A stretch of 64,000 nucleotides of DNA from Falsiroseomonas algicola (GTDB taxonomy: Bacteria; Pseudomonadota; Alphaproteobacteria; Acetobacterales; Acetobacteraceae), in contig NZ_JAAIKB010000008.1 of NCBI RefSeq assembly GCF_011040385.1, positions 124,001-188,000 of the forward strand. Direction: 5' to 3'. The notes beneath the pieces are model-generated. The model ran no database searches, was not told the origin of the DNA, and saw only the letters and a program-made list of their open reading frames with translations. Below are positions 1 to 64,000 of this stretch, piece by piece (the first letter of the stretch is position 1; every line of letters starts with the position of its first letter). Position numbers and translations under genes: made by a program.

Positions 1-828
1 GTCCTGCACGGCAGGCGAGGCTTCAAGCCCCGCGGCGCGGCAGGCGTGGATGACGCCATCGAGGTCCAGCAGGTCCCGCATCGGCGCGACACCAGCCCTG
101 ATGCCCGGCGTCCATCCCGCGGCGCGGCCGATCACCACCACCTCGTTGCAGGTGACCTCGATGCCCGAGGAGATGCTGACGCGGTTGGAGTAGTGCTGCA
201 CATCGCGCAGCAGCGCCGCTTCCGTGCCTGCTTCCGGCGCGATGTCGCCGATCGCGATGCCCGCGCCGAAGGCGGCCGCGGCGCGAGACAGCGCCATCAG
301 CACCCGCGGGTCGGTGCTTCGCGCATCGGGCCCGGGTGCCAGCGCGCAGGGCGCCTTCACCTGCACCAGGGCCACATCCTCGGCCCGCGTGATGCCGGCA
401 TCCGCCATGGCGGCGCGGACGGCGGCGGTCACGGCCTCGATCTGCGCGACGCGGCCGATCTCGCCGGCCGGCGTCGGCGGGCTGAAGGCGCTGCCGAGGG
501 CGAGGCCCGATGCGCCACCACGGTCGCGCGCCACGGCGAAGACCATGTAGTGCGGGGACAGGGCGCCCTCCGTGCCCCCCGACAGCACGCAGGGGATGCG
601 CGCGGCCAGCGCCTCCGGTGCCTCGCCCGTATGCCGCGCCAGCAGCAGCATCAGCGATTGCGTGAAGAAGCCCCTGGTGAAGTCGTTGAGGCCGCCATTG
701 CCCTCCGTCTTGCCGATCACGGCGCGGACATCGCCCGCGCGGATCGTGCCGGCGGCGATCAGCCCTGCCAGCGCGGAAAGGTCGCCCGGATGGGCCATGG
801 GGAGACGGTGGATCGACAGGCTCGGCAT
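1..828 (-). CDS. Ring-opening amidohydrolase (cyanuric acid amidohydrolase/barbiturase family), partial
   Basis: The frame opens with ATG at 828-826 and stays open to the left edge, giving 276 codons; the C-terminus lies outside the window (family members are roughly 350-370 residues). I translated it by hand. Family hallmarks are KTEGNGGLNDFTRGF near residue 40, SGGTEGALSPHY near residue 90, a central LMALSRAAAAFG block and SISSGIEVTCNEV in the third repeat. These match the three-fold pseudo-symmetric enzymes that hydrolyse cyanuric acid or barbiturate with Ser-Lys dyads. The family assignment is firm. The substrate is not: the clearest homologues act on cyclic ureides or imides, which fits the neighbouring amidohydrolase and ABC importers. 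It is divergent from the FAD monooxygenase at 894. Confidence 0.85.
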   Translation of the reverse strand, partial: MPSLSIHRLPMAHPGDLSALAGLIAAGTIRAGDVRAVIGKTEGNGGLNDFTRGFFTQSLMLLLARHTGEAPEALAARIPCVLSGGTEGALSPHYMVFAVARDRGGASGLALGSAFSPPTPAGEIGRVAQIEAVTAAVRAAMADAGITRAEDVALVQVKAPCALAPGPDARSTDPRVLMALSRAAAAFGAGIAIGDIAPEAGTEAALLRDVQHYSNRVSISSGIEVTCNEVVVIGRAAGWTPGIRAGVAPMRDLLDLDGVIHACRAAGLEASPAVQD

Positions 829-893
829 CGCTAAAGCATAGGTCAGGTGGCGCGGGCTTTGCACGGCCCGCGCGGAACTGGCGGGTATTTTCC

Positions 894-2045
894 ATGCGCA
901 TCGGCATCATCGGGACGGGAGTCGCGGGCAGCCTGCTGGCGGAGGCGCTTCTCGACTCCCCGGGCATCGACGTGGCGGCCTTCGAACGCGTGGCGCCTGG
1001 CGAACATGCGGAGGCCGGCACGGGCCTCAACATCGGCCCGAATGCCCTGAAGGCGCTGCGCCTGCACATGCCCGCACGCCACGCCGCGCTGAGGGAGGCT
1101 TCGCTGCCCTGGCATCGCTGGTTCGTGGACCTGACCGATGGCTCGCGGCTCTTCGACCTCGACATGCTCTCGGTCGCGGAGGAGCCGGGCGTGCGCATCC
1201 GCTGGTCGGAACTCTACCGGCTGCTGCGCGCCCCCGCGGCAGGCTGCACCCGGAATGCGCATGTTCTGGAAGCGCTGGAGGAGGATGCGGCGGGTCGCCT
1301 CGTACCGGTGTTCCGCACGCCGGATGGGCTGGCACGCCACGGCGCCTTCGACCTGCTGGTCGGCGGCGATGGCCGCTACAGCCGGCTGCGCGCGCTGACG
1401 GCGGGCGAGCCCGGCAGCACGCTGCTCGGCGTCTGCATCTGGCGACTGCTGGTGACGGAGGCCGCCGACTGCCCCTATGACGATTACGGCCAGTGGTTCA
1501 ACGGCAACGCCAGGCTGCTCTCCTTCCGCGTGCCGGGCGGCGCCGTCTATATCGCCGGCACCTTCCCACTGAACGGCGCCGAGACGATCCCCGAGGCGAT
1601 GAAGACGGCCAAGGCGCAGCGGGCACTCTTCACGCCAGCGAATGGCGCCCCCTGCCCCGCCGTCACCTGGATGCTGGACAAGATCGAGCAGCATCTCGGG
1701 GATATCCACTGGGCGCGCAGCGCGACCTCCCCCGTGCAGCGCCATGCCGCCGGCGGCCGCGCACTGTTCCTGGGCGATGCGGCACAGGCCATGGTGCCGA
1801 CGCTCGGCCAGGGCGCGACCCAGGCGGTGGAATGCGGCGTCGTCGCCGGCGTCGTGCTGAAGCGCGGCGGCACGGTGGCGGAGATCGCGGCGCTGCGCGA
1901 TCCCCGCGTGAAGTTCGTCAGCGACTTCTCCTGGGAAGCCAGCGACACGCTGGTGCCGCCCTGCGACGTCGTAGCGGGCACCCGCGCCAAGATGGAGGCG
2001 CCGTTCATGGAGAAGCTCCGGCGGCTCTACACCGACGTCGCGTGA
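894..2045 (+). CDS. FAD-dependent monooxygenase, salicylate/p-hydroxybenzoate hydroxylase type
   Basis: The 383-residue product carries the three flavoprotein hydroxylase fingerprints: GTGVAG dinucleotide-binding loop at residues 7-12, a DG motif (GGDGRYSRLR) at about 158-166, and the GD motif LFLGDAAQAMVPTLGQG at about 291-307, which contacts the FAD ribityl chain. It should hydroxylate an aromatic or heteroaromatic acid with NAD(P)H and O2. It starts at ATG 894, 65 bp from the divergent ring-opening amidohydrolase, so the two may share a control region. It converges on the ABC permease that ends at 2049. The family call is solid; the substrate cannot be read from sequence. Confidence 0.82.
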   Translation: MRIGIIGTGVAGSLLAEALLDSPGIDVAAFERVAPGEHAEAGTGLNIGPNALKALRLHMPARHAALREASLPWHRWFVDLTDGSRLFDLDMLSVAEEPGVRIRWSELYRLLRAPAAGCTRNAHVLEALEEDAAGRLVPVFRTPDGLARHGAFDLLVGGDGRYSRLRALTAGEPGSTLLGVCIWRLLVTEAADCPYDDYGQWFNGNARLLSFRVPGGAVYIAGTFPLNGAETIPEAMKTAKAQRALFTPANGAPCPAVTWMLDKIEQHLGDIHWARSATSPVQRHAAGGRALFLGDAAQAMVPTLGQGATQAVECGVVAGVVLKRGGTVAEIAALRDPRVKFVSDFSWEASDTLVPPCDVVAGTRAKMEAPFMEKLRRLYTDVA

Positions 2046-2048
2046 GGG

Positions 2049-2798
2049 CTACCGCCCGGCCCAGTGGACGAAGCGCTTCTCGATCAGCAGGAAGAGCAGG
2101 TTGAGCGCGTAGCCGAGCGCACCGGCCACGAAGATCGTGCCGTACATCAGCCCGCTCTCGAACAGCATCTGCGCGTTGATGACGCGGTGGCCGAGCCCAT
2201 CGGTGGAGCCGATGAACATCTCCGCCACCACCACGATGACCAGCGCGAGCGAGACGCCCGCGCGCATGCCGACCAGGATCTGGGGCAGCGCCTCCCACAC
2301 CAGCACATCGGCCATGATGCGCGGGCCGGAGGCGCCCATGATCCGCGCCGCCAGCACCCGCGTCCGCCGCGCATTGATCACGCCATAGGCCGCGTTAAAG
2401 AGGATGACGAGCGCGGCGCCGAAGGCCGCGACCGCGATCTTCGTCGATTCGCCCGGCCCGAACAGCACGATGAACAGCGGGAACATGGCCGAGGCCGGGG
2501 TGGAGCGGAAGAAATCCACCACAAATTCGACGCTGCGATAGACGCTCTCCTTCGCCCCAAGCGCGACGCCCAGCGGCACGCCGATCGCGGTGGCGATGAG
2601 GAAGGAGAGCATCGTCCGCTGCACCGTGCGCCAGGTGTCCAGGGCCAGCGTGCCCCGGACCAGCGCCGCCCAGGTATCCGTGAAGGCCTCGGCCGGCGGC
2701 GGCAGCAGGATCGGGTCGGCGACGCGCAGCCAGACGGCGACCTGCCAGAGGAGAATGAAGCCGACAGCACCCGCCACCGGGGCGGCCAGGGTTTTCAT
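2049..2798 (-). CDS. ABC transporter permease, SsuC/TauC/NitT type
   Basis: This 249-residue integral membrane protein has about six hydrophobic segments and the EAA-like loop near residues 150-175 (the stretch around VWEALPQILVGMRAGVSLAL), typical of permeases for sulfonate, taurine, nitrate or pyrimidine precursors. It probably forms the channel for the ATPase and binding protein encoded just upstream on the same strand. Its ATG at 2798 overlaps the TGA of the ATPase gene by four bases, so translation is likely coupled. The operon order is binding protein, ATPase, permease. The ligand is unknown; the surrounding ring-cleavage enzymes suggest a small N-containing cyclic compound or aromatic acid. 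Confidence 0.88.
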   Translation of the reverse strand: MKTLAAPVAGAVGFILLWQVAVWLRVADPILLPPPAEAFTDTWAALVRGTLALDTWRTVQRTMLSFLIATAIGVPLGVALGAKESVYRSVEFVVDFFRSTPASAMFPLFIVLFGPGESTKIAVAAFGAALVILFNAAYGVINARRTRVLAARIMGASGPRIMADVLVWEALPQILVGMRAGVSLALVIVVVAEMFIGSTDGLGHRVINAQMLFESGLMYGTIFVAGALGYALNLLFLLIEKRFVHWAGR

Positions 2799-3565
2799 GC
2801 CGCCACCGCCGCCTGGAAGACGTCGAGGCAGCGCGCCTTGATCGCCACGAAATCCGGCGAGGACAGCGCCGCCGTGCCGCGCGGCCAGGGCAGCGCCACC
2901 GGCACGTCATCCGCCACCGTGGTTGGCCGCCGCGTCAGCATCAGCAGCCGGTCGGCCAGCACGATCGATTCCTCGAGGTCGTGGGAGACGAGCAGCGTGG
3001 TGACGCCGATCTCCTTCAGCACGGCCTGCAGCAGGTCCCGCAGCGACAGCGTTGTCTCATAGTCCAGCGCGGAGAAGGGCTCGTCCAGGAACAGCACCTC
3101 CGGCTCCACCGCCAGGGCCCGCATGATGGAGACCAGCTGTTGCTGGCCACCCGACAACTCGTAGGGGTAGCGGTGGAGGTCGAAGCGCACGCGGAAGCTG
3201 GTGGCCAGGCGTTCCAAGCGCCGCTCGATCTCCGGCTTGGGCAGGCCCATCAGGCGCAGGGGATAGCGGATGTTGTCGGCGGCGCGGCGCCACGGGAACA
3301 GCGCCTCCCGGTAGTTCTGGAAAACGTAGCCGACGCGCACATCGGCGACATCCCGCCCGTCATACAGGATGGTGCCGCCATCCGTCGCCAGCAGCCCCGC
3401 CGCCATGTTGATCAGCGTCGATTTCCCGCAGCCATTCGGCCCGAAGATGGCAAGGATGTCGCCGCGCCGCACATCCAGGTCGAAGCCCGAATAGACGGGC
3501 TGCCCGCCGAAGGCCTTGCGCAGGCCACGGATGGAGATCGCGGCCTGCCGCGGGGGAATGCTCAC
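2795..3565 (-). CDS. ABC transporter ATP-binding protein, SsuB/TauB type
   Basis: The 256-residue ATPase has Walker A GPNGCGKST at 42-50, signature LSGGQQQ at 138-143, Walker B VLFLDEP at 157-163 and the H-loop LVSHDLEES. It energises import with the permease encoded at 2049. The start is GTG at 3565-3563, which overlaps the TGA of the binding-protein gene (GTGA), so the three genes are tightly coupled. The family (NitT/TauT subfamily) is clear; the ligand is not. Confidence 0.9.
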   Translation of the reverse strand: MSIPPRQAAISIRGLRKAFGGQPVYSGFDLDVRRGDILAIFGPNGCGKSTLINMAAGLLATDGGTILYDGRDVADVRVGYVFQNYREALFPWRRAADNIRYPLRLMGLPKPEIERRLERLATSFRVRFDLHRYPYELSGGQQQLVSIMRALAVEPEVLFLDEPFSALDYETTLSLRDLLQAVLKEIGVTTLLVSHDLEESIVLADRLLMLTRRPTTVADDVPVALPWPRGTAALSSPDFVAIKARCLDVFQAAVAA

Positions 3566-4527
3566 AGCGCGCGCAGGAAGGACCGCACCTCGATCCGGTC
3601 GCGCACCACGCCCTGCGCCACCGCCAGGTCCACGAACTTCTGGAAATCCGCGATCTCCGCCGGCGTCATGTCCTTCACCATGCGAAAGTTCACCAGCGGG
3701 ATGGTCGGCGCCAGCTCGGCGGAGGTCTGCATGTGCTGCACCAGCAGCGGGCGGACGCTGGCGGGATCGGAGGCGATCAGCGCGCAGGCCTGCGCCCAGG
3801 CGGCGGCGAAGCGCTGCGCGACGGCGGGCTTTTCGCTGAGGAACTTGCCCGTCAGCGCGGCACCCGCTGCCCAGGCCTGCGCCTCGCGCCGACCCAGCAG
3901 ATGCGTCGCGATCACGCCCGTCTCCAGCCGCCGCGCCGCACCGGCGCGCTCCGCAATGGTGGCGACGGGCTCCAGCGTATAGGCGGCATCGAAGGTGCCG
4001 GCGGCCAGCGCGCCAACATGCACGCCCATCTGCTGTTCCTGGATCGTGTAGTCCCGCCCCTCCTGCAGCCCGTTCGCCGCCAGCACGGCGCGAGCGGCGG
4101 AGATGTTCGCCGGGCCAGGGGCGGAGAGGATGCGCGCGCCCTTGAGGTCCCGGATGGATTGCGCGGTGCTGCCCGCGCGCACGACGAACTGTTCCATCTG
4201 GTACTGCGCGTTCTGCCCGTTCAGCGCGACATAGACGGCGGTGTTGGCGCGCCGCGCATTGATGTTGGCGCCCTCCAGCGTCACCAGGTTCGACGCGGCT
4301 TCCACATCGCCCGCGACCATCGCCTGCACGATCAGCGGCGCGGCCTGCAGCGGCACGGCGCTGGCCTCGATCCCGTGCGCCGCGAAGAAGCCACGCTCCA
4401 CCGCGACGTAATAGGGCAGAGCGGAGGAGACGTTGAAGACCGCGACGCGGACACGATCCGGCGCCTGGGCCCGCGCGAGGGACGGCGCCGCGAGGGCAGC
4501 CAGCAGAAGCGGACGACGGCTGATCAT
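3562..4527 (-). CDS. ABC transporter substrate-binding protein, NMT1/SsuA-like
   Basis: Start is set at ATG 4527, which begins MISRRPLLLAALAAPSLARAQ, a short twin-arginine-like or Sec signal peptide; the frame is open further upstream but that part is arginine-rich antisense-like sequence and was rejected. The mature protein has the periplasmic NMT1/THI5-SsuA fold features: VRVAVFNVSSALPYYVAVERGFF at the start, a LKGARILSAPGPANISAARAVL block and a C-terminal helix pair. Length is 321 residues, normal for the family. It should deliver the ligand to the permease and ATPase encoded downstream. Confidence 0.85.
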   Translation of the reverse strand: MISRRPLLLAALAAPSLARAQAPDRVRVAVFNVSSALPYYVAVERGFFAAHGIEASAVPLQAAPLIVQAMVAGDVEAASNLVTLEGANINARRANTAVYVALNGQNAQYQMEQFVVRAGSTAQSIRDLKGARILSAPGPANISAARAVLAANGLQEGRDYTIQEQQMGVHVGALAAGTFDAAYTLEPVATIAERAGAARRLETGVIATHLLGRREAQAWAAGAALTGKFLSEKPAVAQRFAAAWAQACALIASDPASVRPLLVQHMQTSAELAPTIPLVNFRMVKDMTPAEIADFQKFVDLAVAQGVVRDRIEVRSFLRAL

Positions 4528-4537
4528 GGCGGTTTCC

Positions 4538-5044
4538 TCAGACGAGCTTCGGGTAGGTGGCGGGGTCATGGAAGTTGTGGCCGGCGACGTAGCGGCGGTG
4601 GTCGGACATGTCCGGCATCGGCCCCGTCTCCGCCTGGCCATCGAAAGTCAGTTCGAGTTGCAGGCCGGAAGGGTCATGGACGAAGAGCTGCCAAAGGCTC
4701 GTGCCGGGCACGAGGAACTCCCGCCAATCCAGCCGCGCCGAACGGAAGCGCGCGATGAAGGCGTGGTAGCCATGGCAGGCCAGCGAGACGTGGTCGATGG
4801 CGCCAGTGCCCGTCGGCGCCCGCCCTTCCGCCCCCAGCGCCGGGCCGCCGGCATAGACATGCAGGATCGCTGCGCCACCGGGCAGCGGCACGCCGAGCCA
4901 GGCGCCGGGATAGCCGAAATCCGGCCGCTTCACTTCCGCGAGGCCGATGATGCGCGTGTAGAAGGCGACGGTCTGCGCCAGGTCATTCGTCTTCACCGCG
5001 ACATGGAACAGCCCGGCGGTGATCGCGGCGCCTTCAGCCTTCAT
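4538..5044 (-). CDS. VOC-family protein (glyoxalase/extradiol dioxygenase fold)
   Basis: The 168-residue product has two VOC half-modules: GLFHVAVKTNDLAQTVAFY at residues 11-29 and AIDHVSLACHGYHAFI near 82-98, ending with DPSGLQLELTFDG around 123-135. The histidine in each first strand and the glutamate in LQLELTF are the expected metal ligands. The family includes glyoxalase I, extradiol ring-cleavage dioxygenases and methylmalonyl-CoA epimerase. Next to a flavin hydroxylase a ring-cleavage or isomerase role is plausible but unproven. It lies 10 bp upstream of the binding-protein gene on the same strand, so it is probably the first gene of that ABC operon. Confidence 0.78.
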   Translation of the reverse strand: MKAEGAAITAGLFHVAVKTNDLAQTVAFYTRIIGLAEVKRPDFGYPGAWLGVPLPGGAAILHVYAGGPALGAEGRAPTGTGAIDHVSLACHGYHAFIARFRSARLDWREFLVPGTSLWQLFVHDPSGLQLELTFDGQAETGPMPDMSDHRRYVAGHNFHDPATYPKLV

Positions 5045-5156
5045 GGTGGTCCATCCTCATCCCGGATGGGCGCAGCAACCCCCGTGCCAGTGCGGATGCG
5101 CGGTCAGCGGCACAAGGCCGCCGCGAAGCTGCGCGCCGCGCAGGCAGTGGCGCCCA

Positions 5157-6440
5157 TCAGGCGGGCAGGCCGCCCCATCCGGCGCGACGCATGGCTGCAA
5201 CCAGCGCGGCCTCTTCCTCTCGCACCAGGCGCCCCTCGCGAACCAGGACGGTGCCATCCACCATCACGTCGCGCACGCTGCGGGGCGAGGCGCTGTAGAG
5301 CAGGTTGGCGCCGAGATCATGCGCCGGCGCCATCTCCAGCCGATCGAGGTTCCAGGTGACGAGGTCCGCGCGCTTGCCGACCTCCACGCTGCCGATGAGG
5401 GGATCGAGGCCCAACACGCGCGCCCCATCCACCGTCATCATGCGCAACATGGTGGCCACGGGCAGCGCGGTGGGATCGCCGGCGGATTGCTTGCCGACCA
5501 GCGCGGCCAGGCGCGCTTCCCAGATCATGTCCATCGCGTTGTCGCTGGCCGTCCAATCGGTGCCGAGCCCGACCGGCACGCGGCCGACATAGCGATGCAG
5601 GGGGATCGTCCGCGCCTCGATCTTCAGGTTGCTGGCGGGGCAATGGGCGATGGCAATGCCATCCTCGCACCATCCCTCGATTTCCGACTCCTCGAGATAG
5701 ATGGCATGCGCCGCGACGGTGCGCGCATTGGCGAGGCCCGCGCGGCGCAGGCAGGCCAGCGCGCCCGCATGGCCCCGCGCGCGCACCGCCGCCACCTCCG
5801 GCGCGGATTGCGCGACATGCAGCACGACGCGCGCACCCTCCCGCTCCGCGCGACGCGCGACCTCCGCCAGCAGCGCGTCGGAACAGGAATCGAGCGCATG
5901 CGGCGCGATGGCGGTGGTGATGCGGGACCGCGCAGGATCCGTACCGTAGCGCGCCAGCAGGCGATCGGTCTCCGCCCAGGCCTCCGCCGCCCGCGCATCG
6001 GTCAATGTGCTGCCGACCACGGCGCGCAGCCCCGATGCCTCGATCACCGGTGCCAGGCGATCCATGCCAGCGAGTCGATCCGCGATGCAGGTCACGCCGT
6101 TCAGCAGGAATTCCGCGCAGGCCGCGCGGAGGGAGAGCGCGTAGTCCGCCTCCGTGAAGCGTTCCTGGCCCGGCACGCGATAGGCGCCCGCCCAGAAGTC
6201 ACGCGGCAGGTCCTCCGCCAGGCCGCGGAACAGCGCCGTCGCGGCGTGGGTGTGCACATTGACCAGGCCGGGCGTGACTAGCGCATGGCGGCAATCGATC
6301 ACCTCGTCCCCGGGCACGACCGAGAGGTCAGGCCCGATGGCGGCAATCACGCCGTTCTCGATCCTGATGTCATGGCCGCGCAGGATGCGATGCGCGGCAT
6401 CCATGGTGAGGATCGCGGCGTGGGTCAGGAGCAGGGCCAT
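5157..6440 (-). CDS. Amidohydrolase-superfamily deaminase/hydrolase, TRZ/ATZ (SAH deaminase-like)
   Basis: I place the start at ATG 6440 (MALLLTHAAILTMDAAHRI), because upstream codons run into the control region and look non-coding. The 427-residue protein shows the metal site HTHAAT after PGLVNV, a strand histidine in VVLHVAQ, HAIYLEE and the catalytic aspartate in GLGTDWTASDN, as in triazine hydrolases, SAH/MTA deaminases and guanine deaminase. A glutamine stands in HVAQS where many deaminases have glutamate (HLAE), which may mark a subfamily or a different leaving group. It is divergent from the binding protein at 6618 and follows the theme of N-heterocycle hydrolysis. Confidence 0.83.
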   Translation of the reverse strand: MALLLTHAAILTMDAAHRILRGHDIRIENGVIAAIGPDLSVVPGDEVIDCRHALVTPGLVNVHTHAATALFRGLAEDLPRDFWAGAYRVPGQERFTEADYALSLRAACAEFLLNGVTCIADRLAGMDRLAPVIEASGLRAVVGSTLTDARAAEAWAETDRLLARYGTDPARSRITTAIAPHALDSCSDALLAEVARRAEREGARVVLHVAQSAPEVAAVRARGHAGALACLRRAGLANARTVAAHAIYLEESEIEGWCEDGIAIAHCPASNLKIEARTIPLHRYVGRVPVGLGTDWTASDNAMDMIWEARLAALVGKQSAGDPTALPVATMLRMMTVDGARVLGLDPLIGSVEVGKRADLVTWNLDRLEMAPAHDLGANLLYSASPRSVRDVMVDGTVLVREGRLVREEEAALVAAMRRAGWGGLPA

Positions 6441-6490
6441 GGCCCATGCCCGCATGGGGCGGGGAGCGCGGTCAAGCCTGTCGAGACGTG

Positions 6491-6524
6491 CGAATTTTCC
6501 GCACGCATTGGCCGGAAAATTTCG
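6491..6524. promoter_or_regulatory. Inverted repeat in a divergent control region
   Basis: The 177-bp gap between the amidohydrolase (leftward) and the ABC binding protein (rightward) holds a perfect 8-bp inverted repeat, AATTTTCC at 6493-6500 and GGAAAATT at 6514-6521, extendable with one indel to CGAATTTTCCG versus CGGAAAATTTCG. It is unusually AT-rich for this genome. It may be an operator for one of the nearby LysR proteins or overlap promoters; this is inference from position and symmetry. Confidence 0.4.
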
Positions 6525-6617
6525 TCTTTGCGCACACCCGGCACCATGCTTGCATGCCAGCCCAACGCACCGCGAGGCCGAGGGGGCCATGCGCGGCCTG
6601 TGCGATGGAGACTGGGC

Positions 6618-7625
6618 ATGGCGTTGGATCGCAGGACGTTGCTCAAGGCCTCGGCTGCCGCGGCGGGCACCGGGATGATGGTCGATGTCGCGGAAGCGCA
6701 GGGCCGCACCGTGATCAACCTCCAGCTAGGCTGGATCACCGGCGGCAACCAGATCGGCGAAGTCTGCGCCAAGCAACTTGGCTACTACGAGGCCGAGGGC
6801 CTCGACCTGCGCATCCAGCCCGGCGGACCCAACATCGATGGCGTCGCGGTCGTCGCCGCCGGGCGGTTCGAGGTGGGCCAGGTCTCCTCCTCCCCCTCCC
6901 TGATGCTCGCGGCGTCGCAGGACATTCCCGTGCGCTGCTTCGCGGCTGGCGCGCAGGTGCATCCCTTCAGCTACATCTCCCGCGCCCGCAACCCGGTGCG
7001 CCAGCCGCGCGACCTGATCGGCAAGAAGATCGGCACGCAATCCACCGCCGTCATCCTGCTGCGCGCGCTGCTGGCCAAGAACAACATCGCGGAGCGTGAC
7101 GTCACCATCATCCCGATCGGCGCCGACATGGCGCCGCTGATGACGGGCCAGGTCGATGTCATCACGGGCTGGCTGACCAACACCACCGCGCTCCGCGTGG
7201 TCACGGACCCCGTCGTCATGCGGCTGTGGGATACGGGCGTGCGGCTCTATGCCCTGCCCTACTACGCCACGGCGACGACGCTGGAACGCCGCGCCGATGT
7301 GCTGGCGCGCTTCCTGCGCGCCTCCGGCCGCGGCTGGGCCTATGCCCATGCCAACCGCGCCGCGGCCGTCGACCTGCTGGTCAAGGAATTCCCGAGCCTG
7401 AACCGCGCCGATGAGCTGGCGGCGCTGGAGGTGATGCTGGCCTATGCCTTCGGCCCGAAGACCGCGACGGAAGGCTGGGGCACGATGGACCCGGATGTGT
7501 GGCGGGAGCAGATCGACCTCTACGCGCAGCTCGGCCAGTTCTCCCGCCGCACGCCGCGCCTGGAGGAGGTGATGACCCTCGATATCCTCCGCATGACCAA
7601 CGGCAACCGCCCGCTGATCGGCTGA
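6618..7625 (+). CDS. ABC transporter substrate-binding protein, NMT1/THI5-like
   Basis: The start is ATG 6618, giving MALDRRTLLKASAAAAGTGM, a twin-arginine-like signal (RRTLLK) followed by a hydrophobic stretch. The 335-residue protein has the NMT1 fold: INLQLGWITGGNQIGEVCAK and GYYEAEGLDLRIQPGG early on, then LIGKKIGTQS and MTGQVDVITGWLTN in the hinge and second lobe. It is the binding component of the importer completed by the ATPase at 7630 and permease at 8397, four bases and then a TTGA overlap away. The NMT1 domain binds pyrimidine precursors in some proteins, but the family is broad and no TPP riboswitch is seen upstream. Confidence 0.87.
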   Translation: MALDRRTLLKASAAAAGTGMMVDVAEAQGRTVINLQLGWITGGNQIGEVCAKQLGYYEAEGLDLRIQPGGPNIDGVAVVAAGRFEVGQVSSSPSLMLAASQDIPVRCFAAGAQVHPFSYISRARNPVRQPRDLIGKKIGTQSTAVILLRALLAKNNIAERDVTIIPIGADMAPLMTGQVDVITGWLTNTTALRVVTDPVVMRLWDTGVRLYALPYYATATTLERRADVLARFLRASGRGWAYAHANRAAAVDLLVKEFPSLNRADELAALEVMLAYAFGPKTATEGWGTMDPDVWREQIDLYAQLGQFSRRTPRLEEVMTLDILRMTNGNRPLIG

Positions 7626-7629
7626 GCGG

Positions 7630-8400
7630 GTGTCTGCCGCCGTCGAGTGCCGGGGTGTCACGGTGCGGTTCGTCACGGATCGCCGCACTGTCACCGCGCT
7701 GCGGGATGTCAGCATGGGGGTGGAGGCGGGCGGCTTCCTCTCCCTGCTCGGCCCCTCCGGCTGCGGGAAATCGACGCTGCTGCGGGTGGTGGCCGATCTC
7801 GTGACGCCGAGTGCAGGCCATGTCTCCGTCTTCGGCATGGCGCCGGCGGCGGCGCGGGCGGCGCGGACGCTGGGCTTCGTCTTCCAGGACGCGGCGCTGC
7901 TGCCGTGGCGGACGGCGCTGCAGAATGTGGAACTGCCGCTGGAGGTCGGCGGCACGCGCGACCTGCAACGCGGCGCGCCGACGCCGCGCGAGCTGCTCAA
8001 GCTGGTCGGGCTAGAGGGGTGGGAGAACAGCTACCCGCACGAACTCTCCGGCGGCATGCGCCAGCGCGTCTCCATCGCCCGCGCGCTGCTCGGCGGGCCG
8101 CGCCTGCTGCTGATGGACGAGCCCTTCGGCGCCCTCGATGAGATCACGCGCGATCGGCTGAATGAGGAGCTGCGCCGCGTGTGGCAGGAGACGGGGACGA
8201 CGATCCTCTTCGTCACCCATTCCGTCTATGAGGCCGTCTATCTCGGCGAGCAGGTGCTGGTGCTGGCAGCCAATCCCGGCCGCAACGCCGCGCATGTCAG
8301 CGTCGATCTGCCGCGCGACCGCGACCTCACGATCCGCGAGACGCCGGCCTTCACCAGCATCGTCTCCGGCCTGCGCGACGCTTTGGGGAGGGGGCATTGA
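7630..8400 (+). CDS. ABC transporter ATP-binding protein, SsuB/TauB type
   Basis: This 256-residue ATPase starts with GTG 7630, four bases after the binding-protein stop. Walker A GPSGCGKST is at 41-49, signature LSGGMRQR at 139-146, Walker B LLLMDEP at 159-165 and the H-loop FVTHSVYEA near 195. It pairs with the permease whose TTG start overlaps its stop codon. It is the second complete NitT/TauT importer in this island. Confidence 0.9.
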   Translation: MSAAVECRGVTVRFVTDRRTVTALRDVSMGVEAGGFLSLLGPSGCGKSTLLRVVADLVTPSAGHVSVFGMAPAAARAARTLGFVFQDAALLPWRTALQNVELPLEVGGTRDLQRGAPTPRELLKLVGLEGWENSYPHELSGGMRQRVSIARALLGGPRLLLMDEPFGALDEITRDRLNEELRRVWQETGTTILFVTHSVYEAVYLGEQVLVLAANPGRNAAHVSVDLPRDRDLTIRETPAFTSIVSGLRDALGRGH

Positions 8401-9233
8401 GCATCACCGCCGACACCCTGATCGACGACCCCGGGCTGAAGGAGGCTGAGGCCGCGCATGAGCGGGCGCGCCGCAAGCTCGCCTGGCGACGGCGCCTGTT
8501 GCCGGTGGCGGGCATCCTGTCGATGCTGCTGCTGTGGTGGTTCCTGGTCTATATCCTGGAAGTCCCGCCCTTCGTGGCACCGTCGCCCGTCGCGGTCGCC
8601 ACCACGCTGGTCGCGAAATGGCCGATCCTGATGGAGAATCTGGTGCCGACGGCGATCGAGGCGCTGGCCGGCTTCACGCTTGGCAACATCGTCGCCATCA
8701 TCATCGCCACCGTCTTCGTGCATCGCAAGATGATGGAGGAAGCCTTCTTCCCCGTCGTCGTCCTCATCAACACCATCCCCGTCGTCGCCAAGGCGCCGAT
8801 CCTGGTGCTGCTGCTGGGCAACGGGATGGAGCCGAAGATCGCCATCGCGGCTCTGATCTGCTTCTTCCCGACCCTGGTGAACATGGTGCGCGGCCTGGAA
8901 TCGGTGAACCCGCAGGCGATGGAGCTGATGCGCGTGCTCTCCGCCAGCGAGCGCGAGATCTTCTTCAAGCTGCGGCTGCGCAATTCGTTGCCCTATCTGT
9001 TCTCCGCGCTGAAGATCGCGGCCTCCACCGCCGTGATCGGCGCCATCGTCGGCGAATGGATCGGCTCCACCACCGGCATCGGCGCGCTGATCATCCAGTC
9101 CATGTACAATTTCGACAGCGCGATGCTCTACGCCACCGTCATCGTCGGCTCCGCCTTCTCCGTGGCCTTCTTCGGCGCGATCATCGCCGTGGAACGCCTG
9201 GTGGTGCGCTGGCAGCCGGCCAACCCCGTCTGA
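8397..9233 (+). CDS. ABC transporter permease, SsuC type
   Basis: The 278-residue product begins at TTG 8397, in a TTGA overlap with the ATPase stop; no ATG in this frame lies near enough upstream of the first membrane segment, so the rare start is favoured. It has an N-terminal cytoplasmic stretch rich in Glu and Arg, then about six membrane helices, and an EAA-type loop around FFKLRLRNSLPYLFSALKIA. It forms the membrane channel of the second importer. Downstream by 11 bases lies the FAD oxidoreductase, presumably co-transcribed. Confidence 0.87.
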   Translation: MSITADTLIDDPGLKEAEAAHERARRKLAWRRRLLPVAGILSMLLLWWFLVYILEVPPFVAPSPVAVATTLVAKWPILMENLVPTAIEALAGFTLGNIVAIIIATVFVHRKMMEEAFFPVVVLINTIPVVAKAPILVLLLGNGMEPKIAIAALICFFPTLVNMVRGLESVNPQAMELMRVLSASEREIFFKLRLRNSLPYLFSALKIAASTAVIGAIVGEWIGSTTGIGALIIQSMYNFDSAMLYATVIVGSAFSVAFFGAIIAVERLVVRWQPANPV

Positions 9234-9244
9234 AGGAAACAGCC

Positions 9245-10594
9245 ATGGACGCGCAGCGCGTGCAGGAAACGCCGCGGGAGGCGACGGTTGTCGCGCGGTC
9301 GGATGTCGTCGTCGTCGGCGGCGGGCCGGCCGGCTTCTCGGCCGCGGTCGCGGCAAGGCGAATGGGATGTTCCGTCACCCTGCTGGAACGCTACCCCTAT
9401 CTCGGCGGCCTGGCCTCCGGCGGCATGGTGCTGGTGCTGGACGACATGCATAACGGGCATGAAGTCACCACCACCGGCATCTGCATGGAGATGATCGACC
9501 GCATGGCGCGCGTTGGCGCCTGCGTCTATCCGCCGGAAGCGGAGCGCCTGACCGACTGGGCGATGTACCGGAAATGGGCGCGCTGGGGAGTCTTCGACTT
9601 CCGCTCCCATGTCCGCCCCCATCCCATCGTCATGGCCGCCACCTTCGATCCCGATGGCTGGAAGCGCATCGCGAATGAGATGGTGGCCGAGGCCGGCGTC
9701 GAGACGCGGATGCATTCCTGGTTCTCCTCCGCCATCGTGCAGGACGGCGCGATCAAGGGCGTGGTCTGCGAGACCAAGGCGGGCCGCCAGGCCATCATGG
9801 GCGATGTCGTCATCGACGCGACCGGTGACCTCGACGTGGTCGCGGCCGCGGGCGGCGCCTTCACTCATGGCGCCTACATGGTCACCACCGTCTTCCGCCT
9901 GGGCGGCGTCGATACCGATGAGGCCGAGCGCGTGCAGTTCGAGGAGCCGGAGCGTCACGCCGCCCTCGACAAGCAGGCCAAGAAGATCATGGGGGGGTCC
10001 TGGGAATACTGGTGGCTCAAGACGCCCTTGCCCGGTGTGGTCTGGTGCAACTGCCCGCACCTCGTCGGCTATGACGGGTTGTCGGTGGAGGACATGTCGA
10101 AGGCGGATTTCGAGGGCCGCAACCGCATCTATGCCCTGGTGCAATATGCACGGGACCACATGCCAGGCTTCCAGAACTGCTTCGTCATCGATGTCGCGCC
10201 GCAGCTCGGCATCCGGCAGACGCGCCTGCTGCAGGGCGACTACGTCGTGACGAAGGAGGATGTGCAGGACCGCGTCCACTTCCCCGACACCGTCGCGCGC
10301 GGCCGCGACTACTACACCCCCTACCGCGCCATGCTGCCCAAGGGGCTGGATGGCGCGATCGTCGCCGGCCGGCACTACTCCGCCACCGAATCCGCGCAGA
10401 AGCAGTCGCGGGAGATTCCGCCCTGCATGGCGATGGGGCAGTCCGCCGGCGTGGCCGCCGCACTCGCGGTGCAGGGCGGCATCGCGCCGCGTGCCGTCTC
10501 GCCCGCCGCTATCTGCGCCGCCGTGCGCGCCCAAGGCGGCGATCCCGGCGATCGCCCCTCCGCCAATGCGAAGATCCTGGAGACGGCGGCATGA
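9245..10594 (+). CDS. FAD-dependent oxidoreductase (FAD_oxidored family)
   Basis: The start is ATG 9245 within a longer open frame. The 449-residue protein has a Rossmann FAD loop VVVVGGGPAG at 21-30 followed by LLERYPYLGGLASGGMV, a pattern seen in the PF12831-type oxidoreductases, and IDATGDLDVVAAAGG near 200. The C-terminal block YTPYRAMLPKGLDGAIVAGRHYS and CMAMGQSAGVAAALA closes the FAD site. It probably oxidises or reduces a ring or C-C bond of the imported compound. Its stop overlaps the CoA-transferase start (ATGA), so the genes are coupled. Confidence 0.82.
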   Translation: MDAQRVQETPREATVVARSDVVVVGGGPAGFSAAVAARRMGCSVTLLERYPYLGGLASGGMVLVLDDMHNGHEVTTTGICMEMIDRMARVGACVYPPEAERLTDWAMYRKWARWGVFDFRSHVRPHPIVMAATFDPDGWKRIANEMVAEAGVETRMHSWFSSAIVQDGAIKGVVCETKAGRQAIMGDVVIDATGDLDVVAAAGGAFTHGAYMVTTVFRLGGVDTDEAERVQFEEPERHAALDKQAKKIMGGSWEYWWLKTPLPGVVWCNCPHLVGYDGLSVEDMSKADFEGRNRIYALVQYARDHMPGFQNCFVIDVAPQLGIRQTRLLQGDYVVTKEDVQDRVHFPDTVARGRDYYTPYRAMLPKGLDGAIVAGRHYSATESAQKQSREIPPCMAMGQSAGVAAALAVQGGIAPRAVSPAAICAAVRAQGGDPGDRPSANAKILETAA

Positions 10595-11739
10595 GCACGC
10601 CCCTGCCGCTGGACGGCATCCGCGTCATCGACTTCACCCAGGTGATGATGGGGCCGGTCGCGACGCAGACGCTGGCCGATTTCGGCGCCGACGTCATCAA
10701 GATCGAACGCCCGCAGGGCGACCTGTCCCGCACCTCCTTCCCCGACCCCGCCGGCCCGCTCGGCCCGGTCTTCTGCTCGCTGAACCGGAACAAGCGCAGC
10801 GTGGTGCTGGACCTCCGCAAGCCGGAGGAACGGCAGGTGGTGCTGGACCTCGTCCGCACCGCCGATGTCGTGGTCAACAACTTCCGCGCCGGCGTGATGG
10901 AGCGCCTCGGCTTCGGGTGGGAGGACCTGTCGAAGGTCAATCCGCGCATCATCTACGCCGTCGGCACCGGCTTCGGGCTGGAAGGGCCCTATGCCCATAA
11001 GGGCGGGCAGGACGTGCTGGCGCAGGCCATGTCGGGCGTCATGCATCGCCGGTCCAATGCCGACCAGCCGCTCTATGTCCACGCCACGACCTTCGCGGAC
11101 TATTCCGCGGGCATGCACCTCGTGCAGGGCATCCTGCTCGCGATCCTGCAGCGGCAGAAGACCGGCCGCGGCCAGCGCATCGCGGTCTCGCTGCTCGACT
11201 CCATGCTGGCCGCGCAGACCCAGGAAGGCGCGGCGCATCTGATGCGCGGCAAGGAGATCAATTGGGGCGCCATGCCGCTCTCCGGCGTCTTCGAGACGAG
11301 CGACGGCGCGCTGGTCATGGTCGGCGCCTTCAAGGCCGATCCGCTGGGCGACATCTCGACGGCGCTGGAGATCGACCATCTCGGCCGCGATCCGCGCTTC
11401 ACGACGTTCGAGGACCAGGTCGCCAACAAGCCCGCGCTCCAGGCCATCTTCCGCGACCGGTTCAAGTCCAACACCACCGCCTACTGGCTCGCGCGCCTGG
11501 AAGCGCAGGACCTCCTCTGTGCCCCCGTCCGCAGCCTGGCCGAGGCGCTGGAGGATGAGCAGGCGCGGATCAACGAGATGATCCTGGAAGGCCCCGGCGA
11601 GATCGAGCCGATGCGCCTGGTCGGCTCCCCCATCCACATGTCGGACGCGAAGGTCACGCTGCGAATCCCGCCGGCCCGCCTCGGCAAGCACACGGAGGAA
11701 GTGAAGGCCGAACTGACCCGGGGCCTGGCTGCCGAATGA
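10591..11739 (+). CDS. CoA-transferase family III (CaiB/BaiF)
   Basis: The 382-residue protein has the family start PLDGIRVIDFTQVMMGP, the ADFGADVIKIERP block at 29-41, and the expected catalytic aspartate at about residue 170 (TTFADYSAG). Family enzymes move CoA between carboxylic acids through aspartyl anhydride intermediates, so this gene should activate the acid formed by the upstream oxidoreductase. It overlaps both neighbours by ATGA. The donor and acceptor are not known. Confidence 0.86.
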   Translation: MSTPLPLDGIRVIDFTQVMMGPVATQTLADFGADVIKIERPQGDLSRTSFPDPAGPLGPVFCSLNRNKRSVVLDLRKPEERQVVLDLVRTADVVVNNFRAGVMERLGFGWEDLSKVNPRIIYAVGTGFGLEGPYAHKGGQDVLAQAMSGVMHRRSNADQPLYVHATTFADYSAGMHLVQGILLAILQRQKTGRGQRIAVSLLDSMLAAQTQEGAAHLMRGKEINWGAMPLSGVFETSDGALVMVGAFKADPLGDISTALEIDHLGRDPRFTTFEDQVANKPALQAIFRDRFKSNTTAYWLARLEAQDLLCAPVRSLAEALEDEQARINEMILEGPGEIEPMRLVGSPIHMSDAKVTLRIPPARLGKHTEEVKAELTRGLAAE

Positions 11740-12512
11740 CCGTTCTCTTCGAGGTCGCGGACCACGTCGCCCGCGTCACGCTCAACCGGCCAGAGGCGAT
11801 GAACGCCGTCGATCGCGCGACGGAGGCCGAGCTTCAGCGCATCTGGACGGAGATCGAGGCGCGTCGCGACATCCGCGCCGTGGTGCTGACCGGCGCCGGC
11901 ACGCGCGCCTTCTGTGCCGGCGCCGACGTCAAGGATGGCGGCGGCATGACGGGGCTGGAGTACTGGGCCGCGCCCCGCCCCGGCGGCTTCGGTGGCATCG
12001 CGCTGCGCACAACGCTCGACGTGCCCGTCATCGCCCGCGTCAACGGCCATGCCCTGGGCGGCGGGTTCGAGATGGTGCTGGGCTGCGACCTCATCGTGAT
12101 GGCGGAAACGGCAACCCTCGGCCTGCCGGAACCGCGACTCGGCCGACTGCCGCTGGACGGCGGCATGGCGCTGCTGCAACGCCAGATTCCCCACCGCATG
12201 GCGATGGGCATGATGCTGACGGGCCGCCGCATCACGGCCGCGGAAGCGCTGGCCTTCCATCTGGTGAATGAGGTGGTGCCGCAGGATGGCCTCGATGCCG
12301 CCGTCGATCGCTGGCTGGAGGGGATCCTGGCCTGCGCGCCCCTTTCCGTCCGCGCCATCAAGCAATCCGTCCGCCGCACCGCCCACCTGACCGCGCAGGA
12401 AGCCCAGGCCGCGCGCCTGCCCGCGCTCATCGAGGCCTTGCAGTCCAAGGACCAGGATGAAGGCGTCCGCGCCTTCGTGGAGAAGCGCAAGCCGGTCTGG
12501 TCCGGCACCTGA
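11736..12512 (+). CDS. Enoyl-CoA hydratase/isomerase (crotonase family)
   Basis: This 258-residue crotonase-fold protein has the oxyanion-hole segments AFCAGADVKDGG at about 64-75 and NGHALGGGFEMVLGCDL around 102-118, and LPEPRLG with a likely catalytic glutamate near 130. Its start overlaps the CoA-transferase stop (ATGA). It probably acts on the CoA ester made by that enzyme, by hydration, isomerisation or hydrolysis of a ring. It is the last gene of the rightward operon that begins at 6618. Confidence 0.88.
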   Translation: MTVLFEVADHVARVTLNRPEAMNAVDRATEAELQRIWTEIEARRDIRAVVLTGAGTRAFCAGADVKDGGGMTGLEYWAAPRPGGFGGIALRTTLDVPVIARVNGHALGGGFEMVLGCDLIVMAETATLGLPEPRLGRLPLDGGMALLQRQIPHRMAMGMMLTGRRITAAEALAFHLVNEVVPQDGLDAAVDRWLEGILACAPLSVRAIKQSVRRTAHLTAQEAQAARLPALIEALQSKDQDEGVRAFVEKRKPVWSGT

Positions 12513-12519
12513 CGGCGCC

Positions 12520-13422
12520 GTGCACGCCGCGTCCCTCAACTACTTCCGGGAGACGGCGCGCCGCGGTTCCATCCGCCGCGCCGCCGCCGCCCTCAACGTC
12601 TCCGCCAGCGCGCTCAACCGCCAGATCCTGATCCTGGAAGAGGAGCTGGGGACGGCGCTGTTCGATCGCCTGCCCGGCGGCATGCGGCTGACGGCCGCGG
12701 GCGAATTGCTGCTGCAACACGTCGTCGGCACGCTGGTGGAATTCGACCGCGTGCGTTCCCGCATCGACGATCTCCGCGCTGCCCGCACCGGGCATGTCGG
12801 CATCGCGGCGGTGGACAGCCTGCTGGTTGACTTCCTGCCCCGCGCGCTGGACCGTTTCCGCGCCGACTTCCCGGCGGTCACCTACGCGCTGGATGCCGCC
12901 AACCCCGCGGAGGTGCCGCGGCTCGTGGCCGATGGCAGCTACGACCTCGGCTTCACCTTCGTCGGCCCGACGCCGCCGTCGCTCCGCTTCGAGCATGAGG
13001 TGCCGGCGCCGATCGGCGTTGTGATGCCCTTCGACCACCCGTTGCGCCAGAAGCGGGAAGTGAGCTTCGACGATGTCGCGCCCTACCCCTTCCTCGCCCA
13101 GGCCGGCCCCCTGCCCCGCTCCGCCGATGTCGATGCCGGCTTCGCGCGCTTCCGCTCCGGGCTGCGGCCGCGCCTCGTCTCCAATTCCATCCAGGCGCTG
13201 AAGACCGCGATCCGCCTCAACATGGGCATCGCCTTCTTCACCCGCCTCGGTTTCCTGGAAGAGATCGAGCGCGGCGAGGTCGCCTGGCGGCCCTTCGACA
13301 GCCCCGCCATCAACGCGCTGCGCATCGGGCTGCTGGTCCCCGCCAGCCGCGCGCCCACCGCGCCGGCGCGCCAGCTGGCGGCCCGGCTGGTGGAGGAGAT
13401 GGGGCGGCTCGACACTATCTGA
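12520..13422 (+). CDS. LysR-family transcriptional regulator (first of a tandem pair)
   Basis: The chosen start is GTG 12520, seven bases after the crotonase stop; an ATG farther upstream lies inside the crotonase gene. The 300-residue product begins with a winged HTH: SLNYFRETARRGSIRRAAAA, then LNVSASALNRQILILEEELG. A LysR effector-binding domain follows from about residue 90 to the end. The IRRAA pattern is common to LysR proteins in aromatic and tricarboxylate gene clusters. It probably senses a substrate of region 1 and could bind the inverted repeat at 6491. Confidence 0.86.
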   Translation: MHAASLNYFRETARRGSIRRAAAALNVSASALNRQILILEEELGTALFDRLPGGMRLTAAGELLLQHVVGTLVEFDRVRSRIDDLRAARTGHVGIAAVDSLLVDFLPRALDRFRADFPAVTYALDAANPAEVPRLVADGSYDLGFTFVGPTPPSLRFEHEVPAPIGVVMPFDHPLRQKREVSFDDVAPYPFLAQAGPLPRSADVDAGFARFRSGLRPRLVSNSIQALKTAIRLNMGIAFFTRLGFLEEIERGEVAWRPFDSPAINALRIGLLVPASRAPTAPARQLAARLVEEMGRLDTI

Positions 13423-13446
13423 TCCAGCTTGCAGGCTGCGCGCCCC

Positions 13447-14361
13447 ATGGCCGATCTGCGCAGCCTCGAGATCTTCTTCTGGGTCGCCCGCCTCCGCTCC
13501 TTCCGCGGCGCGGCGGAGCGCCTGAACACGACCCAGCCCGCCGTCTCCCAGCGCATCGCGGCGCTGGAGGCGGAGTTCGGCGTGCGCCTTCTGGAACGCG
13601 GCCGGGCCGCGCAGCCGGCGGCGGGGCGCGGGGTGGTGCCGACGGCCCAAGGCCGCCGCCTGCTGGATTATGCGGAGCGCATGCTGCGCCTGCGGCGGGA
13701 GATGCTGGATGCCGTGGCCGGGCCGGGCGCCATCGGCGGCGTGCTGCGCCTCGGCGTCGCGGAGACCATCGTCCACACCTGGCTGGCCCGATTCATCGAA
13801 CGCGCCCACGCCCTCTACCCCTCCGTCACCCTCGACATCGAGGTGGACGTCACCCATGCGCTGCGCGGCGCCCTGGCGAGCCACTCCATCGACCTCGCCT
13901 TCCTCATGGGGCCGCTGGTGGAACCGGAGATGGCCAACCTGCCGCTCTGCCGCTACCCGCTGGCCTTTGCCGCCAGCAGGCACCTCCTCCTGCCGCCGGA
14001 GCCGCTGGACCGCGACGCGGTGCTGGCCCTGCCCATCATCACCTATCCCCGCAGCACGGCGCCCACCATCGCACTCTCCGCCGCGCTGCGCAGCGCGGAT
14101 GGGCCGACGCCGCGCGTCTTCGGCAATGCGTCGCTGGCCACCATCGTGCGGATGACGCTGGATGGCATCGGCCTGTCCGTCATCCCGCCCGCCGTCGTGG
14201 CGCGCGAATTGGCGGAGGGCTCGCTCCGCCTGGTGGAGACGACATTGACGCCGCCTGAACTCACCTTCACCGCGTCCTGGCCCGCCGGCCCGGATGATGC
14301 GCTGGCGCGGCGGCTGGCGGAGCTTGCGGTCGCCGTGGCGACGGAAGCCGGCCACCGATAA
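13447..14361 (+). CDS. LysR-family transcriptional regulator (second of a tandem pair)
   Basis: The ATG at 13447 (MADLRSLEIFFWVARLRSF) is preferred over a TTG 18 bases upstream because it gives the usual LysR N-terminus. The HTH spans roughly 1-60 (FRGAAERLNTTQPAVSQRI) and the ligand domain runs from about 90 to 304. A short Ala/Gly/Arg insertion (ERGRAAQPAAGRGVV) interrupts the wing. It starts 24 bases after the first LysR gene on the same strand, and is followed by the operator and UPF0317 gene at 14453, so it might control either side. Confidence 0.87.
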   Translation: MADLRSLEIFFWVARLRSFRGAAERLNTTQPAVSQRIAALEAEFGVRLLERGRAAQPAAGRGVVPTAQGRRLLDYAERMLRLRREMLDAVAGPGAIGGVLRLGVAETIVHTWLARFIERAHALYPSVTLDIEVDVTHALRGALASHSIDLAFLMGPLVEPEMANLPLCRYPLAFAASRHLLLPPEPLDRDAVLALPIITYPRSTAPTIALSAALRSADGPTPRVFGNASLATIVRMTLDGIGLSVIPPAVVARELAEGSLRLVETTLTPPELTFTASWPAGPDDALARRLAELAVAVATEAGHR

Positions 14362-14421
14362 GCGCGGGTGATCGGAAAACATTCGGAATCACGATTGGCG
14401 CCTATCGCGGCTGCCGGCATG

Positions 14422-14437
14422 ATTTGTCCGGACAGCT
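14422..14437. promoter_or_regulatory. Predicted GntR operator, site 1
   Basis: ATTTGTCCGGACAGCT matches the regional palindrome ATTTGTCCGGACAAAT at 14 of 16 positions, with a perfect TGTCCGGACA core at 14425-14434. The core ends 18 bases before the UPF0317 start codon, where a bound repressor would cover the 5' end of the transcript or the promoter. Confidence 0.75.
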
Positions 14438-14452
14438 TTCCGAGGAGCCCCG

Positions 14453-15256
14453 ATGCCGGACCACCTGCCGCCCATGACCGCGCTGGATGGGAGGGGCGTG
14501 CGCCTCGCCGCCCGGGCGGGGCGGCTGGCCGGCCACACCTCCTCCCTCGCGCCCGGCTTCGTGCAGGGGAACCTGGCCATCCTGCCCGCCGCCCTGGCCG
14601 GTGATTTCCTCCGGTTCTGCCAGCTCAACCCCAAGCCCTGCCCGGTGCTGGGCATCAGCGAGCCCGGGAGCCCCCGACTCCCCGAACTCGGCCACGATCT
14701 CGACCTGCGCACCGACCTGCCGCGCTACCGAATCTGGCGGCAGGGCGTTCTGGTGGAGGAGCCGACCTCGATCGGCCATGTCTGGCGCGATGACCTCGTC
14801 GCCTTCGTCCTTGGCTGCTCCTTCACCTTCGAACACGCGCTGATGGAGGACGGCATCCGCCTGCGCCACGTGGAGCAGGGCCGCAACGTCGCGATGTGGC
14901 GGACCAGCATCGCCTGCGCGCCGGCGGGTTCCTTTGCGGGGCCGATGGTGGTCTCCATGCGACCCCTGGCGCCCGCCGATGCCATCCGCGCCATCCAGAT
15001 CACGACGCGCTTCCCCGGCGTGCATGGCGCGCCCGTGCATCTCGGCCACCCGCACCTCATTGGCATCGATGATCTGTCACGCCCCGACTATGGCGACGCG
15101 GTCGAGGTCGGAGACGACGAAATCCCGGTCTTCTGGGCCTGCGGCGTCACGCCCCAGGCCGTGATCGCCGCGGCGAAGCCCGACTTCGCCATCACCCACG
15201 CGCCCGGCGCCATGCTGGTGACGGACCTCCGCAACAGCAGCCTCGCCGTGCTGTAG
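14453..15256 (+). CDS. UPF0317/DUF1445 (YcsI-like) putative hydro-lyase
   Basis: The 267-residue protein matches the YcsI/UPF0317 family across its length: [13 protein letters not shown] near 33-45, [18 protein letters not shown] near 55-72, a [15 protein letters not shown] stretch, VLGCSFTFE near 120, [27 protein letters not shown] and [12 protein letters not shown] at the end. Some members are called D-glutamate cyclase or hydro-lyase. It is led by a predicted operator 18 bases upstream and is followed by a TRAP transporter and a DUF2848 gene, so it is probably the first enzyme gene of a transport-plus-catabolism operon. Confidence 0.84.
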
Positions 15257-15288
15257 TGCCAACCACCGACAGGGAGAACAGGGGAACC

Positions 15289-16362
15289 ATGACCAGCATC
15301 GTCCAATGGAGCCGCGCCGCACTCGGCGCCGCGCTCGCCATCGGCCTCTCGGCCGGCGCCGCGCTGGCGCAGCCGCAGATCACCATCCAGGCCGTGACGC
15401 AGCCGACGCCGGCCATCCCGCAATACACGCGCGTGGATATCCCGCTGCTGCGCGATGGCCTGCCCGCCGCCAGTAATGGCCGCATCCGCGTGAACCTGGC
15501 CGCCTGGCCGGAGCGCAACCTGAACGGGCCGGAGATCATCCGCCTGGTCCGCTCCGGACAGGTCGAGATCGGCGCCGTGCCGCTCAACACCGTCGCCGGC
15601 GACGTGCCGCTGCTGGACATGGTGGACCTCGCGGGACTCAACCCCACCATCGGCCAGGCCCGCCAGGTGGCGGAGGCGCTGATGCCGGAGGTCAATCGCG
15701 GGCTGGAGCGCTTCGGCGTCCGCGTCATCGCCATGGCGCCCTATCCCGCGCAGGTGTTGTTCTGCCGGGAACGTGCCAATTCGCTGGCCGACCTGCGCGG
15801 CCGCCGCATCCGCACCGGCGGCGGCAGCATCAACGACTTCGTCGCCGCCGTCGGCGGCCAGGCCGTCGGCATCGGCTTCCCGGAAGTCTACGCAGCGTTG
15901 GAACGCGGCGTGGCGGATTGCGCCATCACCGGCACCGGCTCGGGGAATGGCGCCCGCTGGTATGAGGTGACGACGCACATGTATGCGCTGCCCGTCGCCT
16001 GGTCGACCTATGGCTACTTCATCAACCTGGCCTGGTGGAACCGCCTGGATGCGCCGGCGCGCGACCTCATCACCGGCACCTTCGCCAGGATCCAGGACGA
16101 GCAGTGGAAGCTCGGCGATGCGGCGTCGGAGGACGGGATCGCCTGCAACATCGGCGACCGCGCCAACTGCTCCATCGGGCGCCTGGTGGAGAACCGGCCG
16201 ATGACCGTGTCCCGCCCCACGCCCGAGGATCTGCAGACGCTGCGCGGCATCCTGAGCAACAACGTGCTGCCCGCCTTCGTCCGTCGCTGCGGCGCCGCCT
16301 GCGGGGAGACCTACAACCGCATTGTCGCGCCGATCTCCGGCACGCGCTACGAGGCCCGCTGA
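15289..16362 (+). CDS. TRAP transporter substrate-binding protein (DctP type)
   Basis: The ATG at 15289 follows a purine-rich ribosome binding site (agggagaacagggga) and starts a signal peptide, with AAALGAALAIGLSAGAALAQ-like hydrophobic sequence and an ALA-Q cleavage site. The 357-residue protein has the DctP features: RLVRSGQVEIGAVPLN in the first lobe, LADLRGRRIRTGGG with the conserved arginine that binds carboxylates, and FPEVYAALERGVADCAITG. It should bind an organic acid and feed the DctQM proteins encoded next. Confidence 0.87.
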   Translation: MTSIVQWSRAALGAALAIGLSAGAALAQPQITIQAVTQPTPAIPQYTRVDIPLLRDGLPAASNGRIRVNLAAWPERNLNGPEIIRLVRSGQVEIGAVPLNTVAGDVPLLDMVDLAGLNPTIGQARQVAEALMPEVNRGLERFGVRVIAMAPYPAQVLFCRERANSLADLRGRRIRTGGGSINDFVAAVGGQAVGIGFPEVYAALERGVADCAITGTGSGNGARWYEVTTHMYALPVAWSTYGYFINLAWWNRLDAPARDLITGTFARIQDEQWKLGDAASEDGIACNIGDRANCSIGRLVENRPMTVSRPTPEDLQTLRGILSNNVLPAFVRRCGAACGETYNRIVAPISGTRYEAR

Positions 16363-16364
16363 GC

Positions 16365-16985
16365 GTGGAGCGGCCCGCACCTCTGATCCTGCGGGCCGCG
16401 ACCGGCCTGCGCCGCGCGGTCGGCGTCCTCGGCCATGCCATGGGACTCGTCGCCGGCTGGGGCTTCGTGCTCTGCGCCTTCTTCATCACCTTCGATGTGC
16501 TGGCGCGCTCCATCCTGCGCGTCAGCACGCAATCCACCACCGAGATCACCGGCTACATGCTGGCCTTCGGGCTGTCCTGGGGGCTGGCGCATACGCTGAC
16601 GCAGAGGTCGCATGTGCGGATCGACATGCTGGTGAACCGGCTGCCGCAGCGCATCCGCATCTGGCTGCATCTGCTGTCGCTGCTGGCGCTCGGCGTCTTT
16701 ATGGCCTTCATCGCCAATGGCGCCTGGGACCTGGTGGATGAAAGCCTGCTGTTCAACGCCACCGACATCAGCCTGCTGCGCACGCCGCTCGCCATCCCGC
16801 AGGGCCTCTGGGCCGCGGGCATGGTGGTCTTCCTGGTGCTGATCGCCTGCATGCTGGTGGAGAACCTGCTGCTGGCCATCCTGGGCGATGCCCGTCAGGT
16901 CGAGCGCAACCTCTCCTCCCGCGGCTATGACGAGGAGGCGCAGGAGGCGCTGGAAGCATTGGGCGTCACGGAGACGAAGCCATGA
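16365..16985 (+). CDS. TRAP transporter small permease (DctQ type)
   Basis: The start is GTG 16365, two bases after the DctP stop; the longer open frame to the left is the shadow of DctP. The 206-residue protein has four hydrophobic segments, with the DctQ sequence GYMLAFGLSWGLAHTLTQRSHVRIDML between segments two and three. The C-terminal tail is acidic (DEEAQEALEALG). It overlaps the large permease start by ATGA. Confidence 0.85.
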   Translation: MERPAPLILRAATGLRRAVGVLGHAMGLVAGWGFVLCAFFITFDVLARSILRVSTQSTTEITGYMLAFGLSWGLAHTLTQRSHVRIDMLVNRLPQRIRIWLHLLSLLALGVFMAFIANGAWDLVDESLLFNATDISLLRTPLAIPQGLWAAGMVVFLVLIACMLVENLLLAILGDARQVERNLSSRGYDEEAQEALEALGVTETKP

Positions 16986-18355
16986 TCGCCGTCGTCTTCA
17001 TCCTGGTGATGCTCGTCGTCTTCCTCGGCCTGTCACTGACCGGGACGGGCGGCGGCGTCGATGTGCCGATCAGCGCGGTACTGCTGCTGCTCGGCGTCTT
17101 CGGCGGCTTCTTCGCGGCCGGCATCTATGTCGGCGCCGCACTGGGCGTGCTGGGTCTGCTGGCCGGCTTCGCCTTCTCCGACCGCCCCTTCTGGACCTTC
17201 CTGGGCCAGACGGCCTGGAGCCCCTCCTCCTCCTTCGTGCTCGTCGCCGTGCCGCTCTTCCTGCTGATGGGGGAGATCCTGCTGCGCGCCGGGTTGTCGG
17301 AACGGCTCTACCGCGCGCTGAACCTCTGGCTGAACCGCATGCCGGGCGGGCTGCTGCACACGAACATCGTGGCGTCCGGCGTCTTCTCCGCCATCTCCGG
17401 CTCCTCCGTCGCCACGGCGGCCACCATGGGATCGGTCGCCATGCCCTTCTTCCAGGGCCGCGGCTACGACCCGAAGATGGTGATGGGCAGCCTCGCCGCG
17501 GGCGGCGCGCTGGGCAACCTGATCCCGCCGGGCATCACCTTCATCATCTACGCGTTGATCACGGAAACCTCCGTCGGCGCGCTGTATCTCGCGGCAGTCG
17601 GCCCCTCCATCCTGGTGATGGGGCTGTTCATCGCGGTGATCCTTCTGAAGAAGAACGCTGCGCCGCCGCCCGGCCCGGTGATCCCGTTGGGGGAGAAGAT
17701 TCGCGGACTGGTCGGGCTGATCCCGACCATCCTGCTGATCCTCATCGTGCTCGGCACCATCTATGCAGGCCTCGCGACGCCCACAGAATCCGCCGCGCTC
17801 GGCGTGGTGGCCGCCATCGGAATCGCCGTGGTCGAGCGCCGCTTCTCCTTCCGCATGCTGCATGCCAGCGCAGAGGCGACGGCGCGCAACACCGCGATGA
17901 TCGGCCTCATCCTGCTCGGCGCCTATGTGCTGAACTACGTCATCACCATGCTGGGCGTGCCGCAGATGATGGCGGGGCTGGTGTCCGGCCTGCCGCTGCC
18001 GCCATGGGCGATCATGGCGCTGATCATCGGCTTCTACCTGGCGCTGGGGACGTTCATGGAGGGCTTCTCCATGATCATCACCACCATCCCCGTGATCTTC
18101 CCCGTGGTGACGGCGCTCGGCTACGATCCGATCTGGTTCGGCGTCGTCGTCACCATGCTGGTGGAGATCGCGCTGATCAGCCCGCCCGACGGCACGGTGC
18201 TGTATGTGCTGCAGGGCCTGCGCAAGGATGGCGGCGCCATCGGCGATGTCTTTGCCGGCGTGCTGCCCTTCGTCGCCGTCTACATCCTGGCGATCGTGCT
18301 GATGATGATCATGCCCGACATCGCGCTCTGGCTGCCCCGCGCCGCCGGCCCCTGA
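16982..18355 (+). CDS. TRAP transporter large permease (DctM type)
   Basis: The 457-residue protein has about twelve membrane segments and DctM hallmarks: VPLFLLMGEILLRAGLSERLY, FSAISGSSVATAATMGSVAMP, GGALGNLIPPGITFIIYA and a C-terminal ALISPPDGTVLYVLQG. It is the sodium-driven translocation subunit for the binding protein at 15289. The operon continues into the DUF2848 gene 11 bases downstream. Confidence 0.92.
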   Translation: MIAVVFILVMLVVFLGLSLTGTGGGVDVPISAVLLLLGVFGGFFAAGIYVGAALGVLGLLAGFAFSDRPFWTFLGQTAWSPSSSFVLVAVPLFLLMGEILLRAGLSERLYRALNLWLNRMPGGLLHTNIVASGVFSAISGSSVATAATMGSVAMPFFQGRGYDPKMVMGSLAAGGALGNLIPPGITFIIYALITETSVGALYLAAVGPSILVMGLFIAVILLKKNAAPPPGPVIPLGEKIRGLVGLIPTILLILIVLGTIYAGLATPTESAALGVVAAIGIAVVERRFSFRMLHASAEATARNTAMIGLILLGAYVLNYVITMLGVPQMMAGLVSGLPLPPWAIMALIIGFYLALGTFMEGFSMIITTIPVIFPVVTALGYDPIWFGVVVTMLVEIALISPPDGTVLYVLQGLRKDGGAIGDVFAGVLPFVAVYILAIVLMMIMPDIALWLPRAAGP

Positions 18356-18366
18356 GGACACAGCCC

Positions 18367-19038
18367 ATGCTCACCTTCGACCGCATCGCCGCCAGCGGTA
18401 CCGACCGCGTGGCGGTGGAGGTCTCGACCCTTGTCATCGCCGGCTGGGCGGGACGGGACGAGGAGGCCGTGCGCCACCACATCGAGGAACTCGCCGCCAT
18501 CGGCGTCCCGCCTCCCTCCTCCGTCCCCGTCTACTACCGCGCCGCCGCTGCCAACCTGACGCAGGCAGCGGTGCTGGAGGTGCTGGGGCCGGACAGTTCC
18601 GGAGAGGTCGAGCCCACCCTGCTCTCCCTCGCCGATGGCCTCTGGCTCGGCCTCGGCTCCGACCACACCGACCGCAAGGCGGAGGCCGCGGGCATCGCGC
18701 TGTCGAAGCAGCTTTGCGGCAAGCCCATCGGCACCACGCTATGGCGGTTCGAGGAGGTGGAGGCGCATTGGGACGCGCTGGAAATGCGCGCCACCGCCAC
18801 CATCGATGGCGTGGAGACGCTCTACCAGCAGGGCCCGCTCGCGGCGCTGCGCCACCCGCGGGACCTGCTGGCGCGCGGCCCTGCGCTGCCGCCTGGCAGC
18901 CTGATGTTCTGCGGCACGCTCGGCGCCATCGGCGGCATCCGGCCCGCGACACGTTTCGCCATGGAACTGCACGACCCCGTGCTCGGCCGCACGATCCGCC
19001 ACGCCTACGACATCGCGGTCCTGCCCGTCATATCGTGA
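18367..19038 (+). CDS. DUF2848-family protein, FAH-like fold
   Basis: The 223-residue protein fits the DUF2848 family: an N-terminal VEVSTLVIAGWAGRDEEAVRHHIEELAAIG, then VPVYYRAAAANLTQA, SSGEVEPTLL, LGLGSDHTDRKAE, and a C-terminal GSLMFCGTLGAIGG near residue 180. The EVEPT and D-H-T-D segments resemble the metal-binding chemistry of fumarylacetoacetate hydrolase relatives; this is my inference. It is the last gene of the first TRAP operon and directly precedes the regulator promoter. Substrate unknown. Confidence 0.78.
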   Translation: MLTFDRIAASGTDRVAVEVSTLVIAGWAGRDEEAVRHHIEELAAIGVPPPSSVPVYYRAAAANLTQAAVLEVLGPDSSGEVEPTLLSLADGLWLGLGSDHTDRKAEAAGIALSKQLCGKPIGTTLWRFEEVEAHWDALEMRATATIDGVETLYQQGPLAALRHPRDLLARGPALPPGSLMFCGTLGAIGGIRPATRFAMELHDPVLGRTIRHAYDIAVLPVIS

Positions 19039-19047
19039 CGACATGGA

Positions 19048-19063
19048 CATTGTCCGGACAAAG
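19048..19063. promoter_or_regulatory. Predicted GntR operator, site 2 (regulator's own promoter)
   Basis: CATTGTCCGGACAAAG has the perfect core TGTCCGGACA at 19051-19060 and matches the regional palindrome at 13 of 16 positions. It lies 46 bases upstream of the GntR start codon and 12 bases after the DUF2848 stop, so it points to autoregulation. Confidence 0.75.
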
Positions 19064-19106
19064 ATCAGCGGCTAGCCTTCCCTGACAGGGGGAAGGACAA
19101 GGCGGC

Positions 19107-19880
19107 ATGGCGGGCAAGGGCGCTGCTTCGGGCTTGGGTCTCGCACAGGGCGCCGATCGCAGTTCATTGCCGCTCTATGCCCGCATCGAGGCGCAGTTGC
19201 GGGAAGCGATCGCCCAGGGCGACTATGCCGTCGGCACCCTGCTGCCCACAGAGGCCGAGCTTTGCGAGACGCTCCGCGTCTCCCGCCACACCATCCGCGA
19301 AGCGCTGCGCCGCCTGGTCGAATCCGGCCTGGTGGAGCGCCGGCAGGGCGCGGGCACCATGGTGGTGGCGCGGGAAGCGCCGAGCGGCACGGTGCAGTCC
19401 ATGCGCAGCATCGAGGCGCTGTTCCAATACGCCGCCGACACGCGCCTCGACATCCGCAGCCGCCGCATGGCGCCGCTGGCGCCGGAGGATGCGGCCGCGA
19501 TCCCGGCGCCGGTCGGGGAGCAATGGCTGACCCTGGAAGGGCTTCGCATCGGTCAGGACGGCGCGCCGATCGCGACCGCCGACGTCTTCATCCACCCCCG
19601 CTTCGCCGCCATCGCCAATGCGCTGCCGGAACGCGGCGCCATCTACGCGATGATCGAGAGTCGCTTCGGCGTGGAGGTCGCGGAGGTGATCCAGGAGATC
19701 ACCGCCGCCCCGATGCCCACCGCCGTCGCTGCCGCGCTCGGCCGCAAGCCCCGCGCCGTCGGCATGCGGTTCCTCCGCCGCTACCTCGGCACGGACGGCG
19801 CGACGCTGCTGCTCTCCCGCTCCTGGCACGCGGCGGAGCGCTTCACCTATGCCATGCGGCTGCGTCGCGGCGAGGGGTGA
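19107..19880 (+). CDS. GntR-family transcriptional regulator, HutC/UTRA subfamily
   Basis: The 257-residue protein has a winged HTH at about 22-88 (LPLYARIEAQLREAIAQGDY, then PTEAELCETLRVSRHTIREALRR, then a GLVERRQGAGTMV wing) and a UTRA effector domain from about 105 to 250. HutC-type regulators bind palindromes of the form TGT-n4-ACA. The palindrome in front of this gene and of six other units in the island has exactly that form, so this protein is the obvious candidate to bind them. It is probably a repressor released by a pathway intermediate. The family is certain; the regulon assignment is inference. Confidence 0.9.
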   Translation: MAGKGAASGLGLAQGADRSSLPLYARIEAQLREAIAQGDYAVGTLLPTEAELCETLRVSRHTIREALRRLVESGLVERRQGAGTMVVAREAPSGTVQSMRSIEALFQYAADTRLDIRSRRMAPLAPEDAAAIPAPVGEQWLTLEGLRIGQDGAPIATADVFIHPRFAAIANALPERGAIYAMIESRFGVEVAEVIQEITAAPMPTAVAAALGRKPRAVGMRFLRRYLGTDGATLLLSRSWHAAERFTYAMRLRRGEG

Positions 19881-19912
19881 GGGGCTTCCGCCCAGGAAAA
19901 GCTGCGCCTAGG

Positions 19913-19928
19913 ATTTGTCCGGACAACA
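19913..19928. promoter_or_regulatory. Predicted GntR operator, site 3
   Basis: ATTTGTCCGGACAACA matches the regional palindrome at 14 of 16 positions, with a perfect core at 19916-19925. The core ends 16 bases before the deacetylase ATG at 19942. Confidence 0.75.
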
Positions 19929-19941
19929 GCAGGTGCCCCGG

Positions 19942-20826
19942 ATGCCGACCTCGCCATGGCCGCAGGATTCCCGCCTCGCCCTCTCCATCGTCGTGAATGT
20001 GGAGGAAGGCGCCGAGATGTCGGTGCGCGACGGCGACAAGGGGCCGGAGCCGGTCGATGAGCTGGGCGTCCACCTGAAGGTGCCGATCCGCAATTTCGCG
20101 AATGAATCCAACTACCTCTACGGCATTCGCGCGGGCTGGCCGCGCGTCGCGGCGCAGCTGGCGAAGCACGAGGTCAAGGCCACCTTCACCGCCGCCGCCA
20201 TGGCGCTTGAACGCGCGCCGGAGATCGGACGCGCCATCGCGGAGGGCGGGCACGAGGCCTGCAGCCATGGCTGGCGCTGGATCCACCAATTCTCCTATGA
20301 CGAGGCGCGGGAACGCGACTTCGTGCGCAAGGCCGTGACCTCCATCGCCGCGACCGCGGGCCATCGGCCCATCGGCTGGCTGTCCCGCTATCTCCATTCC
20401 CCGCGGCTGCGCACCACGCTGGCGGAGGAAGGCTTCCTCTACCACATGGACGACTTCTCCGACGATGAGCCGCGCTGGGACGTGGTGGAGACGAAGGATG
20501 GCCCGCGCGCCATCGTCATCATGCCCTATGCGCTGGACAGCAACGACATGAAGTTCTGGCTGGCGCCCGGGTACACGCCGCAGCAATGGCTGGACTATGC
20601 CGTGGAGACCTTCGACGTGCTCTACGAGGAAGGGGCCAGCGTCACGCGGATGATGTCGCTCGGCGTGCATCTGCGCATCATCGGCAGACCGGGCCGCATC
20701 GGCGCCTTCGGGAAGTTCCTGCAATATGCCCGCAGCAAGCCCGGCGTCTGGATGGCCACGCGCGCCGAGATCGCCCGCGCCTTCGCCGCCAACACCCCCC
20801 CGCCCGCGGAGCCCGCCGCCCGATGA
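19942..20826 (+). CDS. Polysaccharide-deacetylase-fold hydrolase, PuuE-like
   Basis: The ATG at 19942 (MPTSPWPQDSRLALSIVVNV) is chosen because a TTG 27 bases upstream lies inside the operator. The 294-residue protein has the NodB fold in its PuuE-type form: NVEEGAEMS in place of the metal-binding Asp-Asp pair, GGHEACSHGWRW near residue 100 and an RYLHSPRLRTTL segment. PuuE relatives hydrolyse cyclic ureides such as allantoin, or other cyclic amides, rather than sugars. It could open a ring or remove an N-acyl group. It overlaps the MmgE/PrpD start by ATGA. Confidence 0.8.
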   Translation: MPTSPWPQDSRLALSIVVNVEEGAEMSVRDGDKGPEPVDELGVHLKVPIRNFANESNYLYGIRAGWPRVAAQLAKHEVKATFTAAAMALERAPEIGRAIAEGGHEACSHGWRWIHQFSYDEARERDFVRKAVTSIAATAGHRPIGWLSRYLHSPRLRTTLAEEGFLYHMDDFSDDEPRWDVVETKDGPRAIVIMPYALDSNDMKFWLAPGYTPQQWLDYAVETFDVLYEEGASVTRMMSLGVHLRIIGRPGRIGAFGKFLQYARSKPGVWMATRAEIARAFAANTPPPAEPAAR

Positions 20827-22211
20827 GCACGTCCTACGACATCGCCGCCGCCTTCGCCGCCCATGCGGTGCGGGTGCGGCACAGCGACCTCTCCCCGGGC
20901 GCGATCCGTGCGGGCCGGACCTTCCTGCTGGATACGCTCGGCGTCGGCATCGCCGGCAGCAGCGGCGCCAATGTCCACACCGTGCTGGACCTGGCGGAGC
21001 GCTGGGGCGCGGGGGATGAGGCGACAAGCTGGATCGGCGGCCGCCGCATGGCCGCGGGGTCGGCCGCCATCGTCAACGCCTACCTCATCCACTGCCTCGA
21101 ATTCGACTGCGTCCATGAAGGCGCCGTGGTGCACCCCATGGCGACGCTGCTGTCGGCGTTGTTCGCGTGGTGCGAACGGGAATCGACGCAGGGGCGCCCC
21201 GTCTCCGGCGACCGCTTCCTCGCCGCCATGGCGGTCGGCGTCGATATCGCCGGCCTGCTCGGCGTCGCGACCGATTCCCCGCTGCGCTTCTTCCGCCCCG
21301 CGACGGCCGGCGGCTTCGGCGCCGTCGCCGCCATCGCCAACCTGGCCGGCTTCGACGAGGCGACGACGCGCAGCGCCTTCGGCCATATGTATGGCCAGAC
21401 CAGCGGCACGCTGCAGCCGCATCTCGAGGGCTCGCCGCTCCTCGGCCTGCAGATCGGCTTCAACGCCCGCGGCGCGATCGAGGCCTGCGACCTGGCCGCG
21501 GCCGGCATGCAGGGGCCGCTCGACGTCTTCACCGGCCGCTACGGCTACTTCACGCTGATCGAGGAGAACGTGCATCCCGATCGCGTCGAGAAGGCGCTGG
21601 GTCGGGAGTGGCAGATCGAGAAACTCTCCCACAAGCCCTTCCCCTCCGGCCGCCTGACGCATGGCGTCGTGCACGCGCTGCGCGACCTGATGCGGGAACA
21701 GGGCTTCGCGCCCGACGACGTCGCGGAGGTGACGTGCCGCGTGCCGCCGCTGGTGCGGCGCCTGGTGGGAAGGCCCGACATTCCCGATCCCGCCTCCAAC
21801 TACGCGAAGCTCTGCCTGTCCTTCGTCGCTGGCGTCTATCTGGCCAAGGGGCGCTGCGACGTGCCGGATTTCCGGGGCGAGGCGCTGCGCGACCCGCGCG
21901 TCCATGCCTTCGCATCCCGCGTCCGGATCGAACCGGACGGCAACACGAACGAGAATGCGCTGGACCCGCAGGAGATCATCGTGACGCTCGCCAACGGCAC
22001 GCGCCACGTGAAGCACCTGCCCCACACCTATGGCCACCCGGCCGTGCCCCTGACGGCGGAGGAGAACGAGGAGAAATTCTTCCGCTGCTGTGGCCACGCC
22101 GTGCCGCCGGTGCCGGAGGACCGGGCGACGCGCATCCGCGACCTCGTGGCGGGGATCGAAACGCTGGCCGATGTCGCGGCGCTGTCCGCCGCCACCGGCG
22201 GAAGTGATTGA
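20823..22211 (+). CDS. MmgE/PrpD-family protein (first copy)
   Basis: The start ATG 20823 overlaps the deacetylase stop. The 462-residue protein is the usual length for this family, which includes 2-methylcitrate dehydratase and cis-aconitate decarboxylase. Diagnostic segments are FLLDTLGVGIAGS near 31-43, the ECD-like active-site stretch LIHCLEFDCVHEGAVVHPMATLL near 85-107, and LSHKPFPSGRLTHGVVHAL near 280. A dehydratase or decarboxylase reaction on a tricarboxylate-like acid would be expected; the substrate is not known. It closes the two-gene operon that begins at site 3. Confidence 0.84.
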   Translation: MSTSYDIAAAFAAHAVRVRHSDLSPGAIRAGRTFLLDTLGVGIAGSSGANVHTVLDLAERWGAGDEATSWIGGRRMAAGSAAIVNAYLIHCLEFDCVHEGAVVHPMATLLSALFAWCERESTQGRPVSGDRFLAAMAVGVDIAGLLGVATDSPLRFFRPATAGGFGAVAAIANLAGFDEATTRSAFGHMYGQTSGTLQPHLEGSPLLGLQIGFNARGAIEACDLAAAGMQGPLDVFTGRYGYFTLIEENVHPDRVEKALGREWQIEKLSHKPFPSGRLTHGVVHALRDLMREQGFAPDDVAEVTCRVPPLVRRLVGRPDIPDPASNYAKLCLSFVAGVYLAKGRCDVPDFRGEALRDPRVHAFASRVRIEPDGNTNENALDPQEIIVTLANGTRHVKHLPHTYGHPAVPLTAEENEEKFFRCCGHAVPPVPEDRATRIRDLVAGIETLADVAALSAATGGSD

Positions 22212-22231
22212 CGCAGCGCCTCCCCGGCCCT

Positions 22232-22247
22232 ATTTGTCCGGACAAAT
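22232..22247. promoter_or_regulatory. Predicted GntR operator, site 4 (perfect 16-bp palindrome)
   Basis: ATTTGTCCGGACAAAT is a perfect 16-bp palindrome. It sits between the PrpD stop and the acyl-CoA dehydrogenase ATG, with its core (22235-22244) ending 21 bases before that start. Confidence 0.8.
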
Positions 22248-22265
22248 TCCACGGGAGCACCAGCC

Positions 22266-23435
22266 ATGGACACGCATGTCGCCCGCTCGGAGGCCAATGA
22301 GGAAGAGGCCGCGCTGCTCGACGCCATCGACAAGTGGCTGGGCCGGGACGTGCGGCCGCATGTGCTGAAGCTGGAACATGCGGATGAATACCCGCATGAG
22401 ATGGTCGAGCAGATGAAGGAACTCGGCCTGTTCGGCGCGACCATCGATCCGGAATATGGCGGGCTCGGTCTCTCGGCTACCACCTACGCGAAGATCGTCG
22501 AGCGCATCGCGGAAGTCTGGATGTCGCTCTCCGGCATCTTCAACAGCCACCTCATCATGGCGGCCTGCGTCAGCCGCATGGGGACGGCCGCGCAGAAGGC
22601 GCATTGGCTTCCGAAATTCGCCACCGGCGAGATCCGCGGCGGCTTGGCGCTGACGGAACCGGATTGCGGCACCGACCTTCAGGCCATCCGCACGCGCGCG
22701 CGGCGGGATGGCGACCACTACGTCATCAACGGCACCAAGACCTGGATCAGCAACGGCATCCAGGGCAGCTGCTTCGCCCTGCTGGTGAAGACGGACCCGG
22801 AGGCGACGCCGCGCCACAAGGGCATGTCGATGATGATCGCGCCGAAAGGCGCGGGCTTCACCGTCTCCAAGAAGCTGGAGAAGCTCGGCTACAAGGGCAT
22901 CGACAGCGCGGAACTCGTCTTCGACGATTACCGCATCCCCGCCGACCACCTGATCGGCGGCGAGGAAGGCCGTGGCTTGCAGACGGCGCTCGGCGGGCTG
23001 GAGCTCGGCCGCATCAACGTCGCGGCACGTGGCGTGGGCCTGGCCTCCGCCGCGCTGAAGGACAGCGTCAAGTACAGCCAGATCCGCAAGACCATGGGCA
23101 AGCCGATCTGCCAGCACCAGGCGATCCAGCTCAAGCTCGGCGAGATGGCAACGCGCGTGCAGGCCGCGCGCCTCCTCACCTACGATGCCGCACGCGCCTA
23201 TGACGCCGGCGAGCGCTGCGACATGGAAGCCGGCATGGCCAAGTTCTACGCCAGCGAGGCCGCGGTGGAGAACAGCCTGGAAGCCATGCGCATCCATGGC
23301 GGCTACGGCTATTCCAAGGAATATCACGTGGAGCGCTACTACCGCGACGCGCCGCTGATGTGCATCGGCGAGGGCACGAACGAGATCCAGCGCATGATCA
23401 TCGCGAAGCAGCTGATCGAGCGGTTCCCCGCGTGA
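22266..23435 (+). CDS. Acyl-CoA dehydrogenase
   Basis: The 389-residue flavoprotein has the N-terminal helical domain, the FAD-binding block ALTEPDCGTDLQAIRT near 130-145, TKTWISNG near 158, a central beta domain, and the C-terminal IHGGYGYSKEYHVERYYRDA with GEGTNEIQRMIIAKQ. It would introduce a 2,3-double bond into an acyl-CoA, passing electrons to ETF. The arginine-rich active-site pattern RRPRGL is absent, so it is not an obvious glutaryl-type enzyme. Its stop overlaps the CoA-transferase start, indicating a three-gene operon (22266-25764) headed by a perfect operator. Confidence 0.9.
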   Translation: MDTHVARSEANEEEAALLDAIDKWLGRDVRPHVLKLEHADEYPHEMVEQMKELGLFGATIDPEYGGLGLSATTYAKIVERIAEVWMSLSGIFNSHLIMAACVSRMGTAAQKAHWLPKFATGEIRGGLALTEPDCGTDLQAIRTRARRDGDHYVINGTKTWISNGIQGSCFALLVKTDPEATPRHKGMSMMIAPKGAGFTVSKKLEKLGYKGIDSAELVFDDYRIPADHLIGGEEGRGLQTALGGLELGRINVAARGVGLASAALKDSVKYSQIRKTMGKPICQHQAIQLKLGEMATRVQAARLLTYDAARAYDAGERCDMEAGMAKFYASEAAVENSLEAMRIHGGYGYSKEYHVERYYRDAPLMCIGEGTNEIQRMIIAKQLIERFPA

Positions 23436-24637
23436 TGCTGCCCCTGAAGGGGCTGAGGATCATCAGCTTCGAGCAGTTCGGCGCCGGCCCCTTCGCAACC
23501 ATGAACCTGGCAGACCTCGGCGCCGAGGTCATCAAGGTGGAGCCGCCGCCTGGCGATGGCGGCGATCCGCCCGGCGACATCGCGCGCCACACCGGTGGCT
23601 TCGCGCTCGGCGAGAATGACAGCCAGTACTTCCAGTCCTTCAACCGCAACAAGCGCAGCATCACGCTCGATCTCCGCAAGCCCGGCGCGCGGGACGCGCT
23701 GCACCGCCTGGTGCGCGATGCCGATGCGGTGCTGAACAACCTCCGCGGCGACCTGCCCGCGCGGCTCGGCATCGACTACCCCGCGCTCTCCGCGGTGAAG
23801 CCCTCCATCGTCTGCGTCCACCTCTCCGGCTATGGCCGCAATGGCGAACGCGCGTCCTGGCCGGCCTATGACTACCTGGCGCAGGCCGAAGCGGGCTTCT
23901 GTGCCTTGACCGGAGAACCCGATTCTGGACCGACCCGCGCCGGCCTTTCCGTGGTGGACTTCATGTCCGGTCTGACCGCGGCGATGGCGCTGCTCGCCGG
24001 CGTGAACGGCGCGCGCAACACCGGCCGCGGCTGCGACCTCGATGTCTCCCTCTACGACGTCGCGATGCAGACGCTGACCTATGTCGCGACCTGGTACCTG
24101 AATGACGGCTTCGAGGTGCCGCGCCGCCCGCGCGGCGGCCATCCCTTCATCGTGCCCTGCGAGATGTTCCCGACCGCCGACGGCCATGTCTTCGTCATGT
24201 GCATCAAGCCGGGCTTCTGGCGGAAGTTCTGCACCATCGCCGGCGCGCCGGACCTGCCCGCCGACCCGCGCTTCAAGGGCTTCGACGAGCGTCTGGCAAA
24301 CCGCGATGCGCTGATGGCGGTGCTAGATCCCGTGATGCGCGCGAAGACCTCTGCCGAATGGGTGGCGACGCTCTCGGGCCAGGTGCCCGTCGCGCCAGTG
24401 CTCGGCCTCGGCCAGGCGCTGGACAATCCCCATTTCCGCGCGCGCGGCGGCGTGCTGGACCTGCCGCATCCCGCGCGCCCCGATCTCAAGGTCGTCGCCA
24501 ACGCCATCCGCCTCGACGGGCAGCGCCTGCCCGGCCGCGCCGGTCCTGGCTATGGCGCGGATAGCGAGGCCGTGCTGACCGAGGCCGGCTACACGCCAGC
24601 TGAAATCGCGCAATTGAGGGCCCTGGGGGCAGTCTGA
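23435..24637 (+). CDS. CoA-transferase family III (CaiB/BaiF)
   Basis: The ATG at 23435 shares a TGATG junction with the acyl-CoA dehydrogenase stop; a GTG one codon upstream is an alternative. The 400-residue protein shows LPLKGLRIISFEQFGAGPF at the start, LGAEVIKVEPPPGDGGD, FQSFNRNKRSITLDLRKP and a likely catalytic aspartate at residue 175 (LSVVDFMSG). It should load CoA on a pathway acid from a CoA-ester donor, and it is the first of two adjacent family III genes. Confidence 0.88.
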   Translation: MLPLKGLRIISFEQFGAGPFATMNLADLGAEVIKVEPPPGDGGDPPGDIARHTGGFALGENDSQYFQSFNRNKRSITLDLRKPGARDALHRLVRDADAVLNNLRGDLPARLGIDYPALSAVKPSIVCVHLSGYGRNGERASWPAYDYLAQAEAGFCALTGEPDSGPTRAGLSVVDFMSGLTAAMALLAGVNGARNTGRGCDLDVSLYDVAMQTLTYVATWYLNDGFEVPRRPRGGHPFIVPCEMFPTADGHVFVMCIKPGFWRKFCTIAGAPDLPADPRFKGFDERLANRDALMAVLDPVMRAKTSAEWVATLSGQVPVAPVLGLGQALDNPHFRARGGVLDLPHPARPDLKVVANAIRLDGQRLPGRAGPGYGADSEAVLTEAGYTPAEIAQLRALGAV

Positions 24638-25764
24638 TGAAGCTCGACGGTATCCGCGTCCTCGATCTCTCGCTGTTCCTGCCTGGCCCCTACATGACGA
24701 CGGTCATGGCCGACCACGGGGCGGAGGTCATCAAGCTGGAACCTCCCTCCGGCGAGCCGGTGCGCGGCATCGGCGAACGTGCGGGCGGCCACAGCGTCTG
24801 GTTCCGCAACACGCATCGCGGCAAGAAATCCATCGTGCTGGACCTGAAGACGCAGGATGGCCTCGCCGCGCTCTATGACATCGCTCGCACCGTCGATGTC
24901 TTTGTGGAGGCCTTCCGCCCCGGCGTCGCGGACCGCCTCGGCTTCGGGCCTGCGACGATGGCGGCGCTGAACCCGCGCCTCGTTTATTGCTCCATCTCCG
25001 CCTTCGGGCAGGATGGCCCGCTGCGCGACAAGCCCGCGCATGACCTGGCGGTGGAGGCGCTGGCCGGCACGCTCTCCACCAATCTTGGCCAGGATGGGCT
25101 CCCGACACATCCGAACGTGCCCGTCGCCGACGCGACCGCCTCCCTCCTCGCGCTCTCCGCCGTGCTGATGGCGCTGCTGCGGCGGGAGAAGACGGGCCGC
25201 GGTGATGTCATCGACATGGCGATGTATGACGCGACGCTCTCCTGGCTGCCCAACGCCACCGGCGCCGTGCTCGGGGCGGATCGCGCGCCGGATGTGAAGA
25301 ATGTCCGGCAATGGGGCGGCGGCGCCTTTTACAACATCTACGCGACGAAGGATGGCCGCCACGTCGTGCTCGGCGGCAGCGAGCACAAATTCGTCGAGAA
25401 CCTGCTGCGCGCCCTCGGCCGCGAGGATCTTGTCGCCGGTGCCAGCGGCCCACCCGGCCCCGCGCACGAACCCGCCAAGGCCTTTCTGCGCGAGACCTTC
25501 CTGACGCGCACGCGCGATGAATGGGAAGCCTGGTTCGAGGGCCGCGACGTCTGCTTCGCACCCCTGCTCGACCTGCACGAGGCCTTCCATCGTCCCCACG
25601 CGCAAGCCCGGCAGATGCTGGTGCGGGATGCGGAGGGCAACCTCCATATCGGCCTCCCCATCAAGTTCCGCGATGAGCCCGGCACGCTGGACCCTACCCT
25701 GCCCGCGCTTGGCGAGCACACGGAAGCGGTGGTGGCGGAGGCGAGACAGCGCCTCGGCCGCTGA
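24637..25764 (+). CDS. CoA-transferase family III (CaiB/BaiF), second adjacent copy
   Basis: The ATG at 24637 shares one base with the upstream stop (TGATG). The 375-residue protein starts MKLDGIRVLDLSLFLPGP, with AEVIKLEPPSGEPVRG and a likely catalytic aspartate at 165 (VPVADATASL). It is a distinct subgroup from the gene before it, with overall weak identity by eye, so the two may activate different acids or form a heteromer. It converges with the acetyl-CoA hydrolase-like gene with no spacer. Confidence 0.87.
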   Translation: MKLDGIRVLDLSLFLPGPYMTTVMADHGAEVIKLEPPSGEPVRGIGERAGGHSVWFRNTHRGKKSIVLDLKTQDGLAALYDIARTVDVFVEAFRPGVADRLGFGPATMAALNPRLVYCSISAFGQDGPLRDKPAHDLAVEALAGTLSTNLGQDGLPTHPNVPVADATASLLALSAVLMALLRREKTGRGDVIDMAMYDATLSWLPNATGAVLGADRAPDVKNVRQWGGGAFYNIYATKDGRHVVLGGSEHKFVENLLRALGREDLVAGASGPPGPAHEPAKAFLRETFLTRTRDEWEAWFEGRDVCFAPLLDLHEAFHRPHAQARQMLVRDAEGNLHIGLPIKFRDEPGTLDPTLPALGEHTEAVVAEARQRLGR

Positions 25765-26997
25765 TCAGAAGCGCGCCCGCTGCCGCGCCCAGCCATCGGC
25801 CAAGGCGTCGCGGTGCTGCGGCGCGGCGATCGCAATCAGGCGTTCCGCGCGCTGATCGATATCCGCGTCGCGCAGATGCGCCACGCCATGTTCCGTGACG
25901 ACGATGTCGGCATCCGCGCGCGTCACCGAAACCGGCGTCCCCGGCGCCAGTTGCGGCACGATGCGGCTGATGCTGCCGCCCTTGCCGCTCGACAGCAGCG
26001 CGATCACGGCGCGCCCACCCGCGGACCGGCGCGCGCCTCGGACGAAATCGGCGACGCCGCCCTGGCCCGACACCTGCCTGCCCTCGATCATCTCCGAATT
26101 GACCTGGCCGAAGAGATCGACCTCCACCGCGGCGTTGATCGCGACGAAGTCCGGCAGGGCGGCGATGCGGGCCGCGTCATGCGTGACGCTCACGGGACGA
26201 AAGCTGATCCGGGTCTCTCGCGCCAGGCGGTCATAGAGTGCGGCGCTGCCGAGCGCGATGCCGGTCGTCACCGAGTCCAGCGCGCCGGCATCCAGCAGGC
26301 CAAGGACCGGGTCGGCGATCATGCCGCCATGGAAGCGGAGCCGCCTGTGCCCCGCCAGCGCCTGCATCGCAGCGGCGACGGCGGTGCCGATGCCCGTCTG
26401 CACCGTATCGCCATCCCGCACCAGCCCCGCCACATGCCGCCCCAGTTCCGCCAGCGCGCCGTCCGGCCGCTCCACGGGCAGCATGGGAATCGGGGAGGGT
26501 CCATCCACCAGCGCGTGCAGCCGTTCCAGCGGAAAGCGCACGCCATCCGGCACGTCCGGCAGCGCGGGATCGACGACTCCGACCAGCGCCGCGCCCGCCT
26601 CCATCAGCGCCGGCACGAAGTCATGCGTGAGGGAGAGGGAGACGCTGCCATCCCGCGGCGCCGCGCAGCGGAAGATCGCCATGTCGCCACGCGCGGGCCC
26701 GCGCAGCCAGGCGAAGGCGTCGCTGTAGTGCAGCGGCCGGAAACTCACGCGCCCCGCCGCCAACCCGCCGCGCAACTCCGGCGTCATGAAGGCCGATTCC
26801 AGCGGCGCCAGCGCCGACCAGTCGCGCTTGTTGATGCTGGCGATCGGCACGCCGAGCAGCCGACTACCCTCCAGCGCCGCGGGCCGCGCTGCAAGCGCAT
26901 CGAGCACCGCGGTCGGCTCCCCCGCGCAGCCCGCGAGAAAGACGCGCAGGCCCGGACGCAACGTCTCGGCGAAGGCGGCGGGCGTGATCATCGGCAT
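25765..26997 (-). CDS. Acetyl-CoA hydrolase/4-hydroxybutyrate CoA-transferase family protein
   Basis: I set the start at ATG 26997 (MPMITPAAFAETLRPGLRVFLAG); the frame is open beyond it but only into antisense sequence. The 410-residue protein has the family segments VQTGIGTAVAAAMQAL near 200, LRFHGGMIADPVLGLLDAG, VEVDLFGQVNSEMIEGRQVSGQGG near 300-322, and TEHGVAHLRDADIDQRAERLIAIA at the end. The family makes or uses glutamyl-CoA thioester intermediates. It is divergent from the MmgE/PrpD gene, with operator site 5 between them. Confidence 0.83.
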   Translation of the reverse strand: MPMITPAAFAETLRPGLRVFLAGCAGEPTAVLDALAARPAALEGSRLLGVPIASINKRDWSALAPLESAFMTPELRGGLAAGRVSFRPLHYSDAFAWLRGPARGDMAIFRCAAPRDGSVSLSLTHDFVPALMEAGAALVGVVDPALPDVPDGVRFPLERLHALVDGPSPIPMLPVERPDGALAELGRHVAGLVRDGDTVQTGIGTAVAAAMQALAGHRRLRFHGGMIADPVLGLLDAGALDSVTTGIALGSAALYDRLARETRISFRPVSVTHDAARIAALPDFVAINAAVEVDLFGQVNSEMIEGRQVSGQGGVADFVRGARRSAGGRAVIALLSSGKGGSISRIVPQLAPGTPVSVTRADADIVVTEHGVAHLRDADIDQRAERLIAIAAPQHRDALADGWARQRARF

Positions 26998-27028
26998 GGC
27001 GGCTTGCGTCCTCGGCTGGCTTCCGTTG

Positions 27029-27044
27029 ATATGTCCGGACAACT
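27029..27044. promoter_or_regulatory. Predicted GntR operator, site 5 (divergent)
   Basis: ATATGTCCGGACAACT matches the regional palindrome at 14 of 16 positions with a perfect core at 27032-27041. It lies between the leftward CoA-transferase (ATG at 26997) and the rightward MmgE/PrpD gene, so one site could serve both directions. Confidence 0.75.
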
Positions 27045-27068
27045 TTGCTGGCAAACGGGGTCGTTGCC

Positions 27069-28400
27069 TTGGGCACCTTGACCGAGGGTATCGCCGCGCT
27101 GCTCCGCCGTCCCATCTCCGATGCGGATCGGGAGCGGGCCGCGCTGCACCTGCTGGACTGGATCGGCTGCGCCGTCGCGGGTGCGGCCAGCGAGACCGGC
27201 GCCGTCTTCCGCCGCCAGGCCGCACGACAGCCCAAGGGCGCCGCGCGCGTGATCCTCGGCGCGGCCCTTACCGCGCGTGATGCCGCCTTCGCCAATGGCG
27301 CCTTCGGCAATGTGCTGGAGATGGATGACGTGCATCGGGAAGCGATCCTGCATCCCGGTCCCGTCGTCATGCCCGCCGCGCTCGCTTTGGCGGCGGAGGG
27401 CGGTGCCGATGGCCCCGCGCTGCTGGATGCGATCATCCGTGGCTACGACGCGGAAATCCGCATCGGGCGCGCCATGGGCCACGCGCATTACCGCCAGTTC
27501 CACCCGACCGCGAGTTGCGGCCCCTTCGGCAGCGCCGCAGCCGCGGCCTCGCTGCTCGGCCTCGACGACGACGCCACTGTCTGGGCGCTCGGCAATGCCG
27601 GCACGCAGACGGGCGGCGTCTGGCAATGCCGGGCCGAGCCGGTGATGACGAAGCAGTTGCACACGGCCCGCGCCGCGGCGATGGGGCTGGAAGCCGCGCT
27701 GCTGGCCGCCGATGGGCTGACCGGACCGAAGCAGATCCTGGAAGGGGCGCTCGGCGTCTTCGCCGGCATGGCGCCGGATGCGAAGCCGGACCGCGTGCTC
27801 GCCGATCCCAGCGCGCCTTGGTTGATCCATGAGACCAGCTTCAAGCCCTGGCCCGCCTGCCGCCACTGCCACGCCACCATCGACGCCGCGCTCGCGCTGC
27901 GCGACTGGGTGGCGGGCCGCGACATCGCGGCGATCGAGGTCGCCGCCTATGCCGATGCCGTCGCCTTCTGCGACCGCGTTCAGCCGGAAAGCGTGATCCA
28001 GTCGAAATTCTCGCTGCAGCACGCCGTCGCGGTCACGCTGCGGAACGGCCCGCCGCCGCTGGAGGCCTTCGCCCCCGCCTGCTTCACCGACCCGTCGCTG
28101 GCCGCCTTGCGTGACCGCGTCACGCTGCTGCGCGATCCGGGTTTCACCGCCGCCTATCCCGCGCGCTACGGTAGCGCCGTCACCGTCACGCTGGCCGATG
28201 GCGAAGCACGCCGGGCCGACATCCCCGATGCCCTCGGCGATCCCGAGAATCCGCTGCCCGTCGCCGACATCATCGACAAGGCGCGCCGCCTGATGCGCAG
28301 CGCCGGCGTGGCCGATGACGCGATCGAGCGCGTCATCGCCGCCACCCTTGCCTTGCCCCGCGGTGCCGCCGCCGCATCGCTCGATACCATCCTGCCCTGA
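27069..28400 (+). CDS. MmgE/PrpD-family protein (second copy)
   Basis: The frame has no ATG near its start; candidates are TTG 27045, which abuts the operator, TTG 27069 and TTG 27078. I prefer 27069 (then GTLTEGIAALLRR) for its distance from the operator. The 443-residue product has LLDWIGCAVAG near 40, NGAFGNVLEMDDVHREAILHPGPVVMPA near 79-106 and TSFKPWPACRHCHATIDA near 257-274. It differs clearly from the copy at 20823, so they are probably not a recent duplication. It heads an operon with the PaaK-like ligase and amidase. Confidence 0.82.
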   Translation: MGTLTEGIAALLRRPISDADRERAALHLLDWIGCAVAGAASETGAVFRRQAARQPKGAARVILGAALTARDAAFANGAFGNVLEMDDVHREAILHPGPVVMPAALALAAEGGADGPALLDAIIRGYDAEIRIGRAMGHAHYRQFHPTASCGPFGSAAAAASLLGLDDDATVWALGNAGTQTGGVWQCRAEPVMTKQLHTARAAAMGLEAALLAADGLTGPKQILEGALGVFAGMAPDAKPDRVLADPSAPWLIHETSFKPWPACRHCHATIDAALALRDWVAGRDIAAIEVAAYADAVAFCDRVQPESVIQSKFSLQHAVAVTLRNGPPPLEAFAPACFTDPSLAALRDRVTLLRDPGFTAAYPARYGSAVTVTLADGEARRADIPDALGDPENPLPVADIIDKARRLMRSAGVADDAIERVIAATLALPRGAAAASLDTILP

Positions 28401-28414
28401 AGGAGCCGCCCCGC

Positions 28415-29806
28415 ATGACCGTCTTCGACTATGTGACGGCGATGGACCATCCGGCGCTGCTGCGGGACTTCCCCATCGGCACCGATTATCCCGGCGCGCT
28501 GCGCGGCCTGTCTCGGGATGCATTGCGTGCGCGGCAGGATGCGGATTTCCGCAAGCTCCTCGCCTTCGCCTGGAAGGTGCCCTTCTACCAGCGGCTCTGG
28601 GGCGCCAAGGGGATCGAGCCCGGCGACATCAAGGGCCTCGATGACCTCCCGAAGCTGCCCTCCTACGACAAGTCGGACCTCATGGCCTCCGTCGCGGCCC
28701 ATCCGCCGATCGGCGACTTCCACGGGCAGGAAGCACACCCGCCGGAACGCCGCCCGCAGATCATCATGCAGACCACCAGCGGCACCACCGGCACGCCGCA
28801 ACCGCTGCTCTTCGGCCCGAAGAGCCGGGAGGTGCAGAACCGTCTGCTGGCGCGCATGTACCTGCTGGCCGGCATGACGCGGGACGACGTCGTCCATTCC
28901 GTCTATGGCCACGGCATGATCAATGGCGGCCATTATGTGCGGGAGACGGTGACGCATTGGGTCGGCGCGCGCTTCCTCAGCGCCGGGACTGGCGTGGAGA
29001 CACGCTCCGCCCAACAGGTCTTCATCATGAAGCAGTTCGGCGCCACCGCCATCGTGGGCTTCGCCGACTACATCAAGCGCCTCGCGGAAGTGGCGCGGGA
29101 GGAAGGGCTGGAACCCGGCCGCGACCTCCCCATCCGCCTGATCTGCGCCCACCTCGGCAGCGAAAGCCAGGCGAGCCTCTCTGCCGCCTGGGGCGGTGCC
29201 GCGGTCTATGACTGGTACGGCGTCGGCGATACCGGGATCATCGCCGGCGAAGGCCCGGACCGCACCGGCATGCATGTGATGGAGGATGCGCATGCGCTGG
29301 AGATCGCGGACCCCGATACCGGCTTGCCCGTGCCGGAAGGCACGCTGGGCGACATGGTCTGCACCTGCCTCTTCAAGGACGACATCTTCCCGATCATCCG
29401 CTTCAACACGCATGACGTGACGGAGGAGGTGCTGGGGGCCAATCCGCTCGGCATCCCCTTCCGCCGCATCAAGGGGTTCCTTGGGCGCAGCGACAACATG
29501 GTGAAGCTGCGCGGCATCAACCTCTTCCCGACGGGCATCGGCGCGCTGCTGGTGGAGCAGTGCGAGACGGCGACGGGCGACTTCATCTGCCGCGTCGGGC
29601 GCAGCGATGGTCGCGATGCGATGGTGGTCCACCTGGAGGTGCGCGGCGATGCCGATGCGGCGCTGCAGTCGCGCCTTGAAGCCGCGCTCCGCACGCGGCT
29701 CGGCGTCGAGATCGGCGTGGCGCTCTGCGCGCCCGGCTCGCTCGCGGCGCTCACGCAGGTGGAAAGCCGGCAGAAGCCGATCCGGCTGATCGACGACCGC
29801 AAGTGA
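28415..29806 (+). CDS. Phenylacetate-CoA ligase (PaaK)-like AMP-binding protein
   Basis: The 463-residue protein has the adenylate-forming motifs in PaaK form: TTSGTTGTP at 120-128, DWYGVGDTG around 267-275, PIIRFNTHDVT near 329 and the hinge GRSDNMVKLRGINLFPTGI around 356-374. The C-terminal domain follows. It should convert a carboxylic acid to its CoA ester with ATP. It lies 14 bases after the MmgE/PrpD stop and overlaps the amidase start by GTGA. The acid activated could be aromatic, but PaaK-like proteins are diverse. Confidence 0.85.
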   Translation: MTVFDYVTAMDHPALLRDFPIGTDYPGALRGLSRDALRARQDADFRKLLAFAWKVPFYQRLWGAKGIEPGDIKGLDDLPKLPSYDKSDLMASVAAHPPIGDFHGQEAHPPERRPQIIMQTTSGTTGTPQPLLFGPKSREVQNRLLARMYLLAGMTRDDVVHSVYGHGMINGGHYVRETVTHWVGARFLSAGTGVETRSAQQVFIMKQFGATAIVGFADYIKRLAEVAREEGLEPGRDLPIRLICAHLGSESQASLSAAWGGAAVYDWYGVGDTGIIAGEGPDRTGMHVMEDAHALEIADPDTGLPVPEGTLGDMVCTCLFKDDIFPIIRFNTHDVTEEVLGANPLGIPFRRIKGFLGRSDNMVKLRGINLFPTGIGALLVEQCETATGDFICRVGRSDGRDAMVVHLEVRGDADAALQSRLEAALRTRLGVEIGVALCAPGSLAALTQVESRQKPIRLIDDRK

Positions 29807-31068
29807 CGCCGAGCGACATCCCCGCGCTGCTCGCCCGCATCGCGGCGGAGGATGGCGCGATCGGCAGCTTCTGGCAGGTGGATCGCGAGGGCGCGCTGGC
29901 CGCCACGCCTGCCGGGCGCGGTCCGCTGGTCGGCGTCGCCATCGGCATCAAGGACAATGTCGATGTCGCGGGGCTGCGCACCACCGCGGGCATCGCGGCC
30001 TTCAGGCATCGCGTGGCCGACCGCGACGCGCCCGTGGTGCGACGCCTGCGGGAGGCCGGGCTCGTCATCCTCGGCAAGCTGGCGATGCATGAGGGCGCGC
30101 TCGGCGCCACCACCGATACCCCGGGCTTCGGCCGCTGCATGAACCCGCTGCGGGCGGGCTACACGCCGGGCGGATCCTCCGGCGGGTCCGGCGCGGCCGT
30201 CGCGGCGGGCCTCGTGCCGCTCGCGGTCGGTACGGACACGATGGGCTCCGTGCGCCTCCCCGCCGCCTATTGCGGCGTCTTCGGCCTGAAGCCGACATCC
30301 GGGCTGGTCGGGCGCAGCGGCGTCGTGGCCCTCTCGCCCCGCCTCGACCATGTCGGCATCCTGGCCGCCAGCATCGAAGGCGCCGCGCTGGGGCTGGAGG
30401 CGATGGCGGGCGACGACCCCGACGACCCCGACAGCCGTCCCACGCCCCCAGGCTGGCGTGCCCTGCCCGCGGCCCCGGCCGACCCAAGGGGGCTCCGCAT
30501 CGGCCTGCCGGAGCCGGTGCTGGCCGCCCCGATGGAGCCTGCCATCCGCGCGGCCTGGGAGGCAGCGCAGGCGCGGCTGCGCGAGGCCGGCGCCATCCTC
30601 TCGCCCGTGCCCGTTGCGGGCTGGGATCTGACCGCCACGCGCCGCGCCGGCCTGCTGCTGATCGAGGCCGAGGCCGCCGCGCTGCACCCTGCCCTGGTCG
30701 ATGACCCGGAGGCCGCCACGCCAGGTTTCCGCGCCGCCCTCGCCTATGGACGGGATGCCAAGGGCGTGCGCATCGCTCAGGCCTTGTTCCGCCTGGCGGA
30801 GGCGCGGGCTGGCGCGCTGCGCGCTCTCGATCACTGCGACCTGCTGCTGATGCCGACAGCGCCGCAGCGCGCCTTCCCGCATGGCACGCCGGCGCCGGTG
30901 GACCAGGCGGATTTCACCGCCATCGCCAATGTCGCAGGCCTGCCCGCGCTGGCCTTCCCCTGGCCGGCGCCGGATGGCGATCTGCCCTGCTCGCTTCAGC
31001 TCATGGGCCCCGCTTATGGGGAGCAGGCGATCTGCGCGCTGGCGGCGTGGTTGCTCAGGGCGCGGTGA
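29803..31068 (+). CDS. Amidase (amidase signature family)
   Basis: The start is GTG 29803 in a GTGA overlap with the ligase stop. The 421-residue protein carries the Ser-cisSer-Lys triad: GIKDN with Lys50, GGSSGGSG with the cis-serine at 125, and TDTMGSVR with the nucleophile at 149. The conserved TGGS is changed to TMGS. It should hydrolyse an amide bond of the substrate, releasing ammonia or an amine. It overlaps the leftward enoyl-CoA hydratase by 14 bases tail to tail. Confidence 0.87.
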   Translation: MTPSDIPALLARIAAEDGAIGSFWQVDREGALAATPAGRGPLVGVAIGIKDNVDVAGLRTTAGIAAFRHRVADRDAPVVRRLREAGLVILGKLAMHEGALGATTDTPGFGRCMNPLRAGYTPGGSSGGSGAAVAAGLVPLAVGTDTMGSVRLPAAYCGVFGLKPTSGLVGRSGVVALSPRLDHVGILAASIEGAALGLEAMAGDDPDDPDSRPTPPGWRALPAAPADPRGLRIGLPEPVLAAPMEPAIRAAWEAAQARLREAGAILSPVPVAGWDLTATRRAGLLLIEAEAAALHPALVDDPEAATPGFRAALAYGRDAKGVRIAQALFRLAEARAGALRALDHCDLLLMPTAPQRAFPHGTPAPVDQADFTAIANVAGLPALAFPWPAPDGDLPCSLQLMGPAYGEQAICALAAWLLRAR

Positions 31069-31834
31069 AGCGCGCCGGCCGCTTCTCCAGGAAGGCGCGA
31101 TAGCCTTCCTGGAAATCGGCGCCGGCGAAAGGGTCTTCGAAGAGGGCGGCCAGTTCCGGCGTCTCCGTCGCGGCGCCGGCGGCGATGGCATCGACCATCG
31201 CCTTCACGCCGCGGAGCGCCGGGCGCGACGTGGCGGCGACGCCATCGAGGTAGCGCGCGGCCTCCTCCTCGAACACGGCCCCTTCCCACAGCCGGTCCAC
31301 CAGGCCGATGCGCGCCGCTTCCTCCGCCGCCACGGCGCGGGCGCTGAACAGCATCTCCTTCGCGCGATTCGCGCCCACCGCCAGCACCAGCCGCCGCGTA
31401 TCGGCGTGGCTGTAGGTCAGGCCGAGCCTCACCGGCGTCACGGCGAAGCGCGCATCATCTGCCGCCAGGCGCAGATCGCAGGCCAGTGCGAGGGCGACGC
31501 CACCGCCGACGCAGGCGCCGCGGATCGTGGCGATGGTCGGCTTGGGGCAGGCCGCGACGGCCTCGATCGCCTCGCGGATCAGGCGGTTGCTGTGCGCGAT
31601 GGCATCCGGCGAACCGTAGGCGTCGCCGAACTCCGCGATATCCGCGCCCCCGCAGAAATGGCCGCCCGCGCCCGCGACTCGCAGAAGGGCAATGGCAGGA
31701 TCCGCAATGACTTCCGCGACCAGCCCTGGCACGGCGCGCCACATGGCACGCGACATGGCGTTGCGGCGCGGCGGATTGTCGATCAGCAGCGTGGCGATGG
31801 CGCCTTCATGCATCAGGCGGATGGGCAGGGTCAT
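31055..31834 (-). CDS. Enoyl-CoA hydratase/isomerase (crotonase family)
   Basis: The 259-residue protein has oxyanion segments HFCGGADIAEFG near 58-69 and GACVGGGVALALACDL near 98-113. The usual catalytic glutamate region reads FAVTPVRLGLTYSHADTRR, without the common PE, so it may be a hydrolase, isomerase or decarboxylase subgroup. It is transcribed leftward from the divergent control region with operator site 6, opposite the second TRAP operon. Confidence 0.85.
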   Translation of the reverse strand: MTLPIRLMHEGAIATLLIDNPPRRNAMSRAMWRAVPGLVAEVIADPAIALLRVAGAGGHFCGGADIAEFGDAYGSPDAIAHSNRLIREAIEAVAACPKPTIATIRGACVGGGVALALACDLRLAADDARFAVTPVRLGLTYSHADTRRLVLAVGANRAKEMLFSARAVAAEEAARIGLVDRLWEGAVFEEEAARYLDGVAATSRPALRGVKAMVDAIAAGAATETPELAALFEDPFAGADFQEGYRAFLEKRPARFTAP

Positions 31835-31860
31835 GGCGAATTTCTAACGCGGCATCGGCG

Positions 31861-31876
31861 ACTTGTCCGTACAAAT
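31861..31876. promoter_or_regulatory. Predicted GntR operator, site 6 (variant core, divergent)
   Basis: ACTTGTCCGTACAAAT matches the regional palindrome at 14 of 16 positions; the core is TGTCCGTACA at 31864-31873, the only copy with a change in the central GG. It lies 26 bases from the leftward hydratase start and 66 bases from the TRAP binding-protein start. Confidence 0.62.
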
Positions 31877-31942
31877 TTCTTGTCCCCTTGCCGGACCCAT
31901 GCTTGGCTTCCATCCCAGCAACCAACGGCCAGGGAGAGTGGG

Positions 31943-32944
31943 ATGCTTCGACGCGATGTGATGAAGGCTGCCGGCGGGCTGGCGCTGGCAGCGGGCGCTG
32001 CCGGCACCGCCACGGCGCAGGCGCCGACGCGCTGGGACATCTCCATCCCCTGGGGCCCCAACGAATTCCACACCGTGAACGCGCAGCGCTTCGCCACCGA
32101 AGTGCGCAACGCCACCAACGGTGCCGTGCAGATGACGGTTCATGCCGGCGGGTCGCTTGGCGTCCGGGCGAATGAGACGGTGCGCGCGGTCGGTGATGGC
32201 GTGGTGCCGATGGCGGAATTCACCGCCTTCCAGAATGTCGGCGACCTGCCGATCCTCGGCATCGAGAGCATCCCCTTCCTGATCAGCAACTATGACGAGC
32301 TGCAGATCATGCACTCCCTGGTCCGCCCGATCTGGGAGAGGGAGCTGGAGCGGCGCAACCAGACGGTGCTCTACATGTGCCCCTGGCCCACGCAGCTCTT
32401 CTATTTCAAGCGGCCGATCGCGACGGCGGCCGACCTGCGCGGCATCCGCATGCGGACCTATGACCGCGTGACGGCGGAGATGTGCACGCGGCTCGGCATG
32501 GTGCCGCAGCAGCTGACCAATCCGGACGTCGTGCCAGCGCTCGCCTCCGGCCGCGTCGATGCGGTGATGACCAGCGGCACCACCGCCGTCGCCCAGCGCT
32601 ACTGGGAATTCCTGAAGCACGCCTATGTCACCAACCACCTCTGGGCGACCAATTTCATGGTCGTGAACAACGATGCCTGGCGCCGCCTGCCGGCCGCGAC
32701 GCGCACGACGATCGCCGATCTCGGCAAGCGGCTGGAGCCGGAATTCTGGAACGTCTCCAAGGGCGAGCACACGCTGCGCATGGGCGAATTGCAGCAGAAC
32801 GGCATGACGGTGGAGGACCCGCCGGCCGCCCTGCTGCAGGCGGTGCGCCAGGCGACGGCCACGATGGGCGACGAATTCGTCCGCGCCAATCCGGCCGCCG
32901 GACCCATCCTGCAGCAGTTCCGCCAACGCGTCGGCCGGGCCTGA
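31943..32944 (+). CDS. TRAP transporter substrate-binding protein (DctP type), second system
   Basis: The ATG at 31943 follows agggagagtggg and starts MLRRDVMKAAGGLALAAGAA, a twin-arginine-like signal with a TAQA cleavage region. The longer frame to the left belongs to the antisense of the hydratase. The 333-residue protein has the DctP segments ADLRGIRMRTYDRVTAEM with the carboxylate-binding arginine, and VVPALASGRVDAVMTSG. Its permease genes lie downstream at 33404 and 33955, separated by a leftward small gene, so transcription of the system may be split. Confidence 0.86.
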   Translation: MLRRDVMKAAGGLALAAGAAGTATAQAPTRWDISIPWGPNEFHTVNAQRFATEVRNATNGAVQMTVHAGGSLGVRANETVRAVGDGVVPMAEFTAFQNVGDLPILGIESIPFLISNYDELQIMHSLVRPIWERELERRNQTVLYMCPWPTQLFYFKRPIATAADLRGIRMRTYDRVTAEMCTRLGMVPQQLTNPDVVPALASGRVDAVMTSGTTAVAQRYWEFLKHAYVTNHLWATNFMVVNNDAWRRLPAATRTTIADLGKRLEPEFWNVSKGEHTLRMGELQQNGMTVEDPPAALLQAVRQATATMGDEFVRANPAAGPILQQFRQRVGRA

Positions 32945-32955
32945 CGCGCGGCGTG

Positions 32956-33330
32956 TCAGCGCTGTCCGCTGGCCGTGATGTGCTCGACATGGCGCATCAC
33001 GGCAGCCCCCGCACGCGCCCAGCATTGATGGCCGTGGATCAGGATCGCGATGCTGAGCGCTTCCATGATCTGCCCGGGCGTCAGGCCGGCGCGCAGCCCG
33101 GCCTCGGCATGCGCGACAGCGCCCTCGACATGGCCCGCAGCCACGTCGAGCACGATGAAGACGAGTTCCTTGCTGGCAAGTGGCAGGTGCCCCTCCGGCG
33201 GCAGCCGATACGCGGCCTCCCGCGCCGCCAGATAGGCGGCGAAGGCCTCCGGCGCATGGCGCTGCAGCAGCGCCACGCTGTCCGGCACGCCGCCGATGGT
33301 CTGCCCGAAATGGTCATTCGCTTCGTCCAT
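32956..33330 (-). CDS. Carboxymuconolactone decarboxylase (CMD/AhpD-like) family protein, no CxxC
   Basis: The start is ATG 33330, giving 124 residues; a longer form from 33405 would overlap the DctQ start codon and is disfavoured. The product has LASKELVFIVLDVAAGHVEGAVAHAEAGLRAGLTPGQIMEALSIAILIHG, the core CMD pattern, but no CxxC pair, so an AhpD-type peroxidase role is unlikely. It sits inside the TRAP operon on the opposite strand. The true substrate is unknown; the family ranges from gamma-carboxymuconolactone decarboxylase to small hydrolases. Confidence 0.72.
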   Translation of the reverse strand: MDEANDHFGQTIGGVPDSVALLQRHAPEAFAAYLAAREAAYRLPPEGHLPLASKELVFIVLDVAAGHVEGAVAHAEAGLRAGLTPGQIMEALSIAILIHGHQCWARAGAAVMRHVEHITASGQR

Positions 33331-33403
33331 AGCCACGCCCCGCGCTGCACCGATGGCCCCCATTGGGCCGTGATTCGAGCCAGGAGAGAAGGCCGCGTGA
33401 TCC

Positions 33404-33958
33404 ATGACTGAATCCGCATCAGGGCGTGGCCCTATCGACCTGCTGCTGCGTGCCGTCGATGGGGCCTGCACGATCGGCGCCTGGGTCGCGGCCGTGGCCG
33501 CCGGGCTGCTCGCCCTCATCCTGATCACGGAGGTCGTCGCGACCTCCTTCTTCAGCTGGTCGCAGCCCTGGGCGGTGGAATACGCGATCTACCTGCAATG
33601 CATGGTGCTGTTCTGCGGCGCCGGCTGGACCCTGCGGCAGGGCGGGCATATCCGGGTCGCCATCATGCTGCAGGCGCTGCCGGTGCCGGCCGCGCGCATC
33701 CTTGACATGGCAGGCTGCGCCTTCGCCATCGGCGTGCTCGGCTACGCCTGCTCGGCGCTCTGGCAGCAATGGCTGCGCACCGTCGATTTCGGCTCCACCT
33801 CCTTCTACCCGATGGCGACGCCGCTCTGGATTCCCCAAGGGTTCCTGACGCTGGGCGTCACGCTGCTGGTGCTGGCCTTCGCGGCGCGGCTGGTCCGGCT
33901 GCTGCTGGGGCAGGAGACCGAGGCCAAGGCCGCCTTGTCCGGCGGAGGCGTCGAATGA
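33404..33958 (+). CDS. TRAP transporter small permease (DctQ type), second system
   Basis: The 184-residue protein has four hydrophobic segments and the DctQ pattern VEYAIYLQCMVLFCGAGWTLRQGGHIRVAIML. The start ATG 33404 is preceded by AGGAGAG at 33382-33388. It overlaps the DctM start by ATGA. It should support the translocator below and use the binding protein at 31943. Confidence 0.85.
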   Translation: MTESASGRGPIDLLLRAVDGACTIGAWVAAVAAGLLALILITEVVATSFFSWSQPWAVEYAIYLQCMVLFCGAGWTLRQGGHIRVAIMLQALPVPAARILDMAGCAFAIGVLGYACSALWQQWLRTVDFGSTSFYPMATPLWIPQGFLTLGVTLLVLAFAARLVRLLLGQETEAKAALSGGGVE

Positions 33959-35250
33959 CCGGCCCCCTCACCCTCGTCCTCGGCATGCTCGTCGTCACCC
34001 TGGCGGGTGGCGTCTGGGTCGGCGTCGGGCTGATGTCGATCGGCATCGTGGCGCTCGAGGTCTTCCGCGACATGCGCGTGGACCGCTTCCTCGCCGGCGA
34101 CATCTGGTCCAGCTCCACGGCGGTCGAGCTCATCACGCTCCCGCTCTTCATCCTGATGGGGGAGATCCTGTTCCATACGCGGCTGTCGGAGAATCTCTTC
34201 GCCGGCCTCTCGCCCTGGACTCGGCGGCTGCCGGGGCGGCTGCTGCATGTGAACGTGCTGGGCTGCACCCTCTTCGCCGCCGTCTCCGGCAGCAGCGCCG
34301 CCACCACGGCGACCGTCGGGCGCATCACGCTGCAGGAACTGCTCGGCCGCGGCTATGACCGGCGGCTCGCGGTGGGCTCGCTCGCCGGCGCAGGCACGCT
34401 CGGCTTCCTCATCCCGCCCTCCATCCCGATGATCGTCTATGGCGTCGTCGCCGATGTCTCGATCCTGGAGCTGTTCATGGCCGGCATCGTGCCGGGCCTG
34501 ATGCTCGCGCTGATGTTCATGGGCTGGATCGGTTTCCGTGCGTGGCAGGATCCGAAGCTGGTCCCGGCCAGGGAGCCCGCCATCCCGCGGAAGGAAGCGC
34601 TGATCGCGCTGGGCCAGCTCGCGCCCATCGCCTTCCTCATCCTCTTCGTCATGGGCAGCCTCTATTTCGGCTTTGCCAGCATCACGGAAGCGGCCGCGAT
34701 CGGCGTGCTCGGCTCCCTCATCGTCGCGCTGGCGCAGCGGACGCTGACGCTGGCCGGGATGTGGGGCGCGCTGCTCGGCACGGTGCGCACCTGTTCCATG
34801 ATCGGGCTCATCATCGTGGGCGCGCTGTTCCTGTCCAAGGCCATGGCACGGCTCGGCCTGCCGGCGGATGTGGCGAATGCCATCCAGTCCTGGGGCCTGC
34901 ATCCCTGGATGCTGATCTTCGTCCTGCTGCTGTTCTACCTGGCGCTGGGCTGCATCCTGGATGGCCTCTCCGCCATCGTCATGACGCTGCCCGTCACGCT
35001 GCCGCTGGCCGTGGCGGCGGGCTTCGACCCGATCTGGTTCGGCGTCTTCCTCATCATCACCATCGAGATGGCGCAGATCACGCCCCCCGTCGGCTTCAAC
35101 CTCTTCGTCATCCAGGGCCTGACGAAGGAGGGTATCTTCAGGATCGCCGCCTATGCCTGGCCCTTCTGCGTCATCATGATGATCTTCACCGCCCTCATTA
35201 CCGTGGTCCCCGACATCGTGACGGCATTGCCGAAATCGCTGCGCGGATGA
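33955..35250 (+). CDS. TRAP transporter large permease (DctM type), second system
   Basis: The ATG at 33955 overlaps the DctQ stop; a longer open frame upstream is the shadow of DctQ. The 431-residue protein has about twelve membrane segments and DctM hallmarks: LPLFILMGEILFHTRLSENLF, FAAVSGSSAATTATVGRI, GAGTLGFLIPPSIPMIVYG and AQITPPVGFNLFVIQG. The last motif keeps PPVG, unlike the PPDG of the first system. It overlaps the next gene by ATGA. Confidence 0.92.
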   Translation: MTGPLTLVLGMLVVTLAGGVWVGVGLMSIGIVALEVFRDMRVDRFLAGDIWSSSTAVELITLPLFILMGEILFHTRLSENLFAGLSPWTRRLPGRLLHVNVLGCTLFAAVSGSSAATTATVGRITLQELLGRGYDRRLAVGSLAGAGTLGFLIPPSIPMIVYGVVADVSILELFMAGIVPGLMLALMFMGWIGFRAWQDPKLVPAREPAIPRKEALIALGQLAPIAFLILFVMGSLYFGFASITEAAAIGVLGSLIVALAQRTLTLAGMWGALLGTVRTCSMIGLIIVGALFLSKAMARLGLPADVANAIQSWGLHPWMLIFVLLLFYLALGCILDGLSAIVMTLPVTLPLAVAAGFDPIWFGVFLIITIEMAQITPPVGFNLFVIQGLTKEGIFRIAAYAWPFCVIMMIFTALITVVPDIVTALPKSLRG

Positions 35251-36182
35251 TGGGCAGGCTCGGCGGCCTCATCCGCCGCCATGGCCTGCCGATGATCGCG
35301 GCAGGGGCCTTCATCGGCATCGCGCTGCCCGACCTGGCGAGTGCGATGCGGCCCTGGCTGGTCGCGCTCTCCATCGGCACGATGATGGTGGCGCTGCTGC
35401 GGATCGAGCCCGCGGATTTCGGCGCGGTGCTCCGCCGGCCGACACTCGCGATCATCATCCTGGCCTGGGTGACGCTGGTGGTGCCGGCGGGCGTCTGGCT
35501 GGCGCTGCGACCCTTCCTGGCCCCTGACTCGCCCTTCCTCGCCGCCGCCGTGCTGATCGCGGCGACGCCCTCGGTCATGTCGGCCTCCGCCTTCGCCATC
35601 CTGCTTGGCGCCGATGGCGCGCTGCTGACGGTGGTGGGCATTCCCTCCAACGCGCTGGCACCGGCCTGGCTGCCGATGGTGGCGTCGCTGATGGGGGTGG
35701 GCGCGCAGGTCGATCCGCTGGCCATGGCGCAGCGGCTCGCGGTGCTGGTTGGCGGCAGCTTCGCGGGCGCCATCCTGGCCGTGCGGGTCTTCGGCCGCCC
35801 CGCCATCCGCCGCGCCGCGCCGGGGCTCGATTCGGCGGTGGTGCTGCTGATCACGCTCTCCGCCATCCCCTGCATGGATGGCGTGGGGCCGGCGCTGATG
35901 GCGCGGCCCGCCACCTTCGCGGCCATGCTGGCCTTCGCGCTCGGCCTCAACATGGTGCTGCAGGTGATCGGCTACCTGGTCTTCCGGCCCGCGCCCGTGG
36001 CCGCCGCGCTCTCCGCCGCGCTTGTCACGGGGTCGCGCAACAACGTCCTGCTGCTGGCTGCGATCGGCGCGCCGGGGGATGGCGACCTCAGCCTCATCAT
36101 CTCCGCCGCCCAGCTCACGCTCTTCATCATGCCGAGCCTGGTGGCACCGACCTATCGCGCCATCGCCCGCAGGCGCCGTTGA
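35247..36182 (+). CDS. Bile acid:sodium symporter (BASS)-like transporter
   Basis: The start codon overlaps the DctM stop (ATGATG; 35247 chosen, 35250 possible). The 311-residue product has about nine to ten hydrophobic segments, glycine- and alanine-rich, with ALSIGTMMVALLRIE early and GSRNNVLLLAA and PSLVAPTYRAIARRRR near the end. The pattern resembles BASS/SBF carriers. It could export a product or give a second uptake route. The family call is moderate because it rests on topology and short motifs. Confidence 0.65.
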   Translation: MMGRLGGLIRRHGLPMIAAGAFIGIALPDLASAMRPWLVALSIGTMMVALLRIEPADFGAVLRRPTLAIIILAWVTLVVPAGVWLALRPFLAPDSPFLAAAVLIAATPSVMSASAFAILLGADGALLTVVGIPSNALAPAWLPMVASLMGVGAQVDPLAMAQRLAVLVGGSFAGAILAVRVFGRPAIRRAAPGLDSAVVLLITLSAIPCMDGVGPALMARPATFAAMLAFALGLNMVLQVIGYLVFRPAPVAAALSAALVTGSRNNVLLLAAIGAPGDGDLSLIISAAQLTLFIMPSLVAPTYRAIARRRR

Positions 36183-36206
36183 ACCGCAAGGCGGGCTCGG
36201 CTATGA

Positions 36207-36222
36207 ATTTGTCCGGACAAAT
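36207..36222. promoter_or_regulatory. Predicted GntR operator, site 7 (perfect 16-bp palindrome)
   Basis: ATTTGTCCGGACAAAT occurs here in full, identical to site 4. The core 36210-36219 ends 16 bases before the MaoC start codon at 36236. This marks the right end of the predicted regulon. Confidence 0.8.
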
Positions 36223-36235
36223 CAGGAGACGCCGC

Positions 36236-36754
36236 ATGGTCCAGACCCACACGGAAGTGGCGCCCCAGCGCTTCCGCGAAAGCTTCGGCCGCTACTTCGA
36301 GGATTTCCAGGTCGGCGACATCTACGAACACCGCCCGAACCGGACGATCACGGAGACGGAGAACACCTGGTTCACGCTGCTGACGATGAACCAGCACCCC
36401 ATGCATTTCGATGCCGAATACGCCAAGCATTCCGAATTCGGCCGCTGCATCATCTGCTCCCCCTTCACCGTCGCGCTGCTGGTCGGCATGAGCGTGAGCG
36501 ACGTCAGCCAGAAGGCGATCGCCAATCTCGGCTGGAAGGAGATCAAGCTCACCTTCCCCCTCTTCGCCGGCGATACCCTGTCGGGCGAGAGCGAGGTGCT
36601 GGACAAGCGCGAATCGAAGTCCCGCCCCAATGCCGGGATCGTCGCGGTGCGCACCCGCGGCTACAACCAGGACCGCAAGCTGGTCTGCGAATTCGATCGC
36701 ATGATGCTGATCGCCAAGCGCGGCTTCGACGTGGAGCAGAAGGCCGGCTACTGA
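36236..36754 (+). CDS. MaoC-family acyl-CoA hydratase
   Basis: The ATG at 36236 is chosen over a TTG 57 bases upstream because that one precedes the operator. The 172-residue protein has a hot-dog fold signature: VGDIYEHRPNRTITETENTWFTLLTMNQHPMHFD, with the N-x-H-P-M-H-F-D element of mesaconyl-CoA-type hydratases, then IKLTFPLFAGDTLSGESEVL and a VAVRTRGYNQDRKLVCEF strand pair. It hydrates an unsaturated acyl-CoA, matching the dehydrogenase at 22266. It is the last unit of the operator-linked island and is followed by a strong hairpin. Confidence 0.86.
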   Translation: MVQTHTEVAPQRFRESFGRYFEDFQVGDIYEHRPNRTITETENTWFTLLTMNQHPMHFDAEYAKHSEFGRCIICSPFTVALLVGMSVSDVSQKAIANLGWKEIKLTFPLFAGDTLSGESEVLDKRESKSRPNAGIVAVRTRGYNQDRKLVCEFDRMMLIAKRGFDVEQKAGY

Positions 36755-36764
36755 GCCGCCGGCG

Positions 36765-36785
36765 GGCCCGGGGCTCTCCCGGGCC
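36765..36785 (+). terminator. Hairpin after the MaoC gene
   Basis: GGCCCGGG at 36765-36772 pairs perfectly with CCCGGGCC at 36778-36785 around a five-base loop, 10 bases after the MaoC stop. There is no long T-run, which is usual in such GC-rich genomes. It separates the catabolic island from parE. Confidence 0.5.
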
Positions 36786-36810
36786 ACCCTTCCCGACTCG
36801 GAGGCGTTGG

Positions 36811-36839
36811 TTGTGCCGGGCGGCCCCGGTCGCTATCTT
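36811..36839 (+). promoter_or_regulatory. Possible sigma-70 promoter of parE
   Basis: TTGTGC at 36811-36816 and TATCTT at 36834-36839 are spaced by 17 bases and end 23 bases before the parE start. Each box has a recognisable match to the -35 and -10 consensus. The match is by eye only. Confidence 0.4.
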
Positions 36840-36862
36840 GGCCCCCGGATTGAGAACACAGC

Positions 36863-38881
36863 ATGAACGACCTCTTCTCCCGTAATGCCGCCAAGGGGGC
36901 TGCCAAGCCCGCGACGAAGCCCGCCTCTCCCGCCCCTGTCGCGGGCGGGTCCGACTATTCCGCCAAGGACATCGAGGTCCTGGAGGGGCTGGAGCCCGTG
37001 CGCCGGCGCCCGGGCATGTATATCGGCGGCACCGACGACAACGCGCTGCACCACCTGGCCGCCGAGATCATCGACAATGCGATGGACGAGGCCGTGGCCG
37101 GCCATGCGGACCGCATCGAGGTGACGCTGGAGGTCGGCAACTGGCTGACCGTGCGGGACAATGGGCGCGGCATTCCTGTGGACCCGCACCCGAAATTCCC
37201 GAAGCTCTCGGCGCTGGAGGTCATCCTCACCACGCTCCATTCCGGCGGCAAGTTCTCCGGCAAGGCCTATGACACCTCCGGCGGCCTGCACGGCGTCGGC
37301 TCCTCCGTCGTCAATGCGCTGGCCGAACGCATGGAGGTGGAGGTCGCGCGCGACCGCACGCTCTTCGGCCACGCCTTCGAACAGGGTAAGCCGGTCCAGA
37401 AGCTGAAGAACCTGGGAGCCGTCCACAACCGCCGCGGCACGCAGGTGCGCTTCAAGCCGGACCCCGAGATCTTCGGCAAGCAGCTGTTCCAGGCGGCCCG
37501 GCTGCACCGCCTCTGCCGGTCCAAGGCCTATCTCTACAAGGGCGTGGAGATCCGATGGAACTGCGACCCGAAACTGGTGGAGGGCACCGACACCCCCGCC
37601 AGCGCCACGCTGCATTTCCCCGGCGGCCTGCGCGACTTCCTCGCCACCTCCATCGAGGGCCGCGCCACCGTCGTGCCGCAGCCCTGGGCAGGCGAGGTCG
37701 GCTTCGCGGAGGGCGCCGGCCGCGCCGAATGGGCCATCACCTGGGTGGAGCAGGGGGACGGCTTCCTCTCCACCTACGCCAACACCATCCCGACCCCGCA
37801 GGGCGGCACCCACGAAGCAGGCCTGCGCGCTGCCCTGGTGAAGGGGCTCCGCGCCTATGGCGAGCTGAAGAAGGAACGCCGCGCCGCCAGCGTGACGGCG
37901 GAGGACCTCTTCGGCGGCCTGGCCGGCATGTGCTCCGTCTTCATCCGGGAACCCCAGTTCCAGGGCCAGACCAAGGACAAGCTGACGAGCCCGGAGGCCG
38001 CGCGCCTCGTCGAGAATGCGCTGCGCGACCATTTCGACCACTGGCTGGCCGGCGACCCCGGCAATGCGGACAACCTCCTCGCCTGGACGATCGAACGGGC
38101 GGAGGAGCGCATCCGCCGGCGGGAGCAGAAGGAGACGCCGCGGAAGTCGGCGACCCGCAAGCTCCGCCTGCCCGGCAAGCTCGCCGACTGCTCCCGCGAG
38201 GGCGTGGACGGGACGGAGCTCTTCCTGGTGGAGGGCGACAGCGCCGGTGGCTCCGCCAAGCAGGCGCGGGACCGGGAGACGCAGGCGGTGCTGCCGCTGC
38301 GCGGCAAGATCCTGAACGTCGCCAGTGCCTCGGCCGACAAGCTGCGGCAGAACCAGGAACTGCGCGACCTGATCGAGGCGCTGGGCTGCGGCGCCGGGGA
38401 CCGCTTCGACCTCGCCCGGCTGCGCTACGGCCGCATCGTCATCATGACGGACGCGGACGTGGACGGCGCCCATATCGCGGCCCTGCTGATGACCTTCTTC
38501 TACAAGGAACTGCCGGAACTGGTGCGCCAGGGCCGCCTCTTCCTGGCGCAGCCCCCCCTCTTCCGCCTGCAGGCGCCCGGCAAGACCGTCTATGCCAAGG
38601 ACGATGCGGACCGGGAGCGGCTGCTGAAGAAGGAATTCAAGGCCAACCAGAAGGTCGATGTCAGCCGCTTCAAGGGCCTCGGGGAGATGCCGCCCGCGTC
38701 GCTCAAGGAGACGACGATGGACCCGAAGCGCCGCACCCTGCTGCGCGTGATGCTGCCAGCGGAGGAGCGGGCCCGGACGTCGGAGCTGATCGAGGCGCTG
38801 ATGGGCCGCCGCCCGGAGCTTCGCTTCCGCTTCATCCAGGAGAATGCGGCGAAGCTGGACGAGGAATCGGTGGACGCCTGA
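36863..38881 (+). CDS. parE: DNA topoisomerase IV subunit B
   Basis: The 672-residue ATPase subunit has the GHKL domain (ADNALHHLAAEIIDNAMDEA-type N box, RDNGRGIP with the DxGxG residues, KFSGKAYDTSGGLHGVGSSVVNAL), then the transducer domain, then a TOPRIM domain with LFLVEGDSAGGSAKQARDR near 450 and IVIMTDADVDGAHI near 525. The VEGDSAGG-SAKQARDR and LPLRGKILNV wording, and the length without the gyrase insert, favour ParE over GyrB. It decatenates sister chromosomes with ParC, encoded elsewhere. Confidence 0.93.
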   Translation: MNDLFSRNAAKGAAKPATKPASPAPVAGGSDYSAKDIEVLEGLEPVRRRPGMYIGGTDDNALHHLAAEIIDNAMDEAVAGHADRIEVTLEVGNWLTVRDNGRGIPVDPHPKFPKLSALEVILTTLHSGGKFSGKAYDTSGGLHGVGSSVVNALAERMEVEVARDRTLFGHAFEQGKPVQKLKNLGAVHNRRGTQVRFKPDPEIFGKQLFQAARLHRLCRSKAYLYKGVEIRWNCDPKLVEGTDTPASATLHFPGGLRDFLATSIEGRATVVPQPWAGEVGFAEGAGRAEWAITWVEQGDGFLSTYANTIPTPQGGTHEAGLRAALVKGLRAYGELKKERRAASVTAEDLFGGLAGMCSVFIREPQFQGQTKDKLTSPEAARLVENALRDHFDHWLAGDPGNADNLLAWTIERAEERIRRREQKETPRKSATRKLRLPGKLADCSREGVDGTELFLVEGDSAGGSAKQARDRETQAVLPLRGKILNVASASADKLRQNQELRDLIEALGCGAGDRFDLARLRYGRIVIMTDADVDGAHIAALLMTFFYKELPELVRQGRLFLAQPPLFRLQAPGKTVYAKDDADRERLLKKEFKANQKVDVSRFKGLGEMPPASLKETTMDPKRRTLLRVMLPAEERARTSELIEALMGRRPELRFRFIQENAAKLDEESVDA

Positions 38882-38887
38882 GGGCGT

Positions 38888-38907
38888 CCCCGCGGGGCTT
38901 CAGCCCC
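38888..38907. terminator. Compact GC-rich hairpin at a convergent junction
   Basis: CCCCGCGGGG (38888-38897) is a palindrome, and GGGGC at 38894-38898 pairs with GCCCC at 38903-38907 around the stop codon of the leftward lipoprotein gene. It lies 6 bases beyond the parE stop. A bidirectional terminator is plausible. Confidence 0.35.
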
Positions 38908-39508
38908 TGGCAGCCTGCGCGATGCCCACCACGAAGGGCATGGGATCCACCGGCCGCACCTGGCGCGCCGGGCTCGTCACCAGCACCTTCAGGAAGCGAC
39001 CGGCGGCGGGGCCGAGGCAGACCAGCGTCTGCACCTCCTGCCGCCCATAGGTGCCCTGCAGGGTGGCGCAGCGCATGGGTGCCTGGCCGGGCACCGCCAC
39101 ATCCGTCCGGTTGCTCTCGGTGATGCGCTGGCTGGTGCGGGTGCCGGCCATCGCCACCGCCTCGTTCACCGCCGCGTTGAACTCGGCCTGCAGGGCCGGC
39201 GCATCGATCTCGTTGGGCACGGCGGCGATGCCGCGATCATAGAGGCTGACGGTGGAGACGGCACTCCGCGCCGGCCCGTCATAGTCCATCGCGACACCCA
39301 GCCCCGCGCGGGTCTGCTCGTGCCAGGTGGTGTCCCGCCGCGTGAAGCCCGCGACGGCATCGGGCAGCCGCCCCGCCGCCACGGCAAGCGTCGGACGCCC
39401 GCCCGGTGGCGATGCCGCGGCGCCGGCCGCCCCCTCCCCTTCCTGCTGCGCGCACCCGGCCATGCCGAGGGTCAGCGCGAGAAGAACGAGCGAGGGGGCG
39501 TGGCGCAT
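38900..39508 (-). CDS. Putative lipoprotein, unknown function
   Basis: The start ATG 39508 gives a signal peptide ending in a lipobox (LTLGMAGC), so the mature cysteine would be lipidated. The 202-residue product is otherwise soluble, with NEIDAPALQAEFNAAVNEAVAM and a C-terminal ATLQGTYGRQEVQTLVCLGPAAGRFLKVLV stretch. The two cysteines in RCATLQG and LVCLG could form a disulfide. I do not recognise the family. It is two bases downstream of the TerC-like gene on the same strand and probably co-transcribed. Confidence 0.7.
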   Translation of the reverse strand: MRHAPSLVLLALTLGMAGCAQQEGEGAAGAAASPPGGRPTLAVAAGRLPDAVAGFTRRDTTWHEQTRAGLGVAMDYDGPARSAVSTVSLYDRGIAAVPNEIDAPALQAEFNAAVNEAVAMAGTRTSQRITESNRTDVAVPGQAPMRCATLQGTYGRQEVQTLVCLGPAAGRFLKVLVTSPARQVRPVDPMPFVVGIAQAARG

Positions 39509-39510
39509 GG

Positions 39511-40344
39511 TCAGCGGTTCCTTCGCAGCACCTGCAGGGTCAGGTCCACCACCAGGGTGACCACGATGGCCAGGACGACGACCTGCGCGACGGTCGCCAG
39601 CGCCCAGAGCCCGATCGGGAAGCTCACGGCCCCCGCCGGCAGCGCCATCCAACCCAGCGGCAGCAGCAGGTAGCCATAGGCCTGCGGGACGGTGTCCGCG
39701 ATCTGGTGCGTGCCTTCATAGATCATCTGCACGGCGACCCAGAGGATCACGAGCAGGCCGACCCAGGCGATCCAGCGATGGTTGTTGAGCAGCCGCGCGA
39801 TCAGCGTTGCCGCGACGCCCATCAGCACCACGCTGAAGGCCAGGCCGACGATCAGGATGTAGGGATGGTCCTTCGCGGCGCCTGCCACGGCAAGGACGTT
39901 GTCGAGGCTCATGGAGACGTCGGCGACCAGGATCTGGATGATGGCCTGGCGCAGGGTCTTGCGCGGGGCGCCCGCGGCCGTGCCGTCCTCCAGCGTCTCG
40001 ACGCCGTCCTGCTGGTCGGCCGCGTGGTCATGCCCGCCTTCCCGCAACTCGCGGTACATCTTCCAGCAGACCCACAGCAGCAGGACGCCGCCCGCGAGCA
40101 CGATGCCGACGATGGACAGAAGCTGGACGGTGATCGAGGCGAAGGCGATGCGCATCACCGTCGCGGCGACGATGCCCCAGAAGATCGCCTTCTTGCGCTG
40201 GTCGGCCGGCAGGCCTGCCGCCGCCATGCCGACCACGATGGCATTGTCGCCCGCGAGCACGATGTCGATGAACAGGACCGTGGCGAGTGGCACCACCCAT
40301 TCAGGGAAGTTCGCTTCGACGAAGGTCAGGAGCCACTCGGGCAT
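39511..40344 (-). CDS. TerC-family integral membrane protein (YjbE/YkoY-like)
   Basis: The start ATG 40344 (MPEWLLTFVEANFPEWVVPL) is chosen; the upstream frame is antisense to purB's leader. The 277-residue protein has about seven membrane segments with the acidic metal-site motifs FIDIVLAGDNAIVVGM near 25-40 and ILVADVSMSLDNVLAVAG near 135-152. TerC relatives handle manganese or calcium during protein export. I looked for a yybP-ykoY manganese riboswitch upstream and did not see one. It is divergent from purB. Confidence 0.85.
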   Translation of the reverse strand: MPEWLLTFVEANFPEWVVPLATVLFIDIVLAGDNAIVVGMAAAGLPADQRKKAIFWGIVAATVMRIAFASITVQLLSIVGIVLAGGVLLLWVCWKMYRELREGGHDHAADQQDGVETLEDGTAAGAPRKTLRQAIIQILVADVSMSLDNVLAVAGAAKDHPYILIVGLAFSVVLMGVAATLIARLLNNHRWIAWVGLLVILWVAVQMIYEGTHQIADTVPQAYGYLLLPLGWMALPAGAVSFPIGLWALATVAQVVVLAIVVTLVVDLTLQVLRRNR

Positions 40345-40517
40345 GAAAATACTTCTCCGGCGTGGGATTTTCACTTGCTTTACGCCAACAGGCGGCGGAC
40401 CGGAAGACCCGGGCTTGGCCGTGGCGGCACGGTCCGTCCTTGCCAAATGACGCCCGCCCGCGCCAAACGGGGCCGTCATGGCCGCCGAGGCCAAAGCCAC
40501 GAAGGACGCCACCCCGC

Positions 40518-41864
40518 ATGGTCCCCCGCTACAGCCGACCCGACATGGTCGCCATCTGGTCGCCGGAGACTCGCTTCAGGATCTGGTTCGAGATTGAGGC
40601 CCTGGCCTGCGAGGCGATGGCCGAACTCGGCACCATCCCCCGGGAAGCCGCGGTGGCGATCCGGCGCGGGGGCAGCGCCAAGGTCGCCACCATCACCCAG
40701 GCCGACCTCGACCGCATCGACGCGATCGAGCGCGAGACTCGCCACGACGTGATCGCCTTCCTCACCTGGCTGGGCGAGGGCATCGGGCCGGAGGCCCGCT
40801 TCGTGCACCAGGGCATGACCAGCAGTGACGTGCTCGACACCTGCCTCGCCGTGCAGATGACGCGCGCCGCGGACCTGCTGATCGCCGATGTGGACGCGCT
40901 GCTGGTGGCGCTCCGCAAGCGCGCGGAGGAGTATCGCCACACGCCGACCATCGGCCGCAGCCACGGCATCCATGCGGAGCCCACCACCTTCGGCCTCAAG
41001 CTGCTCGGCTACGTCGCGGAGTTCGAGCGCAACCGCGCCCGCCTCCTCGCCGCGCGGGCGGAGGTCGCGACCTGCGCCATCAGCGGCCCCGTCGGCACCT
41101 TCGCGAGTGTCGATCCACGGGTGGAGGCGCATGTCGCGAAGCACCTGGGACTCGCCGTCGAGCCGGTCTCGACCCAGGTCATCCCGCGGGACCGCCACGC
41201 GGCATTCTTCTGCGCGCTCGCCGTCGTCGCCAGCGGCGTGGAGCGCCTGGCGACGGAAGTCCGCCACCTCCAGCGCAGCGAGGTGCGGGAGGCGGAGGAG
41301 TTCTTCCATGCCGGCCAGAAGGGCAGCAGCGCCATGCCGCACAAGCGGAACCCGGTGCTGAGCGAGAACCTGACAGGCCTGGCGCGCATCGTCCGCGGCT
41401 ATGCCATGCCGGCGCTGGAGAATGTCGCTTTGTGGCATGAGCGCGACATCAGCCACAGCAGCGTGGAACGCGTGATCGGCCCGGACGCGACCATCACCCT
41501 CGACTTCGCGCTGATGCGCCTGACGGGGATGATGGAGAAACTCACCGTCTATCCCGAGCGGATGGCGGAGAATCTCGAGAGCCTCGGCGGCGTCGTCCAC
41601 AGCCAGAAGGTGCTGCTGGCGCTGACCCAGGCGGGCATGAGCCGGGAAGGCGCCTATGCCGCCGTGCAGCGCTCCGCCATGGCCACCTGGCAGAAGCTGG
41701 GCAAGCCGGACGCCAAGGACTTCCGCACCAATCTGCTGAGCGACCCGGAGGTGGCGGCCTGCATGACGGCGGAGGCGCTGGACCGCGCCATGGATCCGGC
41801 GCGGGACTTCGTCCATGTGGACCAGAGCTTCGCGCGGGTGATGGGCGGCAAGTCCCCGGGCTGA
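40518..41864 (+). CDS. purB: Adenylosuccinate lyase
   Basis: The 448-residue protein is normal in length for PurB. It shows MVPRYSRPDMVAIWSPETRF at the start, SRSHGIHAEP-type histidine segment (TIGRSHGIHAEPTTFG), FVHQGMTSSDVLDT and the fumarase/ASL signature GSSAMPHKRNP near 270. It cleaves SAICAR and adenylosuccinate to release fumarate. Start ATG 40518 is 173 bases from the divergent TerC-like gene. It is near, but not adjacent to, the purCSQL cluster at 43192. Confidence 0.95.
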   Translation: MVPRYSRPDMVAIWSPETRFRIWFEIEALACEAMAELGTIPREAAVAIRRGGSAKVATITQADLDRIDAIERETRHDVIAFLTWLGEGIGPEARFVHQGMTSSDVLDTCLAVQMTRAADLLIADVDALLVALRKRAEEYRHTPTIGRSHGIHAEPTTFGLKLLGYVAEFERNRARLLAARAEVATCAISGPVGTFASVDPRVEAHVAKHLGLAVEPVSTQVIPRDRHAAFFCALAVVASGVERLATEVRHLQRSEVREAEEFFHAGQKGSSAMPHKRNPVLSENLTGLARIVRGYAMPALENVALWHERDISHSSVERVIGPDATITLDFALMRLTGMMEKLTVYPERMAENLESLGGVVHSQKVLLALTQAGMSREGAYAAVQRSAMATWQKLGKPDAKDFRTNLLSDPEVAACMTAEALDRAMDPARDFVHVDQSFARVMGGKSPG

Positions 41865-41965
41865 TCGCGGGGCTGATCGCGCTTCCGTCATCGCCGCGGG
41901 GCCGTCCTGCCCCGGTTTCGCCATGGGTGGTGCCTATATCCTTCACCCATGAGGAGGCCAGTGTG

Positions 41966-42286
41966 ATGCGAGCGATGACGCGCATGATGACGGCCGCCAT
42001 CCTCGGTGCGGGCCTGGCGCTGTCGGCGCCGGCCGGTGCCCAAGGGGGCGAACCGGAAGGCGGCAAGCTGGAGGCGACCACGGTGGATTGGCGCTACCGC
42101 GGCGGCTACTACGCGCCGCCGCCCGCCTATTACGCCCCGCCGCCGGGCTACTACTACTACGCACCGCCGCCCCGGCCGCGGCCGCGCTACTACGCGCCGC
42201 CGCCGGTCTACTACTACGCACCGCCACGGCCGCGCTATCATCGGCCGCCGCCGCCCCCGGGGGTGAGCCTGCACTTCCGCTTCTAA
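41966..42286 (+). CDS. Secreted tyrosine/proline repeat protein (YYAPPP repeats)
   Basis: The start ATG 41966 follows gaggaggcc. Residues 1-26 form a signal peptide with an AGAQ cleavage site. The mature chain, about 80 residues, is a series of YYAPPP-type repeats (roughly six copies between residues 46 and 95) and ends in GVSLHFRF. Composition is low-complexity and disordered, like PXPV-repeat proteins of the periplasm or envelope. A second protein with the same repeats is encoded at 60412. Function unknown; wall or envelope association is a guess. Confidence 0.75.
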   Translation: MRAMTRMMTAAILGAGLALSAPAGAQGGEPEGGKLEATTVDWRYRGGYYAPPPAYYAPPPGYYYYAPPPRPRPRYYAPPPVYYYAPPRPRYHRPPPPPGVSLHFRF

Positions 42287-42302
42287 GGACCACCGCCCGC
42301 CC

Positions 42303-43046
42303 GTGTGCACCGTCATCTGCCTGTGGCGCCCGGGCCATGCATGGCCGGTCCTGGTCGCGGCCAATCGCGACGAGAGGGTGGACCGCGCCTGGCAGGGCCC
42401 GGCCGCGCATTGGCCGGGCCACCCGGGCGTGGTCGGCGGGCGGGACCTGACGGCCGGCGGCACCTGGATGGCGATGGGGCCGCAGGGCGTGATGGCGGCG
42501 ATCCTGAACCGGCCCGGCAGCCTCGGCCCCGCCGCGGGCAAGCGCAGCCGGGGCGACCTGCCGTTGCGCGCCGCCGCCACCCCTTCCGCCAGGGCCGGCG
42601 TCGAGGCCATCACCGCCATCGAGGCTGCCGACTGGCGGCCCTTCAACATGGTGATCGCCGACCGCGACAGCGCCTGGTTCGTGAAGGGCCTGGGCGAGGG
42701 ACGCCCCCTGGCGAGCCGGCTCCCCCCGGGCGTCTCCATGGTCACCGCCCATGACCCGAACGACCTGACAAGCCCCCGCACCGCCCGGCACCTGCCCCGC
42801 TTCCAGGCCGCGCCGCCCCCCGACCCCGACCATGACGATTGGCAGGCCTGGGAGGTTCTGCTGTCGGACGATACCTCCCGCCCGGGCATGGGGGCGGAGG
42901 CGCTGCGCGTGCCGCCTGTCGGCGGCTTCGGCACCGTCAGCGCCAGCCTGGTCGCCCTGGCGGCGGATGGCCGCCGGCGCTGGCGCTTCTGCCCAGGCCC
43001 GCCCGGCACCGCCCCCTTCGTCCCGGTCGCCCTTCCCGGTCCTTGA
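42303..43046 (+). CDS. NRDE-family protein (TANGO2-like)
   Basis: The start is GTG 42303, giving [28 protein letters not shown], where C2 could be an N-terminal nucleophile and N-R-D-E is at 20-23. Further segments are [23 protein letters not shown] and ILNRPG, as in TANGO2/NRDE proteins linked in animals to lipid and haem handling. The 247-residue length is normal for bacterial members. It is 16 bases after the repeat protein on the same strand. The biochemical role in bacteria is not settled. Confidence 0.84.
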
Positions 43047-43191
43047 ACCGGCTGCCGGGCTGCATCCCGCAGGCGGCGTGGCGGGCTCGTTCTTCCCCTG
43101 CTATAGCGGCCCCAAGCACCGGGCCCCGCGCCCGGGCGCACCCGCGCGCCCCATTCCCTGGCGGCCGCGGCAGTCGAGGAGTTTCAGCACC

Positions 43192-43956
43192 ATGGCGCGC
43201 CGCCGTCAGCTCTACGAGGGCAAGGCCAAGATTCTGTTCGAGGGCCCGGAATCCGGCACCCTGGTGCAGTATTTCAAGGACGACGCGACCGCCGGCAACG
43301 GCGCGAAGAAGGGCACGATCACCGGCAAGGGCGTGCTCAACAACCGCATCAGCGAATACCTGATGATGAAGCTGACCGAGATCGGGATCCCGACCCACTT
43401 CATCCGCCGGCTGAACATGCGCGAGCAGCTGATCCGCGAGGTGGAGATCATCCCGCTCGAGATCGTCATCCGCAATGTCGCCGCCGGCAGCCTGGCCAAG
43501 CGCCTCGGCATCCAGGAAGGCACGCGGCTGCCGCGCTCCATCCTCGAATACTACTACAAGAACGACGCGCTCGGCGATCCGATGGTGTCGGAGGAGCACA
43601 TCACCTGCTTCGGCTGGGCTTCCACCCAGGACCTCGACGACATGGTGGCGCTGTCGCTCCGCGTGAACGACTTCCTCACCGGCCTCTTCCTCGGCGTCGG
43701 CATCACCCTGGTGGACTTCAAGCTGGAATTCGGCCGCCTCTACGAGAATGACGAGATGCGGATCGTCCTGGCCGACGAGATCAGCCCCGACAATTGCCGC
43801 CTCTGGGACGTCAAGACCGGGGAGAAGATGGACAAGGACCGCTTCCGCCGGGACCTCGGCAAGGTCGAGGAAGGCTACCAGGAAGTGGCCAAGCGCCTCG
43901 GCATCCTGCCCGAGGCCGGCGTTCGCGACATGAAGGGGCCGGAGACCGTCCAGTGA
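43192..43956 (+). CDS. purC: Phosphoribosylaminoimidazole-succinocarboxamide synthase (SAICAR synthetase)
   Basis: The start ATG 43192 gives [16 protein letters not shown], followed by a [12 protein letters not shown] loop, [32 protein letters not shown] and the catalytic [10 protein letters not shown] and [13 protein letters not shown] blocks. Length is 254 residues, typical for PurC. It makes SAICAR from CAIR and aspartate, the reaction whose product PurB cleaves. The purS start overlaps its stop (GTGA), so the two are coupled. A long open frame to the left belongs to NRDE-gene shadow. Confidence 0.95.
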
Positions 43957-44192
43957 AGGCGCTTGTGACCGTGATGCCGAAGGCCGGCGTCCTCGACCCC
44001 CAGGGCAAGGCGATCGGCCACGCCCTCTCTTCCCTCGGCTTCGCCGGCGTCGCCGATGTGCGCGCGGGCAAGGTGATCGAGCTGGAACTGGCGGAAACCG
44101 ACCCGGCCAAGGCCAAGGCGGCCGCGGAGGAGATGGCCCGCAAGCTGCTGGCCAACACCGTGATCGAATCCTTCCGGGTCGAGGTGGTCTGA
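43953..44192 (+). CDS. purS: Phosphoribosylformylglycinamidine synthase subunit PurS
   Basis: The start is GTG 43953, inside the purC stop, giving a 79-residue protein of the usual PurS size: [20 protein letters not shown], then [19 protein letters not shown] and [19 protein letters not shown]. PurS bridges the PurL and PurQ subunits. It is followed after six bases by a small membrane gene, then purQ and purL. Confidence 0.93.
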
Positions 44193-44198
44193 CCCTCC

Positions 44199-44426
44199 AT
44201 GGTCAAGGTCTCCCTCCTTGTCATGCTCGTGCTGACGGTCCTCATCTCGATGGGGCTCCGCTGGCGCGAACAGCGCATGCCGGCGGTGGCGCAGGCAAAG
44301 CGCCTGGGCCTGGTGGCGCGGGGCAAGAAGGGCCTGGACCGCTGGGTGACGGCCGCGGCCCTGGCGACGCTCGCGACGCTGATCGTCGTGGGCGGGCTGC
44401 ACTGGCTACGGATCTGGGTGGGTTGA
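44199..44426 (+). CDS. Small two-helix membrane protein of unknown function
   Basis: This 75-residue protein has hydrophobic segments at about 4-20 and 51-70 separated by a basic loop (WREQRMPAVAQAKRLGLVARGKKGLDR). It starts six bases after purS and lies 72 bases before purQ in the same direction. I do not recognise it as a purine enzyme. The insertion between purS and purQ suggests it is carried along with the operon. Confidence 0.72.
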   Translation: MVKVSLLVMLVLTVLISMGLRWREQRMPAVAQAKRLGLVARGKKGLDRWVTAAALATLATLIVVGGLHWLRIWVG

Positions 44427-44498
44427 GGACGCGGCCGTGACGACGGCGGCATCCCTCTACAGTCAAGGCCCGCGACCGGCGGGCGAACGGGTGTCACC

Positions 44499-45197
44499 AT
44501 GAACGCCGTCATCATCGTCTTCCCCGGCACGAACCGGGAAAGGGACATGGCCATCGCGCTGGAACGCGCCAGCGGCCGCAAGCCGACCCTGCTGTTCCAT
44601 CGCGCGGATGCGCTGCCCGCCGGCACGGACCTGGTCGTGCTGCCCGGCGGCTTCAGCCATGGCGACTACCTCCGTTCCGGCGCCATGGCCGCGCAGTCGC
44701 CCATCATGCAGGCGGTGCGGGACTTCGCGGCCAAGGGCGGCCATGTGCTCGGCGTCTGCAACGGCTTCCAGATCCTGACCGAGGCCGGGCTGCTGCCCGG
44801 CGCGCTGCTCCGCAACGCCACGCTCCGCTTCCTGTCGATGGACTGCCACATGCGGGTGGAGCGGTCGGGCACGCCCTACACCGCCCACTGGCAGAAGGGC
44901 GCCGTGTTCCGCGCGCCCATGGCCCATGGCGACGGCAACTACTTCTGCGATGACGAGACGCTGGCCCGCCTGAACGGGGAAGGCCTGGTCGCCTTCCGCT
45001 ACAGCACCCCCGCCGGCGAGATCACGGACGCCGCCAACCGCAACGGTGCGCGCCAGAACATCGCCGGCATCCTCTCCCCCAACCTCCGCATCTGCGGGCT
45101 GATGCCGCATCCCGAGGACCTCGTGGACCCGTTGATGGGCGGCACGGATGGGCTGCCGATGTTCACCTCCCTCGTCGAGAGCCTGGCCACCGCATGA
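44499..45197 (+). CDS. purQ: Phosphoribosylformylglycinamidine synthase glutaminase subunit
   Basis: The 232-residue class-I amidotransferase has the nucleophile in GVCNGFQIL (cysteine near 86), an earlier [16 protein letters not shown] loop and the histidine in LMPHPEDL near 209. It supplies ammonia from glutamine to PurL. Its stop overlaps the purL start (ATGA). The start ATG 44499 lies in [16 protein letters not shown], the standard PurQ N-terminus. Confidence 0.95.
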
Positions 45198-47413
45198 GCA
45201 CCGCCCCGACTTCCCTCGACGCCGCGCGGGCGAAGCAGCTTTCCGCCGAATTCGGCCTGAAGGCGGATGAGTATGACCGCGTGCTGTCGATCCTCGGCCG
45301 CACGCCGTCCCTGACGGAACTCGGCATCTTCTCCGTCATGTGGTCGGAGCACTGCTCCTACAAGTCGAGCCGCGTCTGGCTGCGCACCCTGCCGACCAAG
45401 GCGCCCTGGGTCATCCATGGCCCCGGCGAGAATGCGGGCGTGATCGATATCGGCGACGGGCTGGCCGCCATCTTCAAGATGGAGAGCCACAACCATCCGA
45501 GCTTCATCGAGCCCTATCAGGGCGCGGCGACGGGCGTCGGCGGGATCCTGCGCGACGTCTTCACCATGGGGGCGCGGCCCATCGCCAATCTGAACGCCCT
45601 TCGCTTCGGTGCGCCCGAGGCGCCGCGGATGAAGCGCGTGATCGATGGCGTGGTCCGCGGCATCGGCGGCTACGGCAACAGCGTCGGCGTGCCGACCGTG
45701 GGCGGCGAGGTGAATTTTCATCCGGCCTACAACGGCAACCCGCTGGTCAACGCCATGACCGTCGGGATCGCGCCGAAGGACCGCATCTTCCTCAGCGCCG
45801 CGGCCGGCATCGGCAACCCCGTGGTCTATGTCGGCTCCAAGACCGGCCGCGACGGCATCCATGGCGCGACCATGGCCAGCGCCGAATTCTCCGCAGATTC
45901 CGAGGAGAAGCGCCCCACCGTCCAGATCGGCGACCCCTTCACGGAAAAGCTGTTGATCGAGGCCTGCCTGGAGCTGATGGCGACCGACATGATCGTCGCC
46001 ATCCAGGACATGGGCGCGGCCGGCCTGACCAGCTCCTCCGTCGAGATGGCGGGCAAGGGCGGCGTCGGCATCGAGCTGGTGATGGACAACGTCCCCCAGC
46101 GCGAGCAGGGCATGACGGCCTATGAGATGATGCTCTCCGAATCCCAGGAGCGCATGCTGATGATCCTGAAGCCCGGCCGCGAGGCCGAGGCGCAGGCGAT
46201 CTTCCACAAGTGGGAGCTGGATTTCGCCGTCATCGGCCACCTGACCGATACCGGCCATATCGTCATCCGGCACAAGGACGTGGTGGAGGCGGACATCCCG
46301 CTGGCGCCGCTGGAGTCCGAGGCGCCGCTCTACCGCCGCCCGACGGCGGAGACGCCGAAGCGGGCGGTGCTGGACGCCGCCGCCATCGCCGATCCCGTGG
46401 GCCCGCTGGCGGCGCTCGAGACGCTGGTCGGCAGCCTCGACCTCTGCTCCCGCCGCTGGATCTGGGACCAGTATGACAGCACGGTGGGCGGCCAGACGGT
46501 GAAGCGGCCTGGCGGCGCGGATGCGGCGGTGGTGAAGCTCGATGGCCTCAAGCGCGCACTCGCCATCACCACGGATTGCACGCCCCGCTACTGCCAGGCG
46601 GACCCGGAAGCGGGCGGCGCGCAGGCCGTGGCGGAAGCCTGGCGCAACCTGACGGCGGTGGGCGCGACGCCGCTCGCCATCACCGACAACATGAATTTCG
46701 GCAACCCCGAGAAGCCGGAGATCATGGGCCAGTTCGCCGCCGCGGTGCGCGGCATGGCGGCGGCCTGCACCGCACTCGACTTCCCCGTCGTGAGCGGCAA
46801 TGTCTCGCTCTACAACGAGACCGAGGGCCGCGCGATCCTGCCCACCCCGGCCATCGGCGGCGTCGGCGTGCTGGAGGATGCGGCCCATGCCGTCGGCCTC
46901 GCCCTGACGCCGGGCCTCGATCTGGTGCTGGTCGGCGCGACGCAGGGCTGGCTTGGCCAGTCGCTCTGGCTGCGGGAGATCGCGGGGCGGGAGGAAGGGG
47001 CGCCGCCGCCGGTGGATCTGGCGGTGGAGCGCCGCAACGGCGACTTCGTCCGCGCCCGCATCCTGGAAGGCCAGGTCGCGGCCTGCCATGACCTGGCGGA
47101 TGGCGGGCTGCTCGTGGCCGTGGCCGAGATGGCCATGGCGGATGGCACCGGTGCCACGCTGGCCGCGCCCCCCGCGGGCCAGGCGCCGCATGGCTGGTGG
47201 TTCGGGGAGGATCAGGGCCGCTACCTGCTGGCCGTGACGGATGGCGCCGCGCTGGTCGCGGCCGCCCAGGCCGCCGGCGTGCCGGCCGCCATCATCGGGC
47301 GGAGCGGCGGCGGGGACTTGGTTCTGGCCGATGGTTCCTCCATATCCGTGGCCTCGCTGCGCATGGCCCATGAGGCCACGCTGCCGGCGCTGATGGAGGG
47401 GAGAGCGGCCTGA
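45194..47413 (+). CDS. purL: Phosphoribosylformylglycinamidine synthase subunit PurL
   Basis: The 739-residue protein is the short PurL type used with separate PurQ and PurS. It shows [14 protein letters not shown] near 50, the metal and substrate loop [25 protein letters not shown] near 92-116, AMGAAG-like [13 protein letters not shown] near 270 and [16 protein letters not shown] near 470. It converts FGAR to FGAM. The purL stop overlaps the bolA start by one base. A long antisense frame over this gene is a codon-bias shadow. Confidence 0.96.
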
Positions 47414-47652
47414 TGGCGATGGATTCCGCGGAGATCGAGGCGCTGATCAAGGCCGCCCTGCCCGATGCGCAGGTGACGATCGAGGATCTCGCCGGCGATG
47501 GCGACCATTATGCCGCGAAGGTCGTCTCCTCCGCCTTCAAGGGCATCCCGCGCGTCAAGCAGCACCAGATCGTCTACGCCGCGCTGCAGGGGCGGATGGG
47601 GGGGGCGCTGCACGCCCTCGCCCTCCAGACCTCCGCGCCGGACCAGGCTTAA
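47413..47652 (+). CDS. BolA-family protein
   Basis: The 79-residue protein has [37 protein letters not shown] and [17 protein letters not shown], the BolA/BolA2 form with the histidine in KQHQIVY. BolA proteins pair with CGFS glutaredoxins in iron-sulfur cluster handling, and a grx gene of that type lies 23 bases downstream. The ATG shares one base with the purL stop. A run of eight G bases (47598-47605) near the end of the gene could be prone to slippage. Confidence 0.9.
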
Positions 47653-47675
47653 CCGCTTCCAGAGGGACCAGCCCG

Positions 47676-48014
47676 ATGAGCAACCCCGTCTTCGACCGCA
47701 TCCAGGCCGATATCGATGCGAACCCGGTCGTCCTCTACATGAAGGGCACGCCGGTCTTCCCGCAGTGCGGCTTCTCCGCCCGCGTCGTGCAGATCCTTTC
47801 CCACGTGGGAGTCCCCTTCAAGGGCGTGAACGTGCTGGAGGACATGGAAATCCGCGAGGGCATCAAGGCCTTCGCGAACTGGCCGACCATCCCCCAGCTC
47901 TATGTGAAGGGCGAGTTCGTCGGCGGCTGCGACATCGTCACCGAGATGTTCCAGGCGGGCGAGCTGGAGACGATGCTGGCCGAAAAGGGCGTGATGCCCA
48001 AGACAACGGCCTAA
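47676..48014 (+). CDS. grxD: Monothiol glutaredoxin (CGFS type)
   Basis: The 112-residue protein has [26 protein letters not shown] with the CGFS active site near 33-36, [23 protein letters not shown] and a [10 protein letters not shown] tail, typical of the Grx4/GrxD family. It transfers or stores [2Fe-2S] clusters and binds glutathione. The placement after bolA supports a BolA-Grx complex. Paired hairpins follow at 48077-48114. Confidence 0.93.
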
Positions 48015-48076
48015 AAGCCGACCCTCAAGCGCCGGGCGGCCGCATCCGCGGCCTTGGCTTCGCCGCACTTGCGGCG

Positions 48077-48114
48077 GCGCCCGTTCGGGCGCTCGGATCG
48101 GCTTCGCCGATCCG
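48077..48114 (+). terminator. Tandem hairpins after grxD
   Basis: GCGCCC (48077-48082) pairs with GGGCGC (48087-48092) around a GTTC loop, and CGGATCGGC (48094-48102) pairs perfectly with GCCGATCCG (48106-48114) around TTC. They lie in the 165-base gap before the glycosyltransferase. A paired terminator is the simplest reading. Confidence 0.45.
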
Positions 48115-48179
48115 CCACCACAGCGTCGCTTGCGGGGTGTTGATTTCAACGCCCCGCGCCCCTGCCCCACTCTGGGGTG

Positions 48180-49154
48180 ATGACCGCGCCGCTGATATCG
48201 ATCGTCACCCCCGCCTATGACGTCGCCCCCTTCATCGGGGATGCCGTCGCCTCCGCCCGCGCCCAGGACGAGACGCGGTGGGAGATGATCATCGTCGATG
48301 ACGGATCGCGCGATGGCACGGCCCTGGCCGCCGAGCGCGCCGCCGAGGGCGATCCCCGCATCCGCATCCTCCGCCAGGCCAATGCGGGCGTCTCCGCCGC
48401 GCGGATGGCGGGCATCGCAGCGGCGTCGGGCGACTCGCTGCTCTTCCTCGATGCCGATGACTGGCTGGCGCCGGATGCGCTGGCGCGGCTCTCGGGCGCG
48501 CTGCGCGCGGCACCCGACGCCGTCGCGGCCTATGGCCCCTGGGCCGCGGTGGCGGAGGCCGCGCGGCCGGGCGACCCGCCGCTGCGGCTGAAGGCCGGGC
48601 CCTACCCCGCCGGCGACATCCTGCGGCGCCTCCTGGTGGAGAACCTGCTCGCCAATGGCGGCCATCTGCTGGCGCGCCGCAGCGCCTTCGACGCCGCCGG
48701 CGGCTTCCGCCCGACGCTTCGCTATGGCGAGGACTGGGAGTGCTGGATCCGCCTGGCGCTCCAGGGTCCCTTCGCCGTGGTCGAGGGCCGCGATCCCCTG
48801 CTGTTCGTGCGGGAGCGGGGCGGCAGCGCCTATCGCCGCATGGCCCGCGACCCCGCCGCCTTCGCCCCCGCCATGGCGGCGATCTGGGAGAATCCGGCGC
48901 TGACCGAACGCCTTGGCGCCACCACCGCCGCGCAGATCCGGCGCCGGGCGGAGGCCGAGAATGACTGGGTGGTGGGCAAGGAACTGCTCCGCCATGGCGC
49001 AAGGGCGGAGGGGCTGAGCGTGCTGCGCGGCGCCGCCCTTGCCGCGCCGAGCCTCAAGCGCCTGGCGCTGCTGGCCGCCGCGCACAGCCTGCCCGCCCTG
49101 CCCGCCCGTCTGCACGGCCCCTTCGCGCGCTACCCGGAGGCGCGGCAGGCGTGA
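48180..49154 (+). CDS. Glycosyltransferase family 2
   Basis: The start ATG 48180 is one codon after a GTG alternative. The 324-residue protein has the GT-A fold: ISIVTPAYDVAPFIGDAVASARAQ near 6-29, MIIVDDGSRDGTALAAERAA near 35-54, and the DxD in LLFLDADDWL near 85-94, then GYFRPTLRYGEDWECW-like acceptor sequence (FRPTLRYGEDWECWIRLAL). A C-terminal region lacks obvious membrane helices. It adds a sugar, probably to an envelope glycan; the acceptor is unknown. No other glycan genes are adjacent. Confidence 0.83.
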   Translation: MTAPLISIVTPAYDVAPFIGDAVASARAQDETRWEMIIVDDGSRDGTALAAERAAEGDPRIRILRQANAGVSAARMAGIAAASGDSLLFLDADDWLAPDALARLSGALRAAPDAVAAYGPWAAVAEAARPGDPPLRLKAGPYPAGDILRRLLVENLLANGGHLLARRSAFDAAGGFRPTLRYGEDWECWIRLALQGPFAVVEGRDPLLFVRERGGSAYRRMARDPAAFAPAMAAIWENPALTERLGATTAAQIRRRAEAENDWVVGKELLRHGARAEGLSVLRGAALAAPSLKRLALLAAAHSLPALPARLHGPFARYPEARQA

Positions 49155-49421
49155 CCGGCTGCAGAATACTGCGGATTTAGGACTACTGCGGATTTAGCCG
49201 ATTAAGCCGCTTTAGCACCTTTAGTCGCGTTCTCGCATGGGCACGCCGGATCGCGGCGGCAGGCGGCGGACATGGATCGGCCCCGTGGTGACGGGAACAT
49301 AACAAAAACATCGCCGCGAAAGCCAGCGGAATCATGCGGCTGTGTTCGCAGGCCAGCCTGCCCGGGGGCGTGCGCCCATGCGATGCTGGCGGCGCAACGG
49401 TAGCGGCCCCAGGCAGGACGG
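49155..49421. other. Gene-free AT-richer stretch between glycosyltransferase and phospholipid genes
   Basis: No gene is seen in these 267 bases. The left part is AT-richer than its surroundings and contains a 14-base direct repeat (separate entry), then short runs such as gattaagccgctttag and cctttagtcgcg. The sequence gggaacataacaaaaacatcg at about 49296-49316 is the most A-rich run of the region. It may hold the promoter of the phospholipid operon. Confidence 0.4.
49167..49197. repeat. Direct repeat, two copies of TACTGCGGATTTAG
   Basis: The 14-base unit occurs at 49167-49180 and 49184-49197, a period of 17 bases. It lies directly after the glycosyltransferase stop and before the phospholipid operon. 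It might be a regulator binding site or a short duplication. Confidence 0.55.
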
Positions 49422-50069
49422 ATGGCGGAGAGCGGTGACAGGCGGCCGATCGCGGCGCGGGAGCTCAGCGTCATGCAGCGCCTGGCGGGCGCGCTGGTCC
49501 GGCGCGGCGCCTCGGCCGATGGCATCTCCCTGGCCGGCATGGCGGCCGGGTTGCTGGCGGGGCTCTGCCTGGCCGGGACCGCCTGGTGGCCCGTGGCCGC
49601 GATGCCGCTTTGGCTGGCCGGCGCCCTGTTCATCCAGCTCCGGCTACTGGCCAACCTGCTGGACGGCATGGTGGCGATCGGCCGCGGCATCGCCTCCCCG
49701 GCCGGGGAGTTGTTCAACGAGGTGCCGGACCGCGTCTCCGACACCGCCGTGCTGGCGGGGCTCGGCATCGCCGCGGGCGACCTGGCCCTGGGGCTCGGCG
49801 CGGCGCTGGCAGCCATGGCGACGGCCTATCTGCGCGCGGTGGGCAAGGCGGCCGGCGCGTCGAGCGATTTCCGCGGCCCGATGGCCAAGCAGCACCGCAT
49901 GGCGCTGGTCACGGCGCTCGCCCTCGCCTGCGCCCTGCTGCCGGCCGCCTGGACAGCGGCGCTGCCAGGGCTGGCGCTCTGGGTCATCCTGCTGCTCTCC
50001 CTCGTCACGGGGTGGCGCCGGCTGCAGGGCGCCTGGACGCAACTGGCCCAGCGGAATGCCCCCGAATGA
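49422..50069 (+). CDS. CDP-alcohol phosphatidyltransferase, YnbA-like, variant motif
   Basis: The 215-residue membrane protein has about five hydrophobic segments and a CDP-alcohol phosphotransferase motif in divergent form. The consensus DG-x2-AR-x8-G-x3-D-x3-D reads here DG(81-82)..A85-I86..G95..N99..D103, with D107 next: arginine is isoleucine and the first aspartate of the second half is asparagine. From memory, E. coli YnbA also has asparagine there, so that change may be a family trait. Its stop overlaps the CdsA-like start (ATGA). It probably makes a phosphatidyl alcohol of unknown head group. Confidence 0.75.
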   Translation: MAESGDRRPIAARELSVMQRLAGALVRRGASADGISLAGMAAGLLAGLCLAGTAWWPVAAMPLWLAGALFIQLRLLANLLDGMVAIGRGIASPAGELFNEVPDRVSDTAVLAGLGIAAGDLALGLGAALAAMATAYLRAVGKAAGASSDFRGPMAKQHRMALVTALALACALLPAAWTAALPGLALWVILLLSLVTGWRRLQGAWTQLAQRNAPE

Positions 50070-51031
50070 GCGCTTTTGCCCATCCAGTGACCGTGTGGAT
50101 CGTCGGCGCCACCCTGGCGGTGGTCGCGACCGCGGCGCTGGTCATCGGCGGGCTGAGCCTGGCCGGCCGCGGCACGCCGGCATTCCGGCGGGAGCTGTGG
50201 CTGCGGCTCGGTTCCTGGTGCGTGCTGCTGCCGCTGATGATCGGGCCCGTGCTGGCCGGGCGGGAATGGACCATCCTGGCCGTCACGCTGCTCGGCCTGC
50301 TCTGCTACCGCGAATATGCGCGGGCGACGGGGCTGTTCCGGGAGAGGGTGCTGTCCGCCGTCGTGGTGCTGGGCATCCTCTTCGTGAATTTCGCGGCGCT
50401 CGACCATTGGTACGGCTTCTTCGTGGCGCTCTGGCCGCTGACGGTCAGCCTGCTGGCCGTGGCCTCCATCCCGCAGGACCGGCCGGAGGGCTATATCCAG
50501 CGCGTCGGCCTCGCGGTGCTGGGCTACATGCTGTTCGGCGCGGGGCTCGCCCATCTCGGCTACATGGCGAATGACCCGGGCTACCGGCCGATCGTGCTGC
50601 TGCTGCTGACGGCGGTGGCGCTGAACGACGTCGCGGCCTTCACCTGCGGCAAGATCCTGGGCGGGCCGAAGCTGCTGCCCGCGACCAGCCCGAACAAGAC
50701 CATCGCCGGCGCGCTGGGCGCGGTGGTGGTGACGGGCAGCGTCGTCGCGCTGATCGCCCATTCGCTATTCGGCACCACGCCGATGGGCGGCTGGTTCTGG
50801 CTGCTGCTGCTGGGCGTGCTGGTCAGCGTCGCCGGCCAGGCGGGCGACCTGATGCTGTCCTCCATCAAGCGCGACATCGGCATCAAGGATATGGGCGTGG
50901 TGCTGCCCGGCCATGGCGGCATCCTGGACCGCTTCAACAGCCTGCTGCTGGTCTCCCCGGCCGTGTTCCACTTCATCGGCTACTTCGTGGGCTTCGGGCT
51001 GGATGAGCCGACGCGGATCTTCACGCAATGA
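50066..51031 (+). CDS. Phosphatidate cytidylyltransferase (CdsA/YnbB-like)
   Basis: The ATG at 50066 overlaps the upstream stop. The 321-residue protein has about seven or eight membrane segments and the CDS signature near the C-terminus: SSIKRDIGIKD, then GVVLPGHGGILDRFN, where the last aspartate of the consensus HGG-x2-DR-x-D is asparagine. It forms CDP-diacylglycerol from phosphatidate. It overlaps the acyltransferase start (ATGA). A YnbB-like member is likely, since a canonical cdsA would be expected near the fatty-acid or outer-membrane genes. Confidence 0.85.
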   Translation: MSAFAHPVTVWIVGATLAVVATAALVIGGLSLAGRGTPAFRRELWLRLGSWCVLLPLMIGPVLAGREWTILAVTLLGLLCYREYARATGLFRERVLSAVVVLGILFVNFAALDHWYGFFVALWPLTVSLLAVASIPQDRPEGYIQRVGLAVLGYMLFGAGLAHLGYMANDPGYRPIVLLLLTAVALNDVAAFTCGKILGGPKLLPATSPNKTIAGALGAVVVTGSVVALIAHSLFGTTPMGGWFWLLLLGVLVSVAGQAGDLMLSSIKRDIGIKDMGVVLPGHGGILDRFNSLLLVSPAVFHFIGYFVGFGLDEPTRIFTQ

Positions 51032-51744
51032 AGTCGTGGGAGATCAAGCCGGCCCGGGATCTCGGCCTGCCGCTGGGCCAGCGGCTCCGCAGCCTGGCGC
51101 GGGAGCGGGGGCTGGTCGGCCTGGCGCTGAACGCCGCCTGGCGCCACACGCTCCGCCTCTATCTGGCGGCGGCGCATCGGCTGGAGGTGGAGGGGCGGGA
51201 GAACCTGCCCCCGCCGCCCTTCGTCATCATCGCCAACCACGCCAGCCACCTGGATGCGCTGACGCTGGCCGCGGCGCTGCGCGGAGAGGCGGCGCGGGCC
51301 GCGCATGCGCTGGCCGCCGGCGAGGTCTTCTTCGGCAAGCCCGCCGGCGCCGCCTTCGCGGCCTATGCGATCAACGCGCTCCCGGTCTGGCGCGGCCGCA
51401 CCCAGCGCAGCGAGTTGAAGCTGCTGCGGGAGCGGCTGCTGGAGGACCGGCTGGCCTATATCCTGTTCCCCGAGGGCACGCGCAGCCGGGACGGGACCAT
51501 GGCCCCCTTCCAGCCCGGGCTCGCCATGCTGGTGGCGGGCACGCCGGTGCCGGTGGTGCCGTGCTGGATCGAGGGCGCGCATGAATGCTGGCCGCCATCG
51601 CAGCGCTGGCCAAGGCCGGGGAGGCTGCGGCTGCGGATCGGCAAGCCGCTGGTGTTCGAGGATGTGGCGCCGGATGCGGAGGGACGGGCGCGGATCGCGC
51701 AGGCGGCGCGGGATGCGGTGGTGGCGCTGCGGCCGCCCGGCTAG
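51028..51744 (+). CDS. 1-acyl-sn-glycerol-3-phosphate acyltransferase (PlsC-like)
   Basis: The 238-residue protein has the acyltransferase boxes IIANHASHLDALTL near 69-82 (NHxxxxD) and FPEGTRSRDGTM near 147-158, with PVVPCWIEGA after. It acylates lysophosphatidate or a related acceptor. It is the last gene of the three-gene set with the CDP-alcohol and cytidylyl transferases. The C-terminus is rich in basic and acidic residues. It converges on the histidine kinase with a 19-base gap. Confidence 0.87.
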   Translation: MKSWEIKPARDLGLPLGQRLRSLARERGLVGLALNAAWRHTLRLYLAAAHRLEVEGRENLPPPPFVIIANHASHLDALTLAAALRGEAARAAHALAAGEVFFGKPAGAAFAAYAINALPVWRGRTQRSELKLLRERLLEDRLAYILFPEGTRSRDGTMAPFQPGLAMLVAGTPVPVVPCWIEGAHECWPPSQRWPRPGRLRLRIGKPLVFEDVAPDAEGRARIAQAARDAVVALRPPG

Positions 51745-51763
51745 GTCGGTACCTGCCTTCCGG

Positions 51764-53008
51764 TCAGGCCGGGCGTAGCGGCATTTCGAAGGTGAAGCGC
51801 GTTTCCTCCGCCGTGGAGGTCGCGCTGAGCGTGCCCTGATGCGCGCGCGCAACCTCCGACGCGATGTAGAGGCCGAGACCCAGGCCCTGCCTCGGCCCCT
51901 GGGTCGCGCTGCCCACGAAGGGCTCGAACAGCGTGTCGAGCCAGGCGGGCGGGATCGGGTTGCCGCCATTCGCGACGGACATGACGAAGCGGCCGTCGGC
52001 CGTGGCTGCTTCCACCCGGACCGGGTGGGCATTGTCGCCATGGAGGAGCGCATTGGCGAGCAGGTTCGACAGCATCTGGCCGATCCTGTACCGGTCGCAG
52101 GCGACGGGACAGGTCACGCGGATATCCGCGACGATCCTGGCCTTGGGGTGCGACACGCGCAGTTCCGAGACAACCTGCTCCAGCATCGGCGCCAGCTCGG
52201 CATCGGCATGGCTGGTCACGCCCATCCCCGTGCCGAGACGGACGCGCGCGAAATCCAGCGTCGTCTCGATCAGCGTCCGCATGCGGCCCACGCTGAGCTT
52301 CATCATGGCCAGGACCGACGCCGATCGGGGTGCGGGTGCCTCGCGCTCGATCAGCCTGATCCCGGCATCGAGCGCCGCCAGCGGGTTCCGCAGGTCATGG
52401 CCCAGCACCGCGACGAAGGTTTCCCGATGGCTGCCCAGGCGACGTTCATGCGCAAGCTCTGACGTGATGACGGCCTGATGGGCGTCCTTCGCCGCCTCCA
52501 GCCGCTGCATCATGCGGCGGGTGTTGATGAGGGCCATGGTCTGGCGCGCGAGCGCCATCAGGCCGTTTCCCTGCGCCTCCGTCAGCCCATCGGGCCGGGG
52601 AACGGTATCGATGACGCAGAGCGAGCCGACCGGAACGCCGCTGTCGCTCACCAGCGGTGCGCCCGCGTAGAAGCGGATCCCCGGGTCGCCCGTGACAAGG
52701 CTGTTGGTGGCGGTGCGGGGGTCGCGGCTCAGATCGGGGATGACGAAGAGGCCGGGCGCGTTCATGGCGTATTTGCAGACCGACTGGTCCAGTTCGGTCT
52801 CGCAGGCGGGGAAGCCGCGCCGCGCCTTGAACCACTGCCGGCGATCCGTGACCAGGCTGACCAGGGCCACCGGGGCCTGGCAGAGCGCCGTCGCGATCAG
52901 CACCGCGTCGTCGAATTCCGGCTCCGGCGCGCTGTCGAGGATGGCCATGTCCTGCAGCGCGGCGAGGCGAAGGGCGGTCGCTTCCGCAGCCTCGTCGAAC
53001 TCACTCAT
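51764..53008 (-). CDS. GAF-domain sensor histidine kinase
   Basis: The 414-residue protein has an N-terminal GAF domain at about 25-165 (FDDAVLIATALCQAPVALVSLV, IPDLSRDPRT, FYAGAPLVSDSGVPVGSLCVID), then a dimerisation helix with the H-box AVLGHDLRNPLAALD (H204), and a HATPase domain with the N-box QMLSNLLANALLHG and the G2 box GLGLGLYIA. The G1 region reads SVANGGNPIPP, lacking the classic DxGxG aspartate. There is no membrane segment, so it should be a soluble sensor. No response regulator is adjacent. Confidence 0.87.
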   Translation of the reverse strand: MSEFDEAAEATALRLAALQDMAILDSAPEPEFDDAVLIATALCQAPVALVSLVTDRRQWFKARRGFPACETELDQSVCKYAMNAPGLFVIPDLSRDPRTATNSLVTGDPGIRFYAGAPLVSDSGVPVGSLCVIDTVPRPDGLTEAQGNGLMALARQTMALINTRRMMQRLEAAKDAHQAVITSELAHERRLGSHRETFVAVLGHDLRNPLAALDAGIRLIEREAPAPRSASVLAMMKLSVGRMRTLIETTLDFARVRLGTGMGVTSHADAELAPMLEQVVSELRVSHPKARIVADIRVTCPVACDRYRIGQMLSNLLANALLHGDNAHPVRVEAATADGRFVMSVANGGNPIPPAWLDTLFEPFVGSATQGPRQGLGLGLYIASEVARAHQGTLSATSTAEETRFTFEMPLRPA

Positions 53009-53261
53009 CGACCGTGCCGTCGAACAGTGCCGGAAAGGAGGCCATCAAGCCGTCAGACAAGGCGGAAGCGCCCTGCCGTCGCACAGTCAACCGTCACCGA
53101 GGCTCGCACTCCGCCGCCAAGGGAGTGTCAGTCCGCCAGGACGCTCCCGCGGGCAAGCGACAGCTTCGTGAGCAGCCATAACGAAAGAAGCGGGGAGGAG
53201 CGTCGCCGCCCCGTCCCCGCTTCCATCGCCAAGGCGGGCTGATCGCCCGCCTCCATCATCC
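53009..53261. other. Gene-free stretch between histidine kinase and rpsD
   Basis: No gene or recognisable RNA was found in these 253 bases, which separate the leftward kinase start from the leftward rpsD stop. It contains the rpsD hairpin (separate entry) and presumably the kinase promoter. Nothing else stands out. Confidence 0.4.
53232..53252 (-). terminator. Terminator hairpin of rpsD
   Basis: AGGCGGGC at 53232-53239 pairs perfectly with GCCCGCCT at 53245-53252 around TGATC. It lies nine bases past the leftward rpsD stop. Only a short T stretch follows. Confidence 0.55.
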
Positions 53262-53879
53262 TCAGCGCGAGTAGAACTCGACGACCAGGTTCGGTTCCAT
53301 CTGCACGGGGTAGGGCACGTCCGACAGCTTCGGCGCGCGCAGCAGGCGGCCGCGCATCGCGCGGTGGTCGATCTCGATGTATTCGGGGACGTCGCGCTCG
53401 CCGGACTGGGCGGCGTCGAGCACCGCGGTCAGGGACTTCGACTTCTCCTTCACCTCGATGATGTCCGTGTCCTTCACGAGGTAGGACGGGATGTTGAGGC
53501 GCTTGCCGTTGATCAGCACGTGGCCGTGGTTCACGAACTGGCGCGCGGCGAAGGGCGTCACCGCCAGCTTCATGCGGTAGATGATGGTGTCGAGGCGGCG
53601 CTCCAGCAGCTCGATCAGGTTCTCCGAGGTGTCGCCCTTACGGCGCACGGCTTCCTCGTAGTACTTGCGGAACTGCTTCTCGCCAATGTTGCCGTAGTAG
53701 CCCTTGAGCTTCTGCTTCGCCATCAGCTGGACGCCGAAGTCGGTCGGCTTCTGCTTGCGGCGCTGGCCGTGCTGGCCGGGGCCGTATTCGCGCTTGGCGA
53801 TGGGGGACTTCGCACGGCCCCAGAGGTTCACGCCGAGGCGGCGGTTGATCTTGTACTTGCTTTCCGCGCGCTTGGTCAT
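53262..53879 (-). CDS. rpsD: 30S ribosomal protein S4
   Basis: The start ATG 53879 ([21 protein letters not shown]) has a good ribosome binding site (AGGAG) and gives 205 residues, the normal size. Features are [50 protein letters not shown] and the S4 domain [30 protein letters not shown]4 begins assembly of the 30S body. An in-frame extension to 54023 is Arg/Pro-rich and was rejected. It is monocistronic here and not in the usual S13-S11-S4 alpha operon, as is common in alphaproteobacteria. Confidence 0.96.
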
Positions 53880-54099
53880 GCGCTGCTCCTGCCCCGCCGC
53901 GGCTTGTGCCGTGATGCGGGTTCTTCTTGTGCCGGCACCCTTATGGGCATCGCGGCGGGTTGTCCCGGTAGGCCCGTGGCCCGGATGGCCGCAGGCGGGC
54001 GCAGGCCCCGAAGGCCTGTCCACGTTCCCGGAAGTGGCGGGCTTCTAGGGGCGGGGGGGCGCCTTGTCAAACCAGGGTTGGGCCCCCTACTCCCGCGTC

Positions 54100-54300
54100 A
54101 TGGTCAAGCGCGAAGAGATCCTGGTCCTCGGCCTCACGGCTGGTGTCGTCGGCAGCCTGGTGGGCGGCATGATGCTCGGCATCGGCATGGGGTTGATCAT
54201 CGGCGGGCAGCATCTGGGCTGGTTGCTGCTGCTGCCGGCCGCCCCGCTCTCCGGCCTGCTGGGCTACATGCTGGCGCGCAAGCTGGCGAAGCAGCTCTGA
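54100..54300 (+). CDS. Small two-helix membrane protein of unknown function
   Basis: The ATG 54100 gives a 66-residue protein, MVKREEILVLGLTAGVVGSLVGGMMLGIGMGLIIGGQHLG then WLLLLPAAPLSGLLGYMLARKLAKQL. Two membrane segments cover about residues 8-34 and 39-58, with glycine-zipper-like GxxxG spacing in the first (GSLVGGMMLGIGMGLIIGG). A TTG 36 bases upstream is an alternative start. It is divergent from rpsD. I do not recognise the family; two terminator-like hairpins follow. Confidence 0.65.
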   Translation: MVKREEILVLGLTAGVVGSLVGGMMLGIGMGLIIGGQHLGWLLLLPAAPLSGLLGYMLARKLAKQL

Positions 54301-54307
54301 CGACGGT

Positions 54308-54361
54308 CCAGGGGCGTCTCGCCCCTGGCGGATGGGGTCTGGGGAAGGCAGCGCCTTCCCC
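54308..54361. terminator. Paired hairpins at a convergent junction
   Basis: CCAGGGGCG (54308-54316) pairs with CGCCCCTGG (54320-54328) around TCT, and GGGGAAGGC (54341-54349) pairs with GCCTTCCCC (54353-54361) around AGC; both nine-base stems are perfect. They fill the 70-base gap between the small membrane gene and the leftward Bug-family gene. A bidirectional terminator is likely. Confidence 0.55.
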
Positions 54362-54370
54362 GGTTCCTCC

Positions 54371-55339
54371 TCAATCCGGCTGTATCCCCGCCGCCGCAAT
54401 CAGCCGCGCCTTGTAGCCCAGATCGTCCCTCAGAAAGGCCGCCGTCGCCTCGGGCGTCGCCGCATGCACGGTATAGCCCGCCGGCGCCAGGATGCGGTCC
54501 CGCACCGCCGGTTCCGCCATGGCTGCCGCGATGTCCCGGTGCAGGCGCGCGACCAGCGCGGGGGGCGTCGAGGCGGGCGCGAAGGCGCCGAACCAGGTGC
54601 GCGGGTCGATATCCCCGAAGCCCGCTTCCACCAGGGTCGGCACCTCCGGCAGTGCCTCGAACCGCGTGGGCTTGCCGACCGCGAGGGCCCGCAGCGTGCC
54701 GGCGCGGATGAATTCGGCGCCGCTGGCGATGCCGGCCAGCGTCATCTGCACTTCGCCCGCCACGGTCGCCAGCACCGCCGGCGTCAGCCCGCGATAGGGG
54801 ACGTGGACCATCTCGATCCGTTCGCGGGCCATCAGCGCGCCGAAGCAGAGATGCGGCTGGCTGGCGCTGCCGTAGGAGCCGAAGTTGAGCCGCCCCGGCG
54901 CCGCGCGGGCGGCCGCCACCAGCTCCGCCATGGACCGCGCGCCGACCGAGGGATGCACCAGCACCATCTGGTGCACATCGACCAGCAGGCTGATGGGTGC
55001 CAGGTCCCGCATCGGGTCATGCGGCAGGGCGCGGATGAGGTGCGGGTTGGAGGTGATGGAATTGTCCGCGGTGATGAGCAGCGTGTGGCCATCGCCCGGC
55101 GCCTTGGCGACGATGTCGGTGCCCGGCACGGTCGAACCGCCCGGCCGGTTGTCCACGACGACGGGTTGCCGCCAGGCCGCCTGCAGCCGGTCCGCCAGCG
55201 CGCGCGCCAGCGCATCCAGCCCGCCGCCCGGCGGGAAGGGCACCACGAGCCGCACCTGGCGGGTCGGGTAGTCCGACTGCGCCTGGGCCACGGCAGGCAG
55301 GGCGAGGGCGGCCAGCAGGGTGCGGCGGGGAAGGCGCAT
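54371..55339 (-). CDS. Bug/TctC-family tripartite tricarboxylate-type binding protein
   Basis: The start ATG 55339 gives the signal MRLPRRTLLAALALPAVAQA; the long open frame to the left belongs to the hydrolase shadow. The 322-residue protein matches Bug proteins: YPTRQVRLVVPFPPGGGLDALARALADRLQ near 24-53, VVVDNRPGGSTVPGTDIVAKAPGDGHTLL near 60-88, LPHDPMRDLAPISLL, and HVPYRGLTPAVLATVAGEVQM. It binds a carboxylate in the periplasm. No TctA or TctB gene is adjacent, so it may serve a transporter elsewhere or act as a sensor. It follows the hydrolase with a TGATG junction. Confidence 0.87.
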   Translation of the reverse strand: MRLPRRTLLAALALPAVAQAQSDYPTRQVRLVVPFPPGGGLDALARALADRLQAAWRQPVVVDNRPGGSTVPGTDIVAKAPGDGHTLLITADNSITSNPHLIRALPHDPMRDLAPISLLVDVHQMVLVHPSVGARSMAELVAAARAAPGRLNFGSYGSASQPHLCFGALMARERIEMVHVPYRGLTPAVLATVAGEVQMTLAGIASGAEFIRAGTLRALAVGKPTRFEALPEVPTLVEAGFGDIDPRTWFGAFAPASTPPALVARLHRDIAAAMAEPAVRDRILAPAGYTVHAATPEATAAFLRDDLGYKARLIAAAGIQPD

Positions 55340-56205
55340 CAACGGTCTCCCTGGATCTGGGCGCGCAGCAGCGCGAGCGTCTGGGCGGGGGCCTCGACTT
55401 CCGGCAGGTGGCCGATGCCCTCGGGCGAGAGGAAGCGGGCGCCGGGAATGGCTTCCGCGATCAGCCGCCCGACATCGGGCGGGTTCACGACATCGTCCTG
55501 GCCGGTGATGGCCAGGGTCGGTGCCGTGATACGGGGCGCGTAGTCGGCGACGACATCCACCTGGTCCGTCGCCTGGGCGGATTGCATCAGCCCGGCCGGG
55601 TTGGTCGCCGCCACCATGCCGCGCACGAGGTCGAGCACCAGCGGCGCGGCCCTGGGCGAAATCAGCTTGTCCGACCGCGTGCGCGCCAGCGCGACGCCGC
55701 CCTCCGCGACGCTGGCCTTGCGCATGGCGAGCATGGCGGCGCGGCCTTCCTCGCCCTTCCAGCGCTGGCCGCGCGACGTGCCCATCAAGGTCAGCGAGGC
55801 CACCCGGGCGGGGTGCCGCGCCGCCAGGCAGGCGCCGAGCATGGAGCCGAAGGAGGACCCGGCCACATGGACAGGGCCCGCGACGCCGAGCGCATCGAGC
55901 AGCGCCACCGCCGCCTCGACATAGTCCTCCGCCCGCGGGCGTTCCGCGACGAACGGGTCGGACATCAGGTAGCCCGGCGCGTTCCAGGCGATGACCCGCG
56001 CCACATCCGACAGGCCGGCCAGCACGAAGCGCCAGCCCATGGAATTGGCGCCGATGCCGTGCAGGCAGAGGATGGTCGCGGGCCCCTGCCCCGCCTCCAT
56101 GTAGGAAAGCCGCCTCCCCGACAGCCCGAGCGCCCCTCCATCGACCTCCGTGAAGCGGAGGTCCGGCAGGGGCGTGACCGGCGTGCCATCGGGGTGGGTC
56201 GTCAC
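55339..56205 (-). CDS. Alpha/beta-hydrolase
   Basis: The start is GTG 56205, overlapping the trmJ stop (GTGA). The 288-residue protein has the hydrolase fold features ILCLHGIGANSMGWRFVLAGL (HG oxyanion), the nucleophile elbow VAGSSFGSMLGA with the serine near 117, and a C-terminal ISPEGIGHLPEVEAP where the histidine sits in GHLPE. The acid is probably in ITGQDDVVNPP. It cleaves an ester, lactone or a C-C bond; the substrate is unknown. Co-expression with the Bug-family gene hints at a carboxylate pathway. Confidence 0.83.
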   Translation of the reverse strand: MTTHPDGTPVTPLPDLRFTEVDGGALGLSGRRLSYMEAGQGPATILCLHGIGANSMGWRFVLAGLSDVARVIAWNAPGYLMSDPFVAERPRAEDYVEAAVALLDALGVAGPVHVAGSSFGSMLGACLAARHPARVASLTLMGTSRGQRWKGEEGRAAMLAMRKASVAEGGVALARTRSDKLISPRAAPLVLDLVRGMVAATNPAGLMQSAQATDQVDVVADYAPRITAPTLAITGQDDVVNPPDVGRLIAEAIPGARFLSPEGIGHLPEVEAPAQTLALLRAQIQGDR

Positions 56206-57032
56206 GGCGTCTCGCTCTCCTGCCAGGGTGGCGGGTCATTGTCCTGGAAACGGCCGCGGCGCATGCGGCCCTTCGACAGCTCCGTCACCACGCCATGCAT
56301 GGTGCGCAACTCCTGCGCCGTCACCTCGCCGCGTTCGAACCAGTGGCGCAGGTTGCGGACCATCCCCGGGCGCTTCGGCGCATTGTGCAGGAAGCCGGAG
56401 GCGTCGAGTTCGTCGATCAGGCGGGTGAGGAAATTCTCGAGCTCGCCCTTCGTCGCCGGGCGCGTCTCGTTCATCTGGAAGTCGCGCGGCGGCGTCGTCT
56501 CCGCCTGCATCCACCACTCATAGGCCAGGATCATCACGGCCTGGGCGAGGTTGAGCGAGGTGTGCTGCGGGTTCAGGGGATAGCGGACCAGCGTGTCGCA
56601 ATGCGCGAGGTCATCGGCCTCCAGCCCCGCCCGCTCCGGCCCGAACAGCACGGCGACGCGCAGGCCGCGGCCGTTGATCTCGCGGAGGTCCTCTGCCGCG
56701 GCACGAGCATCGCGCATGGGGATGATGACGTGCCGCGGGCGCGGGCAGGTGCCGAAGACGCGATGGCAATCCGCGACGGCGGAGGCGATGTCGGGGAAGA
56801 CCTGCGCGGCATCGATGATGGCATCGGCACCGGACGCGGCGGCATAGGCGTTGGGCTGCGGCCAGCCGTCTCGGGGTGCCACGATGCGCAGATGGAAAAG
56901 GCCGCCATTCGCCATGGCGCGGGCGGCGGTGCCGATATTGGCGGCCATCTGGGGGCGGACCAACACGACGATGGGGGATTCGCCGGGGGCGGGCGTCAGC
57001 AGCGCGCCGCCGTCACCGCGGCCGCCGGTCAT
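56202..57032 (-). CDS. trmJ: tRNA (cytidine/uridine-32-2'-O)-methyltransferase, TrmJ-like
   Basis: The start ATG 57032 (MTGGRGDGGALLTPAPGESP) is chosen; the upstream open frame is antisense-like. The 276-residue SPOUT protein has IVVLVRPQMAANIGTAARAMANGGLFHLRIVAPRDGWP, the knot residues VAVLFGPERAGLEADDLAHCDTLVRYPLNPQHTSLNLAQAVMILAYEW, and a C-terminal helical tail. TrmJ methylates the ribose at position 32 of tRNA with SAM. It is the first gene of a three-gene leftward operon, preceded by the paired hairpins at 57041. Confidence 0.88.
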   Translation of the reverse strand: MTGGRGDGGALLTPAPGESPIVVLVRPQMAANIGTAARAMANGGLFHLRIVAPRDGWPQPNAYAAASGADAIIDAAQVFPDIASAVADCHRVFGTCPRPRHVIIPMRDARAAAEDLREINGRGLRVAVLFGPERAGLEADDLAHCDTLVRYPLNPQHTSLNLAQAVMILAYEWWMQAETTPPRDFQMNETRPATKGELENFLTRLIDELDASGFLHNAPKRPGMVRNLRHWFERGEVTAQELRTMHGVVTELSKGRMRRGRFQDNDPPPWQESETP

Positions 57033-57040
57033 GGGAGCAG

Positions 57041-57092
57041 CAGGGGGACGCTGTCCCCCTGCACCCCCTGCCAGGGTCCAGCGGGACCCTGG
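57041..57092. terminator. Paired hairpins between the DUF305 gene and trmJ
   Basis: CAGGGGGAC (57041-57049) pairs with GTCCCCCTG (57053-57061) around GCT, and CCAGGGTCC (57071-57079) pairs with GGACCCTGG (57084-57092) around AGCG; both are perfect nine-base stems. They lie in the 79-base gap between the DUF305 stop (57112) and trmJ start (57032), both leftward genes. The layout resembles the pair at 54308. It may be the terminator of DUF305 and the leader of trmJ. Confidence 0.5.
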
Positions 57093-57111
57093 ACCGCGGG
57101 AAACAAGCACC

Positions 57112-57462
57112 TCATCGGGACAGGAAGGCTCTCAAGCGGGCGATCTCGGACTCCTGCGCAGCAATGATCTCCTCGGCCAGCTTGCGCATGTCGGGGTCGG
57201 TGCCGTGACGCAGCTGGATGCGCGCCATCTCGATGGCACCCTGGTGATGCGGGATCATGCCGGCGGCGAAGTCGCGATCGGCATTGCCGGTGAAGCGGAT
57301 GTCCATGTCCCGGTGCATCCGCGCATTGGCGGCACGGAACTCCCGCGTGCTCGCCGGCTCCTGCACCCCCGGCGCGGGACGCGAACCATGGCCCTGATGG
57401 CCCTGCTGCGCGAAGGCAGGCGTGGCGGCGAACAGGGCGGCGGCGAGGGCAAGACGGATCAT
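57112..57462 (-). CDS. DUF305-family periplasmic protein
   Basis: The start ATG 57462 gives a signal peptide (MIRLALAAALFAATPAFAQ); an in-frame extension overlaps cysS. The 116-residue mature-length protein has the DUF305 signature: ARMHRDMDIRFTGNADRDFAAGMIPHHQGAIEMARIQL, with the HHQGAIEMA motif, then AEEIIAAQESEIARLRAFL. Family members are four-helix-bundle ferritin-like copper or metal proteins. The conserved histidines and the methionines at AGMIPHHQ and IEMA fit a metal role, inferred from the family. It is co-directional with and downstream of cysS. Confidence 0.83.
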   Translation of the reverse strand: MIRLALAAALFAATPAFAQQGHQGHGSRPAPGVQEPASTREFRAANARMHRDMDIRFTGNADRDFAAGMIPHHQGAIEMARIQLRHGTDPDMRKLAEEIIAAQESEIARLRAFLSR

Positions 57463-57530
57463 GGCGGTTCCTCCGGTGATGAAGCCGGATGCCGACATGG
57501 AGCCTTCCCCCCATGGCAAGGCAAGAGGCG

Positions 57531-58925
57531 TCACGCCCGCCGCCAGCTCGTGCCCGCCGGCCCGTCCTCCAGCAGGATGCCCTGCGCCGCCAGTTCCTTG
57601 CGGATGCGGTCGGCTTCGCCCCAATCCTTGGCCTTGCGCGCGGCGAGGCGCGCGGCGATGGCGGCCTCGATCGCGCCCTCGTCGCCGCCCTCGCCCCGGA
57701 ACCAGGCCGCCGGCGCCTGGCCGAGCAGGCCGAGCAGCCGCCCGCAGGCCAGGATGCGGCCCTTCAGCGCCGGCAGGTCGGCGGTGGCATCCCGCCCCAA
57801 CGCATCATTCGCGGCCGAGACCAGATGGTGCAGCGTGGCGAGCGCCAGCGGCGTGTTGAGGTCATCCGCCAGCGCGGCCTCGAAGGACGGCGCTTCCCAG
57901 GGGAGCGGCGCGGCGTCCTCCACCGCTTCCACATCCTCCATCTTCGCCAACGCCCGGTAGAAGCGGTCGAGTTCCCGCCGCGCCTCCTCCAGCCCCGCCA
58001 CCGTGTAGTCGATCGCCATGCGGTAATGGGTGCGCAGCAGCAGCAGGCGAAACGCCTCGCCGGCCCAGGGGCCGAGCGCCAGGATGTCCTGCACGGTGCG
58101 GAAATTGCCGAGGGACTTCGACATCTTCTCGCCGTCCACGAGCAGCATGCCGTTATGCATCCAGTACCGGGCGAAATGGCTGCCCGGGAAGGCGCAGACG
58201 GATTGCGCGACCTCGTTCTCGTGGTGCGGGAACATCAGGTCCGCGCCGCCGCCATGGATGTCGAAATCCGGGCCGAGATGCTTCCACGACATGGCGGAGC
58301 ATTCGATGTGCCAGCCCGGCCGCCCGCGGCCCCAGGGGCTGTCCCAGCCCGGCTGCTCCGGCGTGGAGGGCTTCCACAGCACGAAATCGCCGGGATCGCG
58401 CTTGTAGGGCGCGACCTCCACGCGGGCGCCGGCCAGCATCTCCTCGGGGCTGCGGCCGGACAGCGCGCCGTATTGCGCGAAGCTGGCGACGGCGAAGAGG
58501 ACATGCCCCTCCGCCGCATAGGCATGGCCATTCGCGACCAGGCGCTCGATCAGCGCGACCATCTCCGGGATGGTGCCGGTCGCGCGGGGCTCGATGTCCG
58601 GCGGTAGATTGCCCAGCGCCGCCATGTCGCGGTGGAAATCGGCGGTGGTGCGGCTGGTGACGCTGTCGATCGGCTCCCCGCTGTCGCGGGCGCGGTCGAT
58701 GATCTTGTCGTCCACATCGGTGATGTTGCGGGCGTAGGTGACCTTCGGGAAGACGCGCCGCAGCAGCCGGGCCAGCACGTCGAAGACGACGACGGGGCGG
58801 GCATTGCCGAGATGCGCCAGGTCATAGACCGTGGGGCCGCAGACATAGAGGCGGATATGCGCGGGATCGAGCGGCTCGAACCGCTCCTTGCGCCTGGTGG
58901 CGCTGTTGTGCAGCTGGATGTCCAT
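57531..58925 (-). CDS. cysS: Cysteinyl-tRNA synthetase
   Basis: The 464-residue enzyme has the class I motifs: [21 protein letters not shown] near 27-47 with the zinc-binding cysteine and the HIGH variant [19 protein letters not shown] with the second zinc cysteine, and KMSKSLGNF near 275. The DALR-like C-terminal domain is present. It charges tRNA-Cys. It lies five bases downstream of gltX on the same strand, so the two form an operon. Confidence 0.96.
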
Positions 58926-58930
58926 CGTGC

Positions 58931-60265
58931 TCAGCCTGGGATGGCCAGCGTGAGGCGCCGAAGCGCCTTCTCGCGGCCGATCAACGGAAGGAAGACCTTG
59001 AGGTCGGGGCCGTGTTCCTCGCCCGTCAGGGCGCGGCGCAGCGGCAGGTACAGCGCGCGGCCCTTGCGGCCGGTGCTGGCTGCCAATGCTCCGGTCCAGG
59101 CCGGCCAGGTCGCCTCATTCCAGGGTTCCTCAGGCAAGGTCCCGATCGCCGCGCGCAGGAGATCGGCATCGGCGGGATCGGAGAGGGGCACGATATCCCC
59201 CGCAACGACATCCCACCAGTCCCGTGTTTCGCGGAACAGATCGACATTGCCGCGCACCGCCAGCCAGAAATCCTCCCCCGCCCCTTCCGGCAGCCGCGGC
59301 TGGACGGCGGCGAAGGGCAGGCCGTGCAGGTGCTTGCGGTTCAGCGCCAGCATCTGCTTGAGGTCGAAGCGCGCCGCGGAGTGCGAGACGCGGCCGAGGT
59401 CGTAGCCGGGCGCCAGTTCCGCCGGCATGGCCGCCACCGGATCGGTGGAGGTGCCGAGCGCGGCGAGGTAGCCGACCAGCGCCGCGGGCTCGATCCCGTC
59501 CCGCCGCAACTGCCGGAGCCCCACGCTGCCCGTGCGCTTGGACAGCGGCCCGCCATCGCTATCCGTCAGCAGCGGCAGATGGGCGAAGCGCATGGCGTTG
59601 GCCTTGCCGCCCAGCGCCTCGAAGATGTCGAGCTGGATGCCCGTGTTGGTGACGTGGTCCTCGCCCCGGATCACGTCGGTGATGCCCATCTCCAGGTCAT
59701 CGACGACGGAGGTGAAGGTGTAGAGGAAGCTGCCATCGGCCCGGATCAGCACGGGGTCCGACAGGCTCGGCAGCTTCACCGACCGCCGGCCCAGCACGCC
59801 ATCCTGCCATTCGACGCTGGCGTGGGAGAGCTTGAACCGCCAATGCGGCGACTTGCCGTTGGCGATGGCGCGGTCCAGTTGCTCCTTCGTCATCTTCAGC
59901 GCGGCGCGGTCATAGATCGGCGGCTTGCCCTGGCGCTGGCGCTGTTCCCGCTTGAAGAGGAGTTCCTCCTCCGTCTCCAGGCAGGGGTAGAGGCGGCCGG
60001 CCTTCTTCAGCACCTCCGCCGCCGCGGCGTAGCGCGCCAGGCGGTCGGTCTGGCGCACCAGGCCATCCCAGTCGAGGCCGAGCCAGTGGAGGTCCTCCTC
60101 GATCGCCTGGGCGTATTCGGGCTTGGACCGCTCCGTATCCGTATCGTCCAGGCGCAGCAGGAAATGGCCGCCATGGCGCCGGGCGAGGCACCAATTGGCG
60201 ATGGCGATCCGGGCATTGCCGACATGCAGCAGGCCGGTGGGAGAGGGGGCGAAACGGACTTTCAT
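58931..60265 (-). CDS. gltX: Glutamyl-tRNA synthetase
   Basis: The start ATG 60265 ([22 protein letters not shown]) fits the family; an upstream in-frame extension was rejected. The 444-residue class I enzyme has the HIGH variant LLHVGNAR at 12-19 and the KMSKS variant LSKRTGSVG near 240. Length is at the short end of GltX, with a compact anticodon-binding region. Many alphaproteobacteria have two gltX genes and one may charge tRNA-Gln; which this is cannot be told here. It heads the operon with cysS. Confidence 0.94.
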
Positions 60266-60411
60266 CGGGGGCACAGGAACGCCAGGACGCGCCGGAAGGC
60301 AAGGCACGGCGCGCAACTCCCCGTCATCGGGGCGGTCTCTCCATCATTTGGGCGCAATTGGCGCGATAATCGGCAGATGAAACGCCATGCCCAGGCATGG
60401 GGGAGATAGAG

Positions 60412-60801
60412 ATGATCAAGCGGTTCCTGTTGGTGGGTGCGGTGCTGGTGACGGCCGTCGCGGCGGTCTCGGCGCCTGCCCAGGCGGATTGGCGGGGCCG
60501 GGGCTACGGCCATCACCATCACCACGGTGGCGGGGTGGCGCTGGGCGCGATCGTGGGCCTCGGCGCCGGCGTCGCGCTGGGTGCCGCGCTGGCGCCGCCG
60601 CCCCGCGTCTACTACGCGCCGCCGCCCGTCTATTACGCGCCCCCGCCGGTGGTCTATGCGCCGCCGCCGCCGGTCTACTACGCGCCCCCGCCCGTCTATT
60701 ACGCACCGCCGCCCCGCGTCTATTACGCGCCGCCGCCGGTGGCCTATGTGCCGCCCGCGCCGCCCTATGCGGTGCCGGTCCAGGGGGGTGGCTGGAAGTA
60801 G
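60412..60801 (+). CDS. Secreted YYAPPP-repeat protein with His-rich N-terminus
   Basis: The start is ATG 60412 (MIKRFLLVGAVLVTAVAAVS), with a purine-rich site (gggggagatagag); an ATG 15 bases upstream is an alternative. After the signal peptide comes a GYGHHHHHGGG segment with five consecutive histidines (possible metal binding), a short hydrophobic glycine-zipper-like stretch VALGAIVGLGAGVALGAALA, and then about eight YYAPPP-type repeats from residue 70 on. The 129-residue protein resembles the one at 41966, which lacks the His and hydrophobic parts. A -10-like GATAAT lies at 60365-60370. Confidence 0.75.
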   Translation: MIKRFLLVGAVLVTAVAAVSAPAQADWRGRGYGHHHHHGGGVALGAIVGLGAGVALGAALAPPPRVYYAPPPVYYAPPPVVYAPPPPVYYAPPPVYYAPPPRVYYAPPPVAYVPPAPPYAVPVQGGGWK

Positions 60802-60811
60802 GCCGGACGGC

Positions 60812-61216
60812 CTACTCCTCCTCCTCGCCGTCGTCATCCTCGTCGCGCCGGGGGTCGAGCACCCGCCAGTTGCGGTCCTCGGCATCCGCGGCGCGGCGGG
60901 CGGCGAAATCATGGATCTCGGTCGCGCTCTTCCAGGCATCGTCGCCGGCGCCGGCGACCTCGGCATCCTCGCCATAGGCGAACCAGGCTTCCAGCACGGC
61001 GGAGGCATCCATGCCCCGGGTGCGGCAGCGATCGACTGAATCCCGGACATAGCGGCGCGCGAAGGCGTTGGCGTGGGCGATGGTGTCGAAGCCCTTCACC
61101 ACCTCCACGGGGTCGGAGCCGTTGGCGCCCGACAGGTCCATGATGCGGACCGCAAGGCCCGAGACGGTGCCGAAGCCGCCGCCCGCGAAGATCGGGTCTT
61201 CCTGATCGTCACTCAT
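60812..61216 (-). CDS. Conserved hypothetical protein, acidic
   Basis: The start ATG 61216 overlaps the nadE stop by ATGA, so an in-frame extension to 61342 was rejected. The 134-residue soluble protein begins MSDDQEDPIFAGGGFGTVSGLAVRIMDL and ends in a run of acidic residues. No motif was recognised. Its coupling to nadE suggests co-expression; there is no direct clue to function. Confidence 0.7.
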   Translation of the reverse strand: MSDDQEDPIFAGGGFGTVSGLAVRIMDLSGANGSDPVEVVKGFDTIAHANAFARRYVRDSVDRCRTRGMDASAVLEAWFAYGEDAEVAGAGDDAWKSATEIHDFAARRAADAEDRNWRVLDPRRDEDDDGEEEE

Positions 61217-62877
61217 GCGATCAGCGCCGAGAAGCCGTTGGTGAGGGGATAGCGGCGGTCGCGGCCGAAGGCGCGGGGCGTGATCTTCACCCCGGGCGGC
61301 GCCTGGCGGCGCTTGTATTCGGCGCGGTCCAGCATGCGCCACACCCGCAGCACCGTCGCCCGGTCATGCCCCGCCGCGACCAGCGCATCCACGCTCATCT
61401 CCCGCTCCACCAGCCCTTCCAGGATGGCGTCGAGGATCTCATAGGGCGGCAGCGTGTCCTGGTCCTTCTGGTCGGGCTTCAGTTCGGCCGAGGGCGGCTT
61501 GGTGATGACGCGTTCGGGCATCACGGCCCCGCCGGGGCCGAGCGCACCCTGCGGATAGTTCTCGTTCCGCCAGCGGCAGAGCGCGAAGACGGTCATCTTC
61601 CAGACGTCCTTCAGCACGGAATAGCCGCCGCACATGTCGCCATAGAGTGTCGCGTAGCCCGTGCTCATCTCGCTCTTGTTGCCCGTGGTCAGCAGCATGT
61701 CCCCGAACTTGTTGGACATCGCCATGAGCGTCACGCCACGGATGCGCGATTGCAGGTTTTCCTCGGTGATGTCGGGCGGGCGGTTGCCGAAGGCCGGCGC
61801 CAGCATGGCGGTGAAGGCCTCCATCGCGGGTCCGATGGGCACGGATTCGTAGCGGATGCCGAGCAGCCGCGCGCAATCCGCCGCATCCTCCAGGCTTTCG
61901 GTGGAGGTGTAGGGGGATGGCATCATCACCGCCCTCACCCGGTCCGGCCCCAGCGCATCCGCGGCGACGGCGGCCGACAGCGCGCTGTCGATGCCGCCCG
62001 AGAGCCCCAGCACCACGCCGGGGAAGCGGTTCTTCTCCACATAGTCCCGGAGCCCCAGCATCATGGCGCGGTAGATCTGCTCCATGCGCGGCATGGCGGG
62101 CGGCACGGCGTGCGGCGCGCAGGACCAGCCCTTGGGGCCGCGGGTCCATTCCGTGACCAGCACCTGCTCCGCGAACATCGGCATCTGCACGGCCAGGCTG
62201 CGGTCGGCGTTGAGCACGAAGGACGCGCCCTCGAACACCAGCTCGTCCTGGCCGCAGATCTGGTTCAGGAAGACGAAGGGCAGGCCCGTCTCCACCACGC
62301 GGGCGACGGCGAGCTGCACGCGCGTGTCCTGCTTCTCGGCCTCGAAAGGCGATCCGTTGATGCTGATCAGCATCTCCGCGCCGCTTTCCAGCAGCGTCTC
62401 GCTGACCGCGGGGAACCACCAATCCTCGCAGATCATCAGGCCGAGGCGGACGCCGCGAAAGGCCACCGGGCCCGGCGCGGGGCCGGCCATGAAGACGCGC
62501 TTGTCGTCGAAGACGCCGTAGTTCGGCAGCTCGTGCTTGGCGCGGCGGGCCAGGATGCGGCCGCCTTCGAGGACGAACAGCGCGTTGTGCAGACGGTCGC
62601 CGTCCCGCCAGGGGCCGCCCACCACCACCCCCGGGCCGCCATCGGCGGTCTCGGCCGCCAACGCCTCGATCCGCTGCATGCAGGCCTCGACGAAGGCGGG
62701 CTTGAGGACGAGGTCCTCCGGCGGGTAGCCGGCGATGGAGAATTCCGGCGTGACCAGCAGGTCCGCCCCCTGCGCCGCCGCTTCGGCGCGCGCGGCGCGG
62801 ATGCGGTCCGCGTTCCGGTCGAGCGCCCCCTCATGCGGGTTGATCTGGGCGAGGGCGATGCGGAGGCGGTCGGTCAT
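61213..62877 (-). CDS. nadE: Glutamine-dependent NAD+ synthase
   Basis: The 554-residue protein fuses an N-terminal nitrilase-type glutaminase domain and a C-terminal synthetase. The nitrilase triad is Glu in TPEFSIAGYPPEDL near 45, Lys in RAKHELPNYGVFDDKR near 112, and Cys in LMICEDWWFP near 150. The synthetase P-loop is VLGLSGGIDSALSA near 297, followed by MPSPYTSTESLEDA and the NKSEMSTGYATLYGD block. It converts deamido-NAD to NAD+. It overlaps the hypothetical gene downstream and lies 31 bases after the EamA transporter. Confidence 0.95.
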   Translation of the reverse strand: MTDRLRIALAQINPHEGALDRNADRIRAARAEAAAQGADLLVTPEFSIAGYPPEDLVLKPAFVEACMQRIEALAAETADGGPGVVVGGPWRDGDRLHNALFVLEGGRILARRAKHELPNYGVFDDKRVFMAGPAPGPVAFRGVRLGLMICEDWWFPAVSETLLESGAEMLISINGSPFEAEKQDTRVQLAVARVVETGLPFVFLNQICGQDELVFEGASFVLNADRSLAVQMPMFAEQVLVTEWTRGPKGWSCAPHAVPPAMPRMEQIYRAMMLGLRDYVEKNRFPGVVLGLSGGIDSALSAAVAADALGPDRVRAVMMPSPYTSTESLEDAADCARLLGIRYESVPIGPAMEAFTAMLAPAFGNRPPDITEENLQSRIRGVTLMAMSNKFGDMLLTTGNKSEMSTGYATLYGDMCGGYSVLKDVWKMTVFALCRWRNENYPQGALGPGGAVMPERVITKPPSAELKPDQKDQDTLPPYEILDAILEGLVEREMSVDALVAAGHDRATVLRVWRMLDRAEYKRRQAPPGVKITPRAFGRDRRYPLTNGFSALIA

Positions 62878-62908
62878 GGGGGGAAGCTAGGGTTGAGCCT
62901 GGGTGGGG

Positions 62909-63814
62909 TCAACGAGCGTGCCCGCCGGGGTTGGGTTGCAGCACCCCGATCACCATCCCCGCCGTCACCAGCGCCACGCCGGCCAGCGCCGCGGCCCCCA
63001 GCGGCTCCCACAGCAGCGGCCAGGCGGCCAGCGCCGCCATGCCGGGGACGAGGGAGGTGATGGTGGTGGTGCGCGGCGCCCCCAGCGCCGTCACCGCGCG
63101 GGTGAAGAGGAACCCCGCCACCAGCACCGCGAAGACGCCCTGGAACAGCAACTGGAAGCCGATGACGCCCCACGATGCCGCGTGCAGGTTGGACGGCAGG
63201 GCCAGCCACCAGACCGGCAGGTAGATCGGCCCGGCCCAGAGGGCGACCACCATCGTCCCCTCCACGGCCGAGATCCGCCAGCGCCTTATGGCCGTGGTGT
63301 AAATGGACCAGCAGAGGCTGCCGCAGAGGAACAACAGGTCGCCCCGCCAGGCGCCGGGATGGTCCCCGAAGGTGCCGATGGCCAGCAGCAGGATCCCCGT
63401 GGCGACGATGCCGAGCGAGGCGAAGCGCCGCCTGGTCCAGGCCTCGCCCAGCAGCCAGAAGCCGAGGGCCGCGGTGAAGAAGGGCAGCATCCCCGGCATC
63501 AGCACCCCCGCATGGGCCACGGGGGCGAAGCCGAAGGCGACATAGGCGGCGAGCGGGAAGCCGAAGGCGGCGGTGCCGAGGATGACGCCGAGCCGGATGC
63601 CCCGCAGCCGCGGCCAGCCCAGCACCGCCACCAGCGGGAGTGCCGCCAGGAAGGCGCCGGCATGGCGGAGCGCCGCCGCGTCCCAGGGCGTCAGGTCCTG
63701 CTTGGCGGAAAGCCGCGCCGTCAGCAGGAAGGCCACCCAGAGGAACAGCACGGCGAAGGCGCAGGCGTAGCCGATCCGGCGTTCCCGCCGGGCCTCTGGG
63801 GAGGAGACGTCCAT
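62909..63814 (-). CDS. EamA/DMT-family transporter
   Basis: The 301-residue protein has about ten hydrophobic segments in two repeats (RIGYACAFAVLFLWVAFLLTARLSA at the start, GAPRTTTITSLVPGMAALAAWPLLWEPLG late), as in drug/metabolite transporters. GMLPFFTAALGFWLLGEAWTRRRFASLGIVATGILLL marks the end of the first repeat. It likely exports a metabolite or amino acid; the substrate is unknown. It runs in the same direction as nadE. Confidence 0.85.
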   Translation of the reverse strand: MDVSSPEARRERRIGYACAFAVLFLWVAFLLTARLSAKQDLTPWDAAALRHAGAFLAALPLVAVLGWPRLRGIRLGVILGTAAFGFPLAAYVAFGFAPVAHAGVLMPGMLPFFTAALGFWLLGEAWTRRRFASLGIVATGILLLAIGTFGDHPGAWRGDLLFLCGSLCWSIYTTAIRRWRISAVEGTMVVALWAGPIYLPVWWLALPSNLHAASWGVIGFQLLFQGVFAVLVAGFLFTRAVTALGAPRTTTITSLVPGMAALAAWPLLWEPLGAAALAGVALVTAGMVIGVLQPNPGGHAR

Positions 63815-63862
63815 TCACGCCTTGTAGGCGGGTGTTCCCGCCCTGCCCATCGGGATGCGAGA

Positions 63863-64000
63863 ATGGCAGCCATGAGCGCGCCATCCCCCTTCCGTCCCGG
63901 CGATCTGCTGCCCCCCCTCGCCCTGCCGGATTCCGCCGGCCAGCCCTTCGACCTGGCCCAGCAGACCATCGCCGACCGCTACCGGGTGCTGCTGCTGGGG
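63863..64000 (+). CDS. Redoxin/peroxiredoxin-like protein, partial (cut by right edge)
   Basis: The open frame from ATG 63863 (ATG 63872 also in frame) runs to the window edge. The 46 visible residues read SAPSPFRPGDLLPPLALPDSAGQPFDL then LLLG, a thioredoxin-fold start like peroxiredoxins and redoxin domains (P-G-D-x-L-P-x-L). No catalytic cysteine lies within the visible part. It is divergent from the EamA gene with a 48-base gap. The call is tentative. Confidence 0.5.
   Translation, partial: MAAMSAPSPFRPGDLLPPLALPDSAGQPFDLAQQTIADRYRVLLLG

Follow-up and report, generated by a model that had tools for sequence, protein, structure and literature searches.

A palindrome recurring at gene starts is a candidate operator of a GntR/HutC-type regulator in a 22-kb gene cluster of Falsiroseomonas algicola

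Within 64,000 nucleotides of the Falsiroseomonas algicola genome (the window), a short palindrome recurs through a 22-kb gene cluster that also encodes a GntR-type regulator, raising the question of whether the palindrome is the operator of that regulator. We found six exact copies of TGTCCGGACA, starting at 14425, 19051, 19916, 22235, 27032 and 36210, and one variant, TGTCCGTACA, at 31864 with one mismatch to it; the full 16-mer palindrome ATTTGTCCGGACAAAT occurs twice in the window, perfect, at 22232 and 36207. All of these agree with the initial annotation. The seven proposed operators are as follows.

14422..14437, operator 1, ATTTGTCCGGACAGCT, upstream of the D-glutamate-cyclase-family gene, least conserved of the seven
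19048..19063, operator 2, CATTGTCCGGACAAAG, upstream of the regulator gene (predicted autoregulation)
19913..19928, operator 3, ATTTGTCCGGACAACA, 5' of the PuuE-like gene (start 19942)
22232..22247, operator 4, perfect 16-mer, 5' of the acyl-CoA dehydrogenase gene
27029..27044, operator 5, ATATGTCCGGACAACT, between divergent genes
31861..31876, operator 6, variant core TGTCCGTACA, likewise in a divergent intergenic region
36207..36222, operator 7, perfect 16-mer, 5' of the MaoC-like gene

The chance expectation first put at about 0.06 copies per 64 kb is correct, being 0.059 at the window GC content. Seven decamers with at most one mismatch and seven 16-mers with at most three mismatches were counted in the 64 kb, against shuffle means of 1.74 and 0.05, respectively, and 0 of 100 shuffles reached seven in either case. 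A genome-wide motif search, which had been suggested as a check, yielded 16 places with at most three mismatches to ATTTGTCCGGACAAAT, 7 of them in the 22-kb cluster, and none for the reversed control. Because of this clustering, together with the shuffle counts, chance was rejected as the origin of the palindrome cluster. Beyond the window the genome contains a further 10 exact decamers, and the decamer number alone is unremarkable (about 6 expected genome-wide at the window GC content; reversed control, 3).

The genes of the cluster are listed below, with bit scores and curated cut-offs where they bear on the assignment.

14453..15256, +, putative hydro-lyase/D-glutamate cyclase family (UPF0317); PF07286 223.4 bits, NF003969 416.6 bits (cut-off 324)
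15256..16362, +, TRAP solute-binding DctP (1); PF03480
16383..16985, +, TRAP small permease DctQ (1); PF04290 in ORF 16035-16985
16982..18355, +, TRAP large permease DctM (1); PF06808
18352..19038, +, DUF2848 protein; PF11010 in ORF 16888-19038
19107..19880, +, GntR/HutC-type regulator with UTRA domain, proposed repressor; PF00392, PF07702
19942..20826, +, PuuE-like hydrolase (polysaccharide deacetylase family; candidate cyclic imide hydrolase); PF01522 40.7 bits; solved relatives PDB 1z7a, 3cl6
20823..22211, +, MmgE/PrpD protein 1; PF03972 and PF19305; best solved relative cis-aconitate decarboxylase
22266..23435, +, acyl-CoA dehydrogenase; PF00441, PF02771, PF02770; best solved relative 4iv6
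23432..24637, +, CoA-transferase family III (A); PF02515 in ORF 23360-24637
24637..25764, +, CoA-transferase family III (B); PF02515
25765..26997, -, acetyl-CoA hydrolase/transferase family protein; PF13336 in ORF 25765-27225 minus
27069..28400 (start uncertain), +, MmgE/PrpD protein 2; PF03972 and PF19305; best solved relative iminodisuccinate epimerase
28415..29806, +, PaaK-like AMP-forming CoA ligase; PF14535 38 bits; TIGR02155 145.8 bits, below cut-off 646.3
29803..31068, +, amidase (amidase signature family); PF01425
31055..31834, -, enoyl-CoA hydratase/isomerase family protein; PF00378
31943..32944, +, TRAP solute-binding DctP (2); PF03480 in ORF 30881-32944
32956..33330, -, carboxymuconolactone decarboxylase (CMD) family protein; PF02627 in ORF 32956-33528 minus
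33404..33958, +, TRAP small permease DctQ (2); PF04290
33955..35250, +, TRAP large permease DctM (2); PF06808 in ORF 33769-35250
35247..36182, +, hydrophobic membrane-type protein (by eye); no Pfam match at 1e-3; 63-94% identity in 10 congeners
36236..36754, +, MaoC-like hydratase, itaconyl-CoA hydratase (RipB/Ich)-like; PF19315, PF01575; NF038241 225.2 bits (cut-off 340), homologues in four other GntR loci likewise below it (212-246)

The sites had been placed within about 70 bases of start codons, and the measured gaps to assigned starts are 16-69 nt: on the plus strand 18 nt (14453), 46 (19107), 16 (19942), 21 (22266), 69 (31943) and 16 (36236), and on the minus strand 29 nt (31834), with 34 nt from site 5 to a minus-strand start placed at 26997. 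No ATG start follows site 5 on the plus strand, where translation may begin at TTG 27045, 27069 or 27078. The view that the sites head transcription units was borne out, with the correction that the sites at 27032 and 31864 are each flanked by divergent genes and thus head a minus-strand gene too, respectively the CoA-hydrolase/transferase-family gene and the enoyl-CoA hydratase gene.

We then compared the cluster with 10 Falsiroseomonas genomes having a regulator orthologue (G001, G003-G009, G012, G013), in which the cluster and most of its sites are conserved at corresponding positions. Loss of the palindrome in relatives that keep the genes, which would have spoken against a regulon, was seen mainly at site 1: its core is exact in G006, G013 and G004 only, carries one mismatch in G001, and is absent in G003, G005, G007, G008 and G009 (best 16-mer with 6-7 mismatches), while the G012 contig ends there. 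Exact cores were found in 10/10 congeners for operators 2 and 4, in 9/10 for operator 3 (G005 excepted) and in all nine whose examined stretch reaches operator 7 (the G005 stretch ends short). Operator 2 lies upstream of the regulator orthologue or its operon, with another gene between site and regulator gene in G005, G009 and G012. Operator 5 is present in 6/6 congeners with the minus-strand CoA-hydrolase/transferase gene and in 0/4 without that gene, and operator 6 is a one-base variant in 10/10 (TGTCCGTACA in six, TGTCCGAACA in four).

The decamer also follows the regulator across the genus. The 11 genomes with the regulator hold 4-17 decamers each (reversed control, 0-3 per genome), and three without such a regulator (G002, G010, G011) hold 1, 0 and 0. 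Part of this difference is the cluster itself, because the three regulator-less genomes also lack the cluster ligase, which is present in 11/11 genus genomes with the regulator and 0/4 without. G014 has only a 37% regulator homologue, whose 3.4-kb locus contains no site even when one mismatch is allowed, and nevertheless keeps 4 decamers. Taken with the clustering and the congener conservation, this co-occurrence supports the original reading of a palindrome-marked GntR regulon, in which the palindrome is a predicted operator.

Random scatter of copies over the genome had been named as an objection to that reading. The 16-mer is concentrated in the cluster, and of the ten exact decamers beyond the window seven have a match (a decamer within 60 bp of the corresponding place) in at least one congener stretch. 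The other three (C55:234322, C55:241603, C66:220083) have no matching site in the examined congener stretches and are not counted as part of the regulon. These were 37 stretches chosen because they hold a site, rather than all sites of all genomes, and the closest congeners are about 86-95% identical, so a match may be plain common descent. A regulon confined to the window was rejected, since distal sites are kept beside matching genes in congeners; the regulon probably extends beyond the 22 kb.

Which protein would act at the distal sites is complicated by contig C22 of the same genome, which encodes a second GntR/UTRA protein, 38% identical to the window regulator, beside CCTTGTCCGGACAACA, with an isochorismatase-family gene on one side and a TctC gene on the other. 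This protein has Ala at aligned position 28, as does the window regulator, and has orthologues (95-98%) in G006, G013 and G004. Placing the C22 HpcH/HpaI gene under the C22 site was dropped, as a minus-strand PuuE-like gene lies between. The C22 protein with its site and orthologues, and a site that G014, which lacks close orthologues of both proteins, keeps at the place matching C90, make it a serious possibility, at slightly less than even chances, that the window regulator and its C22 paralogue share the operator and that the distal sites belong to regulons of their own or to overlapping ones. Against this, distal sites are kept in congeners having only the window-type regulator: G001, G005, G007, G008 and G009 keep them by matching genes without a C22 orthologue, so the window-type regulator is the remaining candidate there. 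Genus genomes other than G006, G013 and G004 have no C22 orthologue, their best matches (37-40%) being window-type regulators, with none at 1e-25 in G002, G010 and G011.

Outside the genus, the decamer was found in 31 of 70 regulator-homologue loci, ranking first of 320 same-composition palindromes around these homologues (next 15, median 1). The exact decamer was not found in 39 of the 70 loci, including 4/4 Sphingomonas and 4/6 Bordetella-labelled ones. Judged by this distribution, the palindrome belongs to a regulator subfamily of alpha- and betaproteobacteria, beyond the window cluster alone. Among 18 betaproteobacterial GntR loci with a close acyl-CoA dehydrogenase (67-75% identical to that of the window), only 5 have the decamer; most of the 18 also hold MaoC (55-63%), CoA-transferase and PrpD genes.

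These gene neighbours bear on the pathway. We lean towards substituted succinates as the chemistry of the predicted regulon, and hold an imide front end more tentatively. The two TRAP transporters would import acids; the PuuE-like hydrolase, the amidase and the D-glutamate-cyclase family may open cyclic imide or amide bonds; MmgE/PrpD would adjust the configuration of a substituted succinate, which the CoA-transferases and the ligase would activate with CoA; and the acyl-CoA dehydrogenase would dehydrogenate and the Ich-like MaoC hydrate the product, much as in itaconate/methylsuccinate degradation. The PuuE-like protein was rejected as a PuuE allantoinase because it scores 242 bits with TIGR03212, below the curated cut-off of 424.6; imidase is a candidate role. 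The MaoC and ligase proteins likewise fall short of the curated cut-offs for the enzymes they resemble, which counts against the proposed scheme. A pathway for another N-heterocycle or an aromatic breakdown product, with the Ich/Mcd-like genes distant relatives only, is a weaker contender that keeps some weight. A PaaK-like ligase and a CMD-family gene are present, the two MmgE/PrpD proteins are unlike (24-26% identity between PrpD1 and each of the three others compared), and no ccl-type HpcH/HpaI lyase ((S)-citramalyl-CoA lyase) matched among the window-cluster ORFs scanned. The L112 lyase query gave four matches in the same genome, none on the window contig C88 and the best on C22 (37%). The close dehydrogenase relatives in the 18 betaproteobacterial loci and their companion genes argue against this alternative.

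A more specific scheme, which we consider unlikely in its entirety, is that the regulator-operator pair governs substituted-succinate catabolism, with an imide/amide front end added in Falsiroseomonas and some Rhodobacteraceae, and that natural substituted succinimides or maleimides are degraded, such as ring pieces derived from larger N-heterocycles. An OYE-type enzyme (site C90:206835) would first reduce the double bond of the ring, and the PuuE-like hydrolase would open the ring; after hydrolysis of the amide, the product would be isomerised, activated with CoA, dehydrogenated and hydrated. OYE-family genes stand beside a site in G005 and G009 too.

We assessed the position of the palindrome relative to promoter-like elements. 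Promoter-like hexamers overlapping it outscored all 200 shuffles at 5 of the 6 sites scanned (sites 1-5 and 7), with position ranges set after looking at the alignment; at the PrpD2 site (site 5), 140 of 200 shuffles reached the observed score. In 11/11 genomes, operator 2 contains TTGTCC with a -10-like hexamer 17 bp on, and operator 4 has TTGACG or TTGACC upstream. In front of four genes, those for the D-glutamate-cyclase-family, PuuE-like, acyl-CoA dehydrogenase and MaoC proteins, the left arm of the site is touched or overlapped by the best -10-like hexamer (start -9 to -4 from the core). The same subfamily operator could serve an activator or dual regulator instead of a plain repressor, and both the negative scan at the PrpD2 site and the position of site 6, 69 nt 5' of the DctP2 start and without an assigned promoter, would fit this. 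We regard it as improbable, given that the four left-arm hexamers, at sites 16-21 nt from the start, suit blocking rather than activation, and that a -35-like hexamer lies inside the site at the regulator gene. It is hardly credible that the repeats arose by chance, serve as a word for methylation or uptake, or belong to a mobile or repeat element: short palindromes can be restriction/methylation words and 3 of the 10 outside copies are unmatched in congeners, but the flanks of the copies differ from each other, for which reason a mobile element or repeat family was rejected, the copies sit at gene starts and survive divergence, and three genus genomes hold 0-1 copies.

The palindrome is very probably paired, as a candidate operator, with the GntR/HutC-type protein encoded at 19107-19880. 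Since the site is of the HutC form GT-N4-AC, its CCGG centre being unusual, and promoter-like elements overlap it, this protein likely acts as a repressor, and one that is probably autoregulated. The regulator dimer would bind TGTCCGGACA, best in the form ATTTGTCCGGACAAAT; once bound, it would overlap the promoter elements of its own gene and of other cluster units and block transcription, and a small organic acid, amide or acyl-CoA from the substrate may bind the UTRA domain and release it. We infer binding, repression, effector and substrate from the sites, their conservation and co-occurrence, the promoter-hexamer overlap and the protein families, which the sequences give directly. This account as a whole, with operator, repression, effector release and pathway, is the best explanation and one we hold with reasonable confidence.

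In titles and abstract openings, the literature for the word TGTCCGGACA showed nothing that appeared to concern a bacterial regulator of this kind, and none of the matches listed for TTGTCCGG together with GntR is apparently about this site. The initial statement that no description was known accords with the regulator and pathway literature, where no title among the matches listed describes the regulon. The word 'regulator' is absent from the main text of PMC12290011, and 'GntR' from that of PMC9875883, both on the itaconate/methylsuccinate cluster. The palindrome offers a specific, testable DNA word with a likely protein partner for a GntR subfamily often beside substituted-dicarboxylate genes in alpha- and betaproteobacteria; TGTCCGGACA is usable genome-wide to find further pathway members, and suggests that the growth substrate may derive from an imide or amide.

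The window regulator shares its GntR HTH and UTRA domains (PF00392 80.8 bits, cut-off 27; PF07702 49.6 bits, cut-off 23.8) with HutC, NagR/YvoA, PhnF and DasR, as expected from its annotation as a HutC-type protein inside the cluster. Scores of 84.8 bits with TIGR02018 (cut-off 220) and 92.9 bits with TIGR02325 (cut-off 156.8) rejected identity with the HutC and PhnF equivalogs, respectively. HutC-subfamily operators typically, though not universally, have GT and AC 4 nt apart (PMC4494728), a geometry common to TGTCCGGACA, and the regulator gene likewise lies within its own proposed regulon with a site upstream. The subfamily consensus quoted there has an MTAK core, again typical only, whereas the window palindrome has CCGG, a motif difference that leaves domain-based membership unaffected. 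By our own alignment to that numbering (His61 = position 39), position 39 is H, F or Y in 71/81 regulators, in contrast to Met, the commonest residue in PMC4494728, and position 28 is Arg in 0/81, where Arg is commonest there. The decamer occurs in 41/71 loci whose regulator has H, F or Y at the His61-aligned position and in 0/10 with N, S, Q or A; the C22 protein, with Ala at that position and a copy of the site beside it, weakens a simple rule linking H/F/Y to CCGG. Such unusual HTH residues against a C/G-centred site bear on how UTRA-type repressors change specificity.

The Pseudomonas/Cupriavidus itaconate-methylsuccinate cluster (ict, ich, ccl, mcd, msi; PMC12290011, PMC9875883) likewise brings together CoA-transferase III, acyl-CoA dehydrogenase, MmgE/PrpD, Ich-like MaoC and transporter genes; at family level, the first two are present at 20823-24637, the dehydrogenase beside an MmgE/PrpD gene. 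In contrast to it, the window cluster has two MmgE/PrpD proteins, a PaaK-like ligase, an amidase, a PuuE-like hydrolase and a UPF0317 protein, spread over several units under one palindrome, and no HpcH/HpaI lyase was found in it, whereas Rhodobacteraceae and other clusters have one. The protein starting at 19942 shares the PuuE-like family with Aspergillus HxnM, the P. putida YZ-26 imidase and PuuE allantoinase. According to passages of PMC9304392, the cyclic imide hydrolase HxnM works in sequence with the amide hydrolase HxnN, and a hydrolase and an amidase likewise stand here in one proposed regulon.

The initial annotation had proposed that a palindrome repeated seven times marks a regulon. 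This claim stands and proved broader than first put, as the palindrome is a conserved predicted operator of a subfamily of HutC-type regulators. We re-located all seven copies at the places claimed (sites 1 to 7, at 14425, 19051, 19916, 22235, 27032, 31864 and 36210). The exact decamer core TGTCCGGACA was found 16 times in the 6.56-Mb genome, with 6 of the 16 in the window, and the reversed control gave 3. When the full palindrome ATTTGTCCGGACAAAT was searched with up to three mismatches, 7 of 16 places in the genome fell within the 22 kb of the cluster and the reversed control gave 0, indicating that the 16-mer is not randomly spread.

Pfam and NCBIfam scans placed the genes in the following order, from left to right:

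Leftmost unit: UPF0317/D-glutamate cyclase, DctPQM, DUF2848
Next unit: GntR-UTRA regulator (19107-19880)
Unit right of the regulator: PuuE-like hydrolase, MmgE/PrpD 1 (PrpD1, 20823-22211)
Next unit: acyl-CoA dehydrogenase, two CoA-transferases III
Divergent pair: acetyl-CoA hydrolase/transferase family gene (minus strand) against MmgE/PrpD 2 (PrpD2, about 27069-28400), PaaK-like ligase and amidase
Second divergent pair: enoyl-CoA hydratase (minus strand) against DctP2
32956-33330, minus strand: CMD-family gene, within the DctP2-DctQ2 gap on the opposite strand, splitting the TRAP genes
Beyond DctP2 and the CMD-family gene: DctQ2, DctM2, one protein without an assigned family
Rightmost cluster unit: Ich-like MaoC hydratase
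Right-hand neighbour of the cluster (Pfam): gyrB/parE-family gene

The palindrome had been said to head almost every unit. A copy indeed precedes the first gene, every unit boundary has one at it or next to it, and in both divergent pairs the palindrome sits between the two genes, but DctQ2, DctM2 and the family-unassigned protein lack their own site immediately upstream. For DctQ2 and DctM2 this is because the CMD-family gene splits the TRAP genes. In congeneric genomes G005, G007 and G009, the CMD-family gene adjoins the enoyl-CoA hydratase gene instead.

We then searched 99 genomes, including the window's own, for the regulator (threshold 1e-40). Besides the own genome, matches came from 10 of 14 congeners at 65-95% identity and from 7 genomes further away at 37-45%, making 18 in all. 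Stretches of 20-40 kb were fetched round each of the 10 congeneric orthologues, and genes and sites were mapped. The results showed that the expected conservation across close relatives holds for most sites. Sites 2, 4 and 6 were present in 10/10 congeners (every copy of site 6, a one-base variant in the window, being TGTCCGTACA or TGTCCGAACA), site 3 in 9/10, and site 7 in all nine whose fetched stretch extends to it. Site 5 was found in 6/6 congeners with the divergent CoA-hydrolase/transferase gene and in 0/4 without it. Site 1 departs from this pattern, with an exact core in 3 congeners, one core mismatch in 1, absence in 5 and 1 case not decidable. An extra gene lies between site 2 and the regulator gene in G005, G009 and G012; in G009 (L063:15568-16314) it belongs to the arylmalonate decarboxylase family by PF17645, and its counterparts look alike by eye. 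DctQ2 and DctM2 of G013 (L052) and G004 (L053) are 54-65% identical to the window's (33404-35250) amid neighbour genes at 85-99%; the permease genes look locally replaced.

Sites were also counted genome by genome across the genus. The 11 genomes with an orthologue held 16, 6, 4, 14, 8, 13, 10, 10, 15, 17 and 14 decamers, the cluster's own sites included, versus 4 (G014), 0 (G011), 1 (G002) and 0 (G010) in the four without; the reversed decamer gave 0-3 per genome across all 15. At up to two mismatches, the 16-mer occurred 3-8 times per genome with an orthologue (cluster sites included) versus 2, 0, 0 and 0 without, and the control was 0 everywhere. The cluster ligase was likewise detected in all 11 genomes with the regulator and in 0/4 without it (threshold 1e-60). 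A GntR protein of comparable type turned up in just one of these four, G014 (37%, 1.4e-34); the best GntR matches in G002, G010 and G011 were about 1e-12 to 1e-14.

The remaining ten exact decamers of the own genome fall outside the window. Seven of them have a counterpart decamer no more than 60 bp from the matching place in one or more fetched congener stretches; the other three had no matching decamer in those stretches. The telling cases are distal sites kept with matching genes alongside at 74-82% nucleotide identity. Palindromes outside the window (contig:position) include:

C33:494380: ABC-type binding protein; site kept in G001 and G008
C66:135646: fused DctQM, with DctP flanking; site kept in G007
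C90:206835 (L069): OYE/FadH-type reductase just downstream (TIGR03997 509.5 bits, below the cut-off of 793); site kept in G014 (L192)
C44:189993: between an amidohydrolase and a peptide-type binding protein; site kept in G009 (L198) and G005 (L207)
C22:721136 (L191, C22:716000-734000): second GntR/UTRA gene, isochorismatase-family gene, TctC, second PuuE-like gene, CoA-transferase III, RipC-like lyase and AtzE-like amidase, with one palindrome

In G009 and G005 the binding protein gene beside the C44-matching site is kept and the amidohydrolase is unmatched; the opposite flank carries an OYE-family gene 34-35% identical to that at C90. Judged by gene content, the C22 locus is a second gene set of the same themes as the window cluster (its PuuE-like protein scores 369.3 bits with TIGR03212, cut-off 424.6). 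The window regulator and its C22 paralogue (38% identical) may possibly share the operator, although we lean slightly against this and rated it a little lower after the genus search for C22 orthologues: in G001, G005, G007, G008 and G009 there is a window-type regulator but no orthologue of the C22 protein. G014 keeps the C90-type site though it has no close orthologue of the window regulator.

Outside the genus, genome contigs were scanned, taking the best 80 of 333 regulator relatives as loci and leaving out 10 congeneric ones. Counting every position of a locus (20.8 kb at most), the exact TGTCCGGACA was present in 31 of these 70 (51 copies; kinship between loci uncorrected) and absent from 39. 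The best other TGTNNNNACA palindrome reached 4/70 loci, and among 320 palindromic decamers of equal composition the next was found in 15 loci (median 1). L106 and L112 (Rhodobacter and Rhodobacteraceae) carry perfect 16-mers, and on Tistrella plasmid pTM2 the site has an acetyl-CoA hydrolase-family gene on one side, with the GntR gene after it, and on the other side a divergent run of MmgE/PrpD, ligase and amidase genes. Five Comamonadaceae loci (L121, L125, L130, L132, L138) have ATTTGTTCGTACAAAT before the MaoC gene and Ser at the regulator residue aligned to His61, which suggests that protein and site may co-vary there; a Ramlibacter locus has ATTTGTACGTACAAAT ahead of MaoC. On a Methylobacterium currus plasmid (L276), a regulator homologue lies amid genes annotated as hydroxymethylglutaryl-CoA lyase, CoA transferase, isocitrate lyase/PEP mutase family and leuC/leuD, a further case with a branched organic acid theme.

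In our own alignment, HTH positions 39 and 28 of PMC4494728 presumably correspond to His61 and Ala50 of the window regulator. At residue 61, 71 of the 81 regulators compared have H, F or Y; the decamer was present in 41 of these 71 loci, versus 0/10 with N, S, Q or A (phylogeny uncorrected). This link between residue and decamer is not strict, because the C22 paralogue, outside the 81, has Ala at this residue yet adjoins a decamer. According to PMC4494728, position 39 is tied to the central site bases and position 28 to site positions 8/17, which we take to be the base beside GT; the GntR-HTH/UTRA protein and GT-N4-AC palindrome fit the HutC subfamily form described there.

The site coincides in part with promoter-like hexamers spaced 16-18 bp apart. 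The acyl-CoA dehydrogenase hexamer is TTGACG or TTGACC in 11/11 genomes, and at site 2 the palindrome's own TTGTCC is followed after 17 bp by a -10-like hexamer, again in 11/11. Mean promoter scores exceeded all 200 shuffles at five of six scanned sites (those other than site 6; position ranges set after viewing the alignment), while at the PrpD2 site the scan was no better than shuffles, 140/200 reaching the observed score. At four genes the site lies 16-21 nt from the start codon, which suits a repressor.

The best solved relative of PrpD1 was cis-aconitate decarboxylase, and that of PrpD2 and the betaproteobacterial PrpD of L116 was iminodisuccinate epimerase. Family scans of the cluster ORFs found no HpcH/HpaI lyase; some alphaproteobacterial clusters have one resembling RipC/Ccl (203.6 and 242.2 bits, below the cut-off of 375). 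The window's acyl-CoA dehydrogenase shares 67-75% identity with those encoded in 18 betaproteobacterial loci that also carry a relative of the GntR gene. Together, the PuuE-like, amidase and UPF0317 genes hint at a putative imide/amide front end, for which HxnM and HxnN of Aspergillus offer an analogue (PMC9304392). As a set, the window's acyl-CoA dehydrogenase, CoA-transferase III, MmgE/PrpD and Ich-like MaoC match the itaconate/methylsuccinate cluster, for which PMC12290011 reports enzyme assays and PMC9875883 genetic tests.
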